The notes below the pieces were generated by a model. The model did not search any database. It saw only the letters and a list, made by a program, of their open reading frames with translations, and was not told where the DNA came from. Positions 1 through 64,000 of a stretch of DNA of 64,000 bases are shown piece by piece. The stretch is from Nereocystis luetkeana (taxonomy: Eukaryota > Sar > Phaeophyceae > Laminariales > Laminariaceae), in assembly GCA_031213475.1 (NCBI GenBank), contig JARUPZ010000014.1:1178001-1242000 (forward strand), written 5' to 3'. Numbering within the stretch: position 1 is the stretch's first letter; each line of letters opens with the position of its first letter. Made by a program: the position numbers and the translations under genes.

Positions 1-2
1 GG

Positions 3-395
3 TCTGCTCTTGCGCAAAAAAACGAAAAGGCACCCTCCTCGCTGGTGTCATCCACTTCGATTACCGGTACGCCCCCGTCACACGTCGGGCCACTCGCCCT
101 CGCAGGAGTCGACGCCGCGCCGTCGTCGTCATCGCCTGCAGCTCCTGCAGCTCTCGCGCAGAAAAAGGAAAACGCACCGTCCTCGCTGGTAGCGTCCGCT
201 TCGATCATACCTCCTCCGTCACTACCTGCGCTACCCGCGTCTTCCGCATCGTCGCCTGCGGAAGAGTTCCCTACTATATCGAACAGAGAGGTCATCGCAG
301 TCACTGCGCGTGCCCTGTGCCTTACGTCGAGACCTGGTGCTGGTCTACTGCTGCTGTGCCTGGTGCTGGTCTACTGCTGCTGTGAATTGTTGTGA
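3..395 (+). CDS. Possible 3' end of an upstream gene, low complexity
   Basis: An open frame enters from the left edge and ends with TGA at 393-395. It encodes a Pro/Ala/Ser-rich stretch containing two copies of a peptide repeat of the form ALAQKxExAPSSLV. The repeat and the bias toward P, A and S suggest a real low-complexity C-terminal tail, but no domain is visible. The last 20 codons are a translated CTG-rich repeat, so the true coding part may end earlier, for example at a donor near 290. I do not recognise the gene. Confidence 0.35.
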   Translation, partial: SALAQKNEKAPSSLVSSTSITGTPPSHVGPLALAGVDAAPSSSSPAAPAALAQKKENAPSSLVASASIIPPPSLPALPASSASSPAEEFPTISNREVIAVTARALCLTSRPGAGLLLLCLVLVYCCCELL

Positions 396-2434
396 ACTGC
401 TGTTTTGAGGCCGGTGTTTCGTATTTGAAAATGGGTTTGTAGTGGATCGGTTCTCGAGGCGTTCGGCGCCTGCACAAATATTTTTGCAGGATGCGCCTGC
501 ACATAGCACGCGCCACTGTCGTATTCAACTTCCGTCTCACCTACTTTTGGCTCCAATTGTACAAATAAACCGCTCGAACGATCACTATTTCGGTACTGAA
601 ACTTAGACAATCGGCCACACCAGATTCCGGGACTGCCAACCAGCTGACCTTGCCTGTCGACACAAACGCCCCAAAAGACTGCGGAAACAGCACAAACTCG
701 GGTGACGCCGCAGACAACACAGGTCACTTATTCATTCTTCTGCATCGCACATCAACCCACCTATCCGAATTTCTTATTTTTTTTGGAGAAGCTCAGCTGG
801 TCTCGTGTTTTATGGTGCCCTTGTCTACTACCGGTAATATTTATAGGGGCGGGACGTTTGTCTAGTACCAGGTATAGTACTTGAAGAGATTTTCGGTTAG
901 TGTGTGGATTACCCTATTATTGATTGACCGCGGGTCTCCATCTGTAGACTGTGCTCTGAACACACTCGCGTCCTATCGGCAATAGGACAGCACGCCACGC
1001 CGAGCGTACCTTGCGAACTCGCACGAGACACAGGCCGAAAAACCAGAACTCAAACACATGAAAAACACAAGTGCCATCTAGCGGAGAAAAAGAGAAGAGA
1101 GGAAACATATGTGGAAGTCTATGGTTGGCGCATGTCGAAAGTCACCGCATAAACCACGCATGCATGTACCAGGTATATACGTATGTGTATGTACCGTAGC
1201 GGGAAGGGGGGAGAAGAGCCTGCTATGTGACCCCGGATCTGAGTTACGAGTTGGAAGGAGAGAGAGGAGAAGATGTGCGAAGATAATGAATGGGATGGAA
1301 AATAAAATAAAATAAAAAAATGTAAATTTATGCCGTCCGAGACGCGACATCGTACTCGACAGAGTTTTCTAGATCGAAAGCGCAGTCGGACCATTACCGC
1401 TGCACCGGAGATACCGCCGTATCCTTGATGCGGATATATACGTAGTATCTCTGTGGCGTAGCTTTGTGACTACAGAACTTGTATCTCTTCTAGGATTGAA
1501 GAATCGGCACGGACACTGGTTGTGCTGGATGTCGACGGGTAGAAAGAACGGTTCAATGTGAAGAACACACACACACACATATGTACGACACACCTCCCAC
1601 CCAGACACGCAATGATGCCAGAAGACATACAGGCAAGGGAAAGGGGAAGGGAAAACGTGCGGTTTCAAGGATTCTAGGCTGCCAGCGGTAGCGCAAGCAG
1701 CTACCCACTCACACACTCAGAGCGTGTCTTCACTCCCTCCAAAGAGCATGGGAACGAGCGGAGCGGAACGAAGCTCGGAACGAGGATGCTCGTGGTCATT
1801 CGTTCCGTTGTTCCGTTCTTATGTGAATAAACCGTGTTTGGGTTCATGCAGAATCCTGGGCCTCGCCAGCCGAACCTGTACGAATGTTTAAAAAAATACA
1901 TATTTTGCACATGCGACGGCAAATTGGTGTCCGTGCCCATCTTCGGTGGTGTCCATCTACGTCAAATGAGGTGCTATTTGTTCCCGTTCGGTCGGGCCGT
2001 TCGGTCCTCAAGAGTTGAAAGAGGTGCAAGGTGCAACTTCTTCCTCTTCCAAGATACACTGTTTTTCTCGGGGCTGCACTGAATATATTCGTTTTCCACA
2101 AGCAATCAGCACCAAGTCATGTGACAAATAATATTCCTTTCGAGTCGTTCCAATGCTCTCTGGGGGGGGGGGTAAGACACGCCCTCACCTGCTCACCCTG
2201 ACTCCTCCACTCACACGCTCACCCACCCACGCAAGCCCCTTTTTCTACGTACCTGGTACATATTAATACTGTGCCTGGTAGTGACTAAATCGAACAACCC
2301 TCCTGTCCCTTCCCCCCCCTTCCCCTCCCCTCTCCTCCCCTTTGTCGCTAATTCAACCATTCCAATGCTGTGCCTCTCGTCGAAACCCCACAGAGCAGGC
2401 TAGACCATTCATAGATTACAACTTCAAGCAGAGT
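396..2434. other. Non-coding stretch between left-edge frame and HDAC gene
   Basis: No exon with both splice signals and protein-like composition is visible. The stretch holds two copies of the TACCAGGTA motif (866 and 1167), a third in the TACCTGGTA form (2250), one A-tailed retroposon copy (about 1190-1322) and a CA run near 1567. The HDAC promoter should lie in the right part. I see no clear TATA box. Confidence 0.5.
1190..1322 (+). repeat. A-tailed retroposon-like repeat, copy 1
   Basis: This is about 125 bp nearly identical to 7424-7556. Both start near GTACCGTAGCGGGAAGG and end in an A-rich tail (AAAATAAAATAAAAT here). A shared body with a variable A tail and unrelated flanks suggests copies made by retroposition, that is a SINE or the 3' end of a LINE. 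Confidence 0.6.
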
Positions 2435-2922
2435 ATGAACGGCTTTCCCCCTCCCCCCGAAAAAAGCGGAGGAGGCGGGTTCCTACCGGGGTCCCCTAGA
2501 AACGGCCCAACAGCAACTTCGACGACAGCGACGACGGTGACGGCGGCAACAGCGGTAGCGGCGGCCTCTCGCGGCGGCGGTGGGGGTGGCGGCATGACCC
2601 TCCGCCCCGCGTCTCCCCCGCGCAAGGCCAACTGGCAAAGGCCCACTCGCATCGTCACAACGGCGGCTACCGACGAAACCGCCGCGGCTGCTACCGACGG
2701 ATACGGGGGCCGGAAAAGACGAGAATCCCCTTGTGCTGGCACCAGCACCAACAGCGGCGGCGGCGGTGGGCAGATGTTGGACTCGGAGTTTCAAGGAAGT
2801 GGAGGCGGAGGCGGGGGTGGGAGAGGGGGGGAGGGGGGGGTTCAGGCGAGAGGCATTTCGGCTTTTTCTCCTTACGCCGCTCGGATGGAGAGCGGGAACA
2901 GCCCGGAAGACGAAGTAGCCGG
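2435..2922 (+). CDS. HDAC exon 1, Gly/Ala/Pro-rich N-terminus
   Basis: Begins MNGFPPPPEKSGGGG and ends with a phase-2 donor (GG then gtgagt). It contains poly-Gly runs and no domain. The frame stays open upstream of the ATG without another ATG, so an upstream coding exon cannot be fully excluded. Confidence 0.7.
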
Positions 2923-5900
2923 GTGAGTTTCTCTTTTTCGGTTTCGTTTTTCATGCAGAATTGCCGGCCTCCACTGTCTTCTGCTTGCTTGTTTCATTGT
3001 TCGAGCCGAATTCGAGCCGAGCCCCGCCACACACACCCTTTGCCTTTCTATAGCCCTTGTTCTCTTGTTGATTGGACGTTTTTGCTGGAGAAGGTAGAGG
3101 AGAGCCGCCCCAGTAGTGTTGTTCGCTGTTCGTTTGGATCTACTGTACCAGCGATGGCGGTTCGCTGTTCGTTTGGATCTACTGTACCAGCGATGGCGGT
3201 TACGAGTTGCGACGAAACAAGAGACGAGTTTTGATAGCACAAGCTCGGAATCGTTCTTGTACTCTCGCAACCAATGACGCAAGCCACCAAAGACAGCACA
3301 CAGCAGGCAGACTAACCTTTTGAATTTCGACATGACACTCTGTACGCACCCCACTATGAAGAGGGATTTTAGCCCCGAGACCAGAAACGGCCTCATTATG
3401 TATAGTTCTCCCGCAACTCCCGCACTGACCGTTGCTTTAATATGGGTAGTTCTCCCGCAACCCTACGCTAGAGTTTTGGTTGCCCCGCCCTGGCGCGATT
3501 CCCCCTTAATTTTCCGGTGCCGCCTTCTGTCGCAGCGCCGTGACGAGGCTGGAGAGTCTCCGGTTCGGCAGCGGGGACGAGAGGGAGTCTTTGCAGTCGC
3601 CGGCGAAGAAGCACCAGGCCGACAAGGGAGACGCCTCGGCGCACGGGGTCGGCGTTGCACGCAGGCATGATACATACTTACATACCGACCTATGGCCTTC
3701 AGGGGGGCTTGCACCCCGCAACACGCTTTGCTCGAAGCATCACACGCAGCTTGCTAATATGAGTTGCGGCCATTTTTTCGATCTCACAGCTTACGCGACT
3801 TTTTGTTTATTCTGAAGTCCAAGTAGTACTTAGTCTATTTATAGTATTCACTGTTCCCGGCATGCGGGAAGCAATTGATCGCTCGAAGCGCACGTGAACG
3901 CGTTCAGTCTGGACTTGGCATCCCTACGTAGTGAATACTTAATACGGAGTGCTATTAATATTGCTAACGAATCCCAGTTCATAACCCGTACCAGGTATGT
4001 TTTGTTTGTTTGTTTGTTCGTGAAGATTACAAAAAAACAAACACGTCAGCTGCGATGAAATTCCACCGATTTGTAACGCTTCTTCAGTTACAATGGAATA
4101 CGAAGTTCACTCGACTCAACAGCACCCACTTGTACTTGGTCATGTTCATTTCGGGTACAATGCGGAGGAAACCTACCTACCGTCTGGCCTTTTTTACGGT
4201 ACGTACTGTACCTTCGTCATAGCTCCTACTGTGTGCATGCACCTACTGCGCCTACTGTACGAGTATGATCACGCAACAAAATCGGTCTTGCTTGTATCCT
4301 GTCGATGGACGAGAGGTGGAGCGATGTCCTTGGAGTCTGTAATACTTGGAAGTTTGCCATATTTGGGGGTTGTCGTATTTGAGGTTTGCCATATTTGAGG
4401 TTTGTGTTATGGCGTTTTCGGAGAGGGGACAAACTGAGGGCTTGGTGGTCACACTCCCCGGCCGTTTGGAGCGGGGGCTGGGTGAAGGCGTTGGCAAGTG
4501 GTGCGTGCATTACTGTAGGCACCATAACAGTAGGCCCTACAGTATGGCCTATTGTAGAGACTGCGGTAGAAACTACAGTAGCACTGCCGTAGAGTCTACA
4601 GTAGACATTGGAGTAGACACGCCAGCAGACGCTGCAGTAGACGCTGTGGTTGACACTCCGGTGGACACAGAGACACCAGACACTGCAGTAGGCTTTTTAG
4701 TAGACACCACGGGAGGCACTGCAACGGAGAAACTGCAGTAGGCATTGTAGTAGACGCAGTAGGGACGTGGCAGTAAGCATTGCAGTAGAAGTACTGCAAC
4801 AAGCACCACAGTAGGCCCTGCGGTAGGCCCTGCAGTAGACACTACAGTAGGCACTTCAGTAGACACTGCAGTACACTGCAGTAGGCACTACGGTGGGCGC
4901 TGCAGGAGGTACTATAGCAAGACACTGCAACAACCCAGGTAGACACTATGATACTGCTGTAGGCACTTTAGTAGACGCTACGGTAGGCACTGCAGCAGGC
5001 GCTGCAGCATCCGGCGGTAACCTTTCTATTCAAGCCTCCGCGAGGCTCGACTCCAGACGTTGAGACCTACTAGAACTCGCCGACGCGTCAGGTCGTTGGC
5101 GTCGTCTCGTGCCCTCCGCAGCTTCGCCACCCCTCCTGCACAGACCACCACCTACCCGAGTATTCGTCGCCCCCTTCATGCCTGTCCGCGTGCTTGCTCA
5201 TGCACTCCGAACCTCTGCGGTCAACCATGGCGTTTCCCTTTCAACATCAGGCGCCCCTCGAACCGGTTCTTGGACGAATCCTCGAACGGTTCGTTGGGCT
5301 GTTCCTCGAATGGTTCCTCGGACCGTTTGTTGTGCTGGTCCTCGATTCGTTTTTTGAACCACTCATCATCATCGATCATTTCCTCAAGACGGTCCTTCAA
5401 TCATTCCTCTCATCGCTTCTCGAACCGCCCCTCAATATTTTCCTCGTGGCTATTTGTCGAAAAACATCTTGCCACCGTCCCTTTAACCAACGGCCGGTCC
5501 CTCGAACCGTCCCTCGTTTCATTCCTCGAACCGTTCCTCGATGTTTTCCTCCCAAAAAGAATGCAATTCTTTCAGGAAGGCAGCGCGCCCGACGGGTCTT
5601 TGGAGGCCGCAGCAGCCGTGCCCACCGCCGATCCTAGGGTTGTTTCGCCGTCTCCGATGAACACGGGTGATGGATGCGAGGAAGCGCACTTCGTTGCCGA
5701 TGACGGGCCGCTCGCCGCCGCCTCCGCAGGAGTTTCCCTGAATGTTTCCTCTGCATTCGGGCGGCTGCATCAGGGAGGGGACGGGTGTGAACAACCCCCG
5801 GTCGTGGCGAAGAACCGCACGCTGGTCGTATATCCCACGGAGTGCCTGCTGCATATGTGAGTGGAGACGTGGAGAGGCAGACTCACCCTTACCGCTTACG

Positions 5901-8900
5901 ACAGGAAACATTTTGTAGGCTAGAGCCTGTCAGAGAATTTCTCGAGGTCGACGCTTTTACCGACCCTGTTCCCATTTGGCACCCTGATCCCACCCGGACC
6001 CTAGCCCTTCCAACCGGCCCTCGGGATATAGTGGTAGTGGCATTAACCCCTTTAGAACCGCAGTCCCGTTTTGGGGACAAACTACTTGAAGTTAGAATGG
6101 TTTGTCCCCAAAACGGGACTGCGGTTCTAAAAGGGTTAAGTGTTACTCGTATATACACTAGTCGTGCCACTATGAACACAAACTATTGGTGGGTTCTGAT
6201 TACGACGATTATTAACTTCAACCTACAGTGCCGATACCGGTATCAACTACCTGGTATGTAGCACTAGATCTGTCTACTGTTAAGAGTATACCACGATACG
6301 GTATGATTGCTATGTACTTCTATTACTACTGCTACTACTACTACTACTATTACGGGGGGGCATAGTTAATAGGACCAAATATTGTTACTAAAAATGGTTA
6401 AATATGTGAGTTTTTATGTATACCATAGGTCCTATTAACTATGGTCCCCCGTAATACTACTACTACTACTAGTACTACGGCTCTTAAACTTCTATTGATC
6501 TGGCAGGGGAGGTGAAGATTGTGAGGGTCATCAGGAGGCACCCAAGCGGCTTGAGCTTCTCTGTGGGGAGAACGGCGCCCTTCGCCGACAGGCGTTTAGA
6601 GGTGAAATCACATGATCTGATCGGATATGATCGGATATGATATGAAACGATATGATATACCTGGTAACATGAAATGATATGCTATGATATGATGTTTTGT
6701 CGTGTGATGATGATCTCACATTACGCCATTTCCCTGGAGTCGACCCCCAGGTTGAACAAACACGCCGAAAATCGCCCGTTGGATATAAGGACAGCGTATT
6801 ACGTGGACCGTACTACCAGCACTATATAAGGAACCGGTACAACGGGCTGTGGTATACCATGCCGTATTACTTGCAACCGAAATCACACCAGGAGAATATT
6901 CATGGTGCATACCGTATTCACGTACGCTCGTCATACGTCGGACACTCATTTTCCGTCTTCTGACTCAGCACCGGGATGCTCGGCGTACCTAGCCGATGCT
7001 TGGCCGATGCTATCATCGTCGGTTCTTCTCTCTCTCTCTCTCGAGTCCCAAAAGACTATCGTAGCCATGTCGAAATAACGAAAAACAATGGCAAGCGCGG
7101 TACTAACATTAGTCTATTAATAGTTAGCGCACCCCACGATGGCTTCATAAACCACACATCCTCCTGTATGTGTACGTGCCTTATTTGCTCGTGTGTAGTG
7201 CTATACGGTCGCCCCGGTGGTTCTAGTGGTTAACCTCGAATTCTACTTGTTTGAGTCCTGGGTTCGAGCCCCAGGAGGGTCGGACTTTGACTTTATTTGC
7301 AAAAATAAAAAAAAGGGATTCAATTGTTGAGAGCGCCTTGCAGCGTGGGTAGGCACAATTCGATGCGAGTCGACGAGGGAAGAAAAGGCTAAAATCTTCT
7401 CGCGATAAAAAATGAAGGCACGTACCGTAGCGGGAAGGGGGGAGAAGAGCCTGCTATGTGACCCCGGATCTGAGTTACGAGTTGGAAGGAGAGAGAGAAG
7501 AAGATGTGCGAAGATAATGAATGGGATGAGAAAAAAAAAAAGAAAAAAAAGTGTGCTCACTTGCGGTGGTATCATCCGTCTAGCAAGAGCGTATCTACTT
7601 CAGTCGAGTATGTTACCACGCTCCGCGTGTGCTGGACATGCCTCTTTACCTGGGACACACTCACCGGGGATACAAGCTACGTTCAATACTCATATTAGAA
7701 TCTAAACGTGTCTTATAGTACCTGGTATATATGCAACAAAAAAGGCTGCTTGCTCTGGCCGATGCTGTGAGTATTGTCTTTTCCTTTCGACTTTGTCTTA
7801 CCTCTCAAGTGTCGAAGCTGAAAAATAGGGAAAAGAGACTATTTGCGTCTTTTTTATTCTACTTTTTTGTTTTGTTTTGGATCACACCCTTGCGAGCGGT
7901 TGTTGACGTTTTGCACCCCCCCTCCCTACGCAACGGTGTATTTCGCTTTGCGGTGTTGTGTTGTGTGTCGTGCTGTGCTGTGCTGTGCTGTGCTGTGCTG
8001 TGCTGTGCTGTGCTGTGCTGTGCTGTGCTGTGCTGTGCTGTGCTGTGCTGTGCTGTGCTGTGCTGTGCTGTGCTGTGCTGTGCTGTGCTGTGCTGTGCTG
8101 TGCTGTGCTGTGCTGTGCTGTGCTGTGCTGTGCTGTGCTGTGCTGTGCTGTGCTGTGCTGTGCTGTGCTGTGCTGTGCTGTGCTGTGCTGTGCTGTGCTG
8201 TGCTGTGCTGTGCTGTGCTGTGCTGTGCTGTGCTGTGCTGTGCTGTGCTGTGCTGTGCTGTGCTGTGCTGTGCTGTGCTGTGCTGTGCTGTGCTGTGCTG
8301 TGCTGTGCTGTGCTGTGCTGTGCTGTGCTGTGCTGTGCTGTGCTGTGCTGTGCTGTGCTGTGCTGTGCTGTGCTGTGCTGTGCTGTGCTGTGCTGTGCTG
8401 TGCTGTGCTGTGCTGTGCTGTGCTGTGCCGTGCCGTGCCGTCAGGGCTGGAGTGGGCAGACCCGTCGGACATAAAGCCCGCCGTGATCTCCGATCTGCTG
8501 AGGGTGCATGAGTACGACTACCTGCTGCACATACAGGCAAGGTTACCTCATCCCTTAAAACGCTTAGGGACCATCGGTTTGGTTCGGTTTGCTTTGGTTC
8601 TGGTTTGTATCGGTTCAGTTGGTCTGGTTTGGATCGTTTCAGCGAAGATGCTACGAAGGGGACCGTGGTTTGACGCCTTGAGTGACGTTTGACACCTTGA
8701 CTGACCGCCCCCCTGCGCACTAAGAATAGCACATTAAGGCCACAAGGCCTACATGGGGCTTGACACGTCCTAAAATAACCGTCTCCTACGTATTGAGTAT
8801 ACCAGATGTTTGTTTTTCACCCACAGCGACCGTTGATTTGGTTCGGCTTGGTTCGGTTTGGTTCGTTTCAGGTATTTTAGGATCTGTTCGATACGGTTAT

Positions 8901-11900
8901 GTTCGATTCAGTTATGTTTGTTTCGATTCGGTTCGGCTCGGTTCGGCTCTGCTTGTTTCGGTTCGGTTCGATTTGATCTCGTTTTGTCGGGCTTGAAGGA
9001 TTCGGGCTTGGGTCTTGAGTAATTCAGTCCTGCATACCCCGGCCTCGCATATTCAGCCCAGAACATTTCGTCCTTGCATAATTCGGCCTAGTAGAATCCG
9101 GCCCTGAGAAATTTGGGCTTGCCGAATTCGACGTTAGGTAATTCGACCTGACCCGATTCGGCATTCGGAGATATAGACTCGGCGCATACCTGCCTGCTTT
9201 GCATATCATATGTCGGAGTGTGCACCGAGTGTTTGACAAATCACAAGATCGAAGCGTGTTCCGTGTCTGGGCAAATCACAATGGCGCAGCGTTTTCCCTG
9301 TTTGGCCAATCAACCTGTCAAAGCTTGCTCCGTGTTTGATCAATCAGAATCGTGTTCCGTGTCTGACCAATCGAAATATCGAAGGGTGCTCCGTCTCTGG
9401 CCAATCAGAGCCCGGAGCGTGCTCCTTGTCTGGCCAATCAATATCGGAGTTGCACCGGATTTGGCGCATCAAATATCGGAGCGTCCTTCAATCAAAAGCT
9501 CGGAGCGTGCTGGCCAATCAAAATGTCTGAGCGTGTGTCGTGCCTGGCCAATCAAAACCTCGGAAGCGTGCTCCGTGTCTGTCCAATCATAATGTCAGAA
9601 CTCGCTTCGTGTCTGGGCAATCACAATGTCGAAGCGTGATTTTGTGTCGCTATAGTTCGAGATATCAATGACGTCGTCACTACAAGGCGCTACTGTCGCA
9701 CCGGTTTATATACCTGGTGTTTTTTTTCGATTTTAACGAGCACACCTCACCCTCCCCCCCCCGTCCCCCGTCCCCTCGCCTGCTGAACGAATGCCTCCCC
9801 CCACGTCGTGAATAGGAAAGATGCGAAGGAGCACCATCGGGCGCCCCTCCTCCTCCTGCTCCTCCTAACCCTCCTCCTCCCAGCGTGAACAGCAACAGTG
9901 ACGTAATTTCTGCGCTTTGCTCCCCGGGCGGGACGAGATACCCCACACGTTCAGCCATGGCAGCGGCAGCAACAAACGTCTCTGAGAAGGAAACCCGTCG
10001 CGGCGGTGGCGTGTCTCCATGCAGCAAGGGCCATGCCATGGTGAGGTTTTGTTTTTACTATATGGTGTACCTGGTTATGCAAATATACCTATGGTATTAA
10101 TAGTCCTTAGCCTGATCTAATACGTCCTTGGTCGGCGAATCTCTCCCGCCTCTGACCGTCTTCCCGCGCGGTTTCTTCGCCGGGGCGTTCCCCCTCCACG
10201 CCCGAACCGCCCGGCGTCGGAGGATCCGCCCGCTCAGCGCCGTGGTTACCGCGCGAAGCCTTGACGTTGAGATCTACGAAGGAATCTCTGAAAATCTCTG
10301 TCCTGCCAGTGTTTTGGCCCATGGTTTCTCGACAGGGTGTATGCATTCGGGTGGTTCTTTCCGGTGCGTCCCCTCCGACCTTCGACCCATTGGGAGGGTC
10401 AGCTGCTCGGCCGGCGTCGCCGTTGCGGGGGCCTGCGCGGGTGGCTGTACACGGGACATCGATGGAACGCCCCGATGGCACATGCCACCCAGGCTTAGTT
10501 GAGAACTGCCGTCCATAAAGAAATATGCCAGGGATATATGAGAGAGATATCACATGCCAACCTACAGTCAAACAGCACTTGTTACGGCCAGCAGCACTTG
10601 TGGTGTGTACGCTATCGTACAGCGGCAGCTGCAGTGGAGCTGTACTACGCGGCTGCGGAGATGTACCGGTCCAGCAGTACTGCTACAGCAGCTGCTGTGA
10701 CGGCACCTTTCTACGGAGCTGCGCTGTCGGTCGTCATGTACTCCCTGGGTTACAAGTTAGTTACACCGCATTCTAGGATTCCGCCGCTTTTCGATTAATC
10801 GGCAAGTAATAAGTAGTCGTCAGCATTCTGCCGCCTTTTCATTTATCATTTCGCTGTTATCATGAATGACTCAATAACTTCATGCTCCAAGAGTGGACTG
10901 CGGAGCACACGCTCTCAATCTTGTGGCATCGAGTCTCGGCCTCCTCCCACGCCTCTACTTTATGCTCCCTTCACGCGAGTCTGCGACCGGCGGCCGTCCA
11001 GGGCGCCGGTGCCGGTGTAGCCCCTTGTAGTTATACATGCTGTAGTTATACAGCGGAAATGTATTTTCGGACGTGTCGAGGCCTCTTCGGGCCCTAGTGT
11101 TGTTGGTGTTGCTATCACATGAACGCTTTCGGAACTGCAGTCCCGTTTTGGGGTCAAACTACTTGGAATTTGACTGGTTTGTGCCCTAAACGGGAGTGCC
11201 GTTTGCCCTAAAAGGTATACTCATCTCCAAAAGCCTACTTGAAGTCCGTGGTCATAGGACAGGCAGGCGCCACATACTCTTGAGTGAAAAAACACCTCAG
11301 GAAACAAATGTTATTATACCAGTTTTAGTGTAGGGGACGGTCAGTAATGGGGTTAGACCGCGGCTTCCTGCTGCGGATACCGCGTCAGCACCTATTTGAA
11401 ACCTATTGTGTTGCGTTTAGTATACGGGGCAGGGGCGGTCAGTTAAGAGGTCAGCGTACTCCCCGGGGGACATTGATAACCCCCACCCCTACCGTCGCAC
11501 GACTCCCAATATCAAGGTCTCGACGTTTCGACGGTTTCGGCTGATGCCGTTTCGTGCATGTCTTCGACGGTTTCGAGGATTTCTGTTTTTACCGTTTTCG
11601 TCCAAGTTTCCAACGGTTTTGACGATTTCTGCCGTTTCGTTCAAGGTTCCGACCGTTTTAACCAGCGGTTGCTGCCTCGGCCGTTTCGTCCATTTTTCCG
11701 ACGGTTTTAACGGATTCGGTTGGTACGGTTTCGCCGATTGTTTTCGACGGTTTCGATTATGCCTTTGCTTGTGCCGTTTCGCCCAAGTTTTGGACGGTTT
11801 CAGCATTTCAACGGATTCGACTGGTGCCATTTGGTCCATTTTTTCGCTGGTTTGGACGGATTTTGCTTATGTCATTTCGTCCAAGATTTTGCCAATTTCG

Positions 11901-14900
11901 CTGTTTTTTGCTTGTGCCGTTTCGTCCAAGTTTTCTCGACGGTTCCTATTTGTGCCGTTTTCTTCCAGGTTATCGACGGTTTTTGCTTGGAGCGTTTTGT
12001 CCAAATGTTCGCCAGTTTCGATGCTTTATGCTTGTGTCGTTTTGTTCGGACAGTTTTGACTGTTTCTGCTAGTGCCGGTTTTGGTCTAAGGTTTCGACGT
12101 TTTTTTTTCTTGTGCCGTTTTTGGTCTTAAGTTTTCGACGTTTTTTTCTTCTTGTGCCGTTTCGTCCATGTTCCCCTCGGCTTCGGCGGCTTCTGCTTGT
12201 GCCATTTCGTCCAAGGTTTCGACGGTTTCAGGATCATCTTCGTCGAAGTCGAAGTCGTCTCCGAACAGGATGACGGGTGCGTTTGGGCAGAGGTTTGCGC
12301 CCGATCCTGGCTATGTGGACGTGGACACGAGGGTATCGAGGGAGTCGTACGAGGCGGCGAGGATGGCTGCCGGGGCGGTGATCTTAGCGGTGAGACGGGA
12401 CGGTCGTGTTGTCAGGCGAAAGCGGGCGGGGAAGGGAAGGGAAGGGAAGGGAAGGGGGGAGTTTTATTTTTTTATCATCACTGTTGCTTTCCAGCTCAAC
12501 CAGTGGAAGGTTTTGTACCCTCATCGGCATTTTTGACAAATTTTGGTCACAGGTGTCTTTCCTTCTCCTCCCCGGTACTTGCCTTCATTTCTATCGCGAT
12601 GTTGACCGCACCCCAGGTGGATCGGGTGGTCGGGGGCAAGAACCAAAACGCCTTCGTGGCGGTGAGACCCCCAGGGCATCACGCCGGACCATCGTGAGTA
12701 AACTCCCTCCCTCCCTCCCGCACACCCGCCTGTGTTGTTTCCGTCATTTTTTCTCCAGAAAATAATCAATTGGTGCGGACTTTTTCCAACTTAAATTCGT
12801 GATTCGAAGGGAGTTTTGTCTGATTCCTGCTATTAATGGTAGTTTTGACAGTGAATAGTATACCTATGTAGTACACATGTTGCGGTATTTATAGCTATTC
12901 GCTAACTCTGATTCCTCATTCCGAGTTAGTTTGTCCAATTCCAAGTTGTTTTGTGACCGAAATGTACAAAGCAGTGCGGTACCATATAAGGTACAAGGTG
13001 TTTTGCCATTTTATAAGGTACAAGGTGTTTGCCCTTACCAGCAAGGAGTTTGTTATGGATTCCCCTGGGTTTCATAACCGATCGGTATTTGTTATTTTTA
13101 CCCTCGACTTAGGGGCGTTATTTTCGAACAAGTCCTTTTTACTGATTATCCTCTTTTTCTTGAAACACAAAGAACGCGAGAAAAAAGAAGAAATATTTTC
13201 TGACTCGGTAAATTTTTTATAGTGGGCGAAAAATGAGGAACGCCTACGTTTCTTCCCTAAACACAACGAGGGAAGAAACGCAAGAAAATCAAGAAAAAGA
13301 AAACGTTCAGAAAATCAGGAAATTTAGGTCCAAATCACTCTTCGATAATTGCTGCCCTCAAAGTTGGATCGGTTGTGCAGTATCACTATTATAGCAACCC
13401 TGAAACACAAACCGACTCTGTTTTCACCGCGTGGGACAATCGGATCTCGCTTGGAAAATTCTCTTGAGGAGATTTCTTGCGGAATTTTCCTGAAGACATC
13501 TGTTGTTCTTTCCCCCCTCCCCGTCTATGGTCATACGACTACGGCCATGCATGAGATCGAGTACATCTCTCCTATCGAGTACACCCCCCCGTTGAACAAT
13601 CCGATCTCGTCTGGAATGTTACTCTTGTGGAATTTTCTGGCGGAATTTTTTGCAGGGGGTCTGTTCCTTCTGCGTCGTTCTGGAAGAATCCCGGGATGAA
13701 CAGCAGCGGGTTCTGCCTTCTCAATAATGCCGCGATCGGTGCCGCCTACGCTAGGTGCAGGTGCGTCAGCAAATGAAAGGCCAAACGTACTGGGTACGAA
13801 ATATATGTTAGACCGAATGAACGAAACCGAAGTGTGGACCCCTTTTCCCCTAGATGGGACCGCCTCGTTTTTAACAAATTGAGGGTAGCCAAGGTCTGTC
13901 ACTCCTCACCACCATCACACTATGACACTATGAATAGAGATTACCCTATCCTGGGCGCCCGCCCAACAAGAACGAGAACCGGTAGAAACGAGCGAGGGAC
14001 ACAGAGAAGGATTAGGTGAGAGGGGTTCGGGAGTGAGTGAGGGTTTATCGTTGAGGTTCAGGGTTTCGGGTTTTCCCATCGATTACATGGCGTTGTTCTT
14101 CTTTAGTTTTTGTTTTTGTCGCCTGTGCTGCTGGCGTCCGTGTGTGAATGTGACGGGTGGTTTTGTGCCCCGGGTAGAAGTGGGCGTGCAGTCGGTACAC
14201 ATGACGTTGGACTATTAATACCAGGGCATCAAAGCTCATGCAGGCTGCAGGCACACCCCAGCCTCTCGTAGCGTAAGGCGCGCACTTATGCTAGAAGAGA
14301 GACTACTACTGCTGTGATATTCGAGGATGTTCGATCCAAGTCGTCGGACTGTAATAAGATGCATTGTCGGGGGAAAAAATAAACATTTTGGAGGATCATG
14401 CCTGGTAGTAAATAGGACCAAATATTATTAGTAAAAATAGCTATATACCTTGTACATATTTGTGTACCGCAGGTCCTATTTACTATCTTCCCCGCACTAT
14501 TAATATCAAGCCGAAGATTGTTGTTGCTGTACGCAGGAGTTCCTAGTTTTTTTTAGGAAACGAGTACCTGGTAGGTAGTTTTTTGTTTTGTCGGTTCTCG
14601 TCTGGACGGCGCCGTATGATACAAAACTCTGTCCTAAACTTTAAGCACCGTTTAGGGTGTTGACTCCTGCGGTAGTAGCCAAAAGGTCTCCACGTTTCTC
14701 CGGACAGCGGCATTTTTTCGATACCAGGTACCTCTCACGTATAATATACCTGTCTGGCCTGGAATATAGTCAACGTTTGGACCCTGATATGCTTATCGAA
14801 CAGGGATTACATCGCCGACCAGTGTGGTACTTGTTGTGAACCCTGGTGAGACTTGCTTTTTCGTCAGATCTCTTCCAATAATTGAATTAATTCCTGCACG

Positions 14901-17900
14901 ATAGACTTTTTGCATTGGGTTCTGATTCTATTTTTTGAAGTCTGGTTCCTCCTTGTTTTTGGGAGTGCTTCTATTAATAATGATCATCATGCTGCGCACT
15001 TGATTGTAAGAGAGGCAAATCTTTTACACCGGTAGCGCTTCTTTTTTTGTGTGTTGGGACCGGTCGTCGATGGGAAGGTACGGGAGATCGGGCGAGGTGT
15101 CTCGAGTGGCCATCGTGGACATCGACATACACCACGGCAACGGGACCGAGGAGATTGTCAGGTGCGACCCAATCAATTTTCGCGTGTGCTTTCCCAAAAA
15201 TTCTCCCGGCGTGAAGGTCTATATTTTGTGTGTTTTATTTGTTTGTTGATTTTTGTTTCCTCCGACAATGTACCGTACATGTTGCCAGTCCGACTTTTTT
15301 CTGCTGACAGTGTACCACTCATGGTGTCTGTCAATACAAGGAACGCTTGGTATTCATATTGATGTCAAAACAGTCCTTATATTGCTGTCCAGACCGCCAC
15401 GACAATTCTAGGTTCTTGTTTTATCGTAACTGCGGAAACGTCAGCAACTGCTGTGATATCGAGACATTTTCTCGATACAAAGTACTCGTGTTTTGTGCGA
15501 CCTGTTTGGTGTGTGTGCGTTTTTTCGTCGGGGTGGGCAGAGGGCTTTACTTCCCACACCTTGCCCGGAGGGAAGGGGTCTATGATGCACCATGGCAGTC
15601 CTGGTGTTTTTTGGGATGGTGATAACGTTTCATCAGCTTTGAAATTGATATCTATTGCGATATCTCGTCTTAGCTCGCTGCGTATGTATGTCAATGACGT
15701 TTTTCGATTTACCGATGCACCATGGCAGTCTTGGTGTTTTTTGGGATAGTGACAACGATACATCAGCCTTGAGTTTGATAAAAAAAATATTGCGGTACCT
15801 CGTCTTAGCACGCTGCGTATCTATGTCAATAACGTTTTTCGATTTACCCGCCCCCCAAAAAATACCATGGCCAAGCAGTTTTAAAGTGCAAGCCGTTTTT
15901 TTTTCTACCCACGGACACTTTGTTTTCTGTTTCAATTTCATTGGAACTGTTCCAAGTCAGGTGTATGTTCGACCAAATCGGAAAGCACCCCCGTTTCTGC
16001 TTTGTAGCTTTTTTGTATTTTTTTCAACGGTGGTTTTGACGAATCAGTAGTATGAATCCTGTGTTTTACGTTGTTTCGGTCGGCTACAATCTGTCACGTT
16101 TTTCGTTTTTGTATTCTATTCTTAGTTTTCCGCCCAGCCTCTGCTTTCGGCCGATTGGTCTTATTCCCCCTTAAGCAAAACTTTTAAATGGGGCTGGTAT
16201 GTAATATATGGGAACAACGTAGTGAGCGCCCATGTCTTGGAGGTGTCTCTATTAGGAGTAGGACCGGTGCTCCGTCTCAAAAGGGATCCGTGATCAATGG
16301 TCAATTCACGAAGGCAAGCAAAATATTATTACGCCCCCCCCCCCCCCTCCGATTAGTTCGACGCTGTCATCCAGTGCAAAGAAGTCCGCGTCACAAGCGG
16401 TTCTTACTGTAGTATAGGATGCAGCCCACCCTTCATGCGACTCGCCCAACACCCCACGGCGCTTCGCGCTTGGTGCAAGCAATGTCTGCCTGGTCGGTGA
16501 AAACCCGACGTGCCCCGTCCCGGCATTGTAGGGATGCGAGGGTCTATGGCCATACGACTACGGCCATGCACGATAATGAGTACCCCCCGCCCCCCTTCCC
16601 CTCCTGTGTCTTGATGGTGTGTCACCCACTAGAGAGCACAGCTTACCTGATGCCAATTATTCGGAAACCCAAAAACCGATGTGTTGCTGGTCAAGTAGCG
16701 ATGCTTTATTGGTTCAGGGTTATGATTCGGGTTTGTCTGCGCTATTTCGTTCGCGGGGGTCCCCCGACCACTTTCAATGTCGACTACCAGGTATAGTAGT
16801 GCCGGTCCCTCGTCAATGCCGGTATGCGCCAGTCCAAAACGCCGGCACTATAGCGGCCACCGGCATTATTTTGCACACTGTCACACGGGGGGTGATTCCT
16901 TCTGCCCCGAACGATTTCACCTGCATTCTATCGGGCATCGGCATTATTTACCAGGTAACCGGCATTGTAGAGGAACCCCTACGGCACCTACTAGTCTACC
17001 CTCGTGTCATCATGAGAGAAATGCCATGGTGAAAAGGTGTCAGTAGCTACAAGCAGCGCTGTTGCGGCGGAGCATATCACTACTTACTACTATTACGGGG
17101 GGGCATAGTTAATAGGACCAAATATTGTTAGTAAAAATGGTTAAATATATACCAGGTAGGTTCTTATGTATACCATAGGTCCTGTTAACTATGGTCCACC
17201 GTAATAATGGTACTACAAGTACTATTAAGGGGGACCATAGTAAATAGGACCAAATATGGTTAGTAAAAATAGGTAAATATATAGGTTTTGCGTGTACCAT
17301 GGGTCCTATTTACTATGGTTCCCCGTAATATTAATAGTACTAATCAGAACCTAGTATGGTGTATGGTCATAGGGGGATATGATACCTTTTGGGGGGGGGG
17401 TCCATCGTGGATTATGATTACTATGTATTACCATGTATTACTATGTATTACGATGTATTACGATGTTCACCATTGCCGCTCGTAATCGCTGCTGTTAATA
17501 GCAGGGCAACTACGGTGCTGTAGTGCCTATTACGGGATGACTGTTCTTAGGCACTGCCTACCAGGGGGACGCCCTTGAGAGACTTGGATGTAAACGTGAC
17601 GTTCTCTCTATTAATACTATTAATACGAGAAACAGTACTATTACGGGGGGCCATAGTTAACAGGACCTATGGTACACATAAAAACCTACCAGGTATATGT
17701 TTAACCATTTTTACTAACAATATTTGGTCCTGTTAACTATGGTCCCCCGTAATATCTCTCTGACCGAAAGTATAATCTCCGTTTGATATTCATATGAGAG
17801 GCGAAATGGTGCTTATAATACCGGTCAGAGTGGTATTTCCGCACATCGGATAGATATATCATGTACAGATAGATCGTCTACAGATATATCATACCGGTAT

Positions 17901-20900
17901 ACAGATAGATCATCCTATTACGGGGGACCATAGTTAATAGGACCAAATATTCTTAGTAAAAATGGTGAAATATATAGTTTTTTATGTATACCATAGGTCC
18001 TATTAACTATGGTCCCCCGTAATAGTATACCGTTCTGAGGTGATGTGCGGGATCTGTGTACTGCAGTACAGGTCCCACCCGAATAGATGTCCTACGAAGA
18101 TGATGCAGATTGTATGACACCCACCGGGGCGAAACATGAGCTAACTGGAAGTGATCAGGAATGGATATATCTGCGTTGAAAACATCCAGGTCATGGAGTG
18201 GGAATGATCTGTGGATGATTTATCTGATGTGTCCCAGGTGTGTGAACTTGTGTAGCCCCTCGCTAATATGAATATCATAGGTGTCTGCAGCCGGTGACGA
18301 CTCGGCTTCCGCTACCCCCCAGCTGGCCCCCTGTGACCAAGACCATGTATAAGCCTTGGTTAGACCAAGGAGACGCCGACAACGTCTTCTTTGGCTCCGT
18401 CAGCCTCCAGGACAAGGATTCCTTCTACCCGGCCTCAGGTGACGTTATTTTAGTCGTCTGCACTGCTGTCACGTATTCGTATTTTACGTTTTTTTGTGTT
18501 TTAACTCTGTTTTTTTTTTTTCTTCTTCTTTTAGCCTCTGTTTTCGGCCGATTGGTACGTACTATCACCGCACCTGCTCCTCTCGAGGGTCAGGTCGGGT
18601 CAACATGCTTACCCGCCCGAGGTAAAAGATGATAGAATTGTAGCAATACCAAGAGCAGCATGTTCTGCTGCTGCAACGGGGGCGATGGTTTAAATGATCA
18701 CACGACACGTATTTGAACTGTATGTGAATGTGGAAGTGTGGTGGCCTTAATTAACCCTTGTAGGACTGCAGTCCCGTTTTGGGGAAAAAACAGTCAAATT
18801 CTAAGTAGTTTGTACCCCAAACGGGACTGCGATCCCAAAAGGGAAAACTTGATTTTTATTGGCCGGAAGGTTTCATATCCCTGGTATATAATATGTAGGT
18901 GAATCTGTGTTATTTATACACGGTCCCGCATCATGATCTGATGGATCTGCATGGTATTTATGTACCTCCCAACCCACTGATCTGTACGATCTAAATGAGG
19001 CAGATCATGATATGCTACACAGCTCAGACAGATGAGCTGTTACACCTACATATCATTCCTACAGTTCATTATGTAGATATTTCGAGTAAGATCTGTTCCC
19101 GACCTTGTATGATGGACTGCTGTAGCTCATGTTGCCTAGTGGGACCCGCAGGGTCCGCATGATCTTTTACGGGGGACCATAGTCAATAGGACCTACACAC
19201 AAAAACCTATACATTTCCCTATTTTTACTACCAATATTTAGTCCTATTTACTATGGTCCCTCGTAATAGCATCCTGGGTTGGATATGTACTACGTATGCA
19301 GATCCCTCAGAACCTTTCACAGTGGCAGGTGAGGAACTACTGTACAGTAGATGATCTAGGTCATGATCTATCTGATCTGTCAGAGGTGTGGAAGGTTGGA
19401 TATTATGGCAGTATTATATATATAGTAAGAGAAACTGGAATGCGTGTTGCCGTCTAGGGGTGTACATACACAGCAACTACTTTTGCCTTCTGAGGGTCCT
19501 TACTTGAACTCGATAGTACTAGTATCACAACATATGAGTACGTCACCCAAAAACCGATTTTTAGAAAAGGTATACCTGCTAAACCCGATAAACAACCCGA
19601 AAGCCTACTTACACTGATACTAGTAATAGTAGGTATATCACGATGTATATTGCTACAACGGTATTGGGTCGACCCTTTGAGGACTGCAGTCCCGTTTTGA
19701 GAACGAACTACTTATTGTTTGAGTGGTTTGTCGCCCCCACGGGACTGCATCCCCGACAATCGTAAAAGGCTTAAGGGGCCTATGAAAAGCCAAGTCACAA
19801 AATATTTCGGCGAAAAAAGTGCTCTGACGTGAGGTATTCCTGTCGTTTTTTTGGTGGTGTTTTTTTTTTGGTGTTGGTGAGGTTGTTGGTGATGGTGGTG
19901 GTGGTGGTGGTGGTGATGGTGATGGCGGTGGTTGTGTTGAGAGGTGTTGGTGTTGGTGTTGCCTTTTTCGTTGTTTGTGGCGGTCTTGGTAGTTGGTGTC
20001 GCTGCTGATGGCGATATTGTTGTCGTGGTTGCTGTTCTTAATAGATGAACAACAACAAAAAAAAAATACCCGTCTGTAAAAGTTCCACTCCCCTCTTCTG
20101 CCTCCCTGGCGATGACGTTAATTTTTTGCAGTACCTTTATCAGTTCGCACATTGCTGGAACTCCTCTTTGAGAACCGCTCTGCGTTTTTGTTGAGGCACG
20201 CCATCCACAGCCACGACTATTTTTGGTAGTGGATGTTCTCACGCTGACATTGTCGCCATCGTCGCCATGGTCTACATACCTGGTACAGTGTTTCGTGGTC
20301 ACAGGTGGTCACAAGAGGGGCTCCAACAATTCCGGAGTGAAAAAAAAAGCAAACAGAGAACAAAACTAAATCACCCTGAGGTAAATCACACCCAGCAAAC
20401 AAACAAAACGATATCAAAATCGGCGTATGAATATCTCCCCCTCCCCCCTCCTCCTCCCTCCCCCCCCCACCCCCCGATCCCCTCCCGCCTGTCCCTCGAT
20501 ACAATATAAAAAACGCCAGGAACGGAAGAGGAGCACTTCGATTCCAACGACAATATCGTCAACGTGTCTCTGTCTGCTCTGGGGCCGCCACCGGGGGAGG
20601 AGGGGTGAGATGCGCCGTGTCATGTCTTTTTCGGTGGGGTTGCCGCTCTTTTCCCTCATCCTAGCCGCTCTCTCCTCCCTTTTGCTTTCGTTGGCGTGCT
20701 TTTTCCTTTGTTTTAGCTGCCTTGTTTCCTTTTCGCGTGACATTAGCTGGTGCCCTTATTGCTTACTTTCGCTCGCTCTTTCCCTTGTCTTCGCTGTCAT
20801 TTTGCCCATCTTCTTTGCCCCTTTTGCTTATCCTACCTGCCATTTTGCCTGTCTTATCTGCCCCTTCCCTTTTCCTAGCTGCCGTTTTGACTATATTACT

Positions 20901-23900
20901 GCCCCTTTTCCTTATCCTAGTTGCCATTTTGATTATATTGCTGACATTTTACATGTCTTGTTTGCCCTTGTCGTAGATGCCATGTTGTCAATATTATTTT
21001 CCCCGGCCCTTATCCTAGCTGTTCTTTTTCTCGCCTTGGCTTCCTCGTTCCTCATGTTAGCTTCCTTTTCCTGTTGACTCATTCTGCGATAGAGGGAGTG
21101 TAGGGAGTGCCTGCGTGCTGTTTCTCAGCTGCCTCATATGAGCTCCTATGAGGAGCTCTAAAACACACCCAAGAGCAGAGGTGTGCTGCTGTCCCAGTGT
21201 TATGAACCGAAAATCGAAAGTTGTGTTTTTTTAATCGGTTTTTGCCGACCGAACCCGACCTTTTTGGGCCTTTTTTTTCGGTTGAAAAAAAAACACCGAA
21301 ACCGGAAACCGCCTCTTTTTTTTCGGTCAAGTTTCGCCCGCATCCCCTGCACCGAAAGCACCTATGGTTCGTATTTGTATGGAAACCCTGTTGCTTATGT
21401 GGACATCCCTAGCCCACGTCCCTTACCCTAACCGACCGACGTTTTTGAACAAGCAAGGAAAAGTCGACCGAGACATTTCGACTTTTGTCAACGAACAACG
21501 CACGACAAACCACGCACGCGCTAGTCGGAGACGTTGACGCAGAAAAACTCCGCAAACCCCTATGCAGCTACAGCACTGTCAATGTACAAAAAAATAGAAG
21601 ACACGGGTCCTGCACAGCATCTCACAACGACAGGTTGAGTTTTTTCGAGCCGATAAACGGAGCTTTTCTTGCCATAAAGGGGCGGTGGCTTACCAAGCAA
21701 AAGGTATCAGGCGGGGAGATGATTGTACATGCAGGGACACGCGGCGACATAAGAAGTAAAACACTTTACGCCCACTACCGTAAAAAAGTAACGTCTGTAG
21801 CCATGAGAAAGGCAGGGATCTGCGGCGACAGGAAAAATAAACAACCTATCATAGGCTACCTAGTCAACTGTCAACAGCAAGCAGTCAGTGTCTTTTTGTG
21901 GGCGAACTCAAAGCCCTAGTTTTTGCTTATTCTTCGCTGCGCTCCTTACCGTCAGTTGGGGCCGTATGCTGTACACGCCAAGACTCGATTCATTTCCTTT
22001 GGCCTCCTCAAAGGCACCCTACTGCGCACCTGGGGCAGATCAGATATATCATCTACAGTTCACGATCTAGATCATCCAGCGCAGATGTAGTCCTGATCTG
22101 TATGGTACTACTGTAGCTCATATTGCCGGATGGAAGTCGTGTACCATGCACGATCTACTGTAGCACAGCTTGCTAGGATACGTCTGTACTACGTACGCAG
22201 GTCCTGCGCAACAACTCATGGCGTCAAGTCAGGATTTACGTATTACGGGGGAATATAGTTAACAGGACCTATGGTGTACATAAAAACCTACCAGTATATG
22301 TTTAACCATTTTTACTAACAATATTTGGTCCTGTTAACTATGGCCCCCCGTAATAGATGATCTATCAATAGGTAACGTTCTGTAGATCGTCATCTGTCCT
22401 ATTTCCTATGTGTGAAACTGTTTGACGGTTCGGCTTTGACGTGAACGTTCCTCTTTGTTCTGCGGAAAATCCCAGGAAAAAGCGAGCGCTGACGAAGACG
22501 AAGCTGACGGAGTACGTCAACAAAGCCGGCTCCGAGTTCAAGCAGAAGTGCCAAAGGGTACGGTCTGCCGTGGACGTCCGTATTCTGTCCTTTCTCGCTT
22601 TTTGCGCTTCTGTTGAAACATAATACGTCCACTCTTACACTTCATTTTTTCTTCTATTTTCTTTTTTTTCCGCTTCCTTTTGTTGTCCTTCTTTTTGTCC
22701 GCTTGGGTTTTTTTCTTTCATTAGGTGCCTTTTTTTTCGCGGATTACAAGAGGACTGTGTAGTTTTTTTTGTTTGCTCATCTTCCACAATGCGGTTGCAG
22801 TGAATACTGTATGTTTGATTTTAAACTCTATCCCTCTACCCCGGCGGGAGTTTTTTAAACTCTCACGGATCGGGTCGGGTCGGGCCACCCTTTTCCGACC
22901 TGACCCTCGAGGTGTGGCCCGACCCTTGAACAGCCCTGCCAATGTTATCGCCCGTCACCCGCCGAACTATGAGAACAGTGACGTAACCGATTGGGGACTG
23001 CGGTACCGTTTTACGGACAAAATACTCAAATTCTAAGTAGTTTGTTCCCGAAACGGGACTGCGTCGCTACTGTCTTAAGTCGCTACCCAACTATTAATAA
23101 TAGTTGGCCTTGATGCTAGCCAACCTATATAGCAGTTTCCGTGTCGTGCCAACCATTTCACGTAGCGCGTTCGGCTGTCTGTGTGTGCGTGTGTGTGTTT
23201 TTTTTTCTGTTTCGCGGCAGACGCTTCTTGCCAGGCTCAAGGACTTCAGCCCGGACCTACTCATCATTTCTGCTGGTAAGGTTCTTGGACACACACTACA
23301 CTAGTGTTGAATATCGTATCGACAGTTCCAATGCATTCATGTATAAAATGGTGAGTATTCGATGTGTCGAAACAGCAACATAAAACGTATTTCAAAGTGT
23401 TTTTTTTTTGCCCTCCATTCCCTGGCATCCGCACATTGTTTTTGCTGATACTGGACGGTTTTTCCTTGTGTACAATAATCGGGCATCGAAACAACAGTAT
23501 CGATTTGATTTTTCGTTTGTCGGCGCGTACCGTATGGAGCCCGGTTCTCATTGGGCGATACGTCGCAATCACTGGTGTAGTTGCTAGATACCTGGTATGT
23601 GGACAAATGCTGTCATGTTCGTCTCTTTTCGTTTCCGACGTCTCAAAAAGGTCAAGACTTGTCACGCATTTATTTCCTCGGAAAATGTATATAGTTGGGG
23701 GGTCAGGGCCGGTGCATGTAGACGCTGACTCTATCTCAAGAGGCCCGAAAAAGATGTCGAAAAGGTCCGACAAAACAACGAAGAGGCCCTGGTACATTTT
23801 GAAGGGTCCCCAGAGCTTTGCCGAGGAGGTCCGAGAAAATTGCCCAAGAGGCCCAAAAAGTCTGCCGAAGAGGCCTGAGAAAATTTGGCCCAAAATATCT

Positions 23901-26473
23901 CGATATCCCTTTTAGAACCGCACTATCGAAAGACACATACCGGTATTTGATTCTAATTTCAATTAGCTTGTCCCCGAAACGGGAGTCCGGTCCTAATTGG
24001 GATACGCGGGGGAGCGGGGCTTACCCTTGTTGATGTCGACCGTTTTTAGGGTTTTCTGCAACCGTGTTAGGCATTATCCTCCTATAGCAGTAGCACCACA
24101 GCACCACGGCTGGTGCTGTTGCTGCTGTACCACATCTACAGCATACGTACAGTAGTACTCGTACTGCAGTAGTAGATATATAAATCGACTTACGTTGATC
24201 ATGCTTGTAGCGGCGAGTGTTTATTTCGTCTTTTAGCGACTACTACTACTGCTACTATTAATGCTACTGCTGCTGCCGTGACCACAGAGGGAGCCTGTAT
24301 ATCTCCAGGAAAACGAAGAATTGACAGACACTGGGTGTGTTGGATGTCGACAGGGAGAAATGTATTGTGAGGAACACACCCACCGCATTTATTTATCGAC
24401 TATTGATAAGAATGCTGTGAAACGGTATTGCTCAGGGTTTGACGGGCATGTGGAGGATTACTACCACTACCTTTCGAACGAGACGTACGAGTGGATCACC
24501 AAGGCCTTGGGAGAGTGCTGCCCGTCGGGACGAGTGGTGTCGGTGCTCGAGGGAGGGTATTCGCTGGAGGCTAGGGTGTCGCGCGCTAAGGCCGCCCAGC
24601 AGGTATGACAAGAGTATGGTGTGGTGATGGTATGGTATGGTACGCGGGGAGGCGAGGTAACTTGGGTATCTGATAGTATGGTATGGTGTGGTATTCTGTG
24701 GTATATGGTATGGTGTATGAGTGTGTGTTCTGATGATACGGTGTTGTATAATATGGTATGGCGTGGTGTCGGTGCTGGAGGGGGGGTGTTCGCTAGAAGC
24801 CAGAGTGTCGCGCGCAGAGGCCGCCCAGCAGGTATGATATAATAACGGGACGGTGTGGGGTGGGGTGGTATCGTAGAGTATTGTATTGTGGTGTGGTATG
24901 GTAAGCGCTGTGGCAGGATACTTTAGTATCTGGTATTGGTGATAAGGTTTGGTGTGGTGCATTATTGTATGGTAAAGTGTGGTATGGTATCGTGTGGGAT
25001 AGTGTGGTATGTTGTGGTATGGTATGGTATGGTGTACTATGATGTGTTGTGGTAGAATATGGTGTGGTATAATATGGCGTGGTCTCGGTGCTGGAAAGAG
25101 GGTGTTCGCTGGAGACTAGATTGTCACGCGCTAAGGCCGCCCAGCAGGTACGGTAGAGGACGGTGTGGTATGGTTTGGTGCGTTTCATCCTCTGCCACAA
25201 TATGCGACCTACATAGACCTGCCTTGCGTCTCATTTCGATGCCGGACGGAATCGAAAATAGCCTTACAACCATTCGACAATTACACTCGAGCCCCCCCCC
25301 CCCCCCCGCGCCACAATCATTTTTCAGAATCGTTCGAGTAACATCATCCTTCTGCCCCCCCTCTATGGTCATACGACTACGGCCATAAACATGAGATCCG
25401 AGTGCATCTCTCCTATCGAGTACACCCCTCCCGCTCCCACACCCATCCCCATCCCCCCTCCCCTGCGCGTGCATATTTCCTGTTGTTTTTTGTTATTACA
25501 GGCTCGTGCCAACACGAAACGAGCGACGAAGCCCGAAGCTGTCGCGTCAAGCAGCGTCGCCGGGGCGGCGGCGGCGGCGGGCTCGGGCCCCGCGCGTCGT
25601 GAACGTCGCAGCCGGCCCGCGACGCGCGGCAGCGCCTCCTCGGCAAGCGGTCCCTCGGTTCCGATGGGTGCAAAGAACGCGCCGCCGCCGCCGCCGCAGG
25701 CGGAAGAAGCACCGCGACCAGCCTCATCGTCGTCAGATTTAATGTCGTCGTCGCTGCTCGGGGCGCCGTCAGTGAGCGTCGTCCCGATGGTCACTTCCTC
25801 TCCCGAGAAACGGTGCGCATCTGTTGCGGGGACTGAATCCGGCGTCGTTCTTGGAACCGTTCCCAGGACCATTCCAGGCACCGTTCCGCGGGATTTCCCC
25901 GGAGATGTTGTGCATATGTCGACCGTTTCGGCAGATACCGCGACGAACGTCGCCGCCGCTGGAGAAATCCCTAAGCCGCCGCCCTCCTCCGCCGCCGCCG
26001 CCGCTGCCCGTGTGGCTGTCGTAGCCCCCCCTCTCGCACCCCGGGAAGCTAGAAGCGGCAGCGCTGGTCATGAAGGTGGTGGTGGTGGTGGTGGTGATGG
26101 CATTCGGATCAAACCCGGTTCTGAGGTAGCGGGCTTTGCCGCGGCTGGGGCTACTGTAGCGGCGCCAGGTGCGCCAGAGGAGCCGGTTTTGAGAGCGGAA
26201 GACGGTGGCCTCGTTCGCGGGGTAGTTTCGCACGTGACCGCGCTGATGCAAGCCTGCGCCGGGGAAGAGTTTGCCCGGTCTCCTTCGATCCAGGGGGCGG
26301 GGGGCAAGCATGTTGGAGGGTCGTCAAGGCTGTCGGGAGGAGGGGGGGGGGGAAGAGGGGTGGGGGTGGGAGTGGGAGGTGTAGCGCGGTGCGTCGCCGG
26401 GAAGAAAAGCGGTCGTGGTGGTACCGTTAGAGGGGTGTTGAAGGCGGAGGAGAGGGCGGCTATGGAGGTATAA
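2435..26473 (+). CDS. Histone deacetylase, class II type, 15 exons
   Basis: Zn-dependent lysine deacetylase expected to remove acetyl groups from histones or other proteins. Exons: 2435-2922, 3536-3664, 5560-5856, 6507-6601, 8445-8536, 12291-12389, 12617-12693, 13656-13760, 15078-15216, 18291-18438, 20520-20604, 22476-22557, 23221-23275, 24436-24602, 25502-26473. Every junction keeps phase and the sum is 1010 codons. The deacetylase domain is about residues 290-690. It shows TLVVYPTECLLHM, RPPGHHAGP (His-His pair near 421), DIDIHHGNGT (zinc Asp and His), SAGFDGH (third zinc Asp) and VLEGGY (catalytic Tyr). The N-terminal 290 residues and C-terminal 320 residues are low complexity. The start ATG at 2435 is the first in-frame ATG of the exon 1 frame. 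The second, third and sixth exon borders are the least sure: 3664 and 8536 need GC donors, and exon 3 could start at 5576. Confidence 0.9.
3119..3197. repeat. 39-bp direct duplication
   Basis: Two identical adjacent copies of a unit beginning CGCTGTTCGTTTGGATCTAC and ending CAGCGATGGCGGTT. Confidence 0.9.
3536..3664 (+). CDS. HDAC exon 2, charged linker
   Basis: The acceptor follows a pyrimidine tract (cttctgtcgcag). The exon continues exon 1 in phase and encodes a charged linker with the stretch SPAKKHQADKGDASAHG. The donor is uncertain. A GC donor after GCACGCAG gives phase 2, which fits an exon 3 start at 5560. Confidence 0.5.
4530..4995. repeat. Minisatellite with TGCAGTAGACAC-type unit
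   Basis: Degenerate 12-15 bp units (ACTGCAGTAGGCACT and similar), about 30 copies, in an HDAC intron. Confidence 0.85.
5255..5545. repeat. Minisatellite with TTCCTCGAACCG-type unit
   Basis: Degenerate 12-24 bp units directly upstream of HDAC exon 3. Open in one frame, but the translation is a repeat product. Confidence 0.8.
5560..5856 (+). CDS. HDAC exon 3, start of deacetylase domain
   Basis: The end of this exon encodes NRTLVVYPTECLLHM, the first strand of the deacetylase fold, and stops at a strong donor (gtgagt) in phase 2. The alternative acceptor at 5575 (ttctttcag) has a better pyrimidine tract but needs phase 0. The stretch upstream (5255-5545) is a minisatellite and is not read as exon. 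Confidence 0.75.
6043..6139. mobile_element. MITE family B, copy 1
   Basis: A palindrome with ends TTAACCCCTTTAGAACCGCA and complement and an internal arm CCCGTTTTGGGGACAAAC. Other copies lie at 11123-11213, 18751-18848, 19670-19775, 22990-23070, 23905-24003, 27851-27947, 42010-42096, 50819-50912 and 51692-51787. No copy has coding capacity. Confidence 0.8.
6349..6455. mobile_element. MITE family A, copy 1
   Basis: A near-perfect palindrome of about 107 bp. Its ends read TTACGGGGG...CATAGTTAATAGGACC and the reverse complement, flanked by TA on each side. Such a short inverted repeat with a TA target duplication and no coding capacity fits a Tc1/mariner-type MITE. There is no TACCWGGTA motif in its centre. 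Confidence 0.85.
6507..6601 (+). CDS. HDAC exon 4
   Basis: Encodes CEGHQEAPKRLELLCGENG, the family segment that normally reads HPExPxRL. The incoming codon AT|G and the outgoing codon G|GG both fit their neighbours. Confidence 0.85.
7206..7290 (+). mobile_element. tRNA-derived SINE head
   Basis: The sequence has a D-arm-like stem GGTT/AACC around TCTAGTGG (A-box-like) and a good B box GGTTCGAGCCC inside a five-pair T arm (CTGGG/CCCAG). The 7-bp acceptor stem does not pair and the anticodon loop is nine bases, so this is not an intact tRNA gene. An A-rich stretch follows at 7297-7318. It is best read as the head of a tRNA-derived SINE inside an HDAC intron. Confidence 0.6.
7424..7556 (+). repeat. 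A-tailed retroposon-like repeat, copy 2
   Basis: Near-identical to 1190-1322 across the body. The tail here is AAAAAAAAAAAGAAAAAAAA. It lies 130 bp after the SINE head, so the two may be parts of one composite element. Confidence 0.6.
7970..8428. repeat. (TGCTG)n pentanucleotide satellite at a splice acceptor
   Basis: About 90 almost perfect copies of a 5-bp unit, degrading to TGCCG in the last three. All six frames stay open through it because a 5-bp unit with no stop is read in every phase (Cys-Ala-Val-Leu on the plus strand, Thr-Ala-Gln-His-Ser on the minus). The tract runs straight into the acceptor of HDAC exon 5 (gtcag|GG at 8444). It is intronic, and the predicted repeat peptides are not genes. 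Confidence 0.95.
8445..8536 (+). CDS. HDAC exon 5
   Basis: Encodes LEWADPSDIKPAVISDLLRV followed by HEYDYLLHIQ, a typical class II HDAC helix segment. It joins exon 4 as G|GG. The best donor is a GC donor (CAG|gcaagg, phase 0), matching the phase-0 acceptor at 12290. A GT donor five bases later would need a different exon 6 start. Confidence 0.85.
8578..9640. repeat. Three adjacent repeat tracts
   Basis: 8578-8990 is a GGTTC/GGTTT simple repeat. 9010-9160 has AATTCGGCCT-type units. 9225-9640 is a minisatellite of about 35-40 bp units with CGTGTCTGGCCAATCA. Confidence 0.8.
11515..12225. repeat. Minisatellite with GTGCCGTTTCGTCCAAG-type unit
   Basis: About 15 degenerate units of 35-60 bp containing GACGGTTTCG and GTGCCGTTTCGTCC. 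It stops about 65 bp before HDAC exon 6. Confidence 0.85.
12291..12389 (+). CDS. HDAC exon 6
   Basis: Encodes RFAPDPGYVDVDTRVSRESY and then EAARMAAGAVILA, the helix before the active-site loop. The donor gtgaga at 12390 is in phase 0. The start may instead be 12269 or 12232, with other phases. Confidence 0.75.
12617..12693 (+). CDS. HDAC exon 7, His-His active site
   Basis: Encodes NAFVAVRPPGHHAGPS with both catalytic His residues. The donor is gtgagt, phase 2. The acceptor follows gcaccccag. Confidence 0.92.
13524..13590 (+). repeat. Dispersed C-tailed repeat, copy R1
   Basis: Core TATGGTCATACGACTACGGC, then GAGTAC and a C-rich tail. The tail ends 66 bp before the acceptor of HDAC exon 8, on the sense strand. 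Confidence 0.75.
13656..13760 (+). CDS. HDAC exon 8
   Basis: Encodes FWKNPGMNSSGFCLLNNAAI followed by GAAYARC, the strand and helix after the His-His loop. The acceptor is ttttttgcag and both phases fit. Confidence 0.9.
14406..14503. mobile_element. MITE family A, degenerate copy 2
   Basis: Shares the AGTAAATAGGACCAAATATT arm and the complementary arm, but the outermost GGGGG bases are altered and the right end reads CTTCCCCGCACTATTAA. Confidence 0.65.
15078..15216 (+). CDS. HDAC exon 9, zinc ligand motif
   Basis: Encodes VSRVAIVDIDIHHGNGTEEI, which carries the zinc-binding Asp and His. The acceptor has a weak pyrimidine tract but is fixed by phase. The 3' border is less certain: the donor could also be at 15160 after GTCAG. 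Confidence 0.85.
15584..15847. repeat. Two tandem units of about 132 bp
   Basis: Both start GATGCACCATGGCAGTC and end CGTTTTTCGATTTACC, with scattered differences, in HDAC intron 9. Confidence 0.85.
16283..16590 (+). repeat. Dispersed C-tailed repeats R13 (16283-16345) and R4 (16420-16590)
   Basis: R4 is one of the longest copies, with GCGCTTCGCGCTTGGTGCAA upstream of the core. R13 is a diverged copy ending in a run of 14 C. Both lie inside HDAC intron 9, away from exons. Confidence 0.7.
17092..17205. mobile_element. MITE family A, copy 3, with central TACCAGGTA
   Basis: The same arms as copy 1. The centre reads AAATATATACCAGGTAGG, seven bases longer than in copy 4. Confidence 0.85.
17223..17329. 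mobile_element. MITE family A, copy 4, empty centre
   Basis: The centre reads AAATATATAGGTTTT, the empty-site form of the sequence in copy 3. It lies 18 bp from copy 3. Confidence 0.85.
17640..17753. mobile_element. MITE family A, copy 5, with central motif
   Basis: Inverted relative to copy 3. Read on the minus strand its centre has CCTGG at the position where copy 3 has CCAGG. It is flanked by TA. Confidence 0.85.
17917..18023. mobile_element. MITE family A, copy 6, empty centre
   Basis: Full arms and TA flanks. The centre is AAATATATAGTTTTTT with no extra motif. Confidence 0.85.
18291..18438 (+). CDS. HDAC exon 10
   Basis: Encodes LPLPPSWPPVTKTMYKPWL then DQGDADNVFFGSVSLQD and FYPASG, the substrate-loop region of class II enzymes. 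It ends in phase 1 and joins exon 11 as G|GA. Confidence 0.9.
18751..18848. mobile_element. MITE family B, copy 3
   Basis: Arms GGACTGCAGTCCCGTTTTGG and CCAAACGGGACTGCGATCC, ending AAAAGGG. It lies in an HDAC intron. Confidence 0.75.
19167..19267. mobile_element. MITE family A, copy 7, empty centre
   Basis: Arms TTACGGGGGACCATAG and CTATGGTCCCTCGTAA, with a short centre lacking the motif. Confidence 0.8.
20520..20604 (+). CDS. HDAC exon 11
   Basis: Encodes TEEEHFDSNDNIVNVSLSAL and GPPPGEEG, matching the family strand usually read NVVNVPL. It is framed by a C-rich acceptor tract and a gtgaga donor. Confidence 0.88.
22242..22354. mobile_element. MITE family A, copy 8, with shortened motif
   Basis: Full arms. 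The centre reads CTACCAGTATATG, the same site as copy 5 with one G missing. Confidence 0.85.
22476..22557 (+). CDS. HDAC exon 12
   Basis: Encodes TKTKLTEYVNKAGSEFKQKC, a charged helix before the third zinc ligand. Phases fit exons 11 and 13. Confidence 0.85.
23221..23275 (+). CDS. HDAC exon 13
   Basis: A short exon encoding TLLARLKDFSPDLLIISAG, the strand that leads into the third zinc Asp. The acceptor has a TG/T-rich tract and the donor is gtaagg. Confidence 0.92.
24436..24602 (+). CDS. HDAC exon 14, zinc Asp and catalytic Tyr
   Basis: Encodes GFDGHVEDYYHYLSNETYEW and CCPSGRVVSVLEGGYSLEAR. The Asp of GFDGH is the third zinc ligand and the Tyr of LEGGY is the catalytic Tyr. The exon ends in phase 0 at CAGCAG|gtatga. 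Two further copies of its last 69 bp follow downstream. Confidence 0.93.
24605..25075. repeat. GGTATGGTGT-type simple repeat between exon 14 copies
   Basis: A degenerate 5-10 bp repeat separates the three 69-bp exon-end copies and probably drove their duplication. Confidence 0.8.
24763..24831 (+). pseudogene. Tandem copy 2 of the exon 14 end
   Basis: This 69-bp stretch matches 24534-24602. It is open in the same frame and followed by the same donor (gtatga). The encoded core is VSVLEGGCSLEARVSR, so the catalytic Tyr codon is Cys. No acceptor is visible directly upstream, so it is probably an intronic duplicate carried by expansion of the surrounding GGTATGGTGT repeats. Confidence 0.75.
25079..25147 (+). 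pseudogene. Tandem copy 3 of the exon 14 end
   Basis: The third 69-bp copy, also in frame and followed by a donor (gtacgg). The core is VSVLERGCSLETRLSR, again with Cys in place of the catalytic Tyr and with one Gly changed to Arg. Confidence 0.75.
25362..25440 (+). repeat. Dispersed C-tailed repeat, copy R2
   Basis: Core as in R1. Its C-rich tail leads straight into the pyrimidine-rich tract before the acceptor of HDAC exon 15 (62 bp away). Confidence 0.75.
25502..26473 (+). CDS. HDAC exon 15, C-terminal tail
   Basis: Joins exon 14 in phase 0 and ends with TAA at 26471-26473. It encodes about 323 residues rich in Ala, Gly, Ser and Pro with a repeated GTVPRTIPGTVPR segment. Near the end it encodes GGLVRGVVSHVTALMQA, which resembles the final helix of class II domains. 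Confidence 0.85.
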   Translation, partial: ARANTKRATKPEAVASSSVAGAAAAAGSGPARRERRSRPATRGSASSASGPSVPMGAKNAPPPPPQAEEAPRPASSSSDLMSSSLLGAPSVSVVPMVTSSPEKRCASVAGTESGVVLGTVPRTIPGTVPRDFPGDVVHMSTVSADTATNVAAAGEIPKPPPSSAAAAAARVAVVAPPLAPREARSGSAGHEGGGGGGGDGIRIKPGSEVAGFAAAGATVAAPGAPEEPVLRAEDGGLVRGVVSHVTALMQACAGEEFARSPSIQGAGGKHVGGSSRLSGGGGGGRGVGVGVGGVARCVAGKKSGRGGTVRGVLKAEERAAMEV

Positions 26474-27850
26474 TGCAGGCGGCGCAGCTGCCGCTGGGGT
26501 GGAAGCTTTTGGGGGGCGCGTGCGGTCATGCAGGTCTATTGTAGCCGCGCAGCTACTGCAGTATCGACGGCTTATGGAGACGCGTGCGACCATGCAGGTC
26601 TAGCGGAGGCAGCGTAAGCACGCAAGACAAACACACACCCTCAGAAGTTTCCAAACCGATTTTCTCGACGACGAGGATGACATGGTGTAGACACCGAGCG
26701 ATGCGTCTATGGAGAAGGATATCGACGGGAATAATCTTTCCCAAACCGCCGCTTTTGTTGTGTCTGCCCTTTTGGGATAAAATCGGCTTCGGAATTCCTC
26801 CTCGGATGTGTGCTATCTCGATTATTGTATGCGGTACTTGTGGCGGCCGGATTTTTGCGTCGGAGTGGTCGTATGTACTGCGCTCGGTTTTGCCGCGAGC
26901 GTGTATGGTACTGGTGGTGTATTGTCTCCCTGTTGCAGGCATCGGAGGTAGTGTACGGCAGTAGTAGCAGTAAGGCGGTCCGCCTACTTCCCATGTTTTT
27001 TTTTGTGTTCTGATATATTGTGACATTTTGATACTTTGGCTTGATATTTTTACTTGATATTTTGATGTTTTGCAAGTTGAAAATTGGAAGTGTGATAGTT
27101 TGACGTTTGGCGTTTTGATGTTCAGATGTTTTGCCATTTGAAGGTCTCGAGCTATTTTTACTGTTTTATAGTGTGACATTTGTATGTGATGGTTGGAATA
27201 TGATACTTGGTATGTTTGTTATGTATCGATAGTTCGATTTTTTCGTTTATCGATATTTCATATTTTGATTAAATAACTCTCCCCTGGTCCCCCGGCCACG
27301 TGATCATAGTACGTGTGTATCATACCGTGTACGTTTAAACGTGTGTTTTCCATGTTCTATTTTAATACTTTGAATTTCTTGGCGCGGTAGTTTTTATCTC
27401 ATTGGCCGGCGAAACGTCAGACATGCAGCTACTGACTTATGCCCGAGAGCAGCAATATGCACACAGTAGACGTACTGAGCCCACTACTACTGTACTGCTG
27501 TACCAGTAGCTACTTTGTTGTTCGGCTAAATTTCTCGCAACGAAAGTCCGCCGCACGTAACATGATTTTCAGTCGTGTCCCCTTTCCATGGTAGGAAAAG
27601 GCCTCCATGTGACGTATCCCTTTCAGAAGTGCGCCTACGGTAAAAAACCATGCTCATCTGTCCCTAAATATACGAACCGTTTATATTGAATATTATGATA
27701 GAAACGACCCTTATTTTTAGAGGCATCGTGTTATCAAACGGCCATCACCGCCCTTCCGCTTATTCGGGGGTTTTTCATGTTTTTTAGATGCCTTGAGCTA
27801 AACACTGAGAAAGAAGGATGTTGACGTTCATGGCAACATGACAAATGCCT

Positions 27851-27947
27851 TGACCCTTTTAGCACCGCACTCCCATATGTAGGGACAAAGCACTCTAACT
27901 ATCAGTGGTTCGCCCCCAAAACGGGACTGGGGTCCTAAAAGGGTTAA
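27851..27947. mobile_element. MITE family B, copy 7
   Basis: Lies between the two convergent genes. The right arm AAAACGGGACTGGGGTCC is well kept and the left arm is diverged. Confidence 0.7.
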
Positions 27948-29321
27948 TACCTGCAAAGCGCCTAGAGTATTGATGGGCGGCGTCGAAGCATGTTTTGAGC
28001 GATATTTTTTATCTGCTGCCTGGTACTGGTATGAAACACGCTAACAACAGCCGTCGACATAAATAAAATCAACTGAGGGTCTATTTTATGTTCGAGCTCC
28101 ATGCAACACAAGCAACACAAGGCGGGTCAAGTCTAAAGTAACCTGGCGACACTATTTAATTCGTACCAGGTACCTGGTACGCTGTAGCCTAGACGCACCA
28201 CGAACGTTTCCTGCGATCGTAGATGGTTGTCGTTATGTACATACATAGATGGTTGGAAGAATAACAAGTTTCGATTAATTGATGCACGTGAGTCGAACGA
28301 AAGATGGAAATTATCTTTAATAGATGACTGAGCCGAAGATAGTTGAAGGAATCACAACTGGTTCGACAGCTACAGATAGTCGGAACACGCAGTCCACTGA
28401 CCAGGTCGCTGAGAACATGTCGGCGACAAAGTAATCACCGGGCCTACTTTACGTATTGCCTCAACGGTGACATACAAGGTAGGGGGGTGGGTGAGCCTTG
28501 AAAATTGCTGTTACTGCCGCCGAATCAAATTACGAAAACCAGTTTTTTATTTTGCGCCAGGCGTACATCATGAAAAAGGAGAGAGCTGTGCGCATGGGAA
28601 CCCCCCCCCCCCCCCCCCGTCATGTACCCGCATAGGAGTTCCTAAGTACCAAGAAATACCCCCGTCTCTACGAAACACGCCCCTAGACCAGAAAGGAACT
28701 CCCCCCTTCTCTTCTCTTCCCCGCCCTTTAAAGATGTCGGATACAGTCGTCAAGGAACCGACACAGCCACCAAGGAACACGGGCCCCCCGACATAAATCT
28801 AGTGGATTAAGTCTAAAGAGGCCGTGACGGGTCAAAACTACGTAGACCGTCAACCAAAACCACCATTGTTTCCCTTCGCTTCACTCTACACACTTGTTTT
28901 TTTGCCGTTCGATCGACACAAAAACCGCCAGACAAGAGATAACAACACGATGCCCGACACAAATCATCCCTCCAGAGGTGACAGACAGCCAGACAGCAGA
29001 CTAAAATTCGTGCGACACAGGTCATCATGTGTAGCAGTCGCCGCCAAAACAAAAAACGACAACGACGAACGGGGCCAACACACGCAGAAATTGCAGGAAA
29101 AACAACCCACCAGAACACGCTTCAAACGACCTCACACAGCGCAACTGACTACACGGCACAGACAAACGTATCGTCAGGAACAGCAGAGGATAGCCCACTA
29201 TCCACTAACCGTCATCTGTTGCCGCACACATACTTATCTCAATACCGTACCACACACCTCCACACAACACGGTTGTCGACTGCCAACAACCCAAGGCCAA
29301 TACCCCCCCCCCCCCCCCCCC

Positions 29322-29450
29322 CGCCCGGTGAAAATCCGACGTGCTCTGTCCCGGCATGGTAGCGACCGTCCCGGCATGGTGGCGATGCGAGGGTCTATGG
29401 TCATACGACTACGGCCATGCATGCCACGAGTACCCTCCCTCCTCCCCGCC
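29322..29450 (+). repeat. Dispersed C-tailed repeat, copy R5
   Basis: An intergenic copy preceded by a 17-C run, with a small internal duplication of CCCGGCATGGTGGCGA-type sequence. Confidence 0.7.
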
Positions 29451-29835
29451 CCATCTCCATACAAAACTATCCTCTACTGGCAATGACCACAGCCTACCGT
29501 TATATAGATATCCCTCATCCCCCCCCCACACCTTGAAAACTAAAACACAAATCTACAACTATAGACCTAAGCATCATTATATGTAGATACCCCACATCTC
29601 ACCCCGAACCGAGGCCCAGGCGTTACATTGCAGGGCACCTATAACACCAAGAAAAACTAGTTCTAAGAAAGCCAGGCTGACATCGGCAGGGAAATGAGAT
29701 CCAGGCTGACATTCGCATGGCAACACAGCCCAGGGAAATAAGAAATTCAGACACCGCTATACTGAAGTGAGAGTACAGCGCATCCTTGCCGAAACACTAA
29801 ACCCAGCCTGGGTCCTTAGTTCTGCTGCTTTACCA

Positions 29836-30447
29836 CTACGAGGTTTCCTGTGTTGTCGTAGAGCATAGCCCACGGATGTGACCTTTGAGGCATTCAAGCT
29901 CCGAAGGCAGTCCTGGGGTCTTGCCCGCTCCCCCCCCTCGCTCTTGCCCGTCACCTTCTGGGCCAACTCCCGTGCACGGTTCTAGTTCTTGTTCTCCTTT
30001 ACCGTGCGCGCCGCGACCACCCTCCCCCAAATCCCCGCAGCTGACTCCAAGACTACCACCACCGCCAACGGCGCTGGTGCTGGTGCTGCCGCTGCTGATG
30101 ACACGAGCACTGTCAGTAGTGCCTCTTGCAGAAGGTGCGCCTAGTGCACCAGGCGAGATCGATGCCGTCGCTACCGTCGCTACCGCCGCTGCTGCTGCCG
30201 CTGCTCCTGCTCCTGCTGCTGCCGCTGCTCCTGCTACCGCTGGTGTAGTCACTGGCGTTGTCGTTGCTGCTGCTGCTTCTGCCGTTGTTGGTGCTGATGC
30301 TGTTGCTGCTGTTGTCGTTGTTGTTGTTGCTGCTGCTGTTGTCTTGTTGTCCACTTGAGCGGCTACGTCTGCTCGAGATAATTGGCAGCGGCGCTCCATG
30401 ACGGACACGACCCGTCCGCAGCACAACCGTTCCGCCATCTTTACAAT
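29836..30447 (-). CDS. Last exon of the giant gene, catalytic Tyr lost
   Basis: Encodes IVKMAERLCCGRVVSVMERR followed by CQLSRADVAAQ, so the LEGGY position is MERRC. A Thr/Ala repeat (GCT/GTT triplets on the plus strand) follows, then an end of ECLKGHIRGLCS, which matches the last helix of class II domains. The stop is at 29836-29838. Confidence 0.85.
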   Translation of the reverse strand: MVKMAERLCCGRVVSVMERRCQLSRADVAAQVDNKTTAAATTTTTTAATASAPTTAEAAAATTTPVTTPAVAGAAAAAGAGAAAAAAAVATVATASISPGALGAPSARGTTDSARVISSGSTSTSAVGGGGSLGVSCGDLGEGGRGAHGKGEQELEPCTGVGPEGDGQERGGGAGKTPGLPSELECLKGHIRGLCSTTTQETS

Positions 30448-33400
30448 CTGGGGTCGGTAGACAAGGGGCATGACACAAGTCGGCACAGGAAGGCGCCGTA
30501 AAGAGACACAGCAGCTTGTTAAAAACGGTAATAATGAGACAAGCTAATTTACACGGCCATGAAAAATACAGGGCATGCCTTACGGTTCAGCTGGGTGAAG
30601 CCGGGGATCTGAAGCCGAATCTCCACGCCGTCCGACCAGGAGTCTCCATTAACACCATCACTAACTGAAATACCACCACCGCCACAACCACCACCACTAC
30701 CACCACAAAACTACACTACCAAAACCACCACCACTACTACTACCAACACCAAAACTAGCGCCACCACCACCACTACCACCGCTACCAACGACAAAACTAC
30801 CAAGACCATCAGCACCACTACCACCACCACCGCCATCACCAACAAAACTATCATCACCACCAACACCACCCCCACCAATACCACTAACCTCACGGGTGAG
30901 CCACTCGTAATCCTTAGCGACGAGATCCCCACGCCCGCACGGGTGCCCCTTCCTCCCATCCAAGCCGGGCGATATTATGACCAGGTCCGGACGGAACCCT
31001 TCCAGCGCAGCAGACAGCACACCCAAAGCACCGCCGCCCCCGCTCCCCCCTTCCTCCCCTCCTCCATCAAGCCGCCTTCGGGTCAACCGCACCCCCTCTT
31101 TACCGGCTGTGGTGCTGGCGGTGGTGCTGATGGGACGGCGCATATCCTTCTCCTTAGGGAGGAGGCGAAGGGCGTGCTCGTGCGCTACCGTGCCAGTGTT
31201 GTCGTCGTCTCCGTCTGCAGGGGAGGGGGGATAGGGGTGGGTAGTAAGGGGTGGGGCGTTAGGGGTGATTGGGGGTGGGGGGCGTACTCATTTGTTGCTT
31301 GCCTTAGTCATTTGACCATTACACACGCATCCCTTCAAGACGGGGGGGGGGGGGGGGGGGGGGTCGGGCGAGCAGGGAAGGGAAGGAGGGGGGGGGGGGG
31401 GGGTGAAACACAAAGCGGTGGCACAAAATAACGTAGGCCGACTGGTGAGAAAAATAGCAACCACGACCATACGGTATTCCACAAAGTGAGGAGGAGGCGT
31501 TGTAAGGACGGGGGGGGGGTGAGGGAGGGGTACTCATGTCATGCATGGCCGTAGTCTAATGACCATAATAGGCCGCCGCATCCTTACAGTGCAGGGACGG
31601 GTCGGATTTTCACCGACCAGGCAGACATTGCTTGCACCAAGCGCGAAGCGCCGTGAGGTGTTCGGCGAGTCGCATGAACGGTGGGCTGCATTCTACTGAC
31701 ATCCACTTGTGAGACTTGTGAGGTGCAATTTTCGGTTGGGGGGGGAGGGGGGAGGGGGGGAGAGGGCGGAGCGTGCCCCAAGTGCTTCTTACCAGCGGTA
31801 CTTACTACAGTTCAATATGTGTATGATAAAAACGGAACGAAAACAACCATCGCAAATAATTGGCAAACAAAAAAAACGCCCGTGAGACGGAACGAAAAAC
31901 GATACATATATGATGGATGCACCCGGTCGGTGAACACAATGACAACGAACACATGCGAATATCAGGCGCGAGAACGGATTCAATGTACAACAAAGCAACA
32001 AAGCAACAAAGCAACAAAACCACACTGACAACACCAAGACCGACCGGGGTTACACTTTGGCGGTATCGCGGGCTGGAGTGCATGGTGCGGCCCTCGCCCC
32101 ACGAGCCGGAGGCGAGGCGCGCCCCCCCGCCAGGAGTCCCCGGAGGGCCCCGATACATCGAAACTTCGATATTCCGATATATCGACATACCGATAAATCG
32201 ATATATCAACATATCGATAAATTGATAATATACATACTCCGATATATCGATATTTCGATACTTCGATATATCGCAAATCTAATATTTCGATGTGCCAACA
32301 TGTTCGATATATCGCATGCCCGATATTTCAGTGCAAGAATGCGTGACACGCACCTGACACTGCGATGGAGGCGTAGAGGAACGCCGGGTCGAGGGTGCGG
32401 CAAAGAATGTCAGCCGTACCGGTCGCCAGATGGGCGTCCAAGTCCACAACCGCCACACGCCCAACGGACCTGCGGCGTGAAGAGATGGCGAAATAATCAA
32501 TGAAGTTCGAGGACGAGACACCGGGATATAATTAGTAAATCATGGAACCAAAGCATGGAAAGAGGCAGTCGTTACCGCTATATTACCGTCCTACTGTAGT
32601 TACCGCTACATCGCTACTTCGTCTTTACCGCTACATCGTCACAGGTACCGCTTCACCGTTACAGCTATCGTTATATTGTTGTAACTACCGTCAGGTCCTC
32701 ACATATACCGCTGCGACCACACGGTGAACGTTAAATACCGTTGCCGCCACGTAGATAATTCCAGGCAATACTGTTTCCTTTATCGCTACCGCTACCGTTT
32801 ACCGCCACACTTTTTACAGTTGCCGCCACCTCGTCAGAGTTACGCTACGTCGCAACAAAAACCGCCACATCACATCACAAATATACCGCTACCGCCACCA
32901 CTACGCATCGCTATCCCACGCCAATGAACTTGCACCCCTGCAGTTTTCATTTTTTTTTTTTTTTTTTTTTTTTATCCTCCGGCGGATTGGTAAAAATAAA
33001 GCTTAAGCTCACCACACTTCCACGTTCGTGTCGTGTGTCAATTTAGCCCATTTTTATTTGTTTCTGTTTTACCCTCCGGCGGACCGGTAAAAATAAAGCT
33101 TAAGCTCACCACACTTCTACGTTCAGATTTCTTGTCGTGTGTGTATTTAACCCATAGATCCCCGTTGCAACAGCAGAGCAGGCTGCTGCTACCACTGGCG
33201 CTTGGGCACGTTGACCCGACCTGACCCCCGAGAGGGGATGTAGCTGTACCGCTGTTCACTGCAAGCCGGCCTATCGTCACACATCGTTGGTGTGTTGATG
33301 TTGCCTGTAAAATACTACAAACATCGTATCGTTAACAACACCGGTATCATCAAATTGTTGCAGTTATTTCGAACGCTGCATCCTTGCTCTTACCGATAAC

Positions 33401-36400
33401 GCCACATCGTTAACATGACCGGTACCAATACCACCACCTACCGCGATAACTTACCTGGTACATCGTTCCAGTTCCTGCAACACCATGCTTCGCACCAGTA
33501 CATCGTTACCGCTGCCGCTCGTACCGCCACCACTACCACCACCGCCACGCCACGAGCACAAAAAAAACACCGATACCGCTTCTCGTCTTTTTATTAACTT
33601 TCCGGCGGATTGGTATGTGGAAACACGCAGAACACAAAACATCGATGTAGCCGTACCCAGCACTCACCACTGCAAATGGGCGTAGAGCGCCCCGACGGCC
33701 ACGCTGTTCACCGAAAACGGCCGCCCGTCCGACTCCTCCCGCCCGCCCTCCCGTCCCTCCCGTCCCTCCGAACAGCCCCCGCTCCCGACATGCATACCAC
33801 GGGTTTCGACGAGACAGAGGGCGTTCGCACATTTGCCCGAGAGCACGGCAGACACTCCTCGCACCACGCACGCCGCCGACGCTGAGGCGGGACCCCATGC
33901 CTCCCATCCCCGGGCCACCATGCTCTTTAGGAAGCCGTGGGTGTGCGCTTGGGCAAGGTATTGCTGAAAATTGATGGAAGCGAGGAGAGGGGGGGGGGGG
34001 GTGATACGTACGCGAATAACGTGAGTTGAAAATAGAAAAAACGAAATCAAGCACAAGATTAGACTGAGGCGAGGGAAGGGAGAGTGTGTGTGTGGGGGGG
34101 GGGGCGGGGCGGGGGGCAGGGGGAGCGGGCGGGCCGGGGGGGAGGGGTTGGTACGCGAAAAGCGGAGGGACTATTTTGCAATTTCCAGGGCAATTTTGTT
34201 TTTGTAGGACGCCTCATGGCTCTACGTACGCGTACACTCCAATAGATAAAACGAGCTTGCTCCCGCCTGGCTAAAAGACAAGAGTACTCCAATAATAAAC
34301 ATGGTCTCGCTGTGACGTGGCCAACCATCGCGCTTGTACCATACGGCCGCCCACCTTCTGGTTTCCCCCGGGGCCCCAGCCCCCCCACCCCACCCCCACG
34401 CTGCCAACGTCAGCGGCCTCCTCGGGAGTCTCAATCACCAGTCCCCCCTTTCGCGACGCCTCCAGAACGCCTTCCAGCTCTGTCCAAACGCTGTCAGATT
34501 TATTCGGGGCCGACGTGGTCGGCCTCAGTACCAGCGTCGAACACCTCGCCGACAAAGCATGGGCACCCTCCGCCACCCCCCCGCCTCCTTCTCTCCCTCC
34601 TACTCCTGCTCCTCCTTGTCCCACTAGGTCGCCTGCTTTCTCCCCTTTTCCTCCTACCAATCCTGCTCCGCTGACCACAGTAGCTAAGTTCCCGTTTGGG
34701 CGCGCCGTTTCCGTGCACGCACCGCCGCCCTTTTCACGGCCATCCCCACTACCAGCCTCGCCAACCTCGGCTTCGGCTGCACCACAGGCGCTGGTAGCGC
34801 GGCGCAAAAGGAGACACCTGACCCCGATCCACTCCCGTGCGGCAAGGTCAAGCTTTCGCGCTTGAATTATCAGCCGCGCCGCTTCCATGTCCCTCTGGAT
34901 GAACCGCCCCCCTCCAGACCCGGAACCACTGTTCTGTCGACCCCTTCCGCCCCCTCCGCCTCCTCCCTCATTTCCTCCTCCTCCTCCTCCACCCGCTCCT
35001 CCTCCACTACCCGCTCCGGCTCCTGCTGCTGTTCCAAACCCTTTCCCGCTCACCCCCGACGCTGCTATTTCTCTCCCCGCACCCCCTTCTCTTCGATCGC
35101 CACCACAGCTGCCACCACTACTACCGCCGCCGCCACCATCACTGCCGCGGGCTGGGGCTGCCGCGGCAGCGGTAACAGCAAGAGCAGCAACAGAAGTCGC
35201 CGAGCCGGCAGCCCCTCCTCCGACTCCCGCAGCAACCTCCGCGGATGGGGGAACATTGGCGCTTGCGGCTTCGGCAACCGCCGCCGTCGCCGCCGCTGCC
35301 CCCACCGCCATCACCACCCCTGCCGCCTCGTCCATCTCCATCGCGGCACTTCCCCGCGACGGCGGCAGGACTCGCCGCCACGGTTGCTCTTGGGTGTCAC
35401 CCTCCACGTCGCTCCCCGCCAACTCCGGCTTTACCTTTTCGGTACTCGCCTCGACCCGGGAGACGGCAACAGCCTCCCCGACATCCGCACGACTTGTATC
35501 GCCGATACGGTCCGCAGCCGGCGCAAGCTCCGAGGACAAGACAGCGGCACCAGCAGCACCAGCAGTAGAAGAGGAAGGAGAAAAATACAGGGGCGTTTCC
35601 GTCGAGTGCCCGGGAAGTCCGACGCAGGAAGGGAGCGACGATGACGATGACGACGAGGCTTCCTCTTCAGCTTGAATCAGACATACTTCCGCCTCCCTCT
35701 CTCGTCTGTAGGCATCGGCCAGGCGTCGAACCTGGTGTATACGGAGGCGGGAAATAGCGGGGCCAAATACGGGGGGGGGGGGGGGGTTGTTTTCGCATTA
35801 AACACGTATTTCTACCCAACGACAACAGCACACCCGGTGTCCATTCTGATTCTTCATCCCAAGGAGATACAAGCCATGTGGTCACAGGCTGAGAGACAGA
35901 GAAAGCCAAAGTAATCGCGAACGGATCGAGGTGAGCATACGAAATGCCAACGGGTGCGACAGGGCAACACAAAGCAAGCCGATCAAGAAAATAAGAACTG
36001 ATAACAGACAAGCGACGAAAACATGGGTCACCGGCCGCCGTGTTGGAGCAAGAAAACGTCACACGAGGTCTGCAACGACATCACGAATCACGCCGTTTCA
36101 GCAAACTACGAAACCCTTCGCGCGAAACGTTTTGCAGCGCGCCCCGTCGGCGTCACTCGTATCTCTCATGTAACGCGCGGCACGCTCAGGCGCTACGTAG
36201 CTATCGTCCGACCACCCCACCATATTGTACACCGTCCTACCACCCCCCTCTTTAGCCCGTCCCACCGTCCCACCATCCCACCGCGCCCTATTGTACCGTC
36301 TATCCCACCACCCCACGGTCCCACTACCCCACCACCTCACCGTCCCATCCGACAGTCCCATGACCCCGCCGTCCCCCTGTCGTACCGCCGCTTTATCCCA

Positions 36401-39400
36401 CTACCCATCATCTCCCCACGGTCCCACCATCTCATCACCCCATCGCCTGATCCCACAAGCCCCCATTACCCCACCACCCCATCATCTCACCAACACACCA
36501 CACCGTCCCGCCATCCAACCATCCCGCCAACCCACAGCCTTACCGTTGCACAGGTCAACCATCCCACCGTCCCATGGTCTCATCCCACCACCCCACAGTC
36601 CCATCACCCCACCATCCCACCATGCCCCCTTACCACCGTCCCACCAACCCATGGCCTGACCATCCCACTATCTCAGTCCCACCACCCCACGGTCCGACCA
36701 TCCCATCACCGTCCCACCGTCCCACCATCCCACCATTCTACGTCCCACCACCGTCCCAAAGTCCCACCACCCCACGGTCCGACCATCCCACCATTCTACC
36801 GTCCCACGGTCCCACGGTCTCACGGCCACACAGTCCGACCAGTTCACCACCGTCCCACCGTCTCATCACCCCACCATCCCACGATCCGACCATCCCACCA
36901 TTCTACCGTCCTACCGTCCCATCATCCCACCATTCTACCGTCCCACCCCCCCACGGTCCTACCTTGTCCTCCTTCATGCCCGCCAGCAACGCCTCTGTCT
37001 CCGTTCCCTGGGCCTCCATCTCTCTCACGCGCACTCTCGACTTGGACAGGTGAGCCTTTTCTTTCCTGATCATCGACTGCGGCGGTCCAAAAACGGAAGG
37101 CAAGAAAAAATGGAGGCGTTTCTACCCCGGGAATAGGGGACATATAAAATAACCCCGGGTCTTCATGTAACCCACCCGGTAGGTTCGCAAGCGGGCATTA
37201 CCGGCTCCAGGGTTACTACCATCCGCACTTGATTCTCTTCACATCCCAAAGAGGAGTTGACCTCGCCCCAACCCCCGCCCCATCTTGCCCTATCTGCCCG
37301 CAGAAAATCATTTACGCACCTCTAGGCTATCAAGGGTGTCGCGGGCAATGGACGGCTCTCCCTCCGCCCAGCACTCGTCGGCTAGGGCCCTGAGCGTCTT
37401 GATGCGTTCGGTCTTCAAAGCCATTCGGCGCCGGATTCGGTCGAGGTCGGACCGAATAGCACCCCTATTCGGCGGCGATCAGCGAGTGAGTAGCGAGTGA
37501 AAAGGAAAGGAAGGGAGTTTGACACATGGAGTTGAGCTGCGCTGGGTGCAAACGCGCGGTCAGACCTTGACTTTGACAATGACTTCACCTTAACCCTACG
37601 CTTTTGACCTTGACCTTAACCTCAACCTTACCCGTAACCTTGACCTTACCCTTTTAACCTCAACCCTGACCTTAACCTTGTCCTCAACCTTACCCGTAAC
37701 CTTGACATTGACGTCAACCTTGCCCTTTTAGCTCTAACCTTGATCTTAACCTTACCCAACCTTGACAGTAACCTTGCCCTTACCCTTGACCTTAATATTT
37801 TACCCTTTCAACCTAAATCTTGACCTCAACCCTACCCGTAACCGTAACCTCAACATTACCCTGCTACCATAAGCTTGACCTCACCCTTCGACCTCAACCT
37901 TGACAATGACCTTACGCTTACCCGTAAACTCAACGTTACCCTGGTACCCCATAAAGCTTTGACCTAAACTTTACCGTGACCTTAAGCTTACCCTTTTAAG
38001 CGTGAACATGACCTTAACCTCAATCGTAAACCATGGCCTTATCCATAACCTCAACCTTGAACTTGATCTTAACGGTAAGCTTAAGCGTGACCCTTAACGG
38101 TAACCTCAGCATTCAACGGTAAACCATAGCCATGAACTTTGATCTCAGCGGTAACCATAACCCCAACCCTGGCCTCGAGCTTGGCATACACCTTAACCCA
38201 GGCCTTGACCTTGACATACACCCACCACTACATGCAGTACTCCGTAGATACAGTCCTACTGCCCCCTCTTTCTGACCTCTTGCTTTCCAGACGTCGAAGA
38301 CGTTCTTCCAGTCTGCCGAGGCCGTTCTCCCTGCTGGCTTGCCCGCGCCGCATGAGAGCGTCATGGCTGCCAAACACACACGAACAAGGCAAACCATCAC
38401 ACATCACGTATCAGATTCTCAATCAACGATTTACGTACCAATCTGTACCAAAATATAGTCATCGTTTGTATACTAATATCCAATCCAATTGGTTCCTATA
38501 TTTAGCGACAGAGTTGTGAACATTTGGGGGCAGACACATCCCCGATTCACTATGACAGGATCTGCATGTTCTACATCGTGTTATCGGGTAGGACGTGTAT
38601 GCCACAGCTCTTGTACAACATCTCACGACGGGAAAAGTACCTATAGGTGTCAATAGTATGTAGATGATCTAGATGATCTAGACGATCTACTACTACAGAT
38701 CGTGACCTGCCTGATGTGTCATACGGCACACAGTGGCAGACACGCCGGTCCGATCGAGGTGGGTGGGTTGCGCAAAAGAGACATAGCAAGGTTGAAAACA
38801 GATTAAGGGAGACGATACCAATGGGAGGCGATAGATCAAGCCACCGGTGAGTGTTGTGGGCGAGTGCTATGGGCGAGTGCCATAGGCGAGTGCTATGGGC
38901 GAGTGCTATGGGCGAGTGCTATGGGCGAGAGCTATGGGCGACTGCTATGGGGGGGGCAATCTATGTAGGTCTTCATCTCCTGGACAAAGAGAAATAGGTC
39001 GTCCAAACCCGACCTGAACCAAGACAAATTCGTGCGAAATATTCCGAACTAATCAGACGAGGCATGGTGTGTTCGCGCCATCGCATCGACGCGCCGCGCG
39101 TCCCGTGGTCGCCAGGGTACATCTCAGGTACATCCCCGGGTTTCCTAGGTGGATCTGGATCGTGCGGCGGATAAAACGGATCACTATATAGAGCGACATT
39201 ACTTCGCAATCCCTCCGACTTAATTCTACTCGCGTTATCTGGTCGAGTGATCGTCCACGCGCTTTGGCCATGGGTCCCCTTACCTCTGCCTCGTGGTCCT
39301 CTCCACCGATCTGTGCACATCTTCCACGAGCGACACAAACTCTCCCAGCCCAAGTTTCACCGCCTCCCCATCATCCCCATCCCGACCCCCACCCCCTCTC

Positions 39401-42400
39401 CCTCCCCGCTCCCCCTCTTCACCCCCTTCCCGCCTGTCCCCGCAACCCCCCTCACCCCCCCCGGCCGACAAGTCCGCCCGAAGCAGCAACCTCATTTTCC
39501 CGGCCAGCTGTTCCAGAGCCTCCGTCCTCAACCCCGCCGCATAACCCCCTCCGACTAGCGTGGAACACCCTCCCGCTCCTTGTCCCTCTACCGCCGCCAC
39601 CACCATCGTCCCTGATACTCCCGCCGCCGCCGCCGCCGTCGCTGCTGGCGAGGCACAGGCCCCCGCTTCCAAAAGCGACACGAGCGCAGGCCCTCCCTTC
39701 CCACCATTCCCCCTCCTGCTGGGGCAATCAGAGGTGGGGCCGGGGCCTCTCTTTTTCACGGCCGGGGGAGCAGAGGCAGGGGCGGCGGCGGGGAGCAGGA
39801 GGGCGCGGAGACGCGTCAGCACGGCCGCGGGGCGGTTGACCCACGCGGCGGCGTTGCACATCCAGCGTTCCCGCGCTCCCTCCCCGTCGTCGTTTTCGTC
39901 TCTGTCGTCGTCGTTGCCCCCACCTCCCCGTTGGCCTTTGCTTCCGCCAGCTGCTGCTGCTGCTGCTAATGCTGCTCCGTCTCCATTGGAGAGGTTGTCG
40001 GCGGCGGTGCGCGCTCGATTGATGGCGGCGGTCGCGGTGGTGGTGGCAGACGCGGTAGACGAGGACAACGAAGCCCACCCGCCCCTCGCCAGCGCCGGCC
40101 TGGGTCCTGCAAGCGGTGTCGGCGAGAATATTTTCCCAACCCCGGCACCAACTTCGCGGACACCAACACCAACACCACTTCCACCAACACCAGCACCAGC
40201 ACCACCAGCACCACCGCCACTGCCACCGGCAACACCATCACCACCGCCGCGAGGAAGGCGAGGGACCGCGCCTCCAGACGGCGCCGGCAACACCGAAAGG
40301 GATGCCTGGGCGCCGTCCCCTCCCTCCTTCTCCACCTTGTCGGCAACCGACGTGCTTGCGGAGGAAGAAACGACAACTCCTTCTGCTGCCGCCGCCACCA
40401 CCACCGCCTTTTTGGTAGACCAGCTACCTACACCACCACCGCCACCACCGCCACCACCACCGACCACCCCAGCCCCCATACCCACCCCCGCTGCCGACAC
40501 CGCTGATGCTGCCACAGACGCACCCACCGGAAAATTATCAAGCTTGAGGCGCACGAACCTCCGCCCCGTAAAAGCCAACTTTACCTCAACCTTCCCCGAC
40601 CAGCGCCCCTCCCCCCGGTCCCCGTTCGCCCCTCCAACGCCACCCCCAGGATTTCCACCACCCCGACCCCCCAGCCCCGAGGCTGAGAGGCGTGGCCTGC
40701 CCGGCCCCGCCGCCCCACCCCGTCCTCCCTGCTGGGCCGGGCCATCCTCATGGAGTTCACGGCGACCGCGCTTTCGAGTTCCTCCGACGCGGAAGCGGTA
40801 GCCGCGCGCGTACTGGTCCACCTACGGTTGGGGCCGCAAGGAGGCGAGCGGGGGAGGCGGGGGGGGGGGGTAGGGGGACGGGGGAGAGGGAGATTGGGAG
40901 GGGGTAATCATGTCATGCTTGGCCGTAGTCGTATTACCATAGACCGTCGAGGGGGGGCGGGGGGGAGAGGGGAAGCGTGCGGGGGGGGGGGAGCAGGGGG
41001 GTCCGGTCGTCTTCACCGAAGCGAGAGCGTTGGGTAGGGTGAGGGCGTGTCCTGCCCCTGCTCTGGTCTGCCCTAGCATCCCTGCCACTACGGTCTCTTG
41101 TTCGATGGACGATTGCCGACACACGCGCGGACTGCAAGACGACAAAAAACGGCGACCCCGTGCGCTCTGCGCTCTGGGCTCCACACTCTGCCGGAGAGAC
41201 AGGGACGAAAGGAAGACAAAGCTTCCAAGAGTGCGTTTAGTAGTGTTGGTAGGGTAAATACTCTGGGGGTACCCGGGTATCTACCTGATACTCTGGGGGC
41301 ACCCGGGTACCTTGACTTTGGGGGTACCCGGCAACCTTACCGATACTGTGGGTACCTACCCGATACTTGGGGGTATTCGGGAGTTTACCCGATACTCTGG
41401 GATATCCGGGTACCTACCCGATATGCTGGGGGTACCCGGGTACCTTGCCGATTCTCTGGGGGTACCCGAGTACCTTGCCGATACTTTGGGGGTACCCGAG
41501 TATCTTGCCGACACTCCAGGGGTACCCGTGTACCTATCCGAGTATTAATTTAACAACCAGGTTTGGTTACCGGGTACTCCGGAGTAGTATGGTATACCCT
41601 ACTCTCAATATCATCAGACACACCTTTGAAAAAAAAGTAGAGAGTAACCCAAGTTTCTGTTTCGAAAGGCGCAAGGCGCTTGTTTGCAGGTGATGAAGTA
41701 TGGGTTTCGAGTTTTTTGTTTTGTGAGGTTTCTGATCGAGGCGGCCACCTGTTGTACCGGTCTACCAATAGAGAAACTTGGTTGGTCTGCTGGAGACGGC
41801 GACGATAGGGGTATATACTGTAGATGTCTACGAGTACCTCACATCACTTTTTCGCCGATACATGTGACCGAGATGGAGCTTCTCGACCAAGGAACTACCT
41901 GCACATTCCCCCGTAACTACCTGTACATCACCCCGTATCCCATCTGTGTTGTGCACAGGAGCTTCCGTCGGCATCGAGGTCATGGTTCATCGGGCTCTTT
42001 GATTATTTCAGAACTGCTACGACTGCAGTCCCGTTTTGGGGACAAAACACTAGTACTTAGTCCCCCAAAAGAGGCTGTGGTCCTAAAAGGCTTGAGCCTA
42101 CACATTTTTCTGGAAGTCAGTTTTCGTGACTTGCTAAGGGTACTACTAATACCACTAATGAACTACAGGTAGGGATATTATGGAGCTCCTATGGCGAGGA
42201 TTCCCAGAAAAAAAATATGATAGAGGGCTACCGCTAGCGTGGCACCCGTCGACTGAGTGAGAGCTTCCCTCCTCTCCCTCCTACGCCCCCTCAACCTGTA
42301 TGACAGACATGACAGACATGACAGACATGACAGACATCACAGACATCACAGACACCTACCTCAAAAATAAGAATTTTCGAACAGAAGCCTCAACAAGCAG

Positions 42401-45400
42401 AAACTTGGTTGCCCAGTAAATAAAATGTGCATTTTGCCGATTCTCGAGCTTGTTTTTTGCGGGAAGGGCGATCGAGCCACGCCCTTCAACTCGACTAGTT
42501 CAAGTCGGTCACTAGTCCACGGCTGTCAGTCCGTTCTCTTTCGAAAACAAACGAGAGGAAACTTCAAGCAGAAGCAAACAAGAAGTCTCCCCCCCCACCC
42601 CCACCCCCCATACCCTCCCCTCTCCTGCCCCCTCCCCAATAACCTAAACGACTCGGATCAGGTCGGGTCTAAACCTCACCTCTGCTCCGTCCTCCTCCTC
42701 CAGCCCCCCATCCTCCCCACCCTGCTGCTGCTGCTGCTGCTGCCGCTGCTGCTCATGCTGCTCCCTCTGATCCTGCAGATCCTTGGCGCGCTTGTAGGAG
42801 TTGATTCTCCTCGCTAACCGTGCCGGCGCCAAGCGGTCGTAGTAGGCCGTTCGCTCAGGTACCGGTTTGATGACTTTTTTCGATTTTTCCTGTAAAAACA
42901 AAACACAGCACGTATATCAAAAACAGTAACAGCACCAGTAACAGTAACGATAATACTAACAACAATAACAATACAGAGTATTTGGTACCTTCGTTTTTTT
43001 TCGTTTTTTTCTTTTTTTTCTTCATGTTCCTTCTTCGTGTTATGGTTTCTTCTTTTTTCTATTATTTTAATCGGGTGTACATATAATAGCATGGATATGT
43101 TCCTGGTGTCATTTGGTTGCAAGTGACACGGAATGGTATACCACAGCTCCTTAGTTCCGTTTCCCTTACAGACTGGTATGATACTGCCGTGCGCACCATT
43201 TCGTACTTGTTTGTTTTCTCCAATCGAGATGCATTTTAGTTACACCTGTTGTGTGACCGCAGGCAGGATTTCAGGGAAATGAGCTATTAAATAGAGTAAT
43301 GTGAGAACATCATCATTATCATCATGAATACAGCACATTATAGCTAATAAATGAACGAACAAATAACACAAAAAACAGAAAAAAGAGGACACTGTTGTGT
43401 GAGCGGGGGCCAAATAGACCGCTACTGCTTGTACACTTTGAAACTAACACCAACATAAAATACCCTGTATAGCAACAGTAACAATTGCATACTGTACCAC
43501 CGCACACACGGCAAGGTTGTAACCTCCCTTGCCCTCCCTCCCACCTCCTTCCACCTCCTTGTTTGGGGCCTTAACCAAACCACGCTGCAAACCAAACGGA
43601 ACGGATACATGTCAGAAGAAACCAATCCAGACCAAACCAGTCAAACCGAACCAATCGAAAACCCAAAACAGAACACAAACCAAACCAGCCAGACCAAATA
43701 TTACAAAACCAAGATCGAACCAAACCGAACCGAAGTGAACCGAACCGAAGTGACGTGAAGTGAACCAAACCGAACCAAACCGAACCGAACCGAACCGAAC
43801 CAAACCGAACCCATCCGAACCGAACCGAACCCAACCAAACCAAACCGAACCAAAACCGAAACAAAACGGACCTGGACATGTCGCGCCCACTCCGCCAGCA
43901 GAATGAGGTGCCCAGGTCCTCTTCGGCAAAAGCCGCACTGGGCGGCCCCGGGCAAGCACTTATACCTGGCATACAGACAACGGCAGAAGACCACAGCCAG
44001 ACAGTCAGACAGAAATCCAAGGTTTTCCTACGTGGATGGCGTGATATGTCGTCGGGAGAACGGGAGGGGACGCGTTTTACGATACGGGTAGCAAACTTCC
44101 GATGGAATGGTTTCTGAATGACGGGGTTCCTTGACACAAAAACGTCGGAATGACAATTTTGTTTCGAAAAAAATGACCTTTTTTGCATACTTGGGCCATG
44201 GGATTATCATCGGGATGCAATTTGATTCTTGCTGAAGTCAGTTTTCGGGTGAGGTAAGGACCTCTTCAAGTGAGGCGTCTCAGAAAATTAGAGCGAGCCT
44301 CTATCGTGGAACGCCTCAGGGGTACGTGAGACACTCGTGAAGCATTACTCGGCGTGCATCGAGTCTGAAATATGAGTGTACGAAGGATACGTCAGAAATA
44401 TTACGATACTTCGAAGTATAATAAACGGCAAAAAATGCAAGGAAGTATAACGAAAAAATTAAGAAAAACAACACCAAACCATCACATACCCCAGGTTCTG
44501 CACAAATGCCTGGTGCCTGATATAAGCGATCCTGGGTATACTACGTATGGAAGCAAAAAAATGCAGAAGAGTAAACGATAAGAATGAATCCTTCGTGCGA
44601 TTAAAGAAGCGTTGAAACATCACGAAACGAAAAAAAAAGAAGTGCTTTGCGAGATACCAGCGCAAGAACACAGCAATACCAGAGGCCAAACATAATGAAA
44701 AGCCAGCCTACTACTGTATACTGCCCTGATCCATGAACAACCATTGCCCCATCGTCTCACCGTTAATCCTTATTCCTACCTCCCGGCAAACGCCTGCCGA
44801 GCCTGTACCACAACCCTATCAAGCGCCAGGCGAAACCGTAAAAACACAAAATACACAGCAACACACAAACGTACAACATGTACAACTAAAATACACAAAA
44901 CACACACAAAATTACGTACCTGGTATGATACACATGAAACACACAGAAATGCAAGAATACAAAAGTACATAGAAAAAAGTACGAAAAAGCAGCAGCACGA
45001 ACTAAAAACAACACAACAAAAACACAAGAGAATGAACAAAAAAAACATCAGGCGGCACCTACACATTACGGAAATGCTGGAAAAATAGCTTACACCACCC
45101 CATCCTTCCACAACCCATGGTCCCTTCCTTCCGCCTCCCTCCTCGTCCTTCGTCCCACCTTCCGAGCATCGCCTGCCGTGCCTGCCCCACATCGCTGTCC
45201 AACCACGCCGGGAACCCCTCCAGGCAGCCGCAGCTCGTCGAGCGACGCAGGCATCCGCGGCAAGTCCAAGGGCACTCCAGCACCTCCGCCTCTACATCCA
45301 GAGCGCGGTAGTTCAGCCTTAAGGCGGGAGTGAGGGTGAAGGTGGGGTTGGGGGAAGGGGGGGGGGTTGGGGCAAGGGGGTGTCCGTTTATCGAGAACAA

Positions 45401-48400
45401 AAAACGCAATCCGAATAAAAACAAACACGTTCACAGTGAAAACAGGATTGGTACTCGTAGACAGACGCTGAAATCTGAAAAAAAAATGTATGTGACGCAT
45501 CAGTAGCCCCCCCCCCCCCCCCCCCCCCCCCTCACCACCTGCCTGGTCGGTGAACACCCGGCATGCTCCATCCCGGCATTGTAGGGATGCGAGTCATACG
45601 ACTACGGCCATGCATGAGATCGAATGCATATCTCCTGTCGAGTACACTCCCCCCTCACCCCCCCCCCCTCTTTTCCTCTCTCGCTCTCTACCTCCTTTGA
45701 ACTAGTTTAAAAGATCTCCATCTCACTTGTGCATTTTATTAAAGTAGGGGTCGGCCAGCTCGGTCTCCCTGTCATGCTCTTCGAGTTCGATGTCGTCGCG
45801 GTCGGAGTCAGCGCTGCCGTCCACCCCACCCCCACCCTCCCGGTCACGCCTTGAAATGTCATCGTCCACCTTCAGGGGGCACACGATTCCATCGTCATCA
45901 TCATCATCATCATCATCATCATCAGCAGCAGCAACAGCGAAAAAAAAGAGTATTCGCAGGGATCAGGAACCGAACCGAGAGCAATCCGTGGTTTTCGTAA
46001 GAGAAAATGAGGCGTGTTGGTTCCCATATTGCGGGGCTTGTTTGAAGAGTGGGCCTTTATCGGCAGACGTTCGTTTGCTTGGTCGCGTGAGTGATAACAC
46101 CAAGCGGATACAGCACCGGATGGTGCTGGCAGGCCGGTAGAAGACGCCAACAGACACTGCCGCTGCTATTAATAGTAGCTGGCCGGCATTTGCTGTGCCA
46201 GACGCACCGTCATCTTCCAGAGTAGAGATGACATTATATACCCCCCGAAAAAAACACACACACGCACACACACAAAACATGTTCCAGAAAATGTACCAGG
46301 TATTCCTGTATAGCCAAAACAAGCTCCATGCTTCACCCAAGACAACAGACTTTTGAAAATAAAGCTGATGTGCGCAAGCCCATGAACCATCTGACGGGCT
46401 ATTTCAGAAGGCAACCAAATAAAAATCGCAAAACAGGCACACGACAGGGGTTAAGTACAGTACATAGACATCCTGTCCCCGGCTTACAACCATTACAAGC
46501 ATGGCTCTTCGAAGGTCAGTTGACCCGTCAAAACGTCTTCAAAATACCAAGGGTCGGGTCGGGTCGGGTCGGGTCGGGTCAGGTCGGATCGGGTCAGGAG
46601 GCTTTCGAAACATCACGGGTCGGGCCAGGTTATCCTGACCCGACCCGACCCGACTCGCGAGGTTTGACCTGGCCCGCGAACAGCCCTGACAGCAATGAAC
46701 CCTTCTCATAGTATATATGCTACAGTGTCCGCGCTCTACTCGAGAGGACCGCCATTCGTCCTTAAACACAGGCCTCTGCGTATGCTCTGTTTTGAGTACT
46801 GCTACGGTATACTCGTATTACGGGGGACCACAGTAAATAGGACCTACGGTACACACAAAACTACCTGGTATATATTTACCTATTCTTACCAATAATGGTT
46901 GGTCCTATTAACTGTGGTCCCCTAGTACGAGTGGCAGTCCCAAACGCAATCGTTTAGAGTATGCAAACGTTAACTCTTCCTTCAGTCCTTCACCGCGAGA
47001 GTCCCCTTACCCATGAACATTTCGGCCCAAAAGAACCCCCCTCTGCCGCACTGCAGTGGCACTGTATTGGTATCGCATTATATTGACACCACACTGTATT
47101 ACTATCAGGCTTATTGGCACCGCACTACCGTAGTGGAACCGCACTGTAGGTTGACCGCACTCTGGTGGGACCGCACTGTAGGGTCCCCGCACTGTAGGTT
47201 GACCGCACTCTGGTGCGACCGCACTGTAGGGTCCCCGCACTGTAGTGGGACGCACCATAGAGGCATGGGTCAAAGCAGAAGCGGCAGCAGCAGCAACAGC
47301 AGTAACAGCAACATCAACAGCAAACCTCCATCCCTAAACCATCGGCTAACCACAGGAACCCGGCCCGAACAACGCACACGCAAGCAACTCATCCCACTCG
47401 CCTGGTCGTGTTCCAGCATCATGTCCTCCTCCGCTAGCATGAGCTCCCCGTTCCCGGAGTCCCTGAACATACGCATGTCGTCGGCTGAATCCTCTTCCTC
47501 TTCTTCCTCCTCCTCCTCCTCTTGATCCTCGTCCTCCTCTCTGTTCTCGTCCTCTCCATCCTCTCCGGTCATCGCCTGTAGCGCAAAATATCACAATTGA
47601 CGAAAGGATGAAAGCACAGAATGATGAAGGCACGGAATAACGAAAGGATGATGAGGATGCAATGGTGAACGGATGAAAGAGCGAAAGGAAACATGAACGG
47701 AAGGAGGAACGGATGAAAGGATGCAAGACGAGAAGACGATGTAAGACGACAAACCGAGGAGACGAAGGGAGAAGAATAGCAAAGCGTGAAACAACGAAAG
47801 GATGGAATAACGGAATGATAAACGGGTGAAAGCACGAAAGGAGGCATGGATGGAAGAAGGATAGGGCAAAAGGGCAACCTTGTGAAAGCGCGAAAGAACG
47901 GAAGGGTAAAATGACTCGAATGACGGAAGGGTGAAAGGCTAAATTGTTAATGTACTTGTACCAGATAGGGAGACACAAAACAATTCAACACGCCTGCCAA
48001 TTCCAATCGAACTCCGGCAAGCAGCAGTCGTTCGAACACGTGCTGTGCTTAATACTAAAATGCCACTCTGACGGGCAATGTAACGACCCTTTGGATATCA
48101 ATAAGAGCATCCATACGGCCCATATATGTCCATACTGAGGGTTACTAGAATAACAGGCCGGTCGGCGCAAATCATGGACGCACAGATAAACACGCCTCTT
48201 ACCCCTTCCTCGTCGAACTCCTCCTGCTCCATCTCCGACCTGGGAGACCTCACGCTGTCGGGTGTACGGCCTAAAGCATGGCAGCGCTTCTGGAGGCACA
48301 CCTATTTTACCACGTAGTAGGCAGACAAAAGCGTCGTAGAATCGAATCGAGGTTTCATTACTGACTCCGGACTGCCGGCAGATTTTTGGCGATGAGGTAG

Positions 48401-51400
48401 TGCGAGAGCAAAGACATCAACAATCTAGAAAACAGAAACTCTGCAGTACGTGAACAAACACAATCCAAGTTATTCGTACCTCCACAAAATAAATAAATAT
48501 AACTGAATATCAACCAACCCTACACACTAGTACGCACGGCATCACTTCATAGCCCTTTCAGCGCTGACTGGCTGCTCTGCTGTGCATGGTACTCCAGGTC
48601 AGTCCTGAGCGGCCTAAAGCGGCAAAAGGAGCTATGAAAACCCTTGTTTCGGGCCAGGCCTCAATCCATATCAAGTACACCTACAGCAGCGCGTGTCATA
48701 TAGCACAATAGTTTCGGTAATTCGAATAAAACGGCGACGAAAAAACACCGACCCCTTCTCCAGATCGCGCCGACTGAACTCTACCAGGTACACTTTTACA
48801 CTAATCCGGGGTGGGCTAATGTTGTAATCCAAACCCACGATGGACCCAAAGACCATGCATCCCCCTACTTTTACACGTCAATTTTGGTCCTGACTACCAT
48901 GCATTACTACAGTAGTATGTTCCCCCCGCAATAGCCTCCAACAGAGAACAAGCTGGACCCCGATGTTTCGGGCAAAAATCGAGCCAAAACGTGTTTTTTT
49001 TTTTGAGCTGTGAGTCGGCACGACTTCAGTCACCAACTACAGTAAGTTGTTAGCAGGACCGATGGTTAGTCGTTTCTCGGACGTTCCAGCTATCTGACTT
49101 ACTGGATTTCTATACTTGTCGGAAGGATTGTTGAATGCGGGATACATGCTTTATTATTGAGCGGGCCCCCCTCGGCCTGGGAGAGCTGATCTGGGTCGCG
49201 TCGCTCGCCTGACTCACGTCGGCAGGTCGGCTGTCCATCAGCTGTTTTCGCAAGCCGACTTGCCGGCTACGGTCAGCTAGTTGGCTGACGGCACCTACCG
49301 AATATTAAAAATTGTGTAGTCGTGAAATACTGCCGACTCACCACTCTAAAAAAATCGAAGTCCATTTCCAGCTCCCAATTGATGATGTGCGGTCGCGTAC
49401 TATTCCAGCAGCTTCTCACCACTACACTAATACTGGTGGTAAATCAAGCGAGGCGTAAACGACTGCCAGACACGTACAAAATCGTTTTGCAAGCAGGAGA
49501 TCACGAGAAGCGAATGATGAAAACAAAATGCGAAAAACACACCACCTAAGAAACTACCACGAAAACACACAACAACAACAACCACGACAAAAACAAAACT
49601 GTCACGGAAGCAAAACATCACAAAACAAGTACCGAAAAAATCACAACACAAAATCACGACAAAACAAACAAACAAACAAAAAAAGCACACACGCATGCAC
49701 GCACATACACAAAACTCGCCTGCCGGAATCTTCCGGGACCCCCATTCTTCGGCATGTCCTGGCAATACTTGCACTCGCCGCATTCCACGGAGTGACACCC
49801 GGCACAATCCCCGCACCTGAGGGAGTTCAAGATAACCACCACAAGGACAACCACCACGAGGACACGCATGTCAGGGCTTTTCGTGGGTCATGACCGACCC
49901 GCGGGTCGTGTCAGCAACATTTGCAATCTCACGGGTCGGGTCGGGTCGGGTCGGGTCGGGTCACTCTCATAGTACCGAACTCAACCCCACCTGACCCGCG
50001 AGAGGCTGGCGCGACCCGTAAACAGCCCACACAAGACCGCGACAGAGATACGTCATTGGGGCTGTGAGTGGGCTGGTTGATTATACGAGTCGCCGACTAT
50101 TAGTAGATACCAGTTGGGTATACCGGTCTGTCCGTAAATGTAAAGACCGCTTCAAGCTCAATGACAGGTATGAATACTCGAGCGGTTCTTACGTTTACGA
50201 TCAGAGCGGTACAAGAGCGGTACCAGGTTTTCCCCTTCGGAGGCATTCGGGCGTGGGGTAACTAAGTGACGCAAGGTGAAGACAAAATCCGATCACGTTT
50301 TGTGCACCTGAAAAAAAAACGAAAGCGCCCACCCCCCCAGCCGAATATTTTTAGAAGGCTACATGATATATACAGCCAACAACACGACAACAGGCATAAC
50401 GACCAACGAAGAGAGAAAATCGGTGCAGATTATACAGCGGTCTGCATCTGTAAATGTTCACAGCAGTCGGTGAGCGTGCATTAATCTGCGGACTTCTGCG
50501 TCGTTGCATCTGACTGCTGTAGGATTTAAGGCTACATGATATATACTGCCAACAACACGACAACAGGCATAACGACCAACGAAGAGAGAAAATCGGTGCA
50601 AAAAATTATAGCGGTCTACATCTGTAGATATTTCACAGCAGTCCGTTGCGTGCGTTAATTTGCGGAGTTCTGCGTCTTTGCATCTGACTGTGGGATTTGT
50701 TTTAGGCATGAAATACACCAGGTACTGCCGTATGACACTATCACCCGTGTGATAGGACACCACAGCCCCTGGGACGAATGCGCCGAGCCGAAAATCTCCA
50801 CAGAATGCCTTAAGGTCTCAACCGTTTTAGAACCGTAGTCCCGTTCTGGGTACAAACCAGTCAAATTCCAAGTGGCTTGTCCCCAAAACGGGACTGGAGT
50901 CCTAAGAGGGTTAAGGGGGGCATACACAACCAAAATAGCGGCGTGGGGAAGATCTCGTCGAGATATATTTCCATAGATAGACGCATCGCTCGACATTTGC
51001 ACCCTACCCGTTGTTGGGAAAATCAGCTTGGATTTTCGTCAGAGGGGGTGTGCTATCTTATCACCCTAGTGGGATAGTAAGTCAGATAGTCGGGTTGCTG
51101 CGCCACCCACTGACAACTACCAGGGTACTAAATAGCCGTCAGGTCCAGCCAGGGTATGCCTCATTCACAGCCGAGGTCTGCTTTATTCACAGCCAGAGCT
51201 GCCTTATTCGAGGCTTACTTCACCGAACTAAACTAATAAGTAGCCATCAAGTCCAGCCAAGGCACGCCTTATTCCAAGCCAAGGAATGCCTTACTCAAAT
51301 CCAAGGCATGCCTTATTCACAGCCAAACCATGCCTGGTTCACAGGCAAGGCATGCCTTATTCACAGCCGAGGCATGCCTTATTCACACCTTGAAAACCTC

Positions 51401-54400
51401 ACCCTTTCGCATCATCACCACCTACATCGCCATCTAGAACATCAAAATGCATACTGCAGTAGGTAACCCCCTGTGCTTGCTAGATATTATATTAATACTG
51501 TAGCCTGTTGTGCAAGAGTCATGTCATGCAAAGACTCACGGTGGCGACAACGCCAGCGGCAACAATAACTAACTACACCGGATACAGCAGCAGTACGCGG
51601 CGGCAGTTAATAAACTGCGAGTTAACAAAGGATAGGCTCGTTTGTAACTCCTTTTTAAAACTAAAACTAAATGGAGGCCACACCTTGTCTCAACCATTTA
51701 AGGACTACAGCCCCGTTTTGGGGACAAACTACTTGGAATTTTGAGTGGTTTGTCTCCAAAACGGGACCGCAGCCCTAAAAGGGTCAAGACAAAAATTTCA
51801 CCCTAGCCAACCCCCCCCGGTAGTTCCTAAGTGATTGCATCGTATTGTAGTAATTTCGCTCGCCAACCCCTCCCCCCCCACCCCCAACCCCCCCCTATCC
51901 CTATCCTACACGTGTTCTTGTTCACTCACTTGCGTGACCGCGGATGTTTCTTGAAGTGTGTACCGGGAGGTGGCGCGCTAGACCTCGCCCCCCCCCGCCC
52001 CCCCCCGCCCCTGCCCCGACCCCTACCCCTTCCTCCGCTTTGCAACCGCGCGCGGTAGACTGGAGACCCGCTGCCGCCGTCACCGCCGCTTCCATCGGCG
52101 CTAGCGCTACGAGGGCTGCGAGAGGAAGAAGAGGGGACGCTTGTCTTCCGCCCTCCACCCGTTGCGACATCCTCGTAAGGGTTGGGAGGCGTTTTTCCTT
52201 TCTTCCTGGGGGGTGGGGCACCGACACCCCCGCTATCGTTGCCACTACCGCCGCCGCCACCGCCACCGCTGCCACCACTGCGCTGCTGCTTGCTTGCTAT
52301 CTGCAAGAGCACTGCTTTCACACGCCTGGGCATCACAGGATGATGGAAGAGAAATTCGGGGGGGGGGGGGGCAGCGATAGTGGGTAATCCCCATGGTAAG
52401 CGATGCATTGACATGTACCACTTGTGCAAACATACCAGGAGCGTTTGGGTATTAGCATGACTCCAAAAACGCTCCTTACAATGCTAGGCAGCGTTGCACA
52501 TAACACGGGCATGAAATGACACCGACATTGATGTTGACATTCACATGACAAGATTCACATGAACGCCAACATCACCGGGAACACCTACATGGACACAATG
52601 GGCACTGTGGACACTACCGTCACCAGCAATACGACAATATATGAGCCAAGCACACGAACATACCATACTCGTGACGACCCCCATCGCCAGCAATATTCGC
52701 ATCGCCACAGCAATCACCACCACGACCACTACGACCAGTAACACCAGTAACACCACCGCCAACGTCAACCCTTTACACCGTCAAACCCAAGACCAAACTT
52801 CACCACCATATTCGACTCCAACTGCACCACGAAATTCAGCGTAAAAAAGTGCAGCTCCTACAGTACAGTAGTTCGGTATACACATCCTCGCCTGTCGTAC
52901 TCCACCCAGACACACTTGCGCGCCTCGCAAGGCTGCTTGTACGACCCCTTCCCGCCGTGTTTGGGCATGTCCTGGCAGTAGCGACACTCGCCGCAATCGG
53001 GTAGCAGACAGGGGGCGCATTGGTTGCAGCGCCGTGCCTTTCGCGCGAGGGGACAGGGGGGCGGGGCAGGCCATCAGTACCGGCCGTCAGAGAAGGAGAT
53101 AGAGGAAGGGGGAGAGAGACAGAGGGAAGGAGAGACGGGGAGAAACATTCGCGACCTGCTCACCTATGGCCCCGAAAACCCCAAAAGTCTTACACGCGTG
53201 CACACACTATACGCTCGAGCAAACCCACGAACATACAACTACACCTCTGTCACACAAACGGAAAAAACGCTCATAACCGGGAAAAACGCATCAAAACAAA
53301 ATTAAACTATCAACATACTAAACCGAACAACAAAACAAAACCAACCGGTTAATCGGGCACCTTCTTGCCGTACAGCGTGATGATGTACCCCGGGTGTTTC
53401 CCCTTCGGTCTGCGCACGCCGTGCGCCGCTAGCATCGCGTGGTCGTTCTTCTTCCTGTGCTGCAGCGGCTGAGCGCTGGTCGTGCTATTCGTCGGCGGAG
53501 CTGCCGCCGCCGCCACATCACCCGCACCGCCACCCCCACCCCGACTTCTACCCCCAGCCCCGCGCCCCCCGCCCCCGGCACTAGGCCCGCCGCCAACTCG
53601 CCCCCCTCGGGATGCCGAACCTGCGACGGATCGAGAAGTTCCGCCACTACCCCCACCCTCGCCTCCACCGCCGCCGCCTCCACTTCCAGCTCCATCACTT
53701 CCACCGCCGCCAACCCCACCACCGCTGCCACCACCACCCCCACCCCCGCCACCCCCACCTCCACCATCGCTACCACTACCACCGCCACCACTACCACCGC
53801 CACCACCACCACCACCACCACCACCATCACCGCCACCACCACCATCACCGCCATCGTCACCACCACCACCACTACCCCCATCCCCAGCACCGCTACCGTC
53901 GCGGTTGGCAGAAGGGGGGAGTCCGAGGCCCAGCCCGGTGTAGATACGCTCGCGAGTCTTGGCGCTGCGCGGAGGGTAGAGCTTAAAAGCGATGCGGATG
54001 GTCTCCGGTCCCGAGTCGGCGATCCTGCGGAAGCGGCCGTAGTCTTGCGCATCACCCTCCGCGTCTGAGCCCCACTCGTCTCCGGACGCAACGTCTGTCG
54101 GAACTATGCGCATCATCTGAAAGGGGGGGGGGGGGGGGGGGGGGAGGAGGGAGGGAGGGAGGGAGGGAGAGCGAGAAGTCCTAAAGGGTTGAGAAACATG
54201 GTGGTGGGTGTGATGGGCGGTGAAGACGTACAAAAACACGAGGGGGACTCGCGCGATCTCGAAGGCGTAACACTCTTCCCCCTTCCTCGCTCTCTCCCCC
54301 TTCCCCTCCGCCTCGCCAACGAAGGGAAACCCCAACCCTCCGCTGCATCGAAAAGACAAGTCTCCGCCCGCTGTACATCAATCACGCTGCGTGACGCTGA

Positions 54401-57400
54401 CCGACACCGAATGAGGAGCCTAAGACTGGAGGCCGAGTTGCCACGACCGACCGCGGAGAGATAACCCTGAAAAGACCCACTCTTCCCCCTATATTATATA
54501 CCTGGTATATGCATATATATATATATATATATAGGTTGGGCTGGCGTCGGTTGGCGACGACGCTGTAAAGTACGCTTCTCATCACGTGAGCTACTGTAGA
54601 TAACCAGGGTACCGTTATAAGTTGTTGCTTTTTTGGCGGTCGCCACGGCTGGCGGTCGAGTTAGATCATTGTTGTGCGGAGACGACCTTAACTCCCCACA
54701 ACGGGGATGATCATATCACGTAGTGTGTATATGGTAAGGCACCAACATGGAAAGTTACATCATAAACCCATTGCTGTCTCTGGAAGTGGACACACCAAAA
54801 GACAAATCAATCCATGGACGCTATCATCCATATGCAAGAAAATCTGCCTTAAAAGCGGTTCTTAGTAGAATGCAGCTCACCCTTTATGCGACTCGCCCAA
54901 CACCTCAAGGCGCTTCGCGCTTGGTGCAAGCAATGTCTGCCGGGTCGGTTAAAACCCGACGTGCTCCGTCCCGGTATTGTAGGTATGCGAGGGTCTATGG
55001 TCATACGACTACGGTCATGCATAACATTGCGTACACCCCACCCCCCCAACCCTTGGCGTCGATTGGCAACGACGCCGTTGAACACGCCAACCACTGCGTG
55101 AGCTAGACAACCAGGTATCGTTTGTATTTTATTTTTTGGTGGTTGTCATGGCTGGCGGTCGAGTGAGATCATCCGTGCGGGGCGGAGCACATTAAATCCG
55201 CAAAAGGGGAATTCACTTATCACGTAGTGTGCACATGGCGAGGCACCCACGAGGGTGTTACATTGTATACCCATTCCTGTCTATGGAAGTGGCCACACCA
55301 GAAAATACATCCGCTAATTCGACGCTGTCATCCGCATGCAAGAAAGTCCGCCTCACACGTGGTTCAGGATGCAGCTCAACCTTCATGCGAATCACCGAAC
55401 ACCTCATGGCGCTTCGCGCTTGGTGCAAGCAATTTCTGCCCGGTGAAAACTCGACGCATTCCGTCCCGACATCGTAGGGACGTTAGGGTCTATGATCATA
55501 CGACTACGGCCATGCATGACATGAGTACCCCGCCGGCCCCACCCCATCTCAATTATTGCCCAACCCCCTCACTTACCCTAGCTGCCCGGTGCCTCCCGCA
55601 GAGCCGGGGAAGGATAAAACCGTGGGTGGCCATCTGCTGGCACCCATCTTTGTCACACTTACGTCTGTGCCAGGCGCAAAAAAGAAGAGAAAAAAAAAAA
55701 CGCGCAAAAAAAATAACAGGTATGAGCGGGTGAGGGGGGGGGAGAAATATAGAAATATGAGCCAGCCCCCCGTTATACATGAGGTATACATCGCAGCAGC
55801 AGCAGCAGCAGCAGCAGCAGCGGCAGCCGCAGCGCCACACCGGCGGTAGTAGCAGCGCGAGGCGGGGCCGACTCGGGGAAGCCGCCCTCCTAAGGTCCCG
55901 AAGCGCACTCCTCCGTCACAAACAAAGGAATAGACACACCAAGGGCGTCCTGTTGAACTACAGAACGGCAGCAGCTAGCTTCCTCCCAGCGCTCGTGTCG
56001 AAAAAAAATACGAAACTGTTGGAATTTCAATATTCCACAATGTTTCCGCCCCTCACCTGCGCTCCGAAGGGTCTTCCTCCAGCATGTGGCTCAGAGCATT
56101 CCTGGTATCCACCTCTTGCGAAGTCTTGACATCAGCGACCTCACTCTCCTCCTTCCCATCGACAACAGGGGACGCAGACACCGACATCCCTGGGTCCGCA
56201 GCACCCGCCGCCACCGCAGTGGGAACTCCATCACCACCGCCACCGCCACCGCTACCACCACCGGCCTTCCAAGAGTCTTGCCAGGCGGTAGGGGGGGCGG
56301 GTCTTGCCAGGCGGCCGTCTCCGGTCTTGCTGAAGCTGTCTTGCGGGTAAGGTGGGGACTGGTTGTTTCGTGCCTGTGTGTCGGCGCTCCTGGTAAGGAG
56401 GCACGTGGCGGCGGCGGTGGAGGCACGGTCATCAGGGATGCATGTTAAGCGTTGCAGCTGTGCTCGCGTTTGCAAAAAATCCACGAACCGTTCGCAAAAT
56501 TCTCGACATTCGCGGACTAAAATAAATAAAATCCTCATGGGAAATGCCACCTTGTACACTAGAAACCCCTGGCTTTCCCTGACAGGGGTGATAGTGCTCC
56601 ATCTCCAGTATTTCATTACTTGCGTCCGGGCCGTTCGCGGGCGCCGTTCGCACTATTTTTAGCTGTAACATGCATCTCTTACAGAAAACGATTAAGGGTG
56701 ACGACGATGTACGGTAGGGGTAACGACCGCGTTGACAGTAAGGCTAGTCACCGCGACGACTATGACAACGACTCCCATAATCAATGACAACAACACCGAC
56801 CAAAACAACTGCAACAACGACAATGGCAACGACCACTCCAAACCGTGCACAACACTGCCTCCCCCCCCTTCAAAACCTGACGTGATCCGTTCCGGAAATG
56901 TAGGGATGGGAGGGTCTACGGTCATACGACTACGGCCCATGCATGACATGAGTCCCCCACTCTCCCCCCTCCCTCACCTCAGCCCGGCGCTTCCATCCCC
57001 ACCAGGTCTCCCCCTGCCGCCTCCATCCCCTCCTCCAGTACCGTACCCGCTTCCACCACCCGCAACAAGCCGCCCGTTGTGCTGTACCCCTCCTCCTCCC
57101 GCCCCAGGGCCCACAGCGGCACCGTACGCCATCCCCGGCGCGCCATACACAGGGGGAAAGGGAGAGGGGCCGCCCACATGGTGGGGAGGGTAGCCCGCCG
57201 GCGAGGTGGGGAAGCTTCCGAAGAAAGCAGGAGGGGCGGGGAAGCCATAGCCGGCGGCGGCCCCCATCGAGGGGTAAGGGCCGTAAGGGGAAAAGGTGCC
57301 TGGGTAGGCGTGCGGCGGGGGGGGGGAGGCGGAGGCGGCACCCCCGTCTTGCCACTGCCCGTAGAATCCGTGTCCGTATCTGGAATGGATGTGAGGCGGT

Positions 57401-60400
57401 GGTGGAAGAGGCGGGAGGGGGTGGTGGTGGTGGTAGTGGTGGTGGTGATCGGGGTGTTGGTGATTTGGGGCAAGCGAAAAATGGAAACGGCAAGAGGTGG
57501 GGGGTGGCAGGGGTTCGTCACTTCGGGCGACGTCATGGGGTCGTCGGAGACGGTATCTGACGCTCTTGCAAGGAATAACTCCCCTCTTTCGATCAAAAGT
57601 GGTTCGTTTCCACTTGCAGCCGAGTCTAGACAGCTACAGGATTGAAGAACACTTACCATCCGCAGCAACCTCAAGCGGGCGCGCGAGCGGGGGCGGGGGG
57701 GGCAGCCAACTTTGAAAGCAAGTTGTCCTGTCAAGACACAAGTACCCTAAACCAGCGCAACTCAAAGCACGAGCAGTCAACCAAATAAACCAAAACGGAA
57801 TAAGCCCGCCAATAGCAATACCGTGGCCACCGCCTGAGCCCTCCCCTTCACGAATACCCTCCGGCCCAAACTCAAAACATCCACGCACTAAAAAACTCAC
57901 GGATTCATCGCGGCTCCTGCAGCGTTCGGAGACATGTTGAAACCGAACGCGCCATACCCTCCGGGCATCCCATACCCCGCCCCCGCCCCCGCTCCAGCCC
58001 CGGGTCCCATTCCCCCCACAGTCGCCCCGCCAGCGCCCCTACCTCCCCCACCACCTCCACTAACACCACCACTTCCACCCCTCCCCCTGCCACCACCAAC
58101 CCCACCACTTCCACCCCCACCACCACCACCACCGACACCACCAACACCACCAGCGGCGGTGCCGGCCGGGGTGGCGGCAGCCGCGGTGCGGGTTGAACCG
58201 TCGCCACCGTATTTTTGGTGCCCACTGCCGCCGCCGCCGCCGCTAGGACCACTGCCGCCGCCACCGCCGGCACCACCACCATCGCTCACTGTTGTTCCAC
58301 GCGAACCACCGCTGTCGCCGTCCTCAGCGGCACCCAAGCCGTGAGCGATCGACGAGGAGCTTCGGACTGCGGACACAGCAGGACCAAGGCCACCACCAAC
58401 ACCACCACCAACGGTAGCAGTGGTAGCACCAGCAACAGCACCAGCGCTAGCATTGGGGAGGGTCGATGCCCCGGAACGCTCCGACACCGACTGCTCGTGC
58501 TTAAGCAGCGGCGGCGGGGCATGCCGTGCCCCACCTACCGCGCCGCCCCCCGCGGCCGTAACTCCGTACACCCCCGCCCCGCCCCCAGCCACGTCGCTAC
58601 CACGACCTGGCACGGAAAGGGAAGATGAAGGTAGCGCCGACCCAGTCACAGATTTGTCCGCGTCCGGGGCCGCAACCGCACTGGCGGGGGCGGCGGAAGG
58701 AACGGCGGAGGCAGACACCGCGGGGGTGGGGAGACGACCGGAAGGGGTATCTCCGGACGATGACGAGGAGACAGACGAGAATAAAGGCGCAACCTTTGCA
58801 GGGGGCGAGGGTCCGTCCAGTAACGGGCAATCGTCGGTGGGGGCAGACACTTCGGTTAATTCCACCGCGGCTGCCGCCGCCGCTGCCACCCCCGGAGCGT
58901 GCGCTGCCTCTGCCGAGCTCTCCGATAGTGTGTCGTCCCTCGACTCCGCAGGCGCACCTGACGTCCCACCACGCTCAACTGCCTCCGCAACTGCCGACGC
59001 CGCCCCCATCGTTTCGGAAAAACGCTCAGGGAATGCGGCCTCTTCCCCTAGAAACCCGTTGTGAGCGGTGCCGAGCGGCTGCTCCTCGTCCATCGCGTCC
59101 ATCCCCCCCTCGCGTCTGCTCGCTTCTGATGCTGTTCCTGCAGCTCCTGTCCCTGCTCCTGCTCCTCCCCCCCCTTCTCCCTCTCCCTCTCCGCCCGATG
59201 CAACTCTCTCGGAAAACGAATCCACACCACCGCCGCCAGAGGACGAGAACGGTGTCAACGACAACACCTGCGCTGGAGCTGCTGCACCTACACCTGCAGA
59301 CCCGAAACCGGAAGTTATATCGCCGGTGATCAAGTCCGGCCCTAGCGGATTGGGCTCAACCCCGGCAACCTCAGCGGCAGCAGCAGCGATGGCGGCAGCG
59401 GCAGTGGCAGGAGCAGCAGGAGGAGGAGGAGCAGCAGCAGAAGCAGCAGCAGCAGCAACAAGGGTAGTTTTATCCACCGCCCCGGCTTCGCCTCCAACAC
59501 GGGGCGGCACCGTCACTCCTTCCCGAAGAGAGCCTGCGCTCCCTTCGGCTAAAGGCGCCGTCCCTTCCAACTCCGGTTCGGGGGGTTCCAAGGCGGCGGC
59601 GGCGACTGCGATTCCTGTCGGCGGCAGTGTCCTCCCCACCGTACCGACAGATAGGCCAGTGTTGTCGTCAAGCGCGGGTCTTCTAGAACAGAACAGGGGG
59701 CCAAGGCGTGGGAGGCGTGGAGGGGGGGGGGGGGAGGGGTAGGGATGGACCGGTCTTTGCATGGCTTTGGGAGGCCGAGGGGGGAAGGAGGGGGGGGGGG
59801 GGGGTAAGTATACCGCGAGAGCTAAAAAAAAGTGCGTTTCACAGTTTATTCCCGGACCAGCGTGGATGGGGATATTTTTTTGGCAGTTGGTGCAAGGGGG
59901 GGAAGGGGGGGGGGAGGGCGGAACAGCTCCGGTCCAGAACAGCCCAAATGTAGTTGATACGAGCCAAGAGTGTGAGAGAAAATTCGAGGGAATACGAACT
60001 AATCATGTTTTCGTTAAAATACAGAATGACATGTTTATAAAAAAAGTCCTCGCAGCCCCTGGTAGGCAGTGCTTAGAACAATCATAGTGAACAGGTGCGA
60101 GCGCACGTCGGAGCAGGGGCTGCAGGCTGCACGGGTCCAAGGAACTGCCGCAAGTGTCTGGCTACCAACGACAACCCATGGTCAAGGTCCCCTATCCTCC
60201 CCCCCCCCCCCCATCCTCCCACCCAAAAACGAAACATGTGCCGAAGATATTACCTCTTCGCCGGGCGCTCCCTGCCCCCCCCCGCCCTCTCCTCCCCCTG
60301 CAGTTGTGCCCTGTCTTCCTGCGCCCCCCCATCCGCGGAAAACACGCCTCCTCCTGCGCTTTCCACGGGGAGGGGTCGCTTTCTGTCTCCCCCCGTCCCC

Positions 60401-61398
60401 TCCCTACCGCCGCCTCCGCCGTCACCGTCAACATAACCGTCGCCATTGCTGCTGTACCTCCCCCCCCCGACAATACCGCCGTCCACCGGGTGGAAACCCC
60501 GTCGTGAGGCTTTCGAGGGACTGTCGATGGTAACAGCCGCCGTAACTGCGGCCATAATCGCCTCATCATCGTCAGCCCCACCGTCGCCGCCGCCGCCGCT
60601 GCTGCTCCCACCACCAGCTACCGCCATCTTCGCCTCGGCCGGGTTCGCCTCGAGCCCCAACTCGGCGGGGCAGGCCACCCCCCCAGCTTCATCCTCCCGC
60701 GTCCCAACCGGGAGGGATGTCGATGGCAACCCTTCTGGGACCTTCAACGACGGTGTTGCGGGAGCTGTAGGCGTCGGCGACGGCGTACTGATCCCGCTAC
60801 CGCCACCGCCATCACCACTACCACCGTCGCCGCTGGAAACGGGGGCGGCGTCTTCCGTGCCTTTATCCGCCGCCTCGGCCGCCGCCACCACCATTGCCGC
60901 CGACGCCGCCGCCGTCGGCACGCCGTCGATCTTATCCTGCGTCGCCGCAACCGGCGCGTCTCCTTCCGTCTTCACGGCCACCTTAGCAGACACTGACGCT
61001 GATGTTTTCACTGGCGCTGGCGCCGGTGCTGACGACAACTTCGGCGGCACTTCAGTCGCCGGCTCTCCGCTGCTGTCGACAACTGTGCCGCTGCCACCAT
61101 CGTTTCCAGCACCACCAACACCACCCCCAATACTCCCACTACCCCCACCACCGCCCCCTCCACCACCCCCACCACCGCCGCCACCACCGCCACCGCCACC
61201 ACCGCCACCACCCCCACCACCACCACCGTCGCTCACGACCACGGCTTGATTCTTCTCGCCTAATCTCTGCGCGGGGACATCCTCGAGGTACCCCTCCACA
61301 GCCGGGAGGGGTCCACCTCCCCCCCCCCCTTCCTCCTTCTCTTCGACCTGGTCCAAGCGGACCGACGGGAAAAAGGACACCCCGGTGCCCGAGCGCAT
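29836..61398 (-). CDS. Giant CXXC / coiled-coil / pseudo-HDAC gene, about 25 exons
   Basis: Exons in transcript order: 60254-61398, 57901-59682, 56978-57379, 56057-56389, 55577-55664, 53361-54116, 52892-53037, 51930-52325, 49720-49816, 48203-48301, 47402-47575, 45727-45869, 45159-45317, 43872-43965, 42680-42889, 41017-41187, 39284-40821, 38277-38366, 37320-37464, 36963-37076, 34400-35731, 33668-33963, 32354-32469, 30889-31214, 29836-30447. All junctions keep phase and the sum is exactly 3588 codons. Features by approximate residue: low complexity 1-1220; Cys/His finger 1222-1245; CXXC fingers about 1505-1545 and 1683-1725; Cys-rich 1870-1930; coiled coil 2578-2720; degenerate HDAC 3090-3490. 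It is probably a chromatin protein that reads CpG-containing DNA and uses the HDAC fold for binding rather than catalysis. The start could lie further upstream, outside the window. Confidence 0.75.
30889..31214 (-). CDS. HDAC-like exon with third zinc Asp kept
   Basis: The acceptor ccctcccctgcag is strong. It encodes a Gly-rich insertion and then GFRPDLVIISPGLDGRKGHP and DLVAKDYEWLTRE. The Asp of PGLDG is the third zinc ligand position. The donor is GAG|gttagt, phase 0. Confidence 0.88.
31275..31700 (-). repeat. Dispersed C-tailed repeats R12 (31275-31330) and R6 (31527-31700)
   Basis: Both are inverted. R6 has the long form with the core. R12 is diverged (AATGGTCAAATGACTAAGGC then GAGTACGCCCCCCAC), and its tail points to the acceptor of exon 30889-31214, 61 bp away. 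Confidence 0.65.
32150..32335. repeat. CGATATATCGATA simple repeat
   Basis: A degenerate self-complementary ATCGATAT repeat in the intron after exon 32354-32469. Confidence 0.85.
32354..32469 (-). CDS. HDAC-like exon with zinc Asp and His kept
   Basis: Encodes SVGRVAVVDLDAHLATGTAD and ILCRTLDPAFLYASIAVS. The Asp-x-His zinc ligands of DLDAH are kept, while the usual following HGNG is LATG. It joins as TG|G upstream and G|AC downstream. Confidence 0.88.
32575..32910. repeat. TACCGCTACATCGT-type minisatellite
   Basis: Degenerate CTACCGCTA units, resuming at 33375-33540. Confidence 0.7.
33668..33963 (-). CDS. HDAC-like exon with His-His changed to Met-His
   Basis: The acceptor is caattttcag. 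It encodes QYLAQAHTHGFLKSMVARGW, then VVRGVSAVLSGKCANALCLV and ETRGMHVG. The position of RPPGHHAGP is occupied by ETRGMHVGS, so the first catalytic His is Met. The exon ends SVNSVAVGALYAHLQ, equivalent to LLNNAAIGAAYAR in the active gene. Confidence 0.85.
34400..35731 (-). CDS. Large exon linking coiled coil to HDAC-like domain
   Basis: 444 codons, phase 0 at both ends. It begins VRRLADAYRREREAEVCLIQ, continuing the coiled coil, then is Ala/Gly/Ser-rich. The end encodes HALSARCSTLVLRPTTSAPN and VWTELEGVLEASRKGGLVIE, which aligns loosely with the first strand and helix of the HDAC domain. The family HPExP motif is lost. Confidence 0.75.
36230..36950. repeat. CCCACCATC minisatellite
   Basis: About 70 degenerate 9-10 bp units. 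It ends at the donor of exon 36963-37076. Its His/Pro/Thr translation is not a gene. Confidence 0.9.
36963..38366 (-). CDS. Coiled-coil exons (38277-38366, 37320-37464, 36963-37076)
   Basis: Three small exons join in phase. They encode HDALMRRGQASRENGLGRLE, ERLRRLESKRGAIRSDLDRI, RRRMALKTERIKTLRALADE and SMIRKEKAHLSKSRVRVREM. Regular Leu/Ile/Val positions among Arg, Glu and Lys indicate a coiled coil, likely for dimerisation. Minisatellites of the CCCACCATC and TTAACC types fill the neighbouring introns. Confidence 0.8.
37565..38225. repeat. TTGACCTTAACC hexamer-type repeat
   Basis: Degenerate CCTTGA/CCTTAA/CCTCAA hexamers, about 100 units, in the intron between two coiled-coil exons. Confidence 0.85.
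38845..38948. repeat. 13-bp GGGCGAGTGCTAT tandem repeat
   Basis: About eight near-identical units. Confidence 0.9.
39284..40821 (-). CDS. Large exon with possible small beta domain
   Basis: About 512 residues. The start encodes VDQYARGYRFRVGGTRKRGR and then VEVKLAFTGRRFVRLKLDNF, which looks like alternating beta strands. The middle is Gly/Ala/Ser-rich, and the end (LGEFVSLVEDVHRSVERTTR) runs into the coiled coil. The donor GCAGAG|gtaagg is strong, phase 2. The fold is not recognised. Confidence 0.7.
40906..40955 (-). repeat. Dispersed C-tailed repeat, copy R7
   Basis: Inverted. On the minus strand its C-rich tail becomes the pyrimidine tract of the acceptor of exon 39284-40821. Confidence 0.7.
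41017..41187 (-). CDS. Giant gene exon 16
   Basis: Encodes a 57-residue segment with SSIEQETVVAGMLGQT. The acceptor is ccctgtctctccggcag. A downstream acceptor at 41131 is also strong but gives the wrong phase for the preceding exon. No domain is recognised. Confidence 0.6.
41255..41545. repeat. 30-bp minisatellite with GGGGGTACCCGGGTACC
   Basis: About nine to ten units containing palindromic GGTACC and CCCGGG, 70 bp upstream of the acceptor of exon 41017-41187. Confidence 0.88.
42680..42889 (-). CDS. Basic and Gln-rich exon
   Basis: The acceptor is gtttttacag. It encodes EKSKKVIKPVPERTAYYDRL and ARLARRINSYKRAKDLQDQR, then a Gln run from a CTG repeat (plus strand 42720-42775), then acidic residues. 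The start is phase 0 and the end is phase 0 at gtgagg. Confidence 0.75.
43600..43865. repeat. CCGAACCGAAC simple repeat
   Basis: Degenerate AACCGAACC units, complementary in type to the GGTTC tract at 8578. Confidence 0.85.
43872..43965 (-). CDS. Cys-rich exon, second part
   Basis: Encodes YKCLPGAAQCGFCRRGPGH and LILLAEWARHVQ. It joins the previous exon as AG|G and ends in phase 0 at gtccgt. Confidence 0.65.
45159..45317 (-). CDS. Cys-rich exon, possible zinc finger
   Basis: Encodes LNYRALDVEAEVLECPWTCR and GCLRRSTSCGCLEGF, with C-x3-C-x2-C-x6-C-x-C spacing. Together with the next exon (C-x6-C-x2-C) it may form a zinc-binding module. It recalls the CP-x-CRG-x-CxC end of the 4CXXC_R1 family, but the match is weak and I do not assign it. 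Confidence 0.65.
45542..45660 (+). repeat. Dispersed C-tailed repeat, copy R3
   Basis: Preceded by a 25-C run. Its tail points toward the donor side of exon 45727-45869, 67 bp away, antisense to the gene. Confidence 0.75.
45727..45869 (-). CDS. Acidic linker exon
   Basis: Encodes VDDDISRRDREGGGGVDG, then ELEEHDRETELADPYFNKMH. The donor gtgaga is in phase 2. A poly-Asp extension encoded by the CAT microsatellite at 45893-45925 lies upstream in the same frame, but no acceptor is visible before it. Confidence 0.65.
46817..46926. mobile_element. MITE family A, copy 9, with central motif
   Basis: Lies in an intron of the giant gene. The centre carries TACCTGGTATATATTT. The right arm is slightly diverged (GTCCCCTAGTA). 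Confidence 0.8.
47135..47245. repeat. 51-bp tandem repeat
   Basis: Just over two units of GGTTGACCGCACTCTGGTG and GACCGCACTGTAGGGTCCCC. Confidence 0.85.
47402..47575 (-). CDS. Acidic exon of the giant gene
   Basis: Encodes AMTGEDGEDENREEDEDQ followed by a poly-Glu run and LAEEDMMLEHDQ. The best donor is GC type (CAG|gcgagt, phase 0). The acidic tract could act as a histone or activator contact, which is inference. Confidence 0.65.
48203..48301 (-). CDS. CXXC zinc finger 2, last two Cys, then acidic
   Basis: Begins VCLQKRCHALGR, giving the C-x4-C pair that completes the second CXXC finger, then runs into SPRSEMEQEEFDEEG. The finger is completed exactly by phase-0 joining across the GC-AG intron. 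Confidence 0.85.
49720..49816 (-). CDS. CXXC zinc finger 2, first part
   Basis: Encodes CGDCAGCHSVECGECKYC and QDMPKNGGPGRFRQ. It has the same Cys spacing as finger 1 and KNGG at the DNA-contact position. It ends at a GC donor (CAG|gcgagt). The last two Cys of the finger come from the next exon. Confidence 0.9.
49874..50034. mobile_element. Hairpin repeat with CAGGGCT/AGCCC-like ends and GGGTC core
   Basis: Starts CAGGGCTTTTCGTGGGT and ends ACCCGTAAACAGCCC. The centre has GGGTC repeats followed by complementary GACCC. Related hairpins lie at 22850-22945 and 46545-46692. The ends resemble hAT MITEs, but no 8-bp target duplication was confirmed. Confidence 0.5.
50356..50700. repeat. Two tandem units of about 172 bp
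   Basis: Both contain GGCTACATGATATATAC, ACACGACAACAGGCATAACG and GCATCTGACTG. Intronic. Confidence 0.88.
50819..50912. mobile_element. MITE family B, copy 9
   Basis: Lies in an intron of the giant gene. Ends AACCGTTTTAGAACCG and CCTAAGAGGGTT. Confidence 0.75.
51140..51390. repeat. 22-bp minisatellite AGGCATGCCTTATTCACAGC
   Basis: About ten degenerate units carrying the palindrome GGCATGCC. Confidence 0.85.
51692..51787. mobile_element. MITE family B, copy 10
   Basis: Arms GACTACAGCCCCGTTTTGGG and CCAAAACGGGACCGCAGCCC. It lies 140 bp from the donor of exon 51930-52325. Confidence 0.75.
51930..52325 (-). CDS. Basic Gly/Arg/Ser linker between CXXC fingers
   Basis: Encodes VKAVLLQIASKQQRS, Gly/Ser repeats, PPPRKKGKTPPNPYEDVA and an RGRGRGRGG run, ending KKHPRSRK directly before the second CXXC finger. 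RG repeats and basic patches suggest nucleic acid contacts. The donor is gtgagt, phase 2. Confidence 0.75.
52892..53037 (-). CDS. CXXC zinc finger 1
   Basis: Encodes RRCNQCAPCLLPDCGECRYC, then QDMPKHGGKGSYKQPCEARK and C. The eight Cys residues are spaced C-x2-C-x2-C-x4-C-x2-C-x2-C ... C-x4-C, with a KHGG in place of the usual DNA-contacting KFGG. This is the CXXC domain that binds unmethylated CpG in MLL, DNMT1, KDM2 and CFP1 proteins. The exon ends at a GC donor (CAG|gcgagg). Confidence 0.9.
53361..54116 (-). CDS. Giant gene exon 6, Gly-rich with conserved ends
   Basis: The acceptor follows a run of C. The first part encodes MMRIVPTDVASGDEWGSDAE and IRIAFKLYPPRSAKTRERIY, which looks structured. 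The middle is a long poly-Gly segment. The end encodes GVRRPKGKHPGYIITLYGKK, just before the first CXXC finger. The donor AAG|gtgccc is weak but in phase. Confidence 0.75.
54541..55535 (+). repeat. Two tandem units of about 500 bp ending in C-tailed repeats R8 and R9
   Basis: Unit 1 (54541-55050) and unit 2 (55053-55535) share GGCGTCG-TTGGC-ACGACGC starts, a TGGCTGGCGGTCGAGT block, TATCACGTAGTGTG, and the dispersed repeat at their ends. They may show the full-length form of the dispersed repeat. R9 ends 42 bp from the donor of exon 55577-55664. Confidence 0.7.
55577..55664 (-). CDS. Cys/His finger exon, EsV-1-7-like
   Basis: A small exon with a perfect donor (CTAGG|gtaagt) and the acceptor ctggcacag. 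It encodes RRKCDKDGCQQMATHG and then FILPRLCGRHRAAR, a C-x4-C-x13-C-x2-H pattern. Brown-algal and EsV-1 virus EsV-1-7 repeats are, from memory, C-x4-C-x16-C-x2-H, so this is similar but three residues shorter. A zinc-binding role is inferred. Confidence 0.75.
56057..56389 (-). CDS. Giant gene exon 4
   Basis: Encodes a Ser/Asp/Gly-rich linker ending SHMLEEDPSERR. Its phase-2 donor gtgagg joins the Cys/His finger exon as AG|A. Confidence 0.7.
56862..56965 (+). repeat. Dispersed C-tailed repeat, copy R10
   Basis: Core TACGGTCATACGACTACGGC. The tail ends 13 bp from the donor of exon 56978-57379. Confidence 0.7.
56978..57379 (-). CDS. Giant gene exon 3, Tyr/Gly/Pro-rich
   Basis: Encodes YGHGFYGQWQDGGAASASPP and later AYPGTFSPYGPYPSMG, a prion-like Tyr/Gly/Pro composition. 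The acceptor is cattccag and the donor gtgagg is in phase 2. Two other frames over the same DNA are longer but are plain Pro/Arg or Thr/Pro shadows. Confidence 0.75.
57901..59682 (-). CDS. Giant gene exon 2, Ala/Gly/Ser-rich
   Basis: About 594 residues, almost all Ala, Gly, Ser, Pro and Val, ending in GYGMPGGYGAFGFNMSPNAA. The phase-2 donor gtgagt joins the next exon so that the Gly/Tyr-rich composition continues across the junction. No folded domain is visible, and the region looks intr­insically disordered. Confidence 0.7.
60254..61398 (-). CDS. First visible exon of the giant gene, Gly/Val/Ser-rich
   Basis: An ATG at 61398 follows an in-frame TAA (61471-61473) with no AG between them, so this ATG is a valid start. 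A second reading uses a good acceptor at 61348 (ttggaccag|GTC, phase 0), which would accept the phase-0 exons at 63.0-63.9 kb. The exon carries a long poly-Gly run (CCACC repeats on the plus strand) and a basic end, and its donor is in phase 2. Confidence 0.65.
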
Positions 61399-63022
61399 GG
61401 GGACGGTATCGAGCGGGGAAAGGGGGCACGGCAGCCGGCCGGGCCGGGCGGGGGGAGGCGGAGGGGGGGGTTAGAAGGATTTGCTGCCCACCGAGACTCG
61501 TGATTCGAGTCGTGCGTGCGACAATATCTACGACTCCGACAAAACCCAATACAACCACAGCGAAAACACCACCACATAGAGCAATAACAGGACCCCAACA
61601 ACGAAACACTGACAACGCTGACCATACCGACAGCACGAGCAATGCCGACGATACCGACGACACCGACAAAACCAACTACCTAAAAAGCTGGCGATACCAA
61701 ATCACCACAGCGACAACACCGACACAGCAGAGAGCACCTAAAACACATAACAGCGAAAATACTGACAACGCCGACATCACCGACGGCACTGCCAGCACCG
61801 ACGATACCAAAAAGACCCGCAGCACCAACAACACCGGCGACTTCCTACAATACTGACAAAATACCAACTATCTCCATCCTTCCCTCCCTCCGCCCTACCT
61901 CCCTCCCCCCCACCTACGCTTCCCTCCCTCCCTCCCTCTCTCCCCCTACCCCTCCCCTACGGCCTACGGGGCGCATAACGACCCATAGCCCGTCGAGATA
62001 GTTGAGCGGGACCCACGGCGTGCCTCTCAAGCAAGCCATTATACTCCACCGTGGAGTCCGCAAGCGAGACCATAAGAACAGCGGAAACGATATAAAAAGC
62101 TAGAGTAGAGCGGACACATCAGAGCCAGATCCGACCTTGCCTGACCCGCCTCGGAACCGAAACGGTTCACACTTCGAACAGACAGAGCACTACTACAGAT
62201 AGATAATCTAGGTACTAACCTGCCGTTTTCAGATGCTGTGCAGGGTCTATGCAGTACAGGTCTATCCCAGCAAGCATGTGCTACAGTAGATCATGCAGTT
62301 TATACGGCTCCCACCCAGCCACATGAGCTAGATCACACAGACCAGGGACATATCTGCCCTGAAATATCTAGATCACGCAGTGGGAATGACCTGTAGATGA
62401 TCTATCATCTGATCTATCTGATCTGTGAAGCGGTTTAACCGAACCAGCCGAAATAAACACACACGGTGCCGTGACTCATTTCCCGACGGGACGGCGCACA
62501 GCACGGTACTCCACTAAATCACGGGAGAAGGCCCGAACGGATGCCCAGGGTTGCCCAGTGGCTCTGGCGACGGTGGGGATTTCTCGCCTCTGGGGAGGGG
62601 GGGGAGAGGGGGGAGAGGGTTTGCTGGCGACGCGTGCAACGATAGGGGTACGTACGTCGTACTATTTTGATTCAAACATTGTTGACTGCCGCGTGGCTCC
62701 TCAAGGGCGTCGACGAAACTACGTGCCCAAGAAGACATGCCTTAAGGTCGGAGCACCATCTGCAGTATGCAACAAGGCACGCCTTGTATATCAAGGACAT
62801 CGGGTTGCAGTTTAAATGCTTTCCCAGTCAGCTTGTGGGTGACGTACCAATGCCTTACTGATAAACAGTACAGAGCTCCTCTACAGGTGAGGAACCACAT
62901 AAAAAAGTAAGGTGGACCCCTGTCCTGAAATAGCGCGTGCCCCGCACAGGTGGGGAGTGTGGCAAGAGGAGGCTTTCGAAGCCAACCAGCCTCATGTGTG
63001 TTTACGGGTCTGGCCTCCTTAC
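61399..63022. other. Stretch with no convincing exon upstream of the giant gene ATG
   Basis: 61480-61850 is a degenerate CACCGACAACACC-type repeat and 61870-61960 is CCCT-rich. Around 62920 on the minus strand a possible exon (GACAGGGGTCCACC onward, after ctatttcag) is open for 60 codons but lacks support. Nothing else looks coding. Confidence 0.4.
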
Positions 63023-63145
63023 CGGTGTTAGCGCGCCGGATGTTCGCAATCGCTCTGTTCTTCGAGCAGCCCTCTCCTCCTCCCGACGTTGTGTCACCAC
63101 CGCCTTGATCTCCTCTCCCCACATTTCCGCCGCGGCGAAGTCGGG
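63023..63145 (-). CDS. Charged helical exon, unassigned gene
   Basis: 41 codons between a good acceptor (ttgttttgtggcag) and a good donor (CCG|gtaagg), phase 0 at both ends. It encodes PDFAAAEMWGEEIKAVVTQR then REEERAARRTERLRTSG, an amphipathic helix. It joins the 63663-63860 exon in phase and could also join 61347 of the giant gene in phase 0. Confidence 0.7.
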
Positions 63146-63528
63146 CTGCCACAAAACAAAAACGACGCATTAAAGAAAAACGAGACTAGATCGCAACAAC
63201 AATAGACACTCACGGTGGTCACTACAGTAATAGTAAGCAAGAACGGTATAATAGACACCAAAAACAGACAATAGTAGACCACAACAATGGATGAAAACAG
63301 TAGACAGAATGCTACATACTTGGGCCACAGAAGACAAAAGAGCAGACAACACAGTAGAAAACAACAGCAGACAACAATCACAGCAACAACGACGACGACA
63401 CTACGACAACTTATTTCATCACCACCACTACCAACACCACCAACACCACAACTCCCTTTAGCACTACCACCACCGCCACCAACACCATCACCTTCACCCC
63501 CCCCAAGTACCCCCGCCTCCCCCCCCCG

Positions 63529-63570
63529 ATGGTCATACGACTTCGGCCATGCATGACATGAGTACCCCCG
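63529..63570 (+). repeat. Dispersed C-tailed repeat, copy R11
   Basis: A short copy with one core change (CGACTTCGG). The C-rich tail runs toward the donor of exon 63663-63860, 93 bp away. Confidence 0.65.
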
Positions 63571-63662
63571 CCCCCTCCACCACCTCCACCACATCCCACC
63601 ACTAACCACCTTCATCATCACCACCCCCCCCCCCTCCCCCCCCACTACCACATCATCATCAC

Positions 63663-63860
63663 CTGGAGGCGGGCGGGCCCTACGTAGGCCTTCTTCTTGT
63701 AAGGGTACGCCGAGGCATGCTTGAGGTAAGGCCGTGTGTTCGCGGGTGTGACCCAGTCCGTCACATGATGGCCTCCCTCACACAGGAAAACCACGAGGCA
63801 CATGAACCGCGGGTTGATCCCTTGGTCGGCAGGATGGGGGTTTTCCATGCGCTCCAATAG
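63663..63860 (-). CDS. Unrecognised structured exon near right edge
   Basis: 66 codons, acceptor cttgggtgcag, donor CAG|gtgatg, phase 0. It encodes LLERMENPHPADQGINPRFM, then CLVVFLCEGGHHVTDWVTPA and ASAYPYKKKAYVGPARLQ. The composition is that of a globular domain. I do not recognise the family. The gene continues off the window to the right. Confidence 0.7.
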
Positions 63861-64000
63861 CTGCACCCAAGCGGGATGGGGGAGTGGGGGGTGAGGGTAG
63901 GGTGAGGGGGGGGAGGTCAAGTACTCGCATCACCGTGCCTCCTCGCTTCGAAATATACCCAAGCAGGAGGGGAGGGGGGGGGGAATAGGGGGAGTGGAGG

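Follow-up and report, generated by a model that had tools for sequence, protein, structure and literature searches.

Introduction

In animals, zinc fingers of the CXXC family (zf-CXXC) recruit writers and erasers, as well as methylases, to unmethylated CpG islands, and a KFGG loop marks the CpG-binding type of finger. Proteins with CXXC fingers also occur in animals without CpG methylation; such fingers in the absence of this mark are therefore not unique to brown algae. Active histone deacetylases (HDACs) carry Asp-His-Asp zinc ligands, a catalytic His pair (GHH) and a catalytic Tyr (in EGGY). In class IIa deacetylases the Tyr is replaced by His, the metal site is kept and N-terminal interaction regions are present. 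These proteins are thought to serve as scaffolds or ligand readers, and without the Tyr they have weak activity on other substrates.

Here we describe a minus-strand locus of Nereocystis luetkeana that encodes two CXXC fingers, a coiled coil and a degenerate HDAC domain, probably within one gene. The locus lies in a stretch of 64,000 nucleotides (contig JARUPZ010000014.1, positions 1,178,001 to 1,242,000), hereafter the window, whose numbering is used throughout. If the fusion holds, it represents a new architecture built from known domains; a literature search over titles and the opening lines of abstracts returned no CXXC-HDAC protein in brown algae.

Gene model and its support

The minus strand from 29.7 to 61.5 kb was read in three frames and exons were joined by hand, after which the model was amended by homology and by a small purpose-written gene-finder (dynamic programming; its codon statistics came exclusively from exons that have homologue support and lie outside the link between the CXXC and HDAC halves). 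The resulting model (61398-29836, minus strand; Table 1) comprises 24 exons totaling 10638 nt, which encode 3545 aa in phase and close on a single terminal stop. An earlier note on this DNA had proposed 25 in-phase exons; the chain does close in frame, with 24 exons, while exons 1-5 are unsupported by any homologue. All acceptors are AG and all donors are GT, with the exception of three GC donors (exons 7, 9 and 11). The gene thus has three GC donors of the CAG/GCGAG type (52892, 49720 and 47402, minus strand), two of which sit at junctions that are gapless in a homologous protein.

Homologue support comes from two annotated proteins. P0004, a 1222-aa partial protein of Scytosiphon promiscuus, aligns from inside exon 16 (approximately residue 2114 of the hand-built model) to near the stop, and P0005, a 447-aa protein, covers exons 6-11, including the two CXXC exons. 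A scan of viral contigs found no relatives of either protein. Ten of the 23 junctions are gapless in a relative, three are imperfect and ten have no homologue support (1/2 to 5/6 and 11/12 to 15/16). Junctions 6/7, 7/8, 8/9 and 9/10 are gapless in P0005, and 10/11 is gapped there, with a score of 58 that is lower than the shuffle 95% level of 75. Against P0004, junction 19/20 is interrupted and 20/21 has a 2-residue gap. The comparison with the earlier 25-exon model covered its three named junctions. The first, 39284-38277, is borne out at 39284/38366, which is gapless in the Scytosiphon protein; the second, 36963-35731, is split by 63 residues in that protein; and the third, 34400-33963, is recovered in altered form at 34355/33963, the exon ending at 34355 (AAG/GTGGGC) and not at 34400. 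A donor at 34409 before 33963, picked for canonical HDAC spacing, was also ruled out, as the Scytosiphon protein places the donor at 34355.

Codon scores were compared with those of intronic decoys. None of 369 decoys scored as high as exon 11, eight scored as high as exon 1, and zero, three and two scored as high as linker exons 12, 13 and 15, respectively (exon 13 having been scored with its end at 45173). Scores were weak for exons 2, 3, 8 and the last exon, whose levels were reached by 22, 23, 28 and 72 of the 369 decoys. However, the homologue-supported exons 9 and 22 also have poor codon scores, which 46 of 676 and 55 of 513 decoys attain, so the codon score is a weak judge of exon quality. 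The gap at 45159-42889 probably holds an extra exon (43965-43872); once the gene-finder had proposed it, the GC donor of exon 13 at 45173 was replaced by 45159. The boundary of the 5' part of exon 16 (40821-39284) is in doubt, the gene-finder having cut it differently from the hand-built model.

Two further features of the locus were recorded. Exon 5 (55664-55577, minus strand) contains an EsV-1-7-like C-X4-C-X13-C-X2-H motif, which scores 12.4 bits with PF19114 (cut-off 25) over 33 of 35 positions. The introns at 36960-36260 and 41550-41250 (minus strand) appear by eye to be rich in short repeats, GTGGGACGGT-like and GGGTACCCCC-like.

Table 1. Exons of the gene model in window coordinates.
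Feature	Position	Strand	Description
Exon 1	60254-61398	-	Proposed start ATG; Gly/Ala/Ser-rich; in-phase model; no homologue
Exons 2-5	59682-57901, 57379-56978, 56389-56057, 55664-55577	-	Low-complexity N-terminus; in-phase model; no homologue
Exon 6	53361-54116	-	Starts MMRIVPTDVASGDEWGSD; 48/71 residues identical to P0005
Exon 7	52892-53037	-	CXXC finger 1 (KHGG loop, KQ); GC donor; PF02008 47.1 bits
Exon 8	51930-52325	-	Basic low-complexity linker; both junctions gapless in P0005
Exon 9	49720-49816	-	First part of CXXC finger 2 (KNGG loop); GC donor CAG/GCGAGT
Exon 10	48203-48301	-	Last two Cys of CXXC finger 2, then acidic
Exon 11	47402-47575	-	Acidic; GC donor; P0005 ends inside matching stretch
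Exons 12-13	45869-45727, 45317-45159	-	Acidic, then Cys-rich linker; recovered by gene-finder; no homologue
Exon 14	43872-43965	-	Cys-rich linker (KCLPGAAQCGFC); gene-finder proposal, restores phase; no homologue
Exon 15	42680-42889	-	Basic, Gln-rich; recovered by gene-finder; no homologue
Exon 16	39284-40821	-	Gly/Ala-rich; 3' part aligns to P0004; 5' boundary uncertain
Exons 17-19	38366-38277, 37464-37320, 37076-36963	-	Coiled coil; P0004 alignment and heptad test
Exon 20	34355-35731	-	Coil end, linker, start of HDAC fold (from ~34561); P0004
Exon 21	33668-33963	-	HDAC; loop GMH replaces GHH
Exon 22	32354-32469	-	HDAC metal site VDLDAHLATGT
Exon 23	30889-31214	-	HDAC metal site PGLDGRKGHP
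Exon 24	29836-30447	-	HDAC end VMERRC (catalytic Tyr replaced), low-complexity tail, stop

CXXC fingers

Both fingers exceed the PF02008 cut-off of 26.5 bits, finger 1 (53037-52892, minus strand) with 47.1 bits and finger 2, which is split across two exons (49816-49720 joined to 48301-48203, minus strand), with 36.8 bits. When the 465-Mb assembly (1987 contigs) was searched exon by exon, two of 14 candidates passed, both of them in this gene (50.6 and 38.8 bits). No other CXXC protein was detected in this genome by the exon-by-exon search, which intron-split fingers elsewhere could escape. Each finger contains the eight zinc cysteines in CXXCXXC-CXXCXXC-C-C order with X15 ahead of the last pair. 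A spacing of X8-14 is quoted for the CXXC domain in a passage of PMC10538959; the X15-spaced finger 2 is nonetheless gapless against DNMT1. Among solved structures in the PDB, finger 1 is closest to MLL, and finger 2 to DNMT1 and KDM2A. In the position of the KFGG loop, both fingers (KHGG and KNGG) retain the Lys and the Gly-Gly but not the Phe, and the Lys/Arg-Gln that follows the loop, before the last Cys pair, is retained in both. The two fingers claimed in the earlier note are thus upheld by their profile scores and by their relative P0005, which is identical at 48/71, 72/109 and 48/58 residues in three blocks (66-83%), the last block being finger 2 and its tail. Judged by sequence, the fingers are very likely to bind CpG.

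The segment at 54116-53900 (minus strand), which starts MMRIVPTDVASGDEWGSD, is also conserved in P0005, and Pfam found no family for it. When P0005 was folded by itself, the model was poor (mean pLDDT 41.6); in it, the part matching this segment is predicted to form three helices (pLDDT 63-79 over residues 31-70, with the first helix lower).

Coiled coil and degenerate HDAC domain

The coil segment was tested for heptad periodicity with a simple score, and none of 500 shuffles scored as high as the real sequence. Together with the Scytosiphon relative, in which the end of exon 16 and the coil are identical at 138 of 204 positions (68%), this result confirms the coiled coil proposed earlier. 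That the coil and the HDAC domain share one polypeptide is likewise sustained, given that P0004 joins exons 16-24.

The five HDAC exon parts, when joined with the junction at 34355, score 73.3 bits against PF00850 (cut-off 27.9), compared with 76.5 bits for the first-chosen junction at 34409, so both families named in the earlier note, PF02008 and PF00850, are found over cut-off. Pfam scans of whole frames, which covered 29501-44500 and 47001-62000 with X in place of stops, returned single HDAC exons at only 19.1 and 12.7 bits; these scans are insensitive, since they missed the CXXC fingers. The closest solved chains of the domain are class II and bacterial deacetylases. Within the fold, RPPGHH has become ETRGMH, D-x-D-x-H-H has become DLDAHL and EGGY has become ERRC, while the later Asp is retained in PGLDG. 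The Asp-His-Asp metal ligands are therefore present (VDLDAH, PGLDG); the His pair reads GMH, with the first active-site His lost and the second present; and the position of the catalytic Tyr is occupied by Cys. The Scytosiphon fold (58.3 bits with PF00850) ends in ERHC, so loss of the Tyr is common to both species. The description of the fold as HDAC-like and degenerate accordingly holds, and it is highly likely that the domain does not hydrolyze acetyl-lysine, a prediction drawn from its residues.

There are several potential explanations for a domain with an altered active site. It could be a decaying pseudogene or a fragment of an HDAC duplicate lying beside a CXXC gene, as the loss of catalytic residues and the long Gly and Ala runs might suggest; however, the modelled exons are open and their splice sites usable, and this explanation is extremely improbable. 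Across the HDAC domain, 172 of 320 positions are identical to P0004 (54%, with 85 gap positions included), and by eye there are near-identical blocks of 50/53 residues around VDLDAHLATGT and 50/57 from FRPDL to the ERHC end. Identities of 54-68% and such blocks point to purifying selection. Alternatively, the domain may have retained a changed hydrolysis, acting on another acyl group or substrate by means of the metal and the second His, with a Cys where the Tyr would be. The Asp-His-Asp ligands and the second His in the window are compatible with this possibility, as is the strong conservation of the surrounding residues in Scytosiphon. However, the whole GMH loop is absent from the annotated Scytosiphon protein, so that, barring an annotation error, the His is missing from it, and the active-site motifs of the other HDAC loci that were examined are intact where seen. 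Overall, a changed activity appears quite improbable, though better placed than decay, and the reading of an enzymatically silent fold is preferred.

The PF00850 search of the genome returned 28 stretches (26 over cut-off, from 46 candidates), among which the minus-strand HDAC exons of this gene were absent. At eight other HDAC loci, GHH was intact in 5/5, D-x-D-x-HH in 6/6 and the Tyr in 4/4 where seen. The pattern search used for part of this comparison could detect no forms other than the intact ones and that of the window, and loci C23, C24, C26 and C37 were left out. Among the compared loci, the HDAC gene at C14:9.26 Mb matched best, with 65% over 34 residues; by eye, its metal-site exon is preceded by an intron of the same position and phase. 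This shared intron suggests a duplication at the DNA level. The window contains a second HDAC gene on the plus strand (12590-24605) with intact GHH, D-x-D-x-HH and GGY, arranged tail to tail with the degenerate one. Derivation of the degenerate domain from this neighbour was rejected, as the neighbour matches it worse than does the C14:9.26 Mb HDAC.

One gene or two

The CXXC, coil and HDAC parts probably lie in one gene and one transcript. Because neither P0004 nor P0005 spans the stretch between the two halves, the fusion is unproven, and the claim of the earlier note that the fingers and the HDAC fold belong to one gene stands on coding score, phase and a one-versus-two-gene score, with no spanning homologue. 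Three protein searches found no homologue spanning exons 12-15, one of them being swamped by low-complexity words (8000 candidates scored), and these exons gave no Pfam family over cut-off and no convincing solved chain. Between the fingers and the coil there is also a Cys-rich stretch (45317-45159 and 43965-43872, minus strand; ECPWTCRGC ... KCLPGAAQCGFC), which could be an undescribed zinc module.

The alternative is that two neighbouring genes on the same strand, a double-CXXC gene (approximately exons 6-12) followed by a coiled-coil pseudo-HDAC gene, have been fused by an artefact of exon chaining; the start of the downstream gene would then fall within exon 13, ahead of exon 15 or within exon 16. 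In its annotation P0005 stands alone: its initial Met coincides exactly with the first codon of exon 6, and it diverges past MFR and stops within exon 11. However, its tail past MFR (RCAL) resembles read-through of a donor, judging from the protein letters, so the end of P0005 may be an annotation artefact. The frame of exon 12 meets a TGA at the donor, and this exon could end a gene. Possible starts of a second gene are offered by in-frame Met codons at 45169 (towards the 3' end of exon 13) and 40479 (exon 16), the latter exon following a weak acceptor (0.7); exons 14 and 15 lack an in-frame Met, as does their open frame upstream. Against a separate downstream gene, P0004 extends upstream of the match at residue 2203 of the hand-built model without a Met there. 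Moreover, candidates of at least 20 codons in the introns from exon 11 to exon 16 score at most 6.0 as initial and at most 6.3 as terminal exons, versus 11.0-31.6 for exons 12, 13 and 15, in a scoring that predates exon 14 and whose training set included exons 12 and 15.

With both ends fixed, the gene-finder returns exons 11-15 in phase, and the one-gene score exceeds the two-gene score by 3.1. This margin is small and was obtained with costs that were set by the authors, not fitted, by a program that often mis-cut Gly-rich exons in the controls. The link nevertheless scores above all five controls (+1.5, -4.3, -2.4, -4.9 and +0.4), which overlap and were drawn from two homologue-supported stretches. 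The two-gene explanation deserves consideration but is rather unlikely, and a single gene is the reading carried forward below.

CpG methylation and possible function

In PMC13076208, brown algae are described as having no DNA methyltransferases beyond DNMT2 homologues and no PRC2, and cytosine methylation is reported to be missing; the words CXXC, HDAC and deacetylase are all absent from its main text. The observed/expected CpG ratio in the window is 0.94, which fits little or no CpG methylation, and the earlier note's premise of absent CpG methylation is thus in agreement with both this paper, for brown algae in general, and the window. However, PMC6916402 gives approximately 1.4% methylated cytosines in Saccharina, mainly in CHH context, so the field is not unanimous on methylation in brown algae.

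A tentative reading of the whole, with chances close to evenly balanced, is that of one large protein rich in low-complexity sequence that combines two fingers, an acidic and Cys-rich linker, a coil and a class II-like pseudo-HDAC and acts as a tether. The two fingers would hold the protein on unmethylated CpG, the coiled coil would dimerize or bind partners, and the metal-binding pseudo-HDAC would scaffold or read a ligand instead of hydrolyzing it. With no CpG methylation to exclude it, such a protein would track CpG density. A more specific proposal, which we consider possible but unlikely, is that of a dedicated brown-algal protein whose fingers read bare CpG and bring an enzymatically silent HDAC fold to chromatin, where the altered metal site would read acylated histones or serve for docking. 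If true, the locus would encode a new regulator guided by CpG density in a lineage reported to be without DNA methylation and PRC2, and the fusion of a CpG reader with a pseudo-deacetylase would make it a candidate for partly replacing these missing systems. Such a fusion would also make it testable whether CpG density alone can guide chromatin state.

Comparison with known systems

The zf-CXXC proteins (DNMT1, KDM2A/B, MLL/KMT2, CFP1 and MBD1) share with this locus the CXXC profile, the eight cysteines and the K/R-Q before the last Cys pair. They differ in having a KFGG loop where KHGG and KNGG are found here, and no DNA methylase, JmjC, SET or PHD domain was detected in the scanned pieces and the insensitive whole-frame scans of this locus. 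Compared to class II HDACs (HDAC6, HDAC4 and bacterial HDAH), the domain also scores over the PF00850 cut-off and has the metal ligands; however, the first active-site His and the Tyr have been lost, and a coiled coil and possibly CXXC fingers lie upstream. Class IIa HDACs resemble it in their replaced catalytic Tyr, their metal site and their N-terminal interaction regions, but here the Tyr is replaced by Cys instead of His and the GHH is altered as well, and no orthology is claimed. The Scytosiphon protein P0004 differs in its missing N-terminus, in a 63-residue insert after the coil exons and in an annotation without the GMH loop, but it shares the coil (68% identical), the HDAC domain (54%), the loss of the Tyr and the VDLDAHLATGT metal site.
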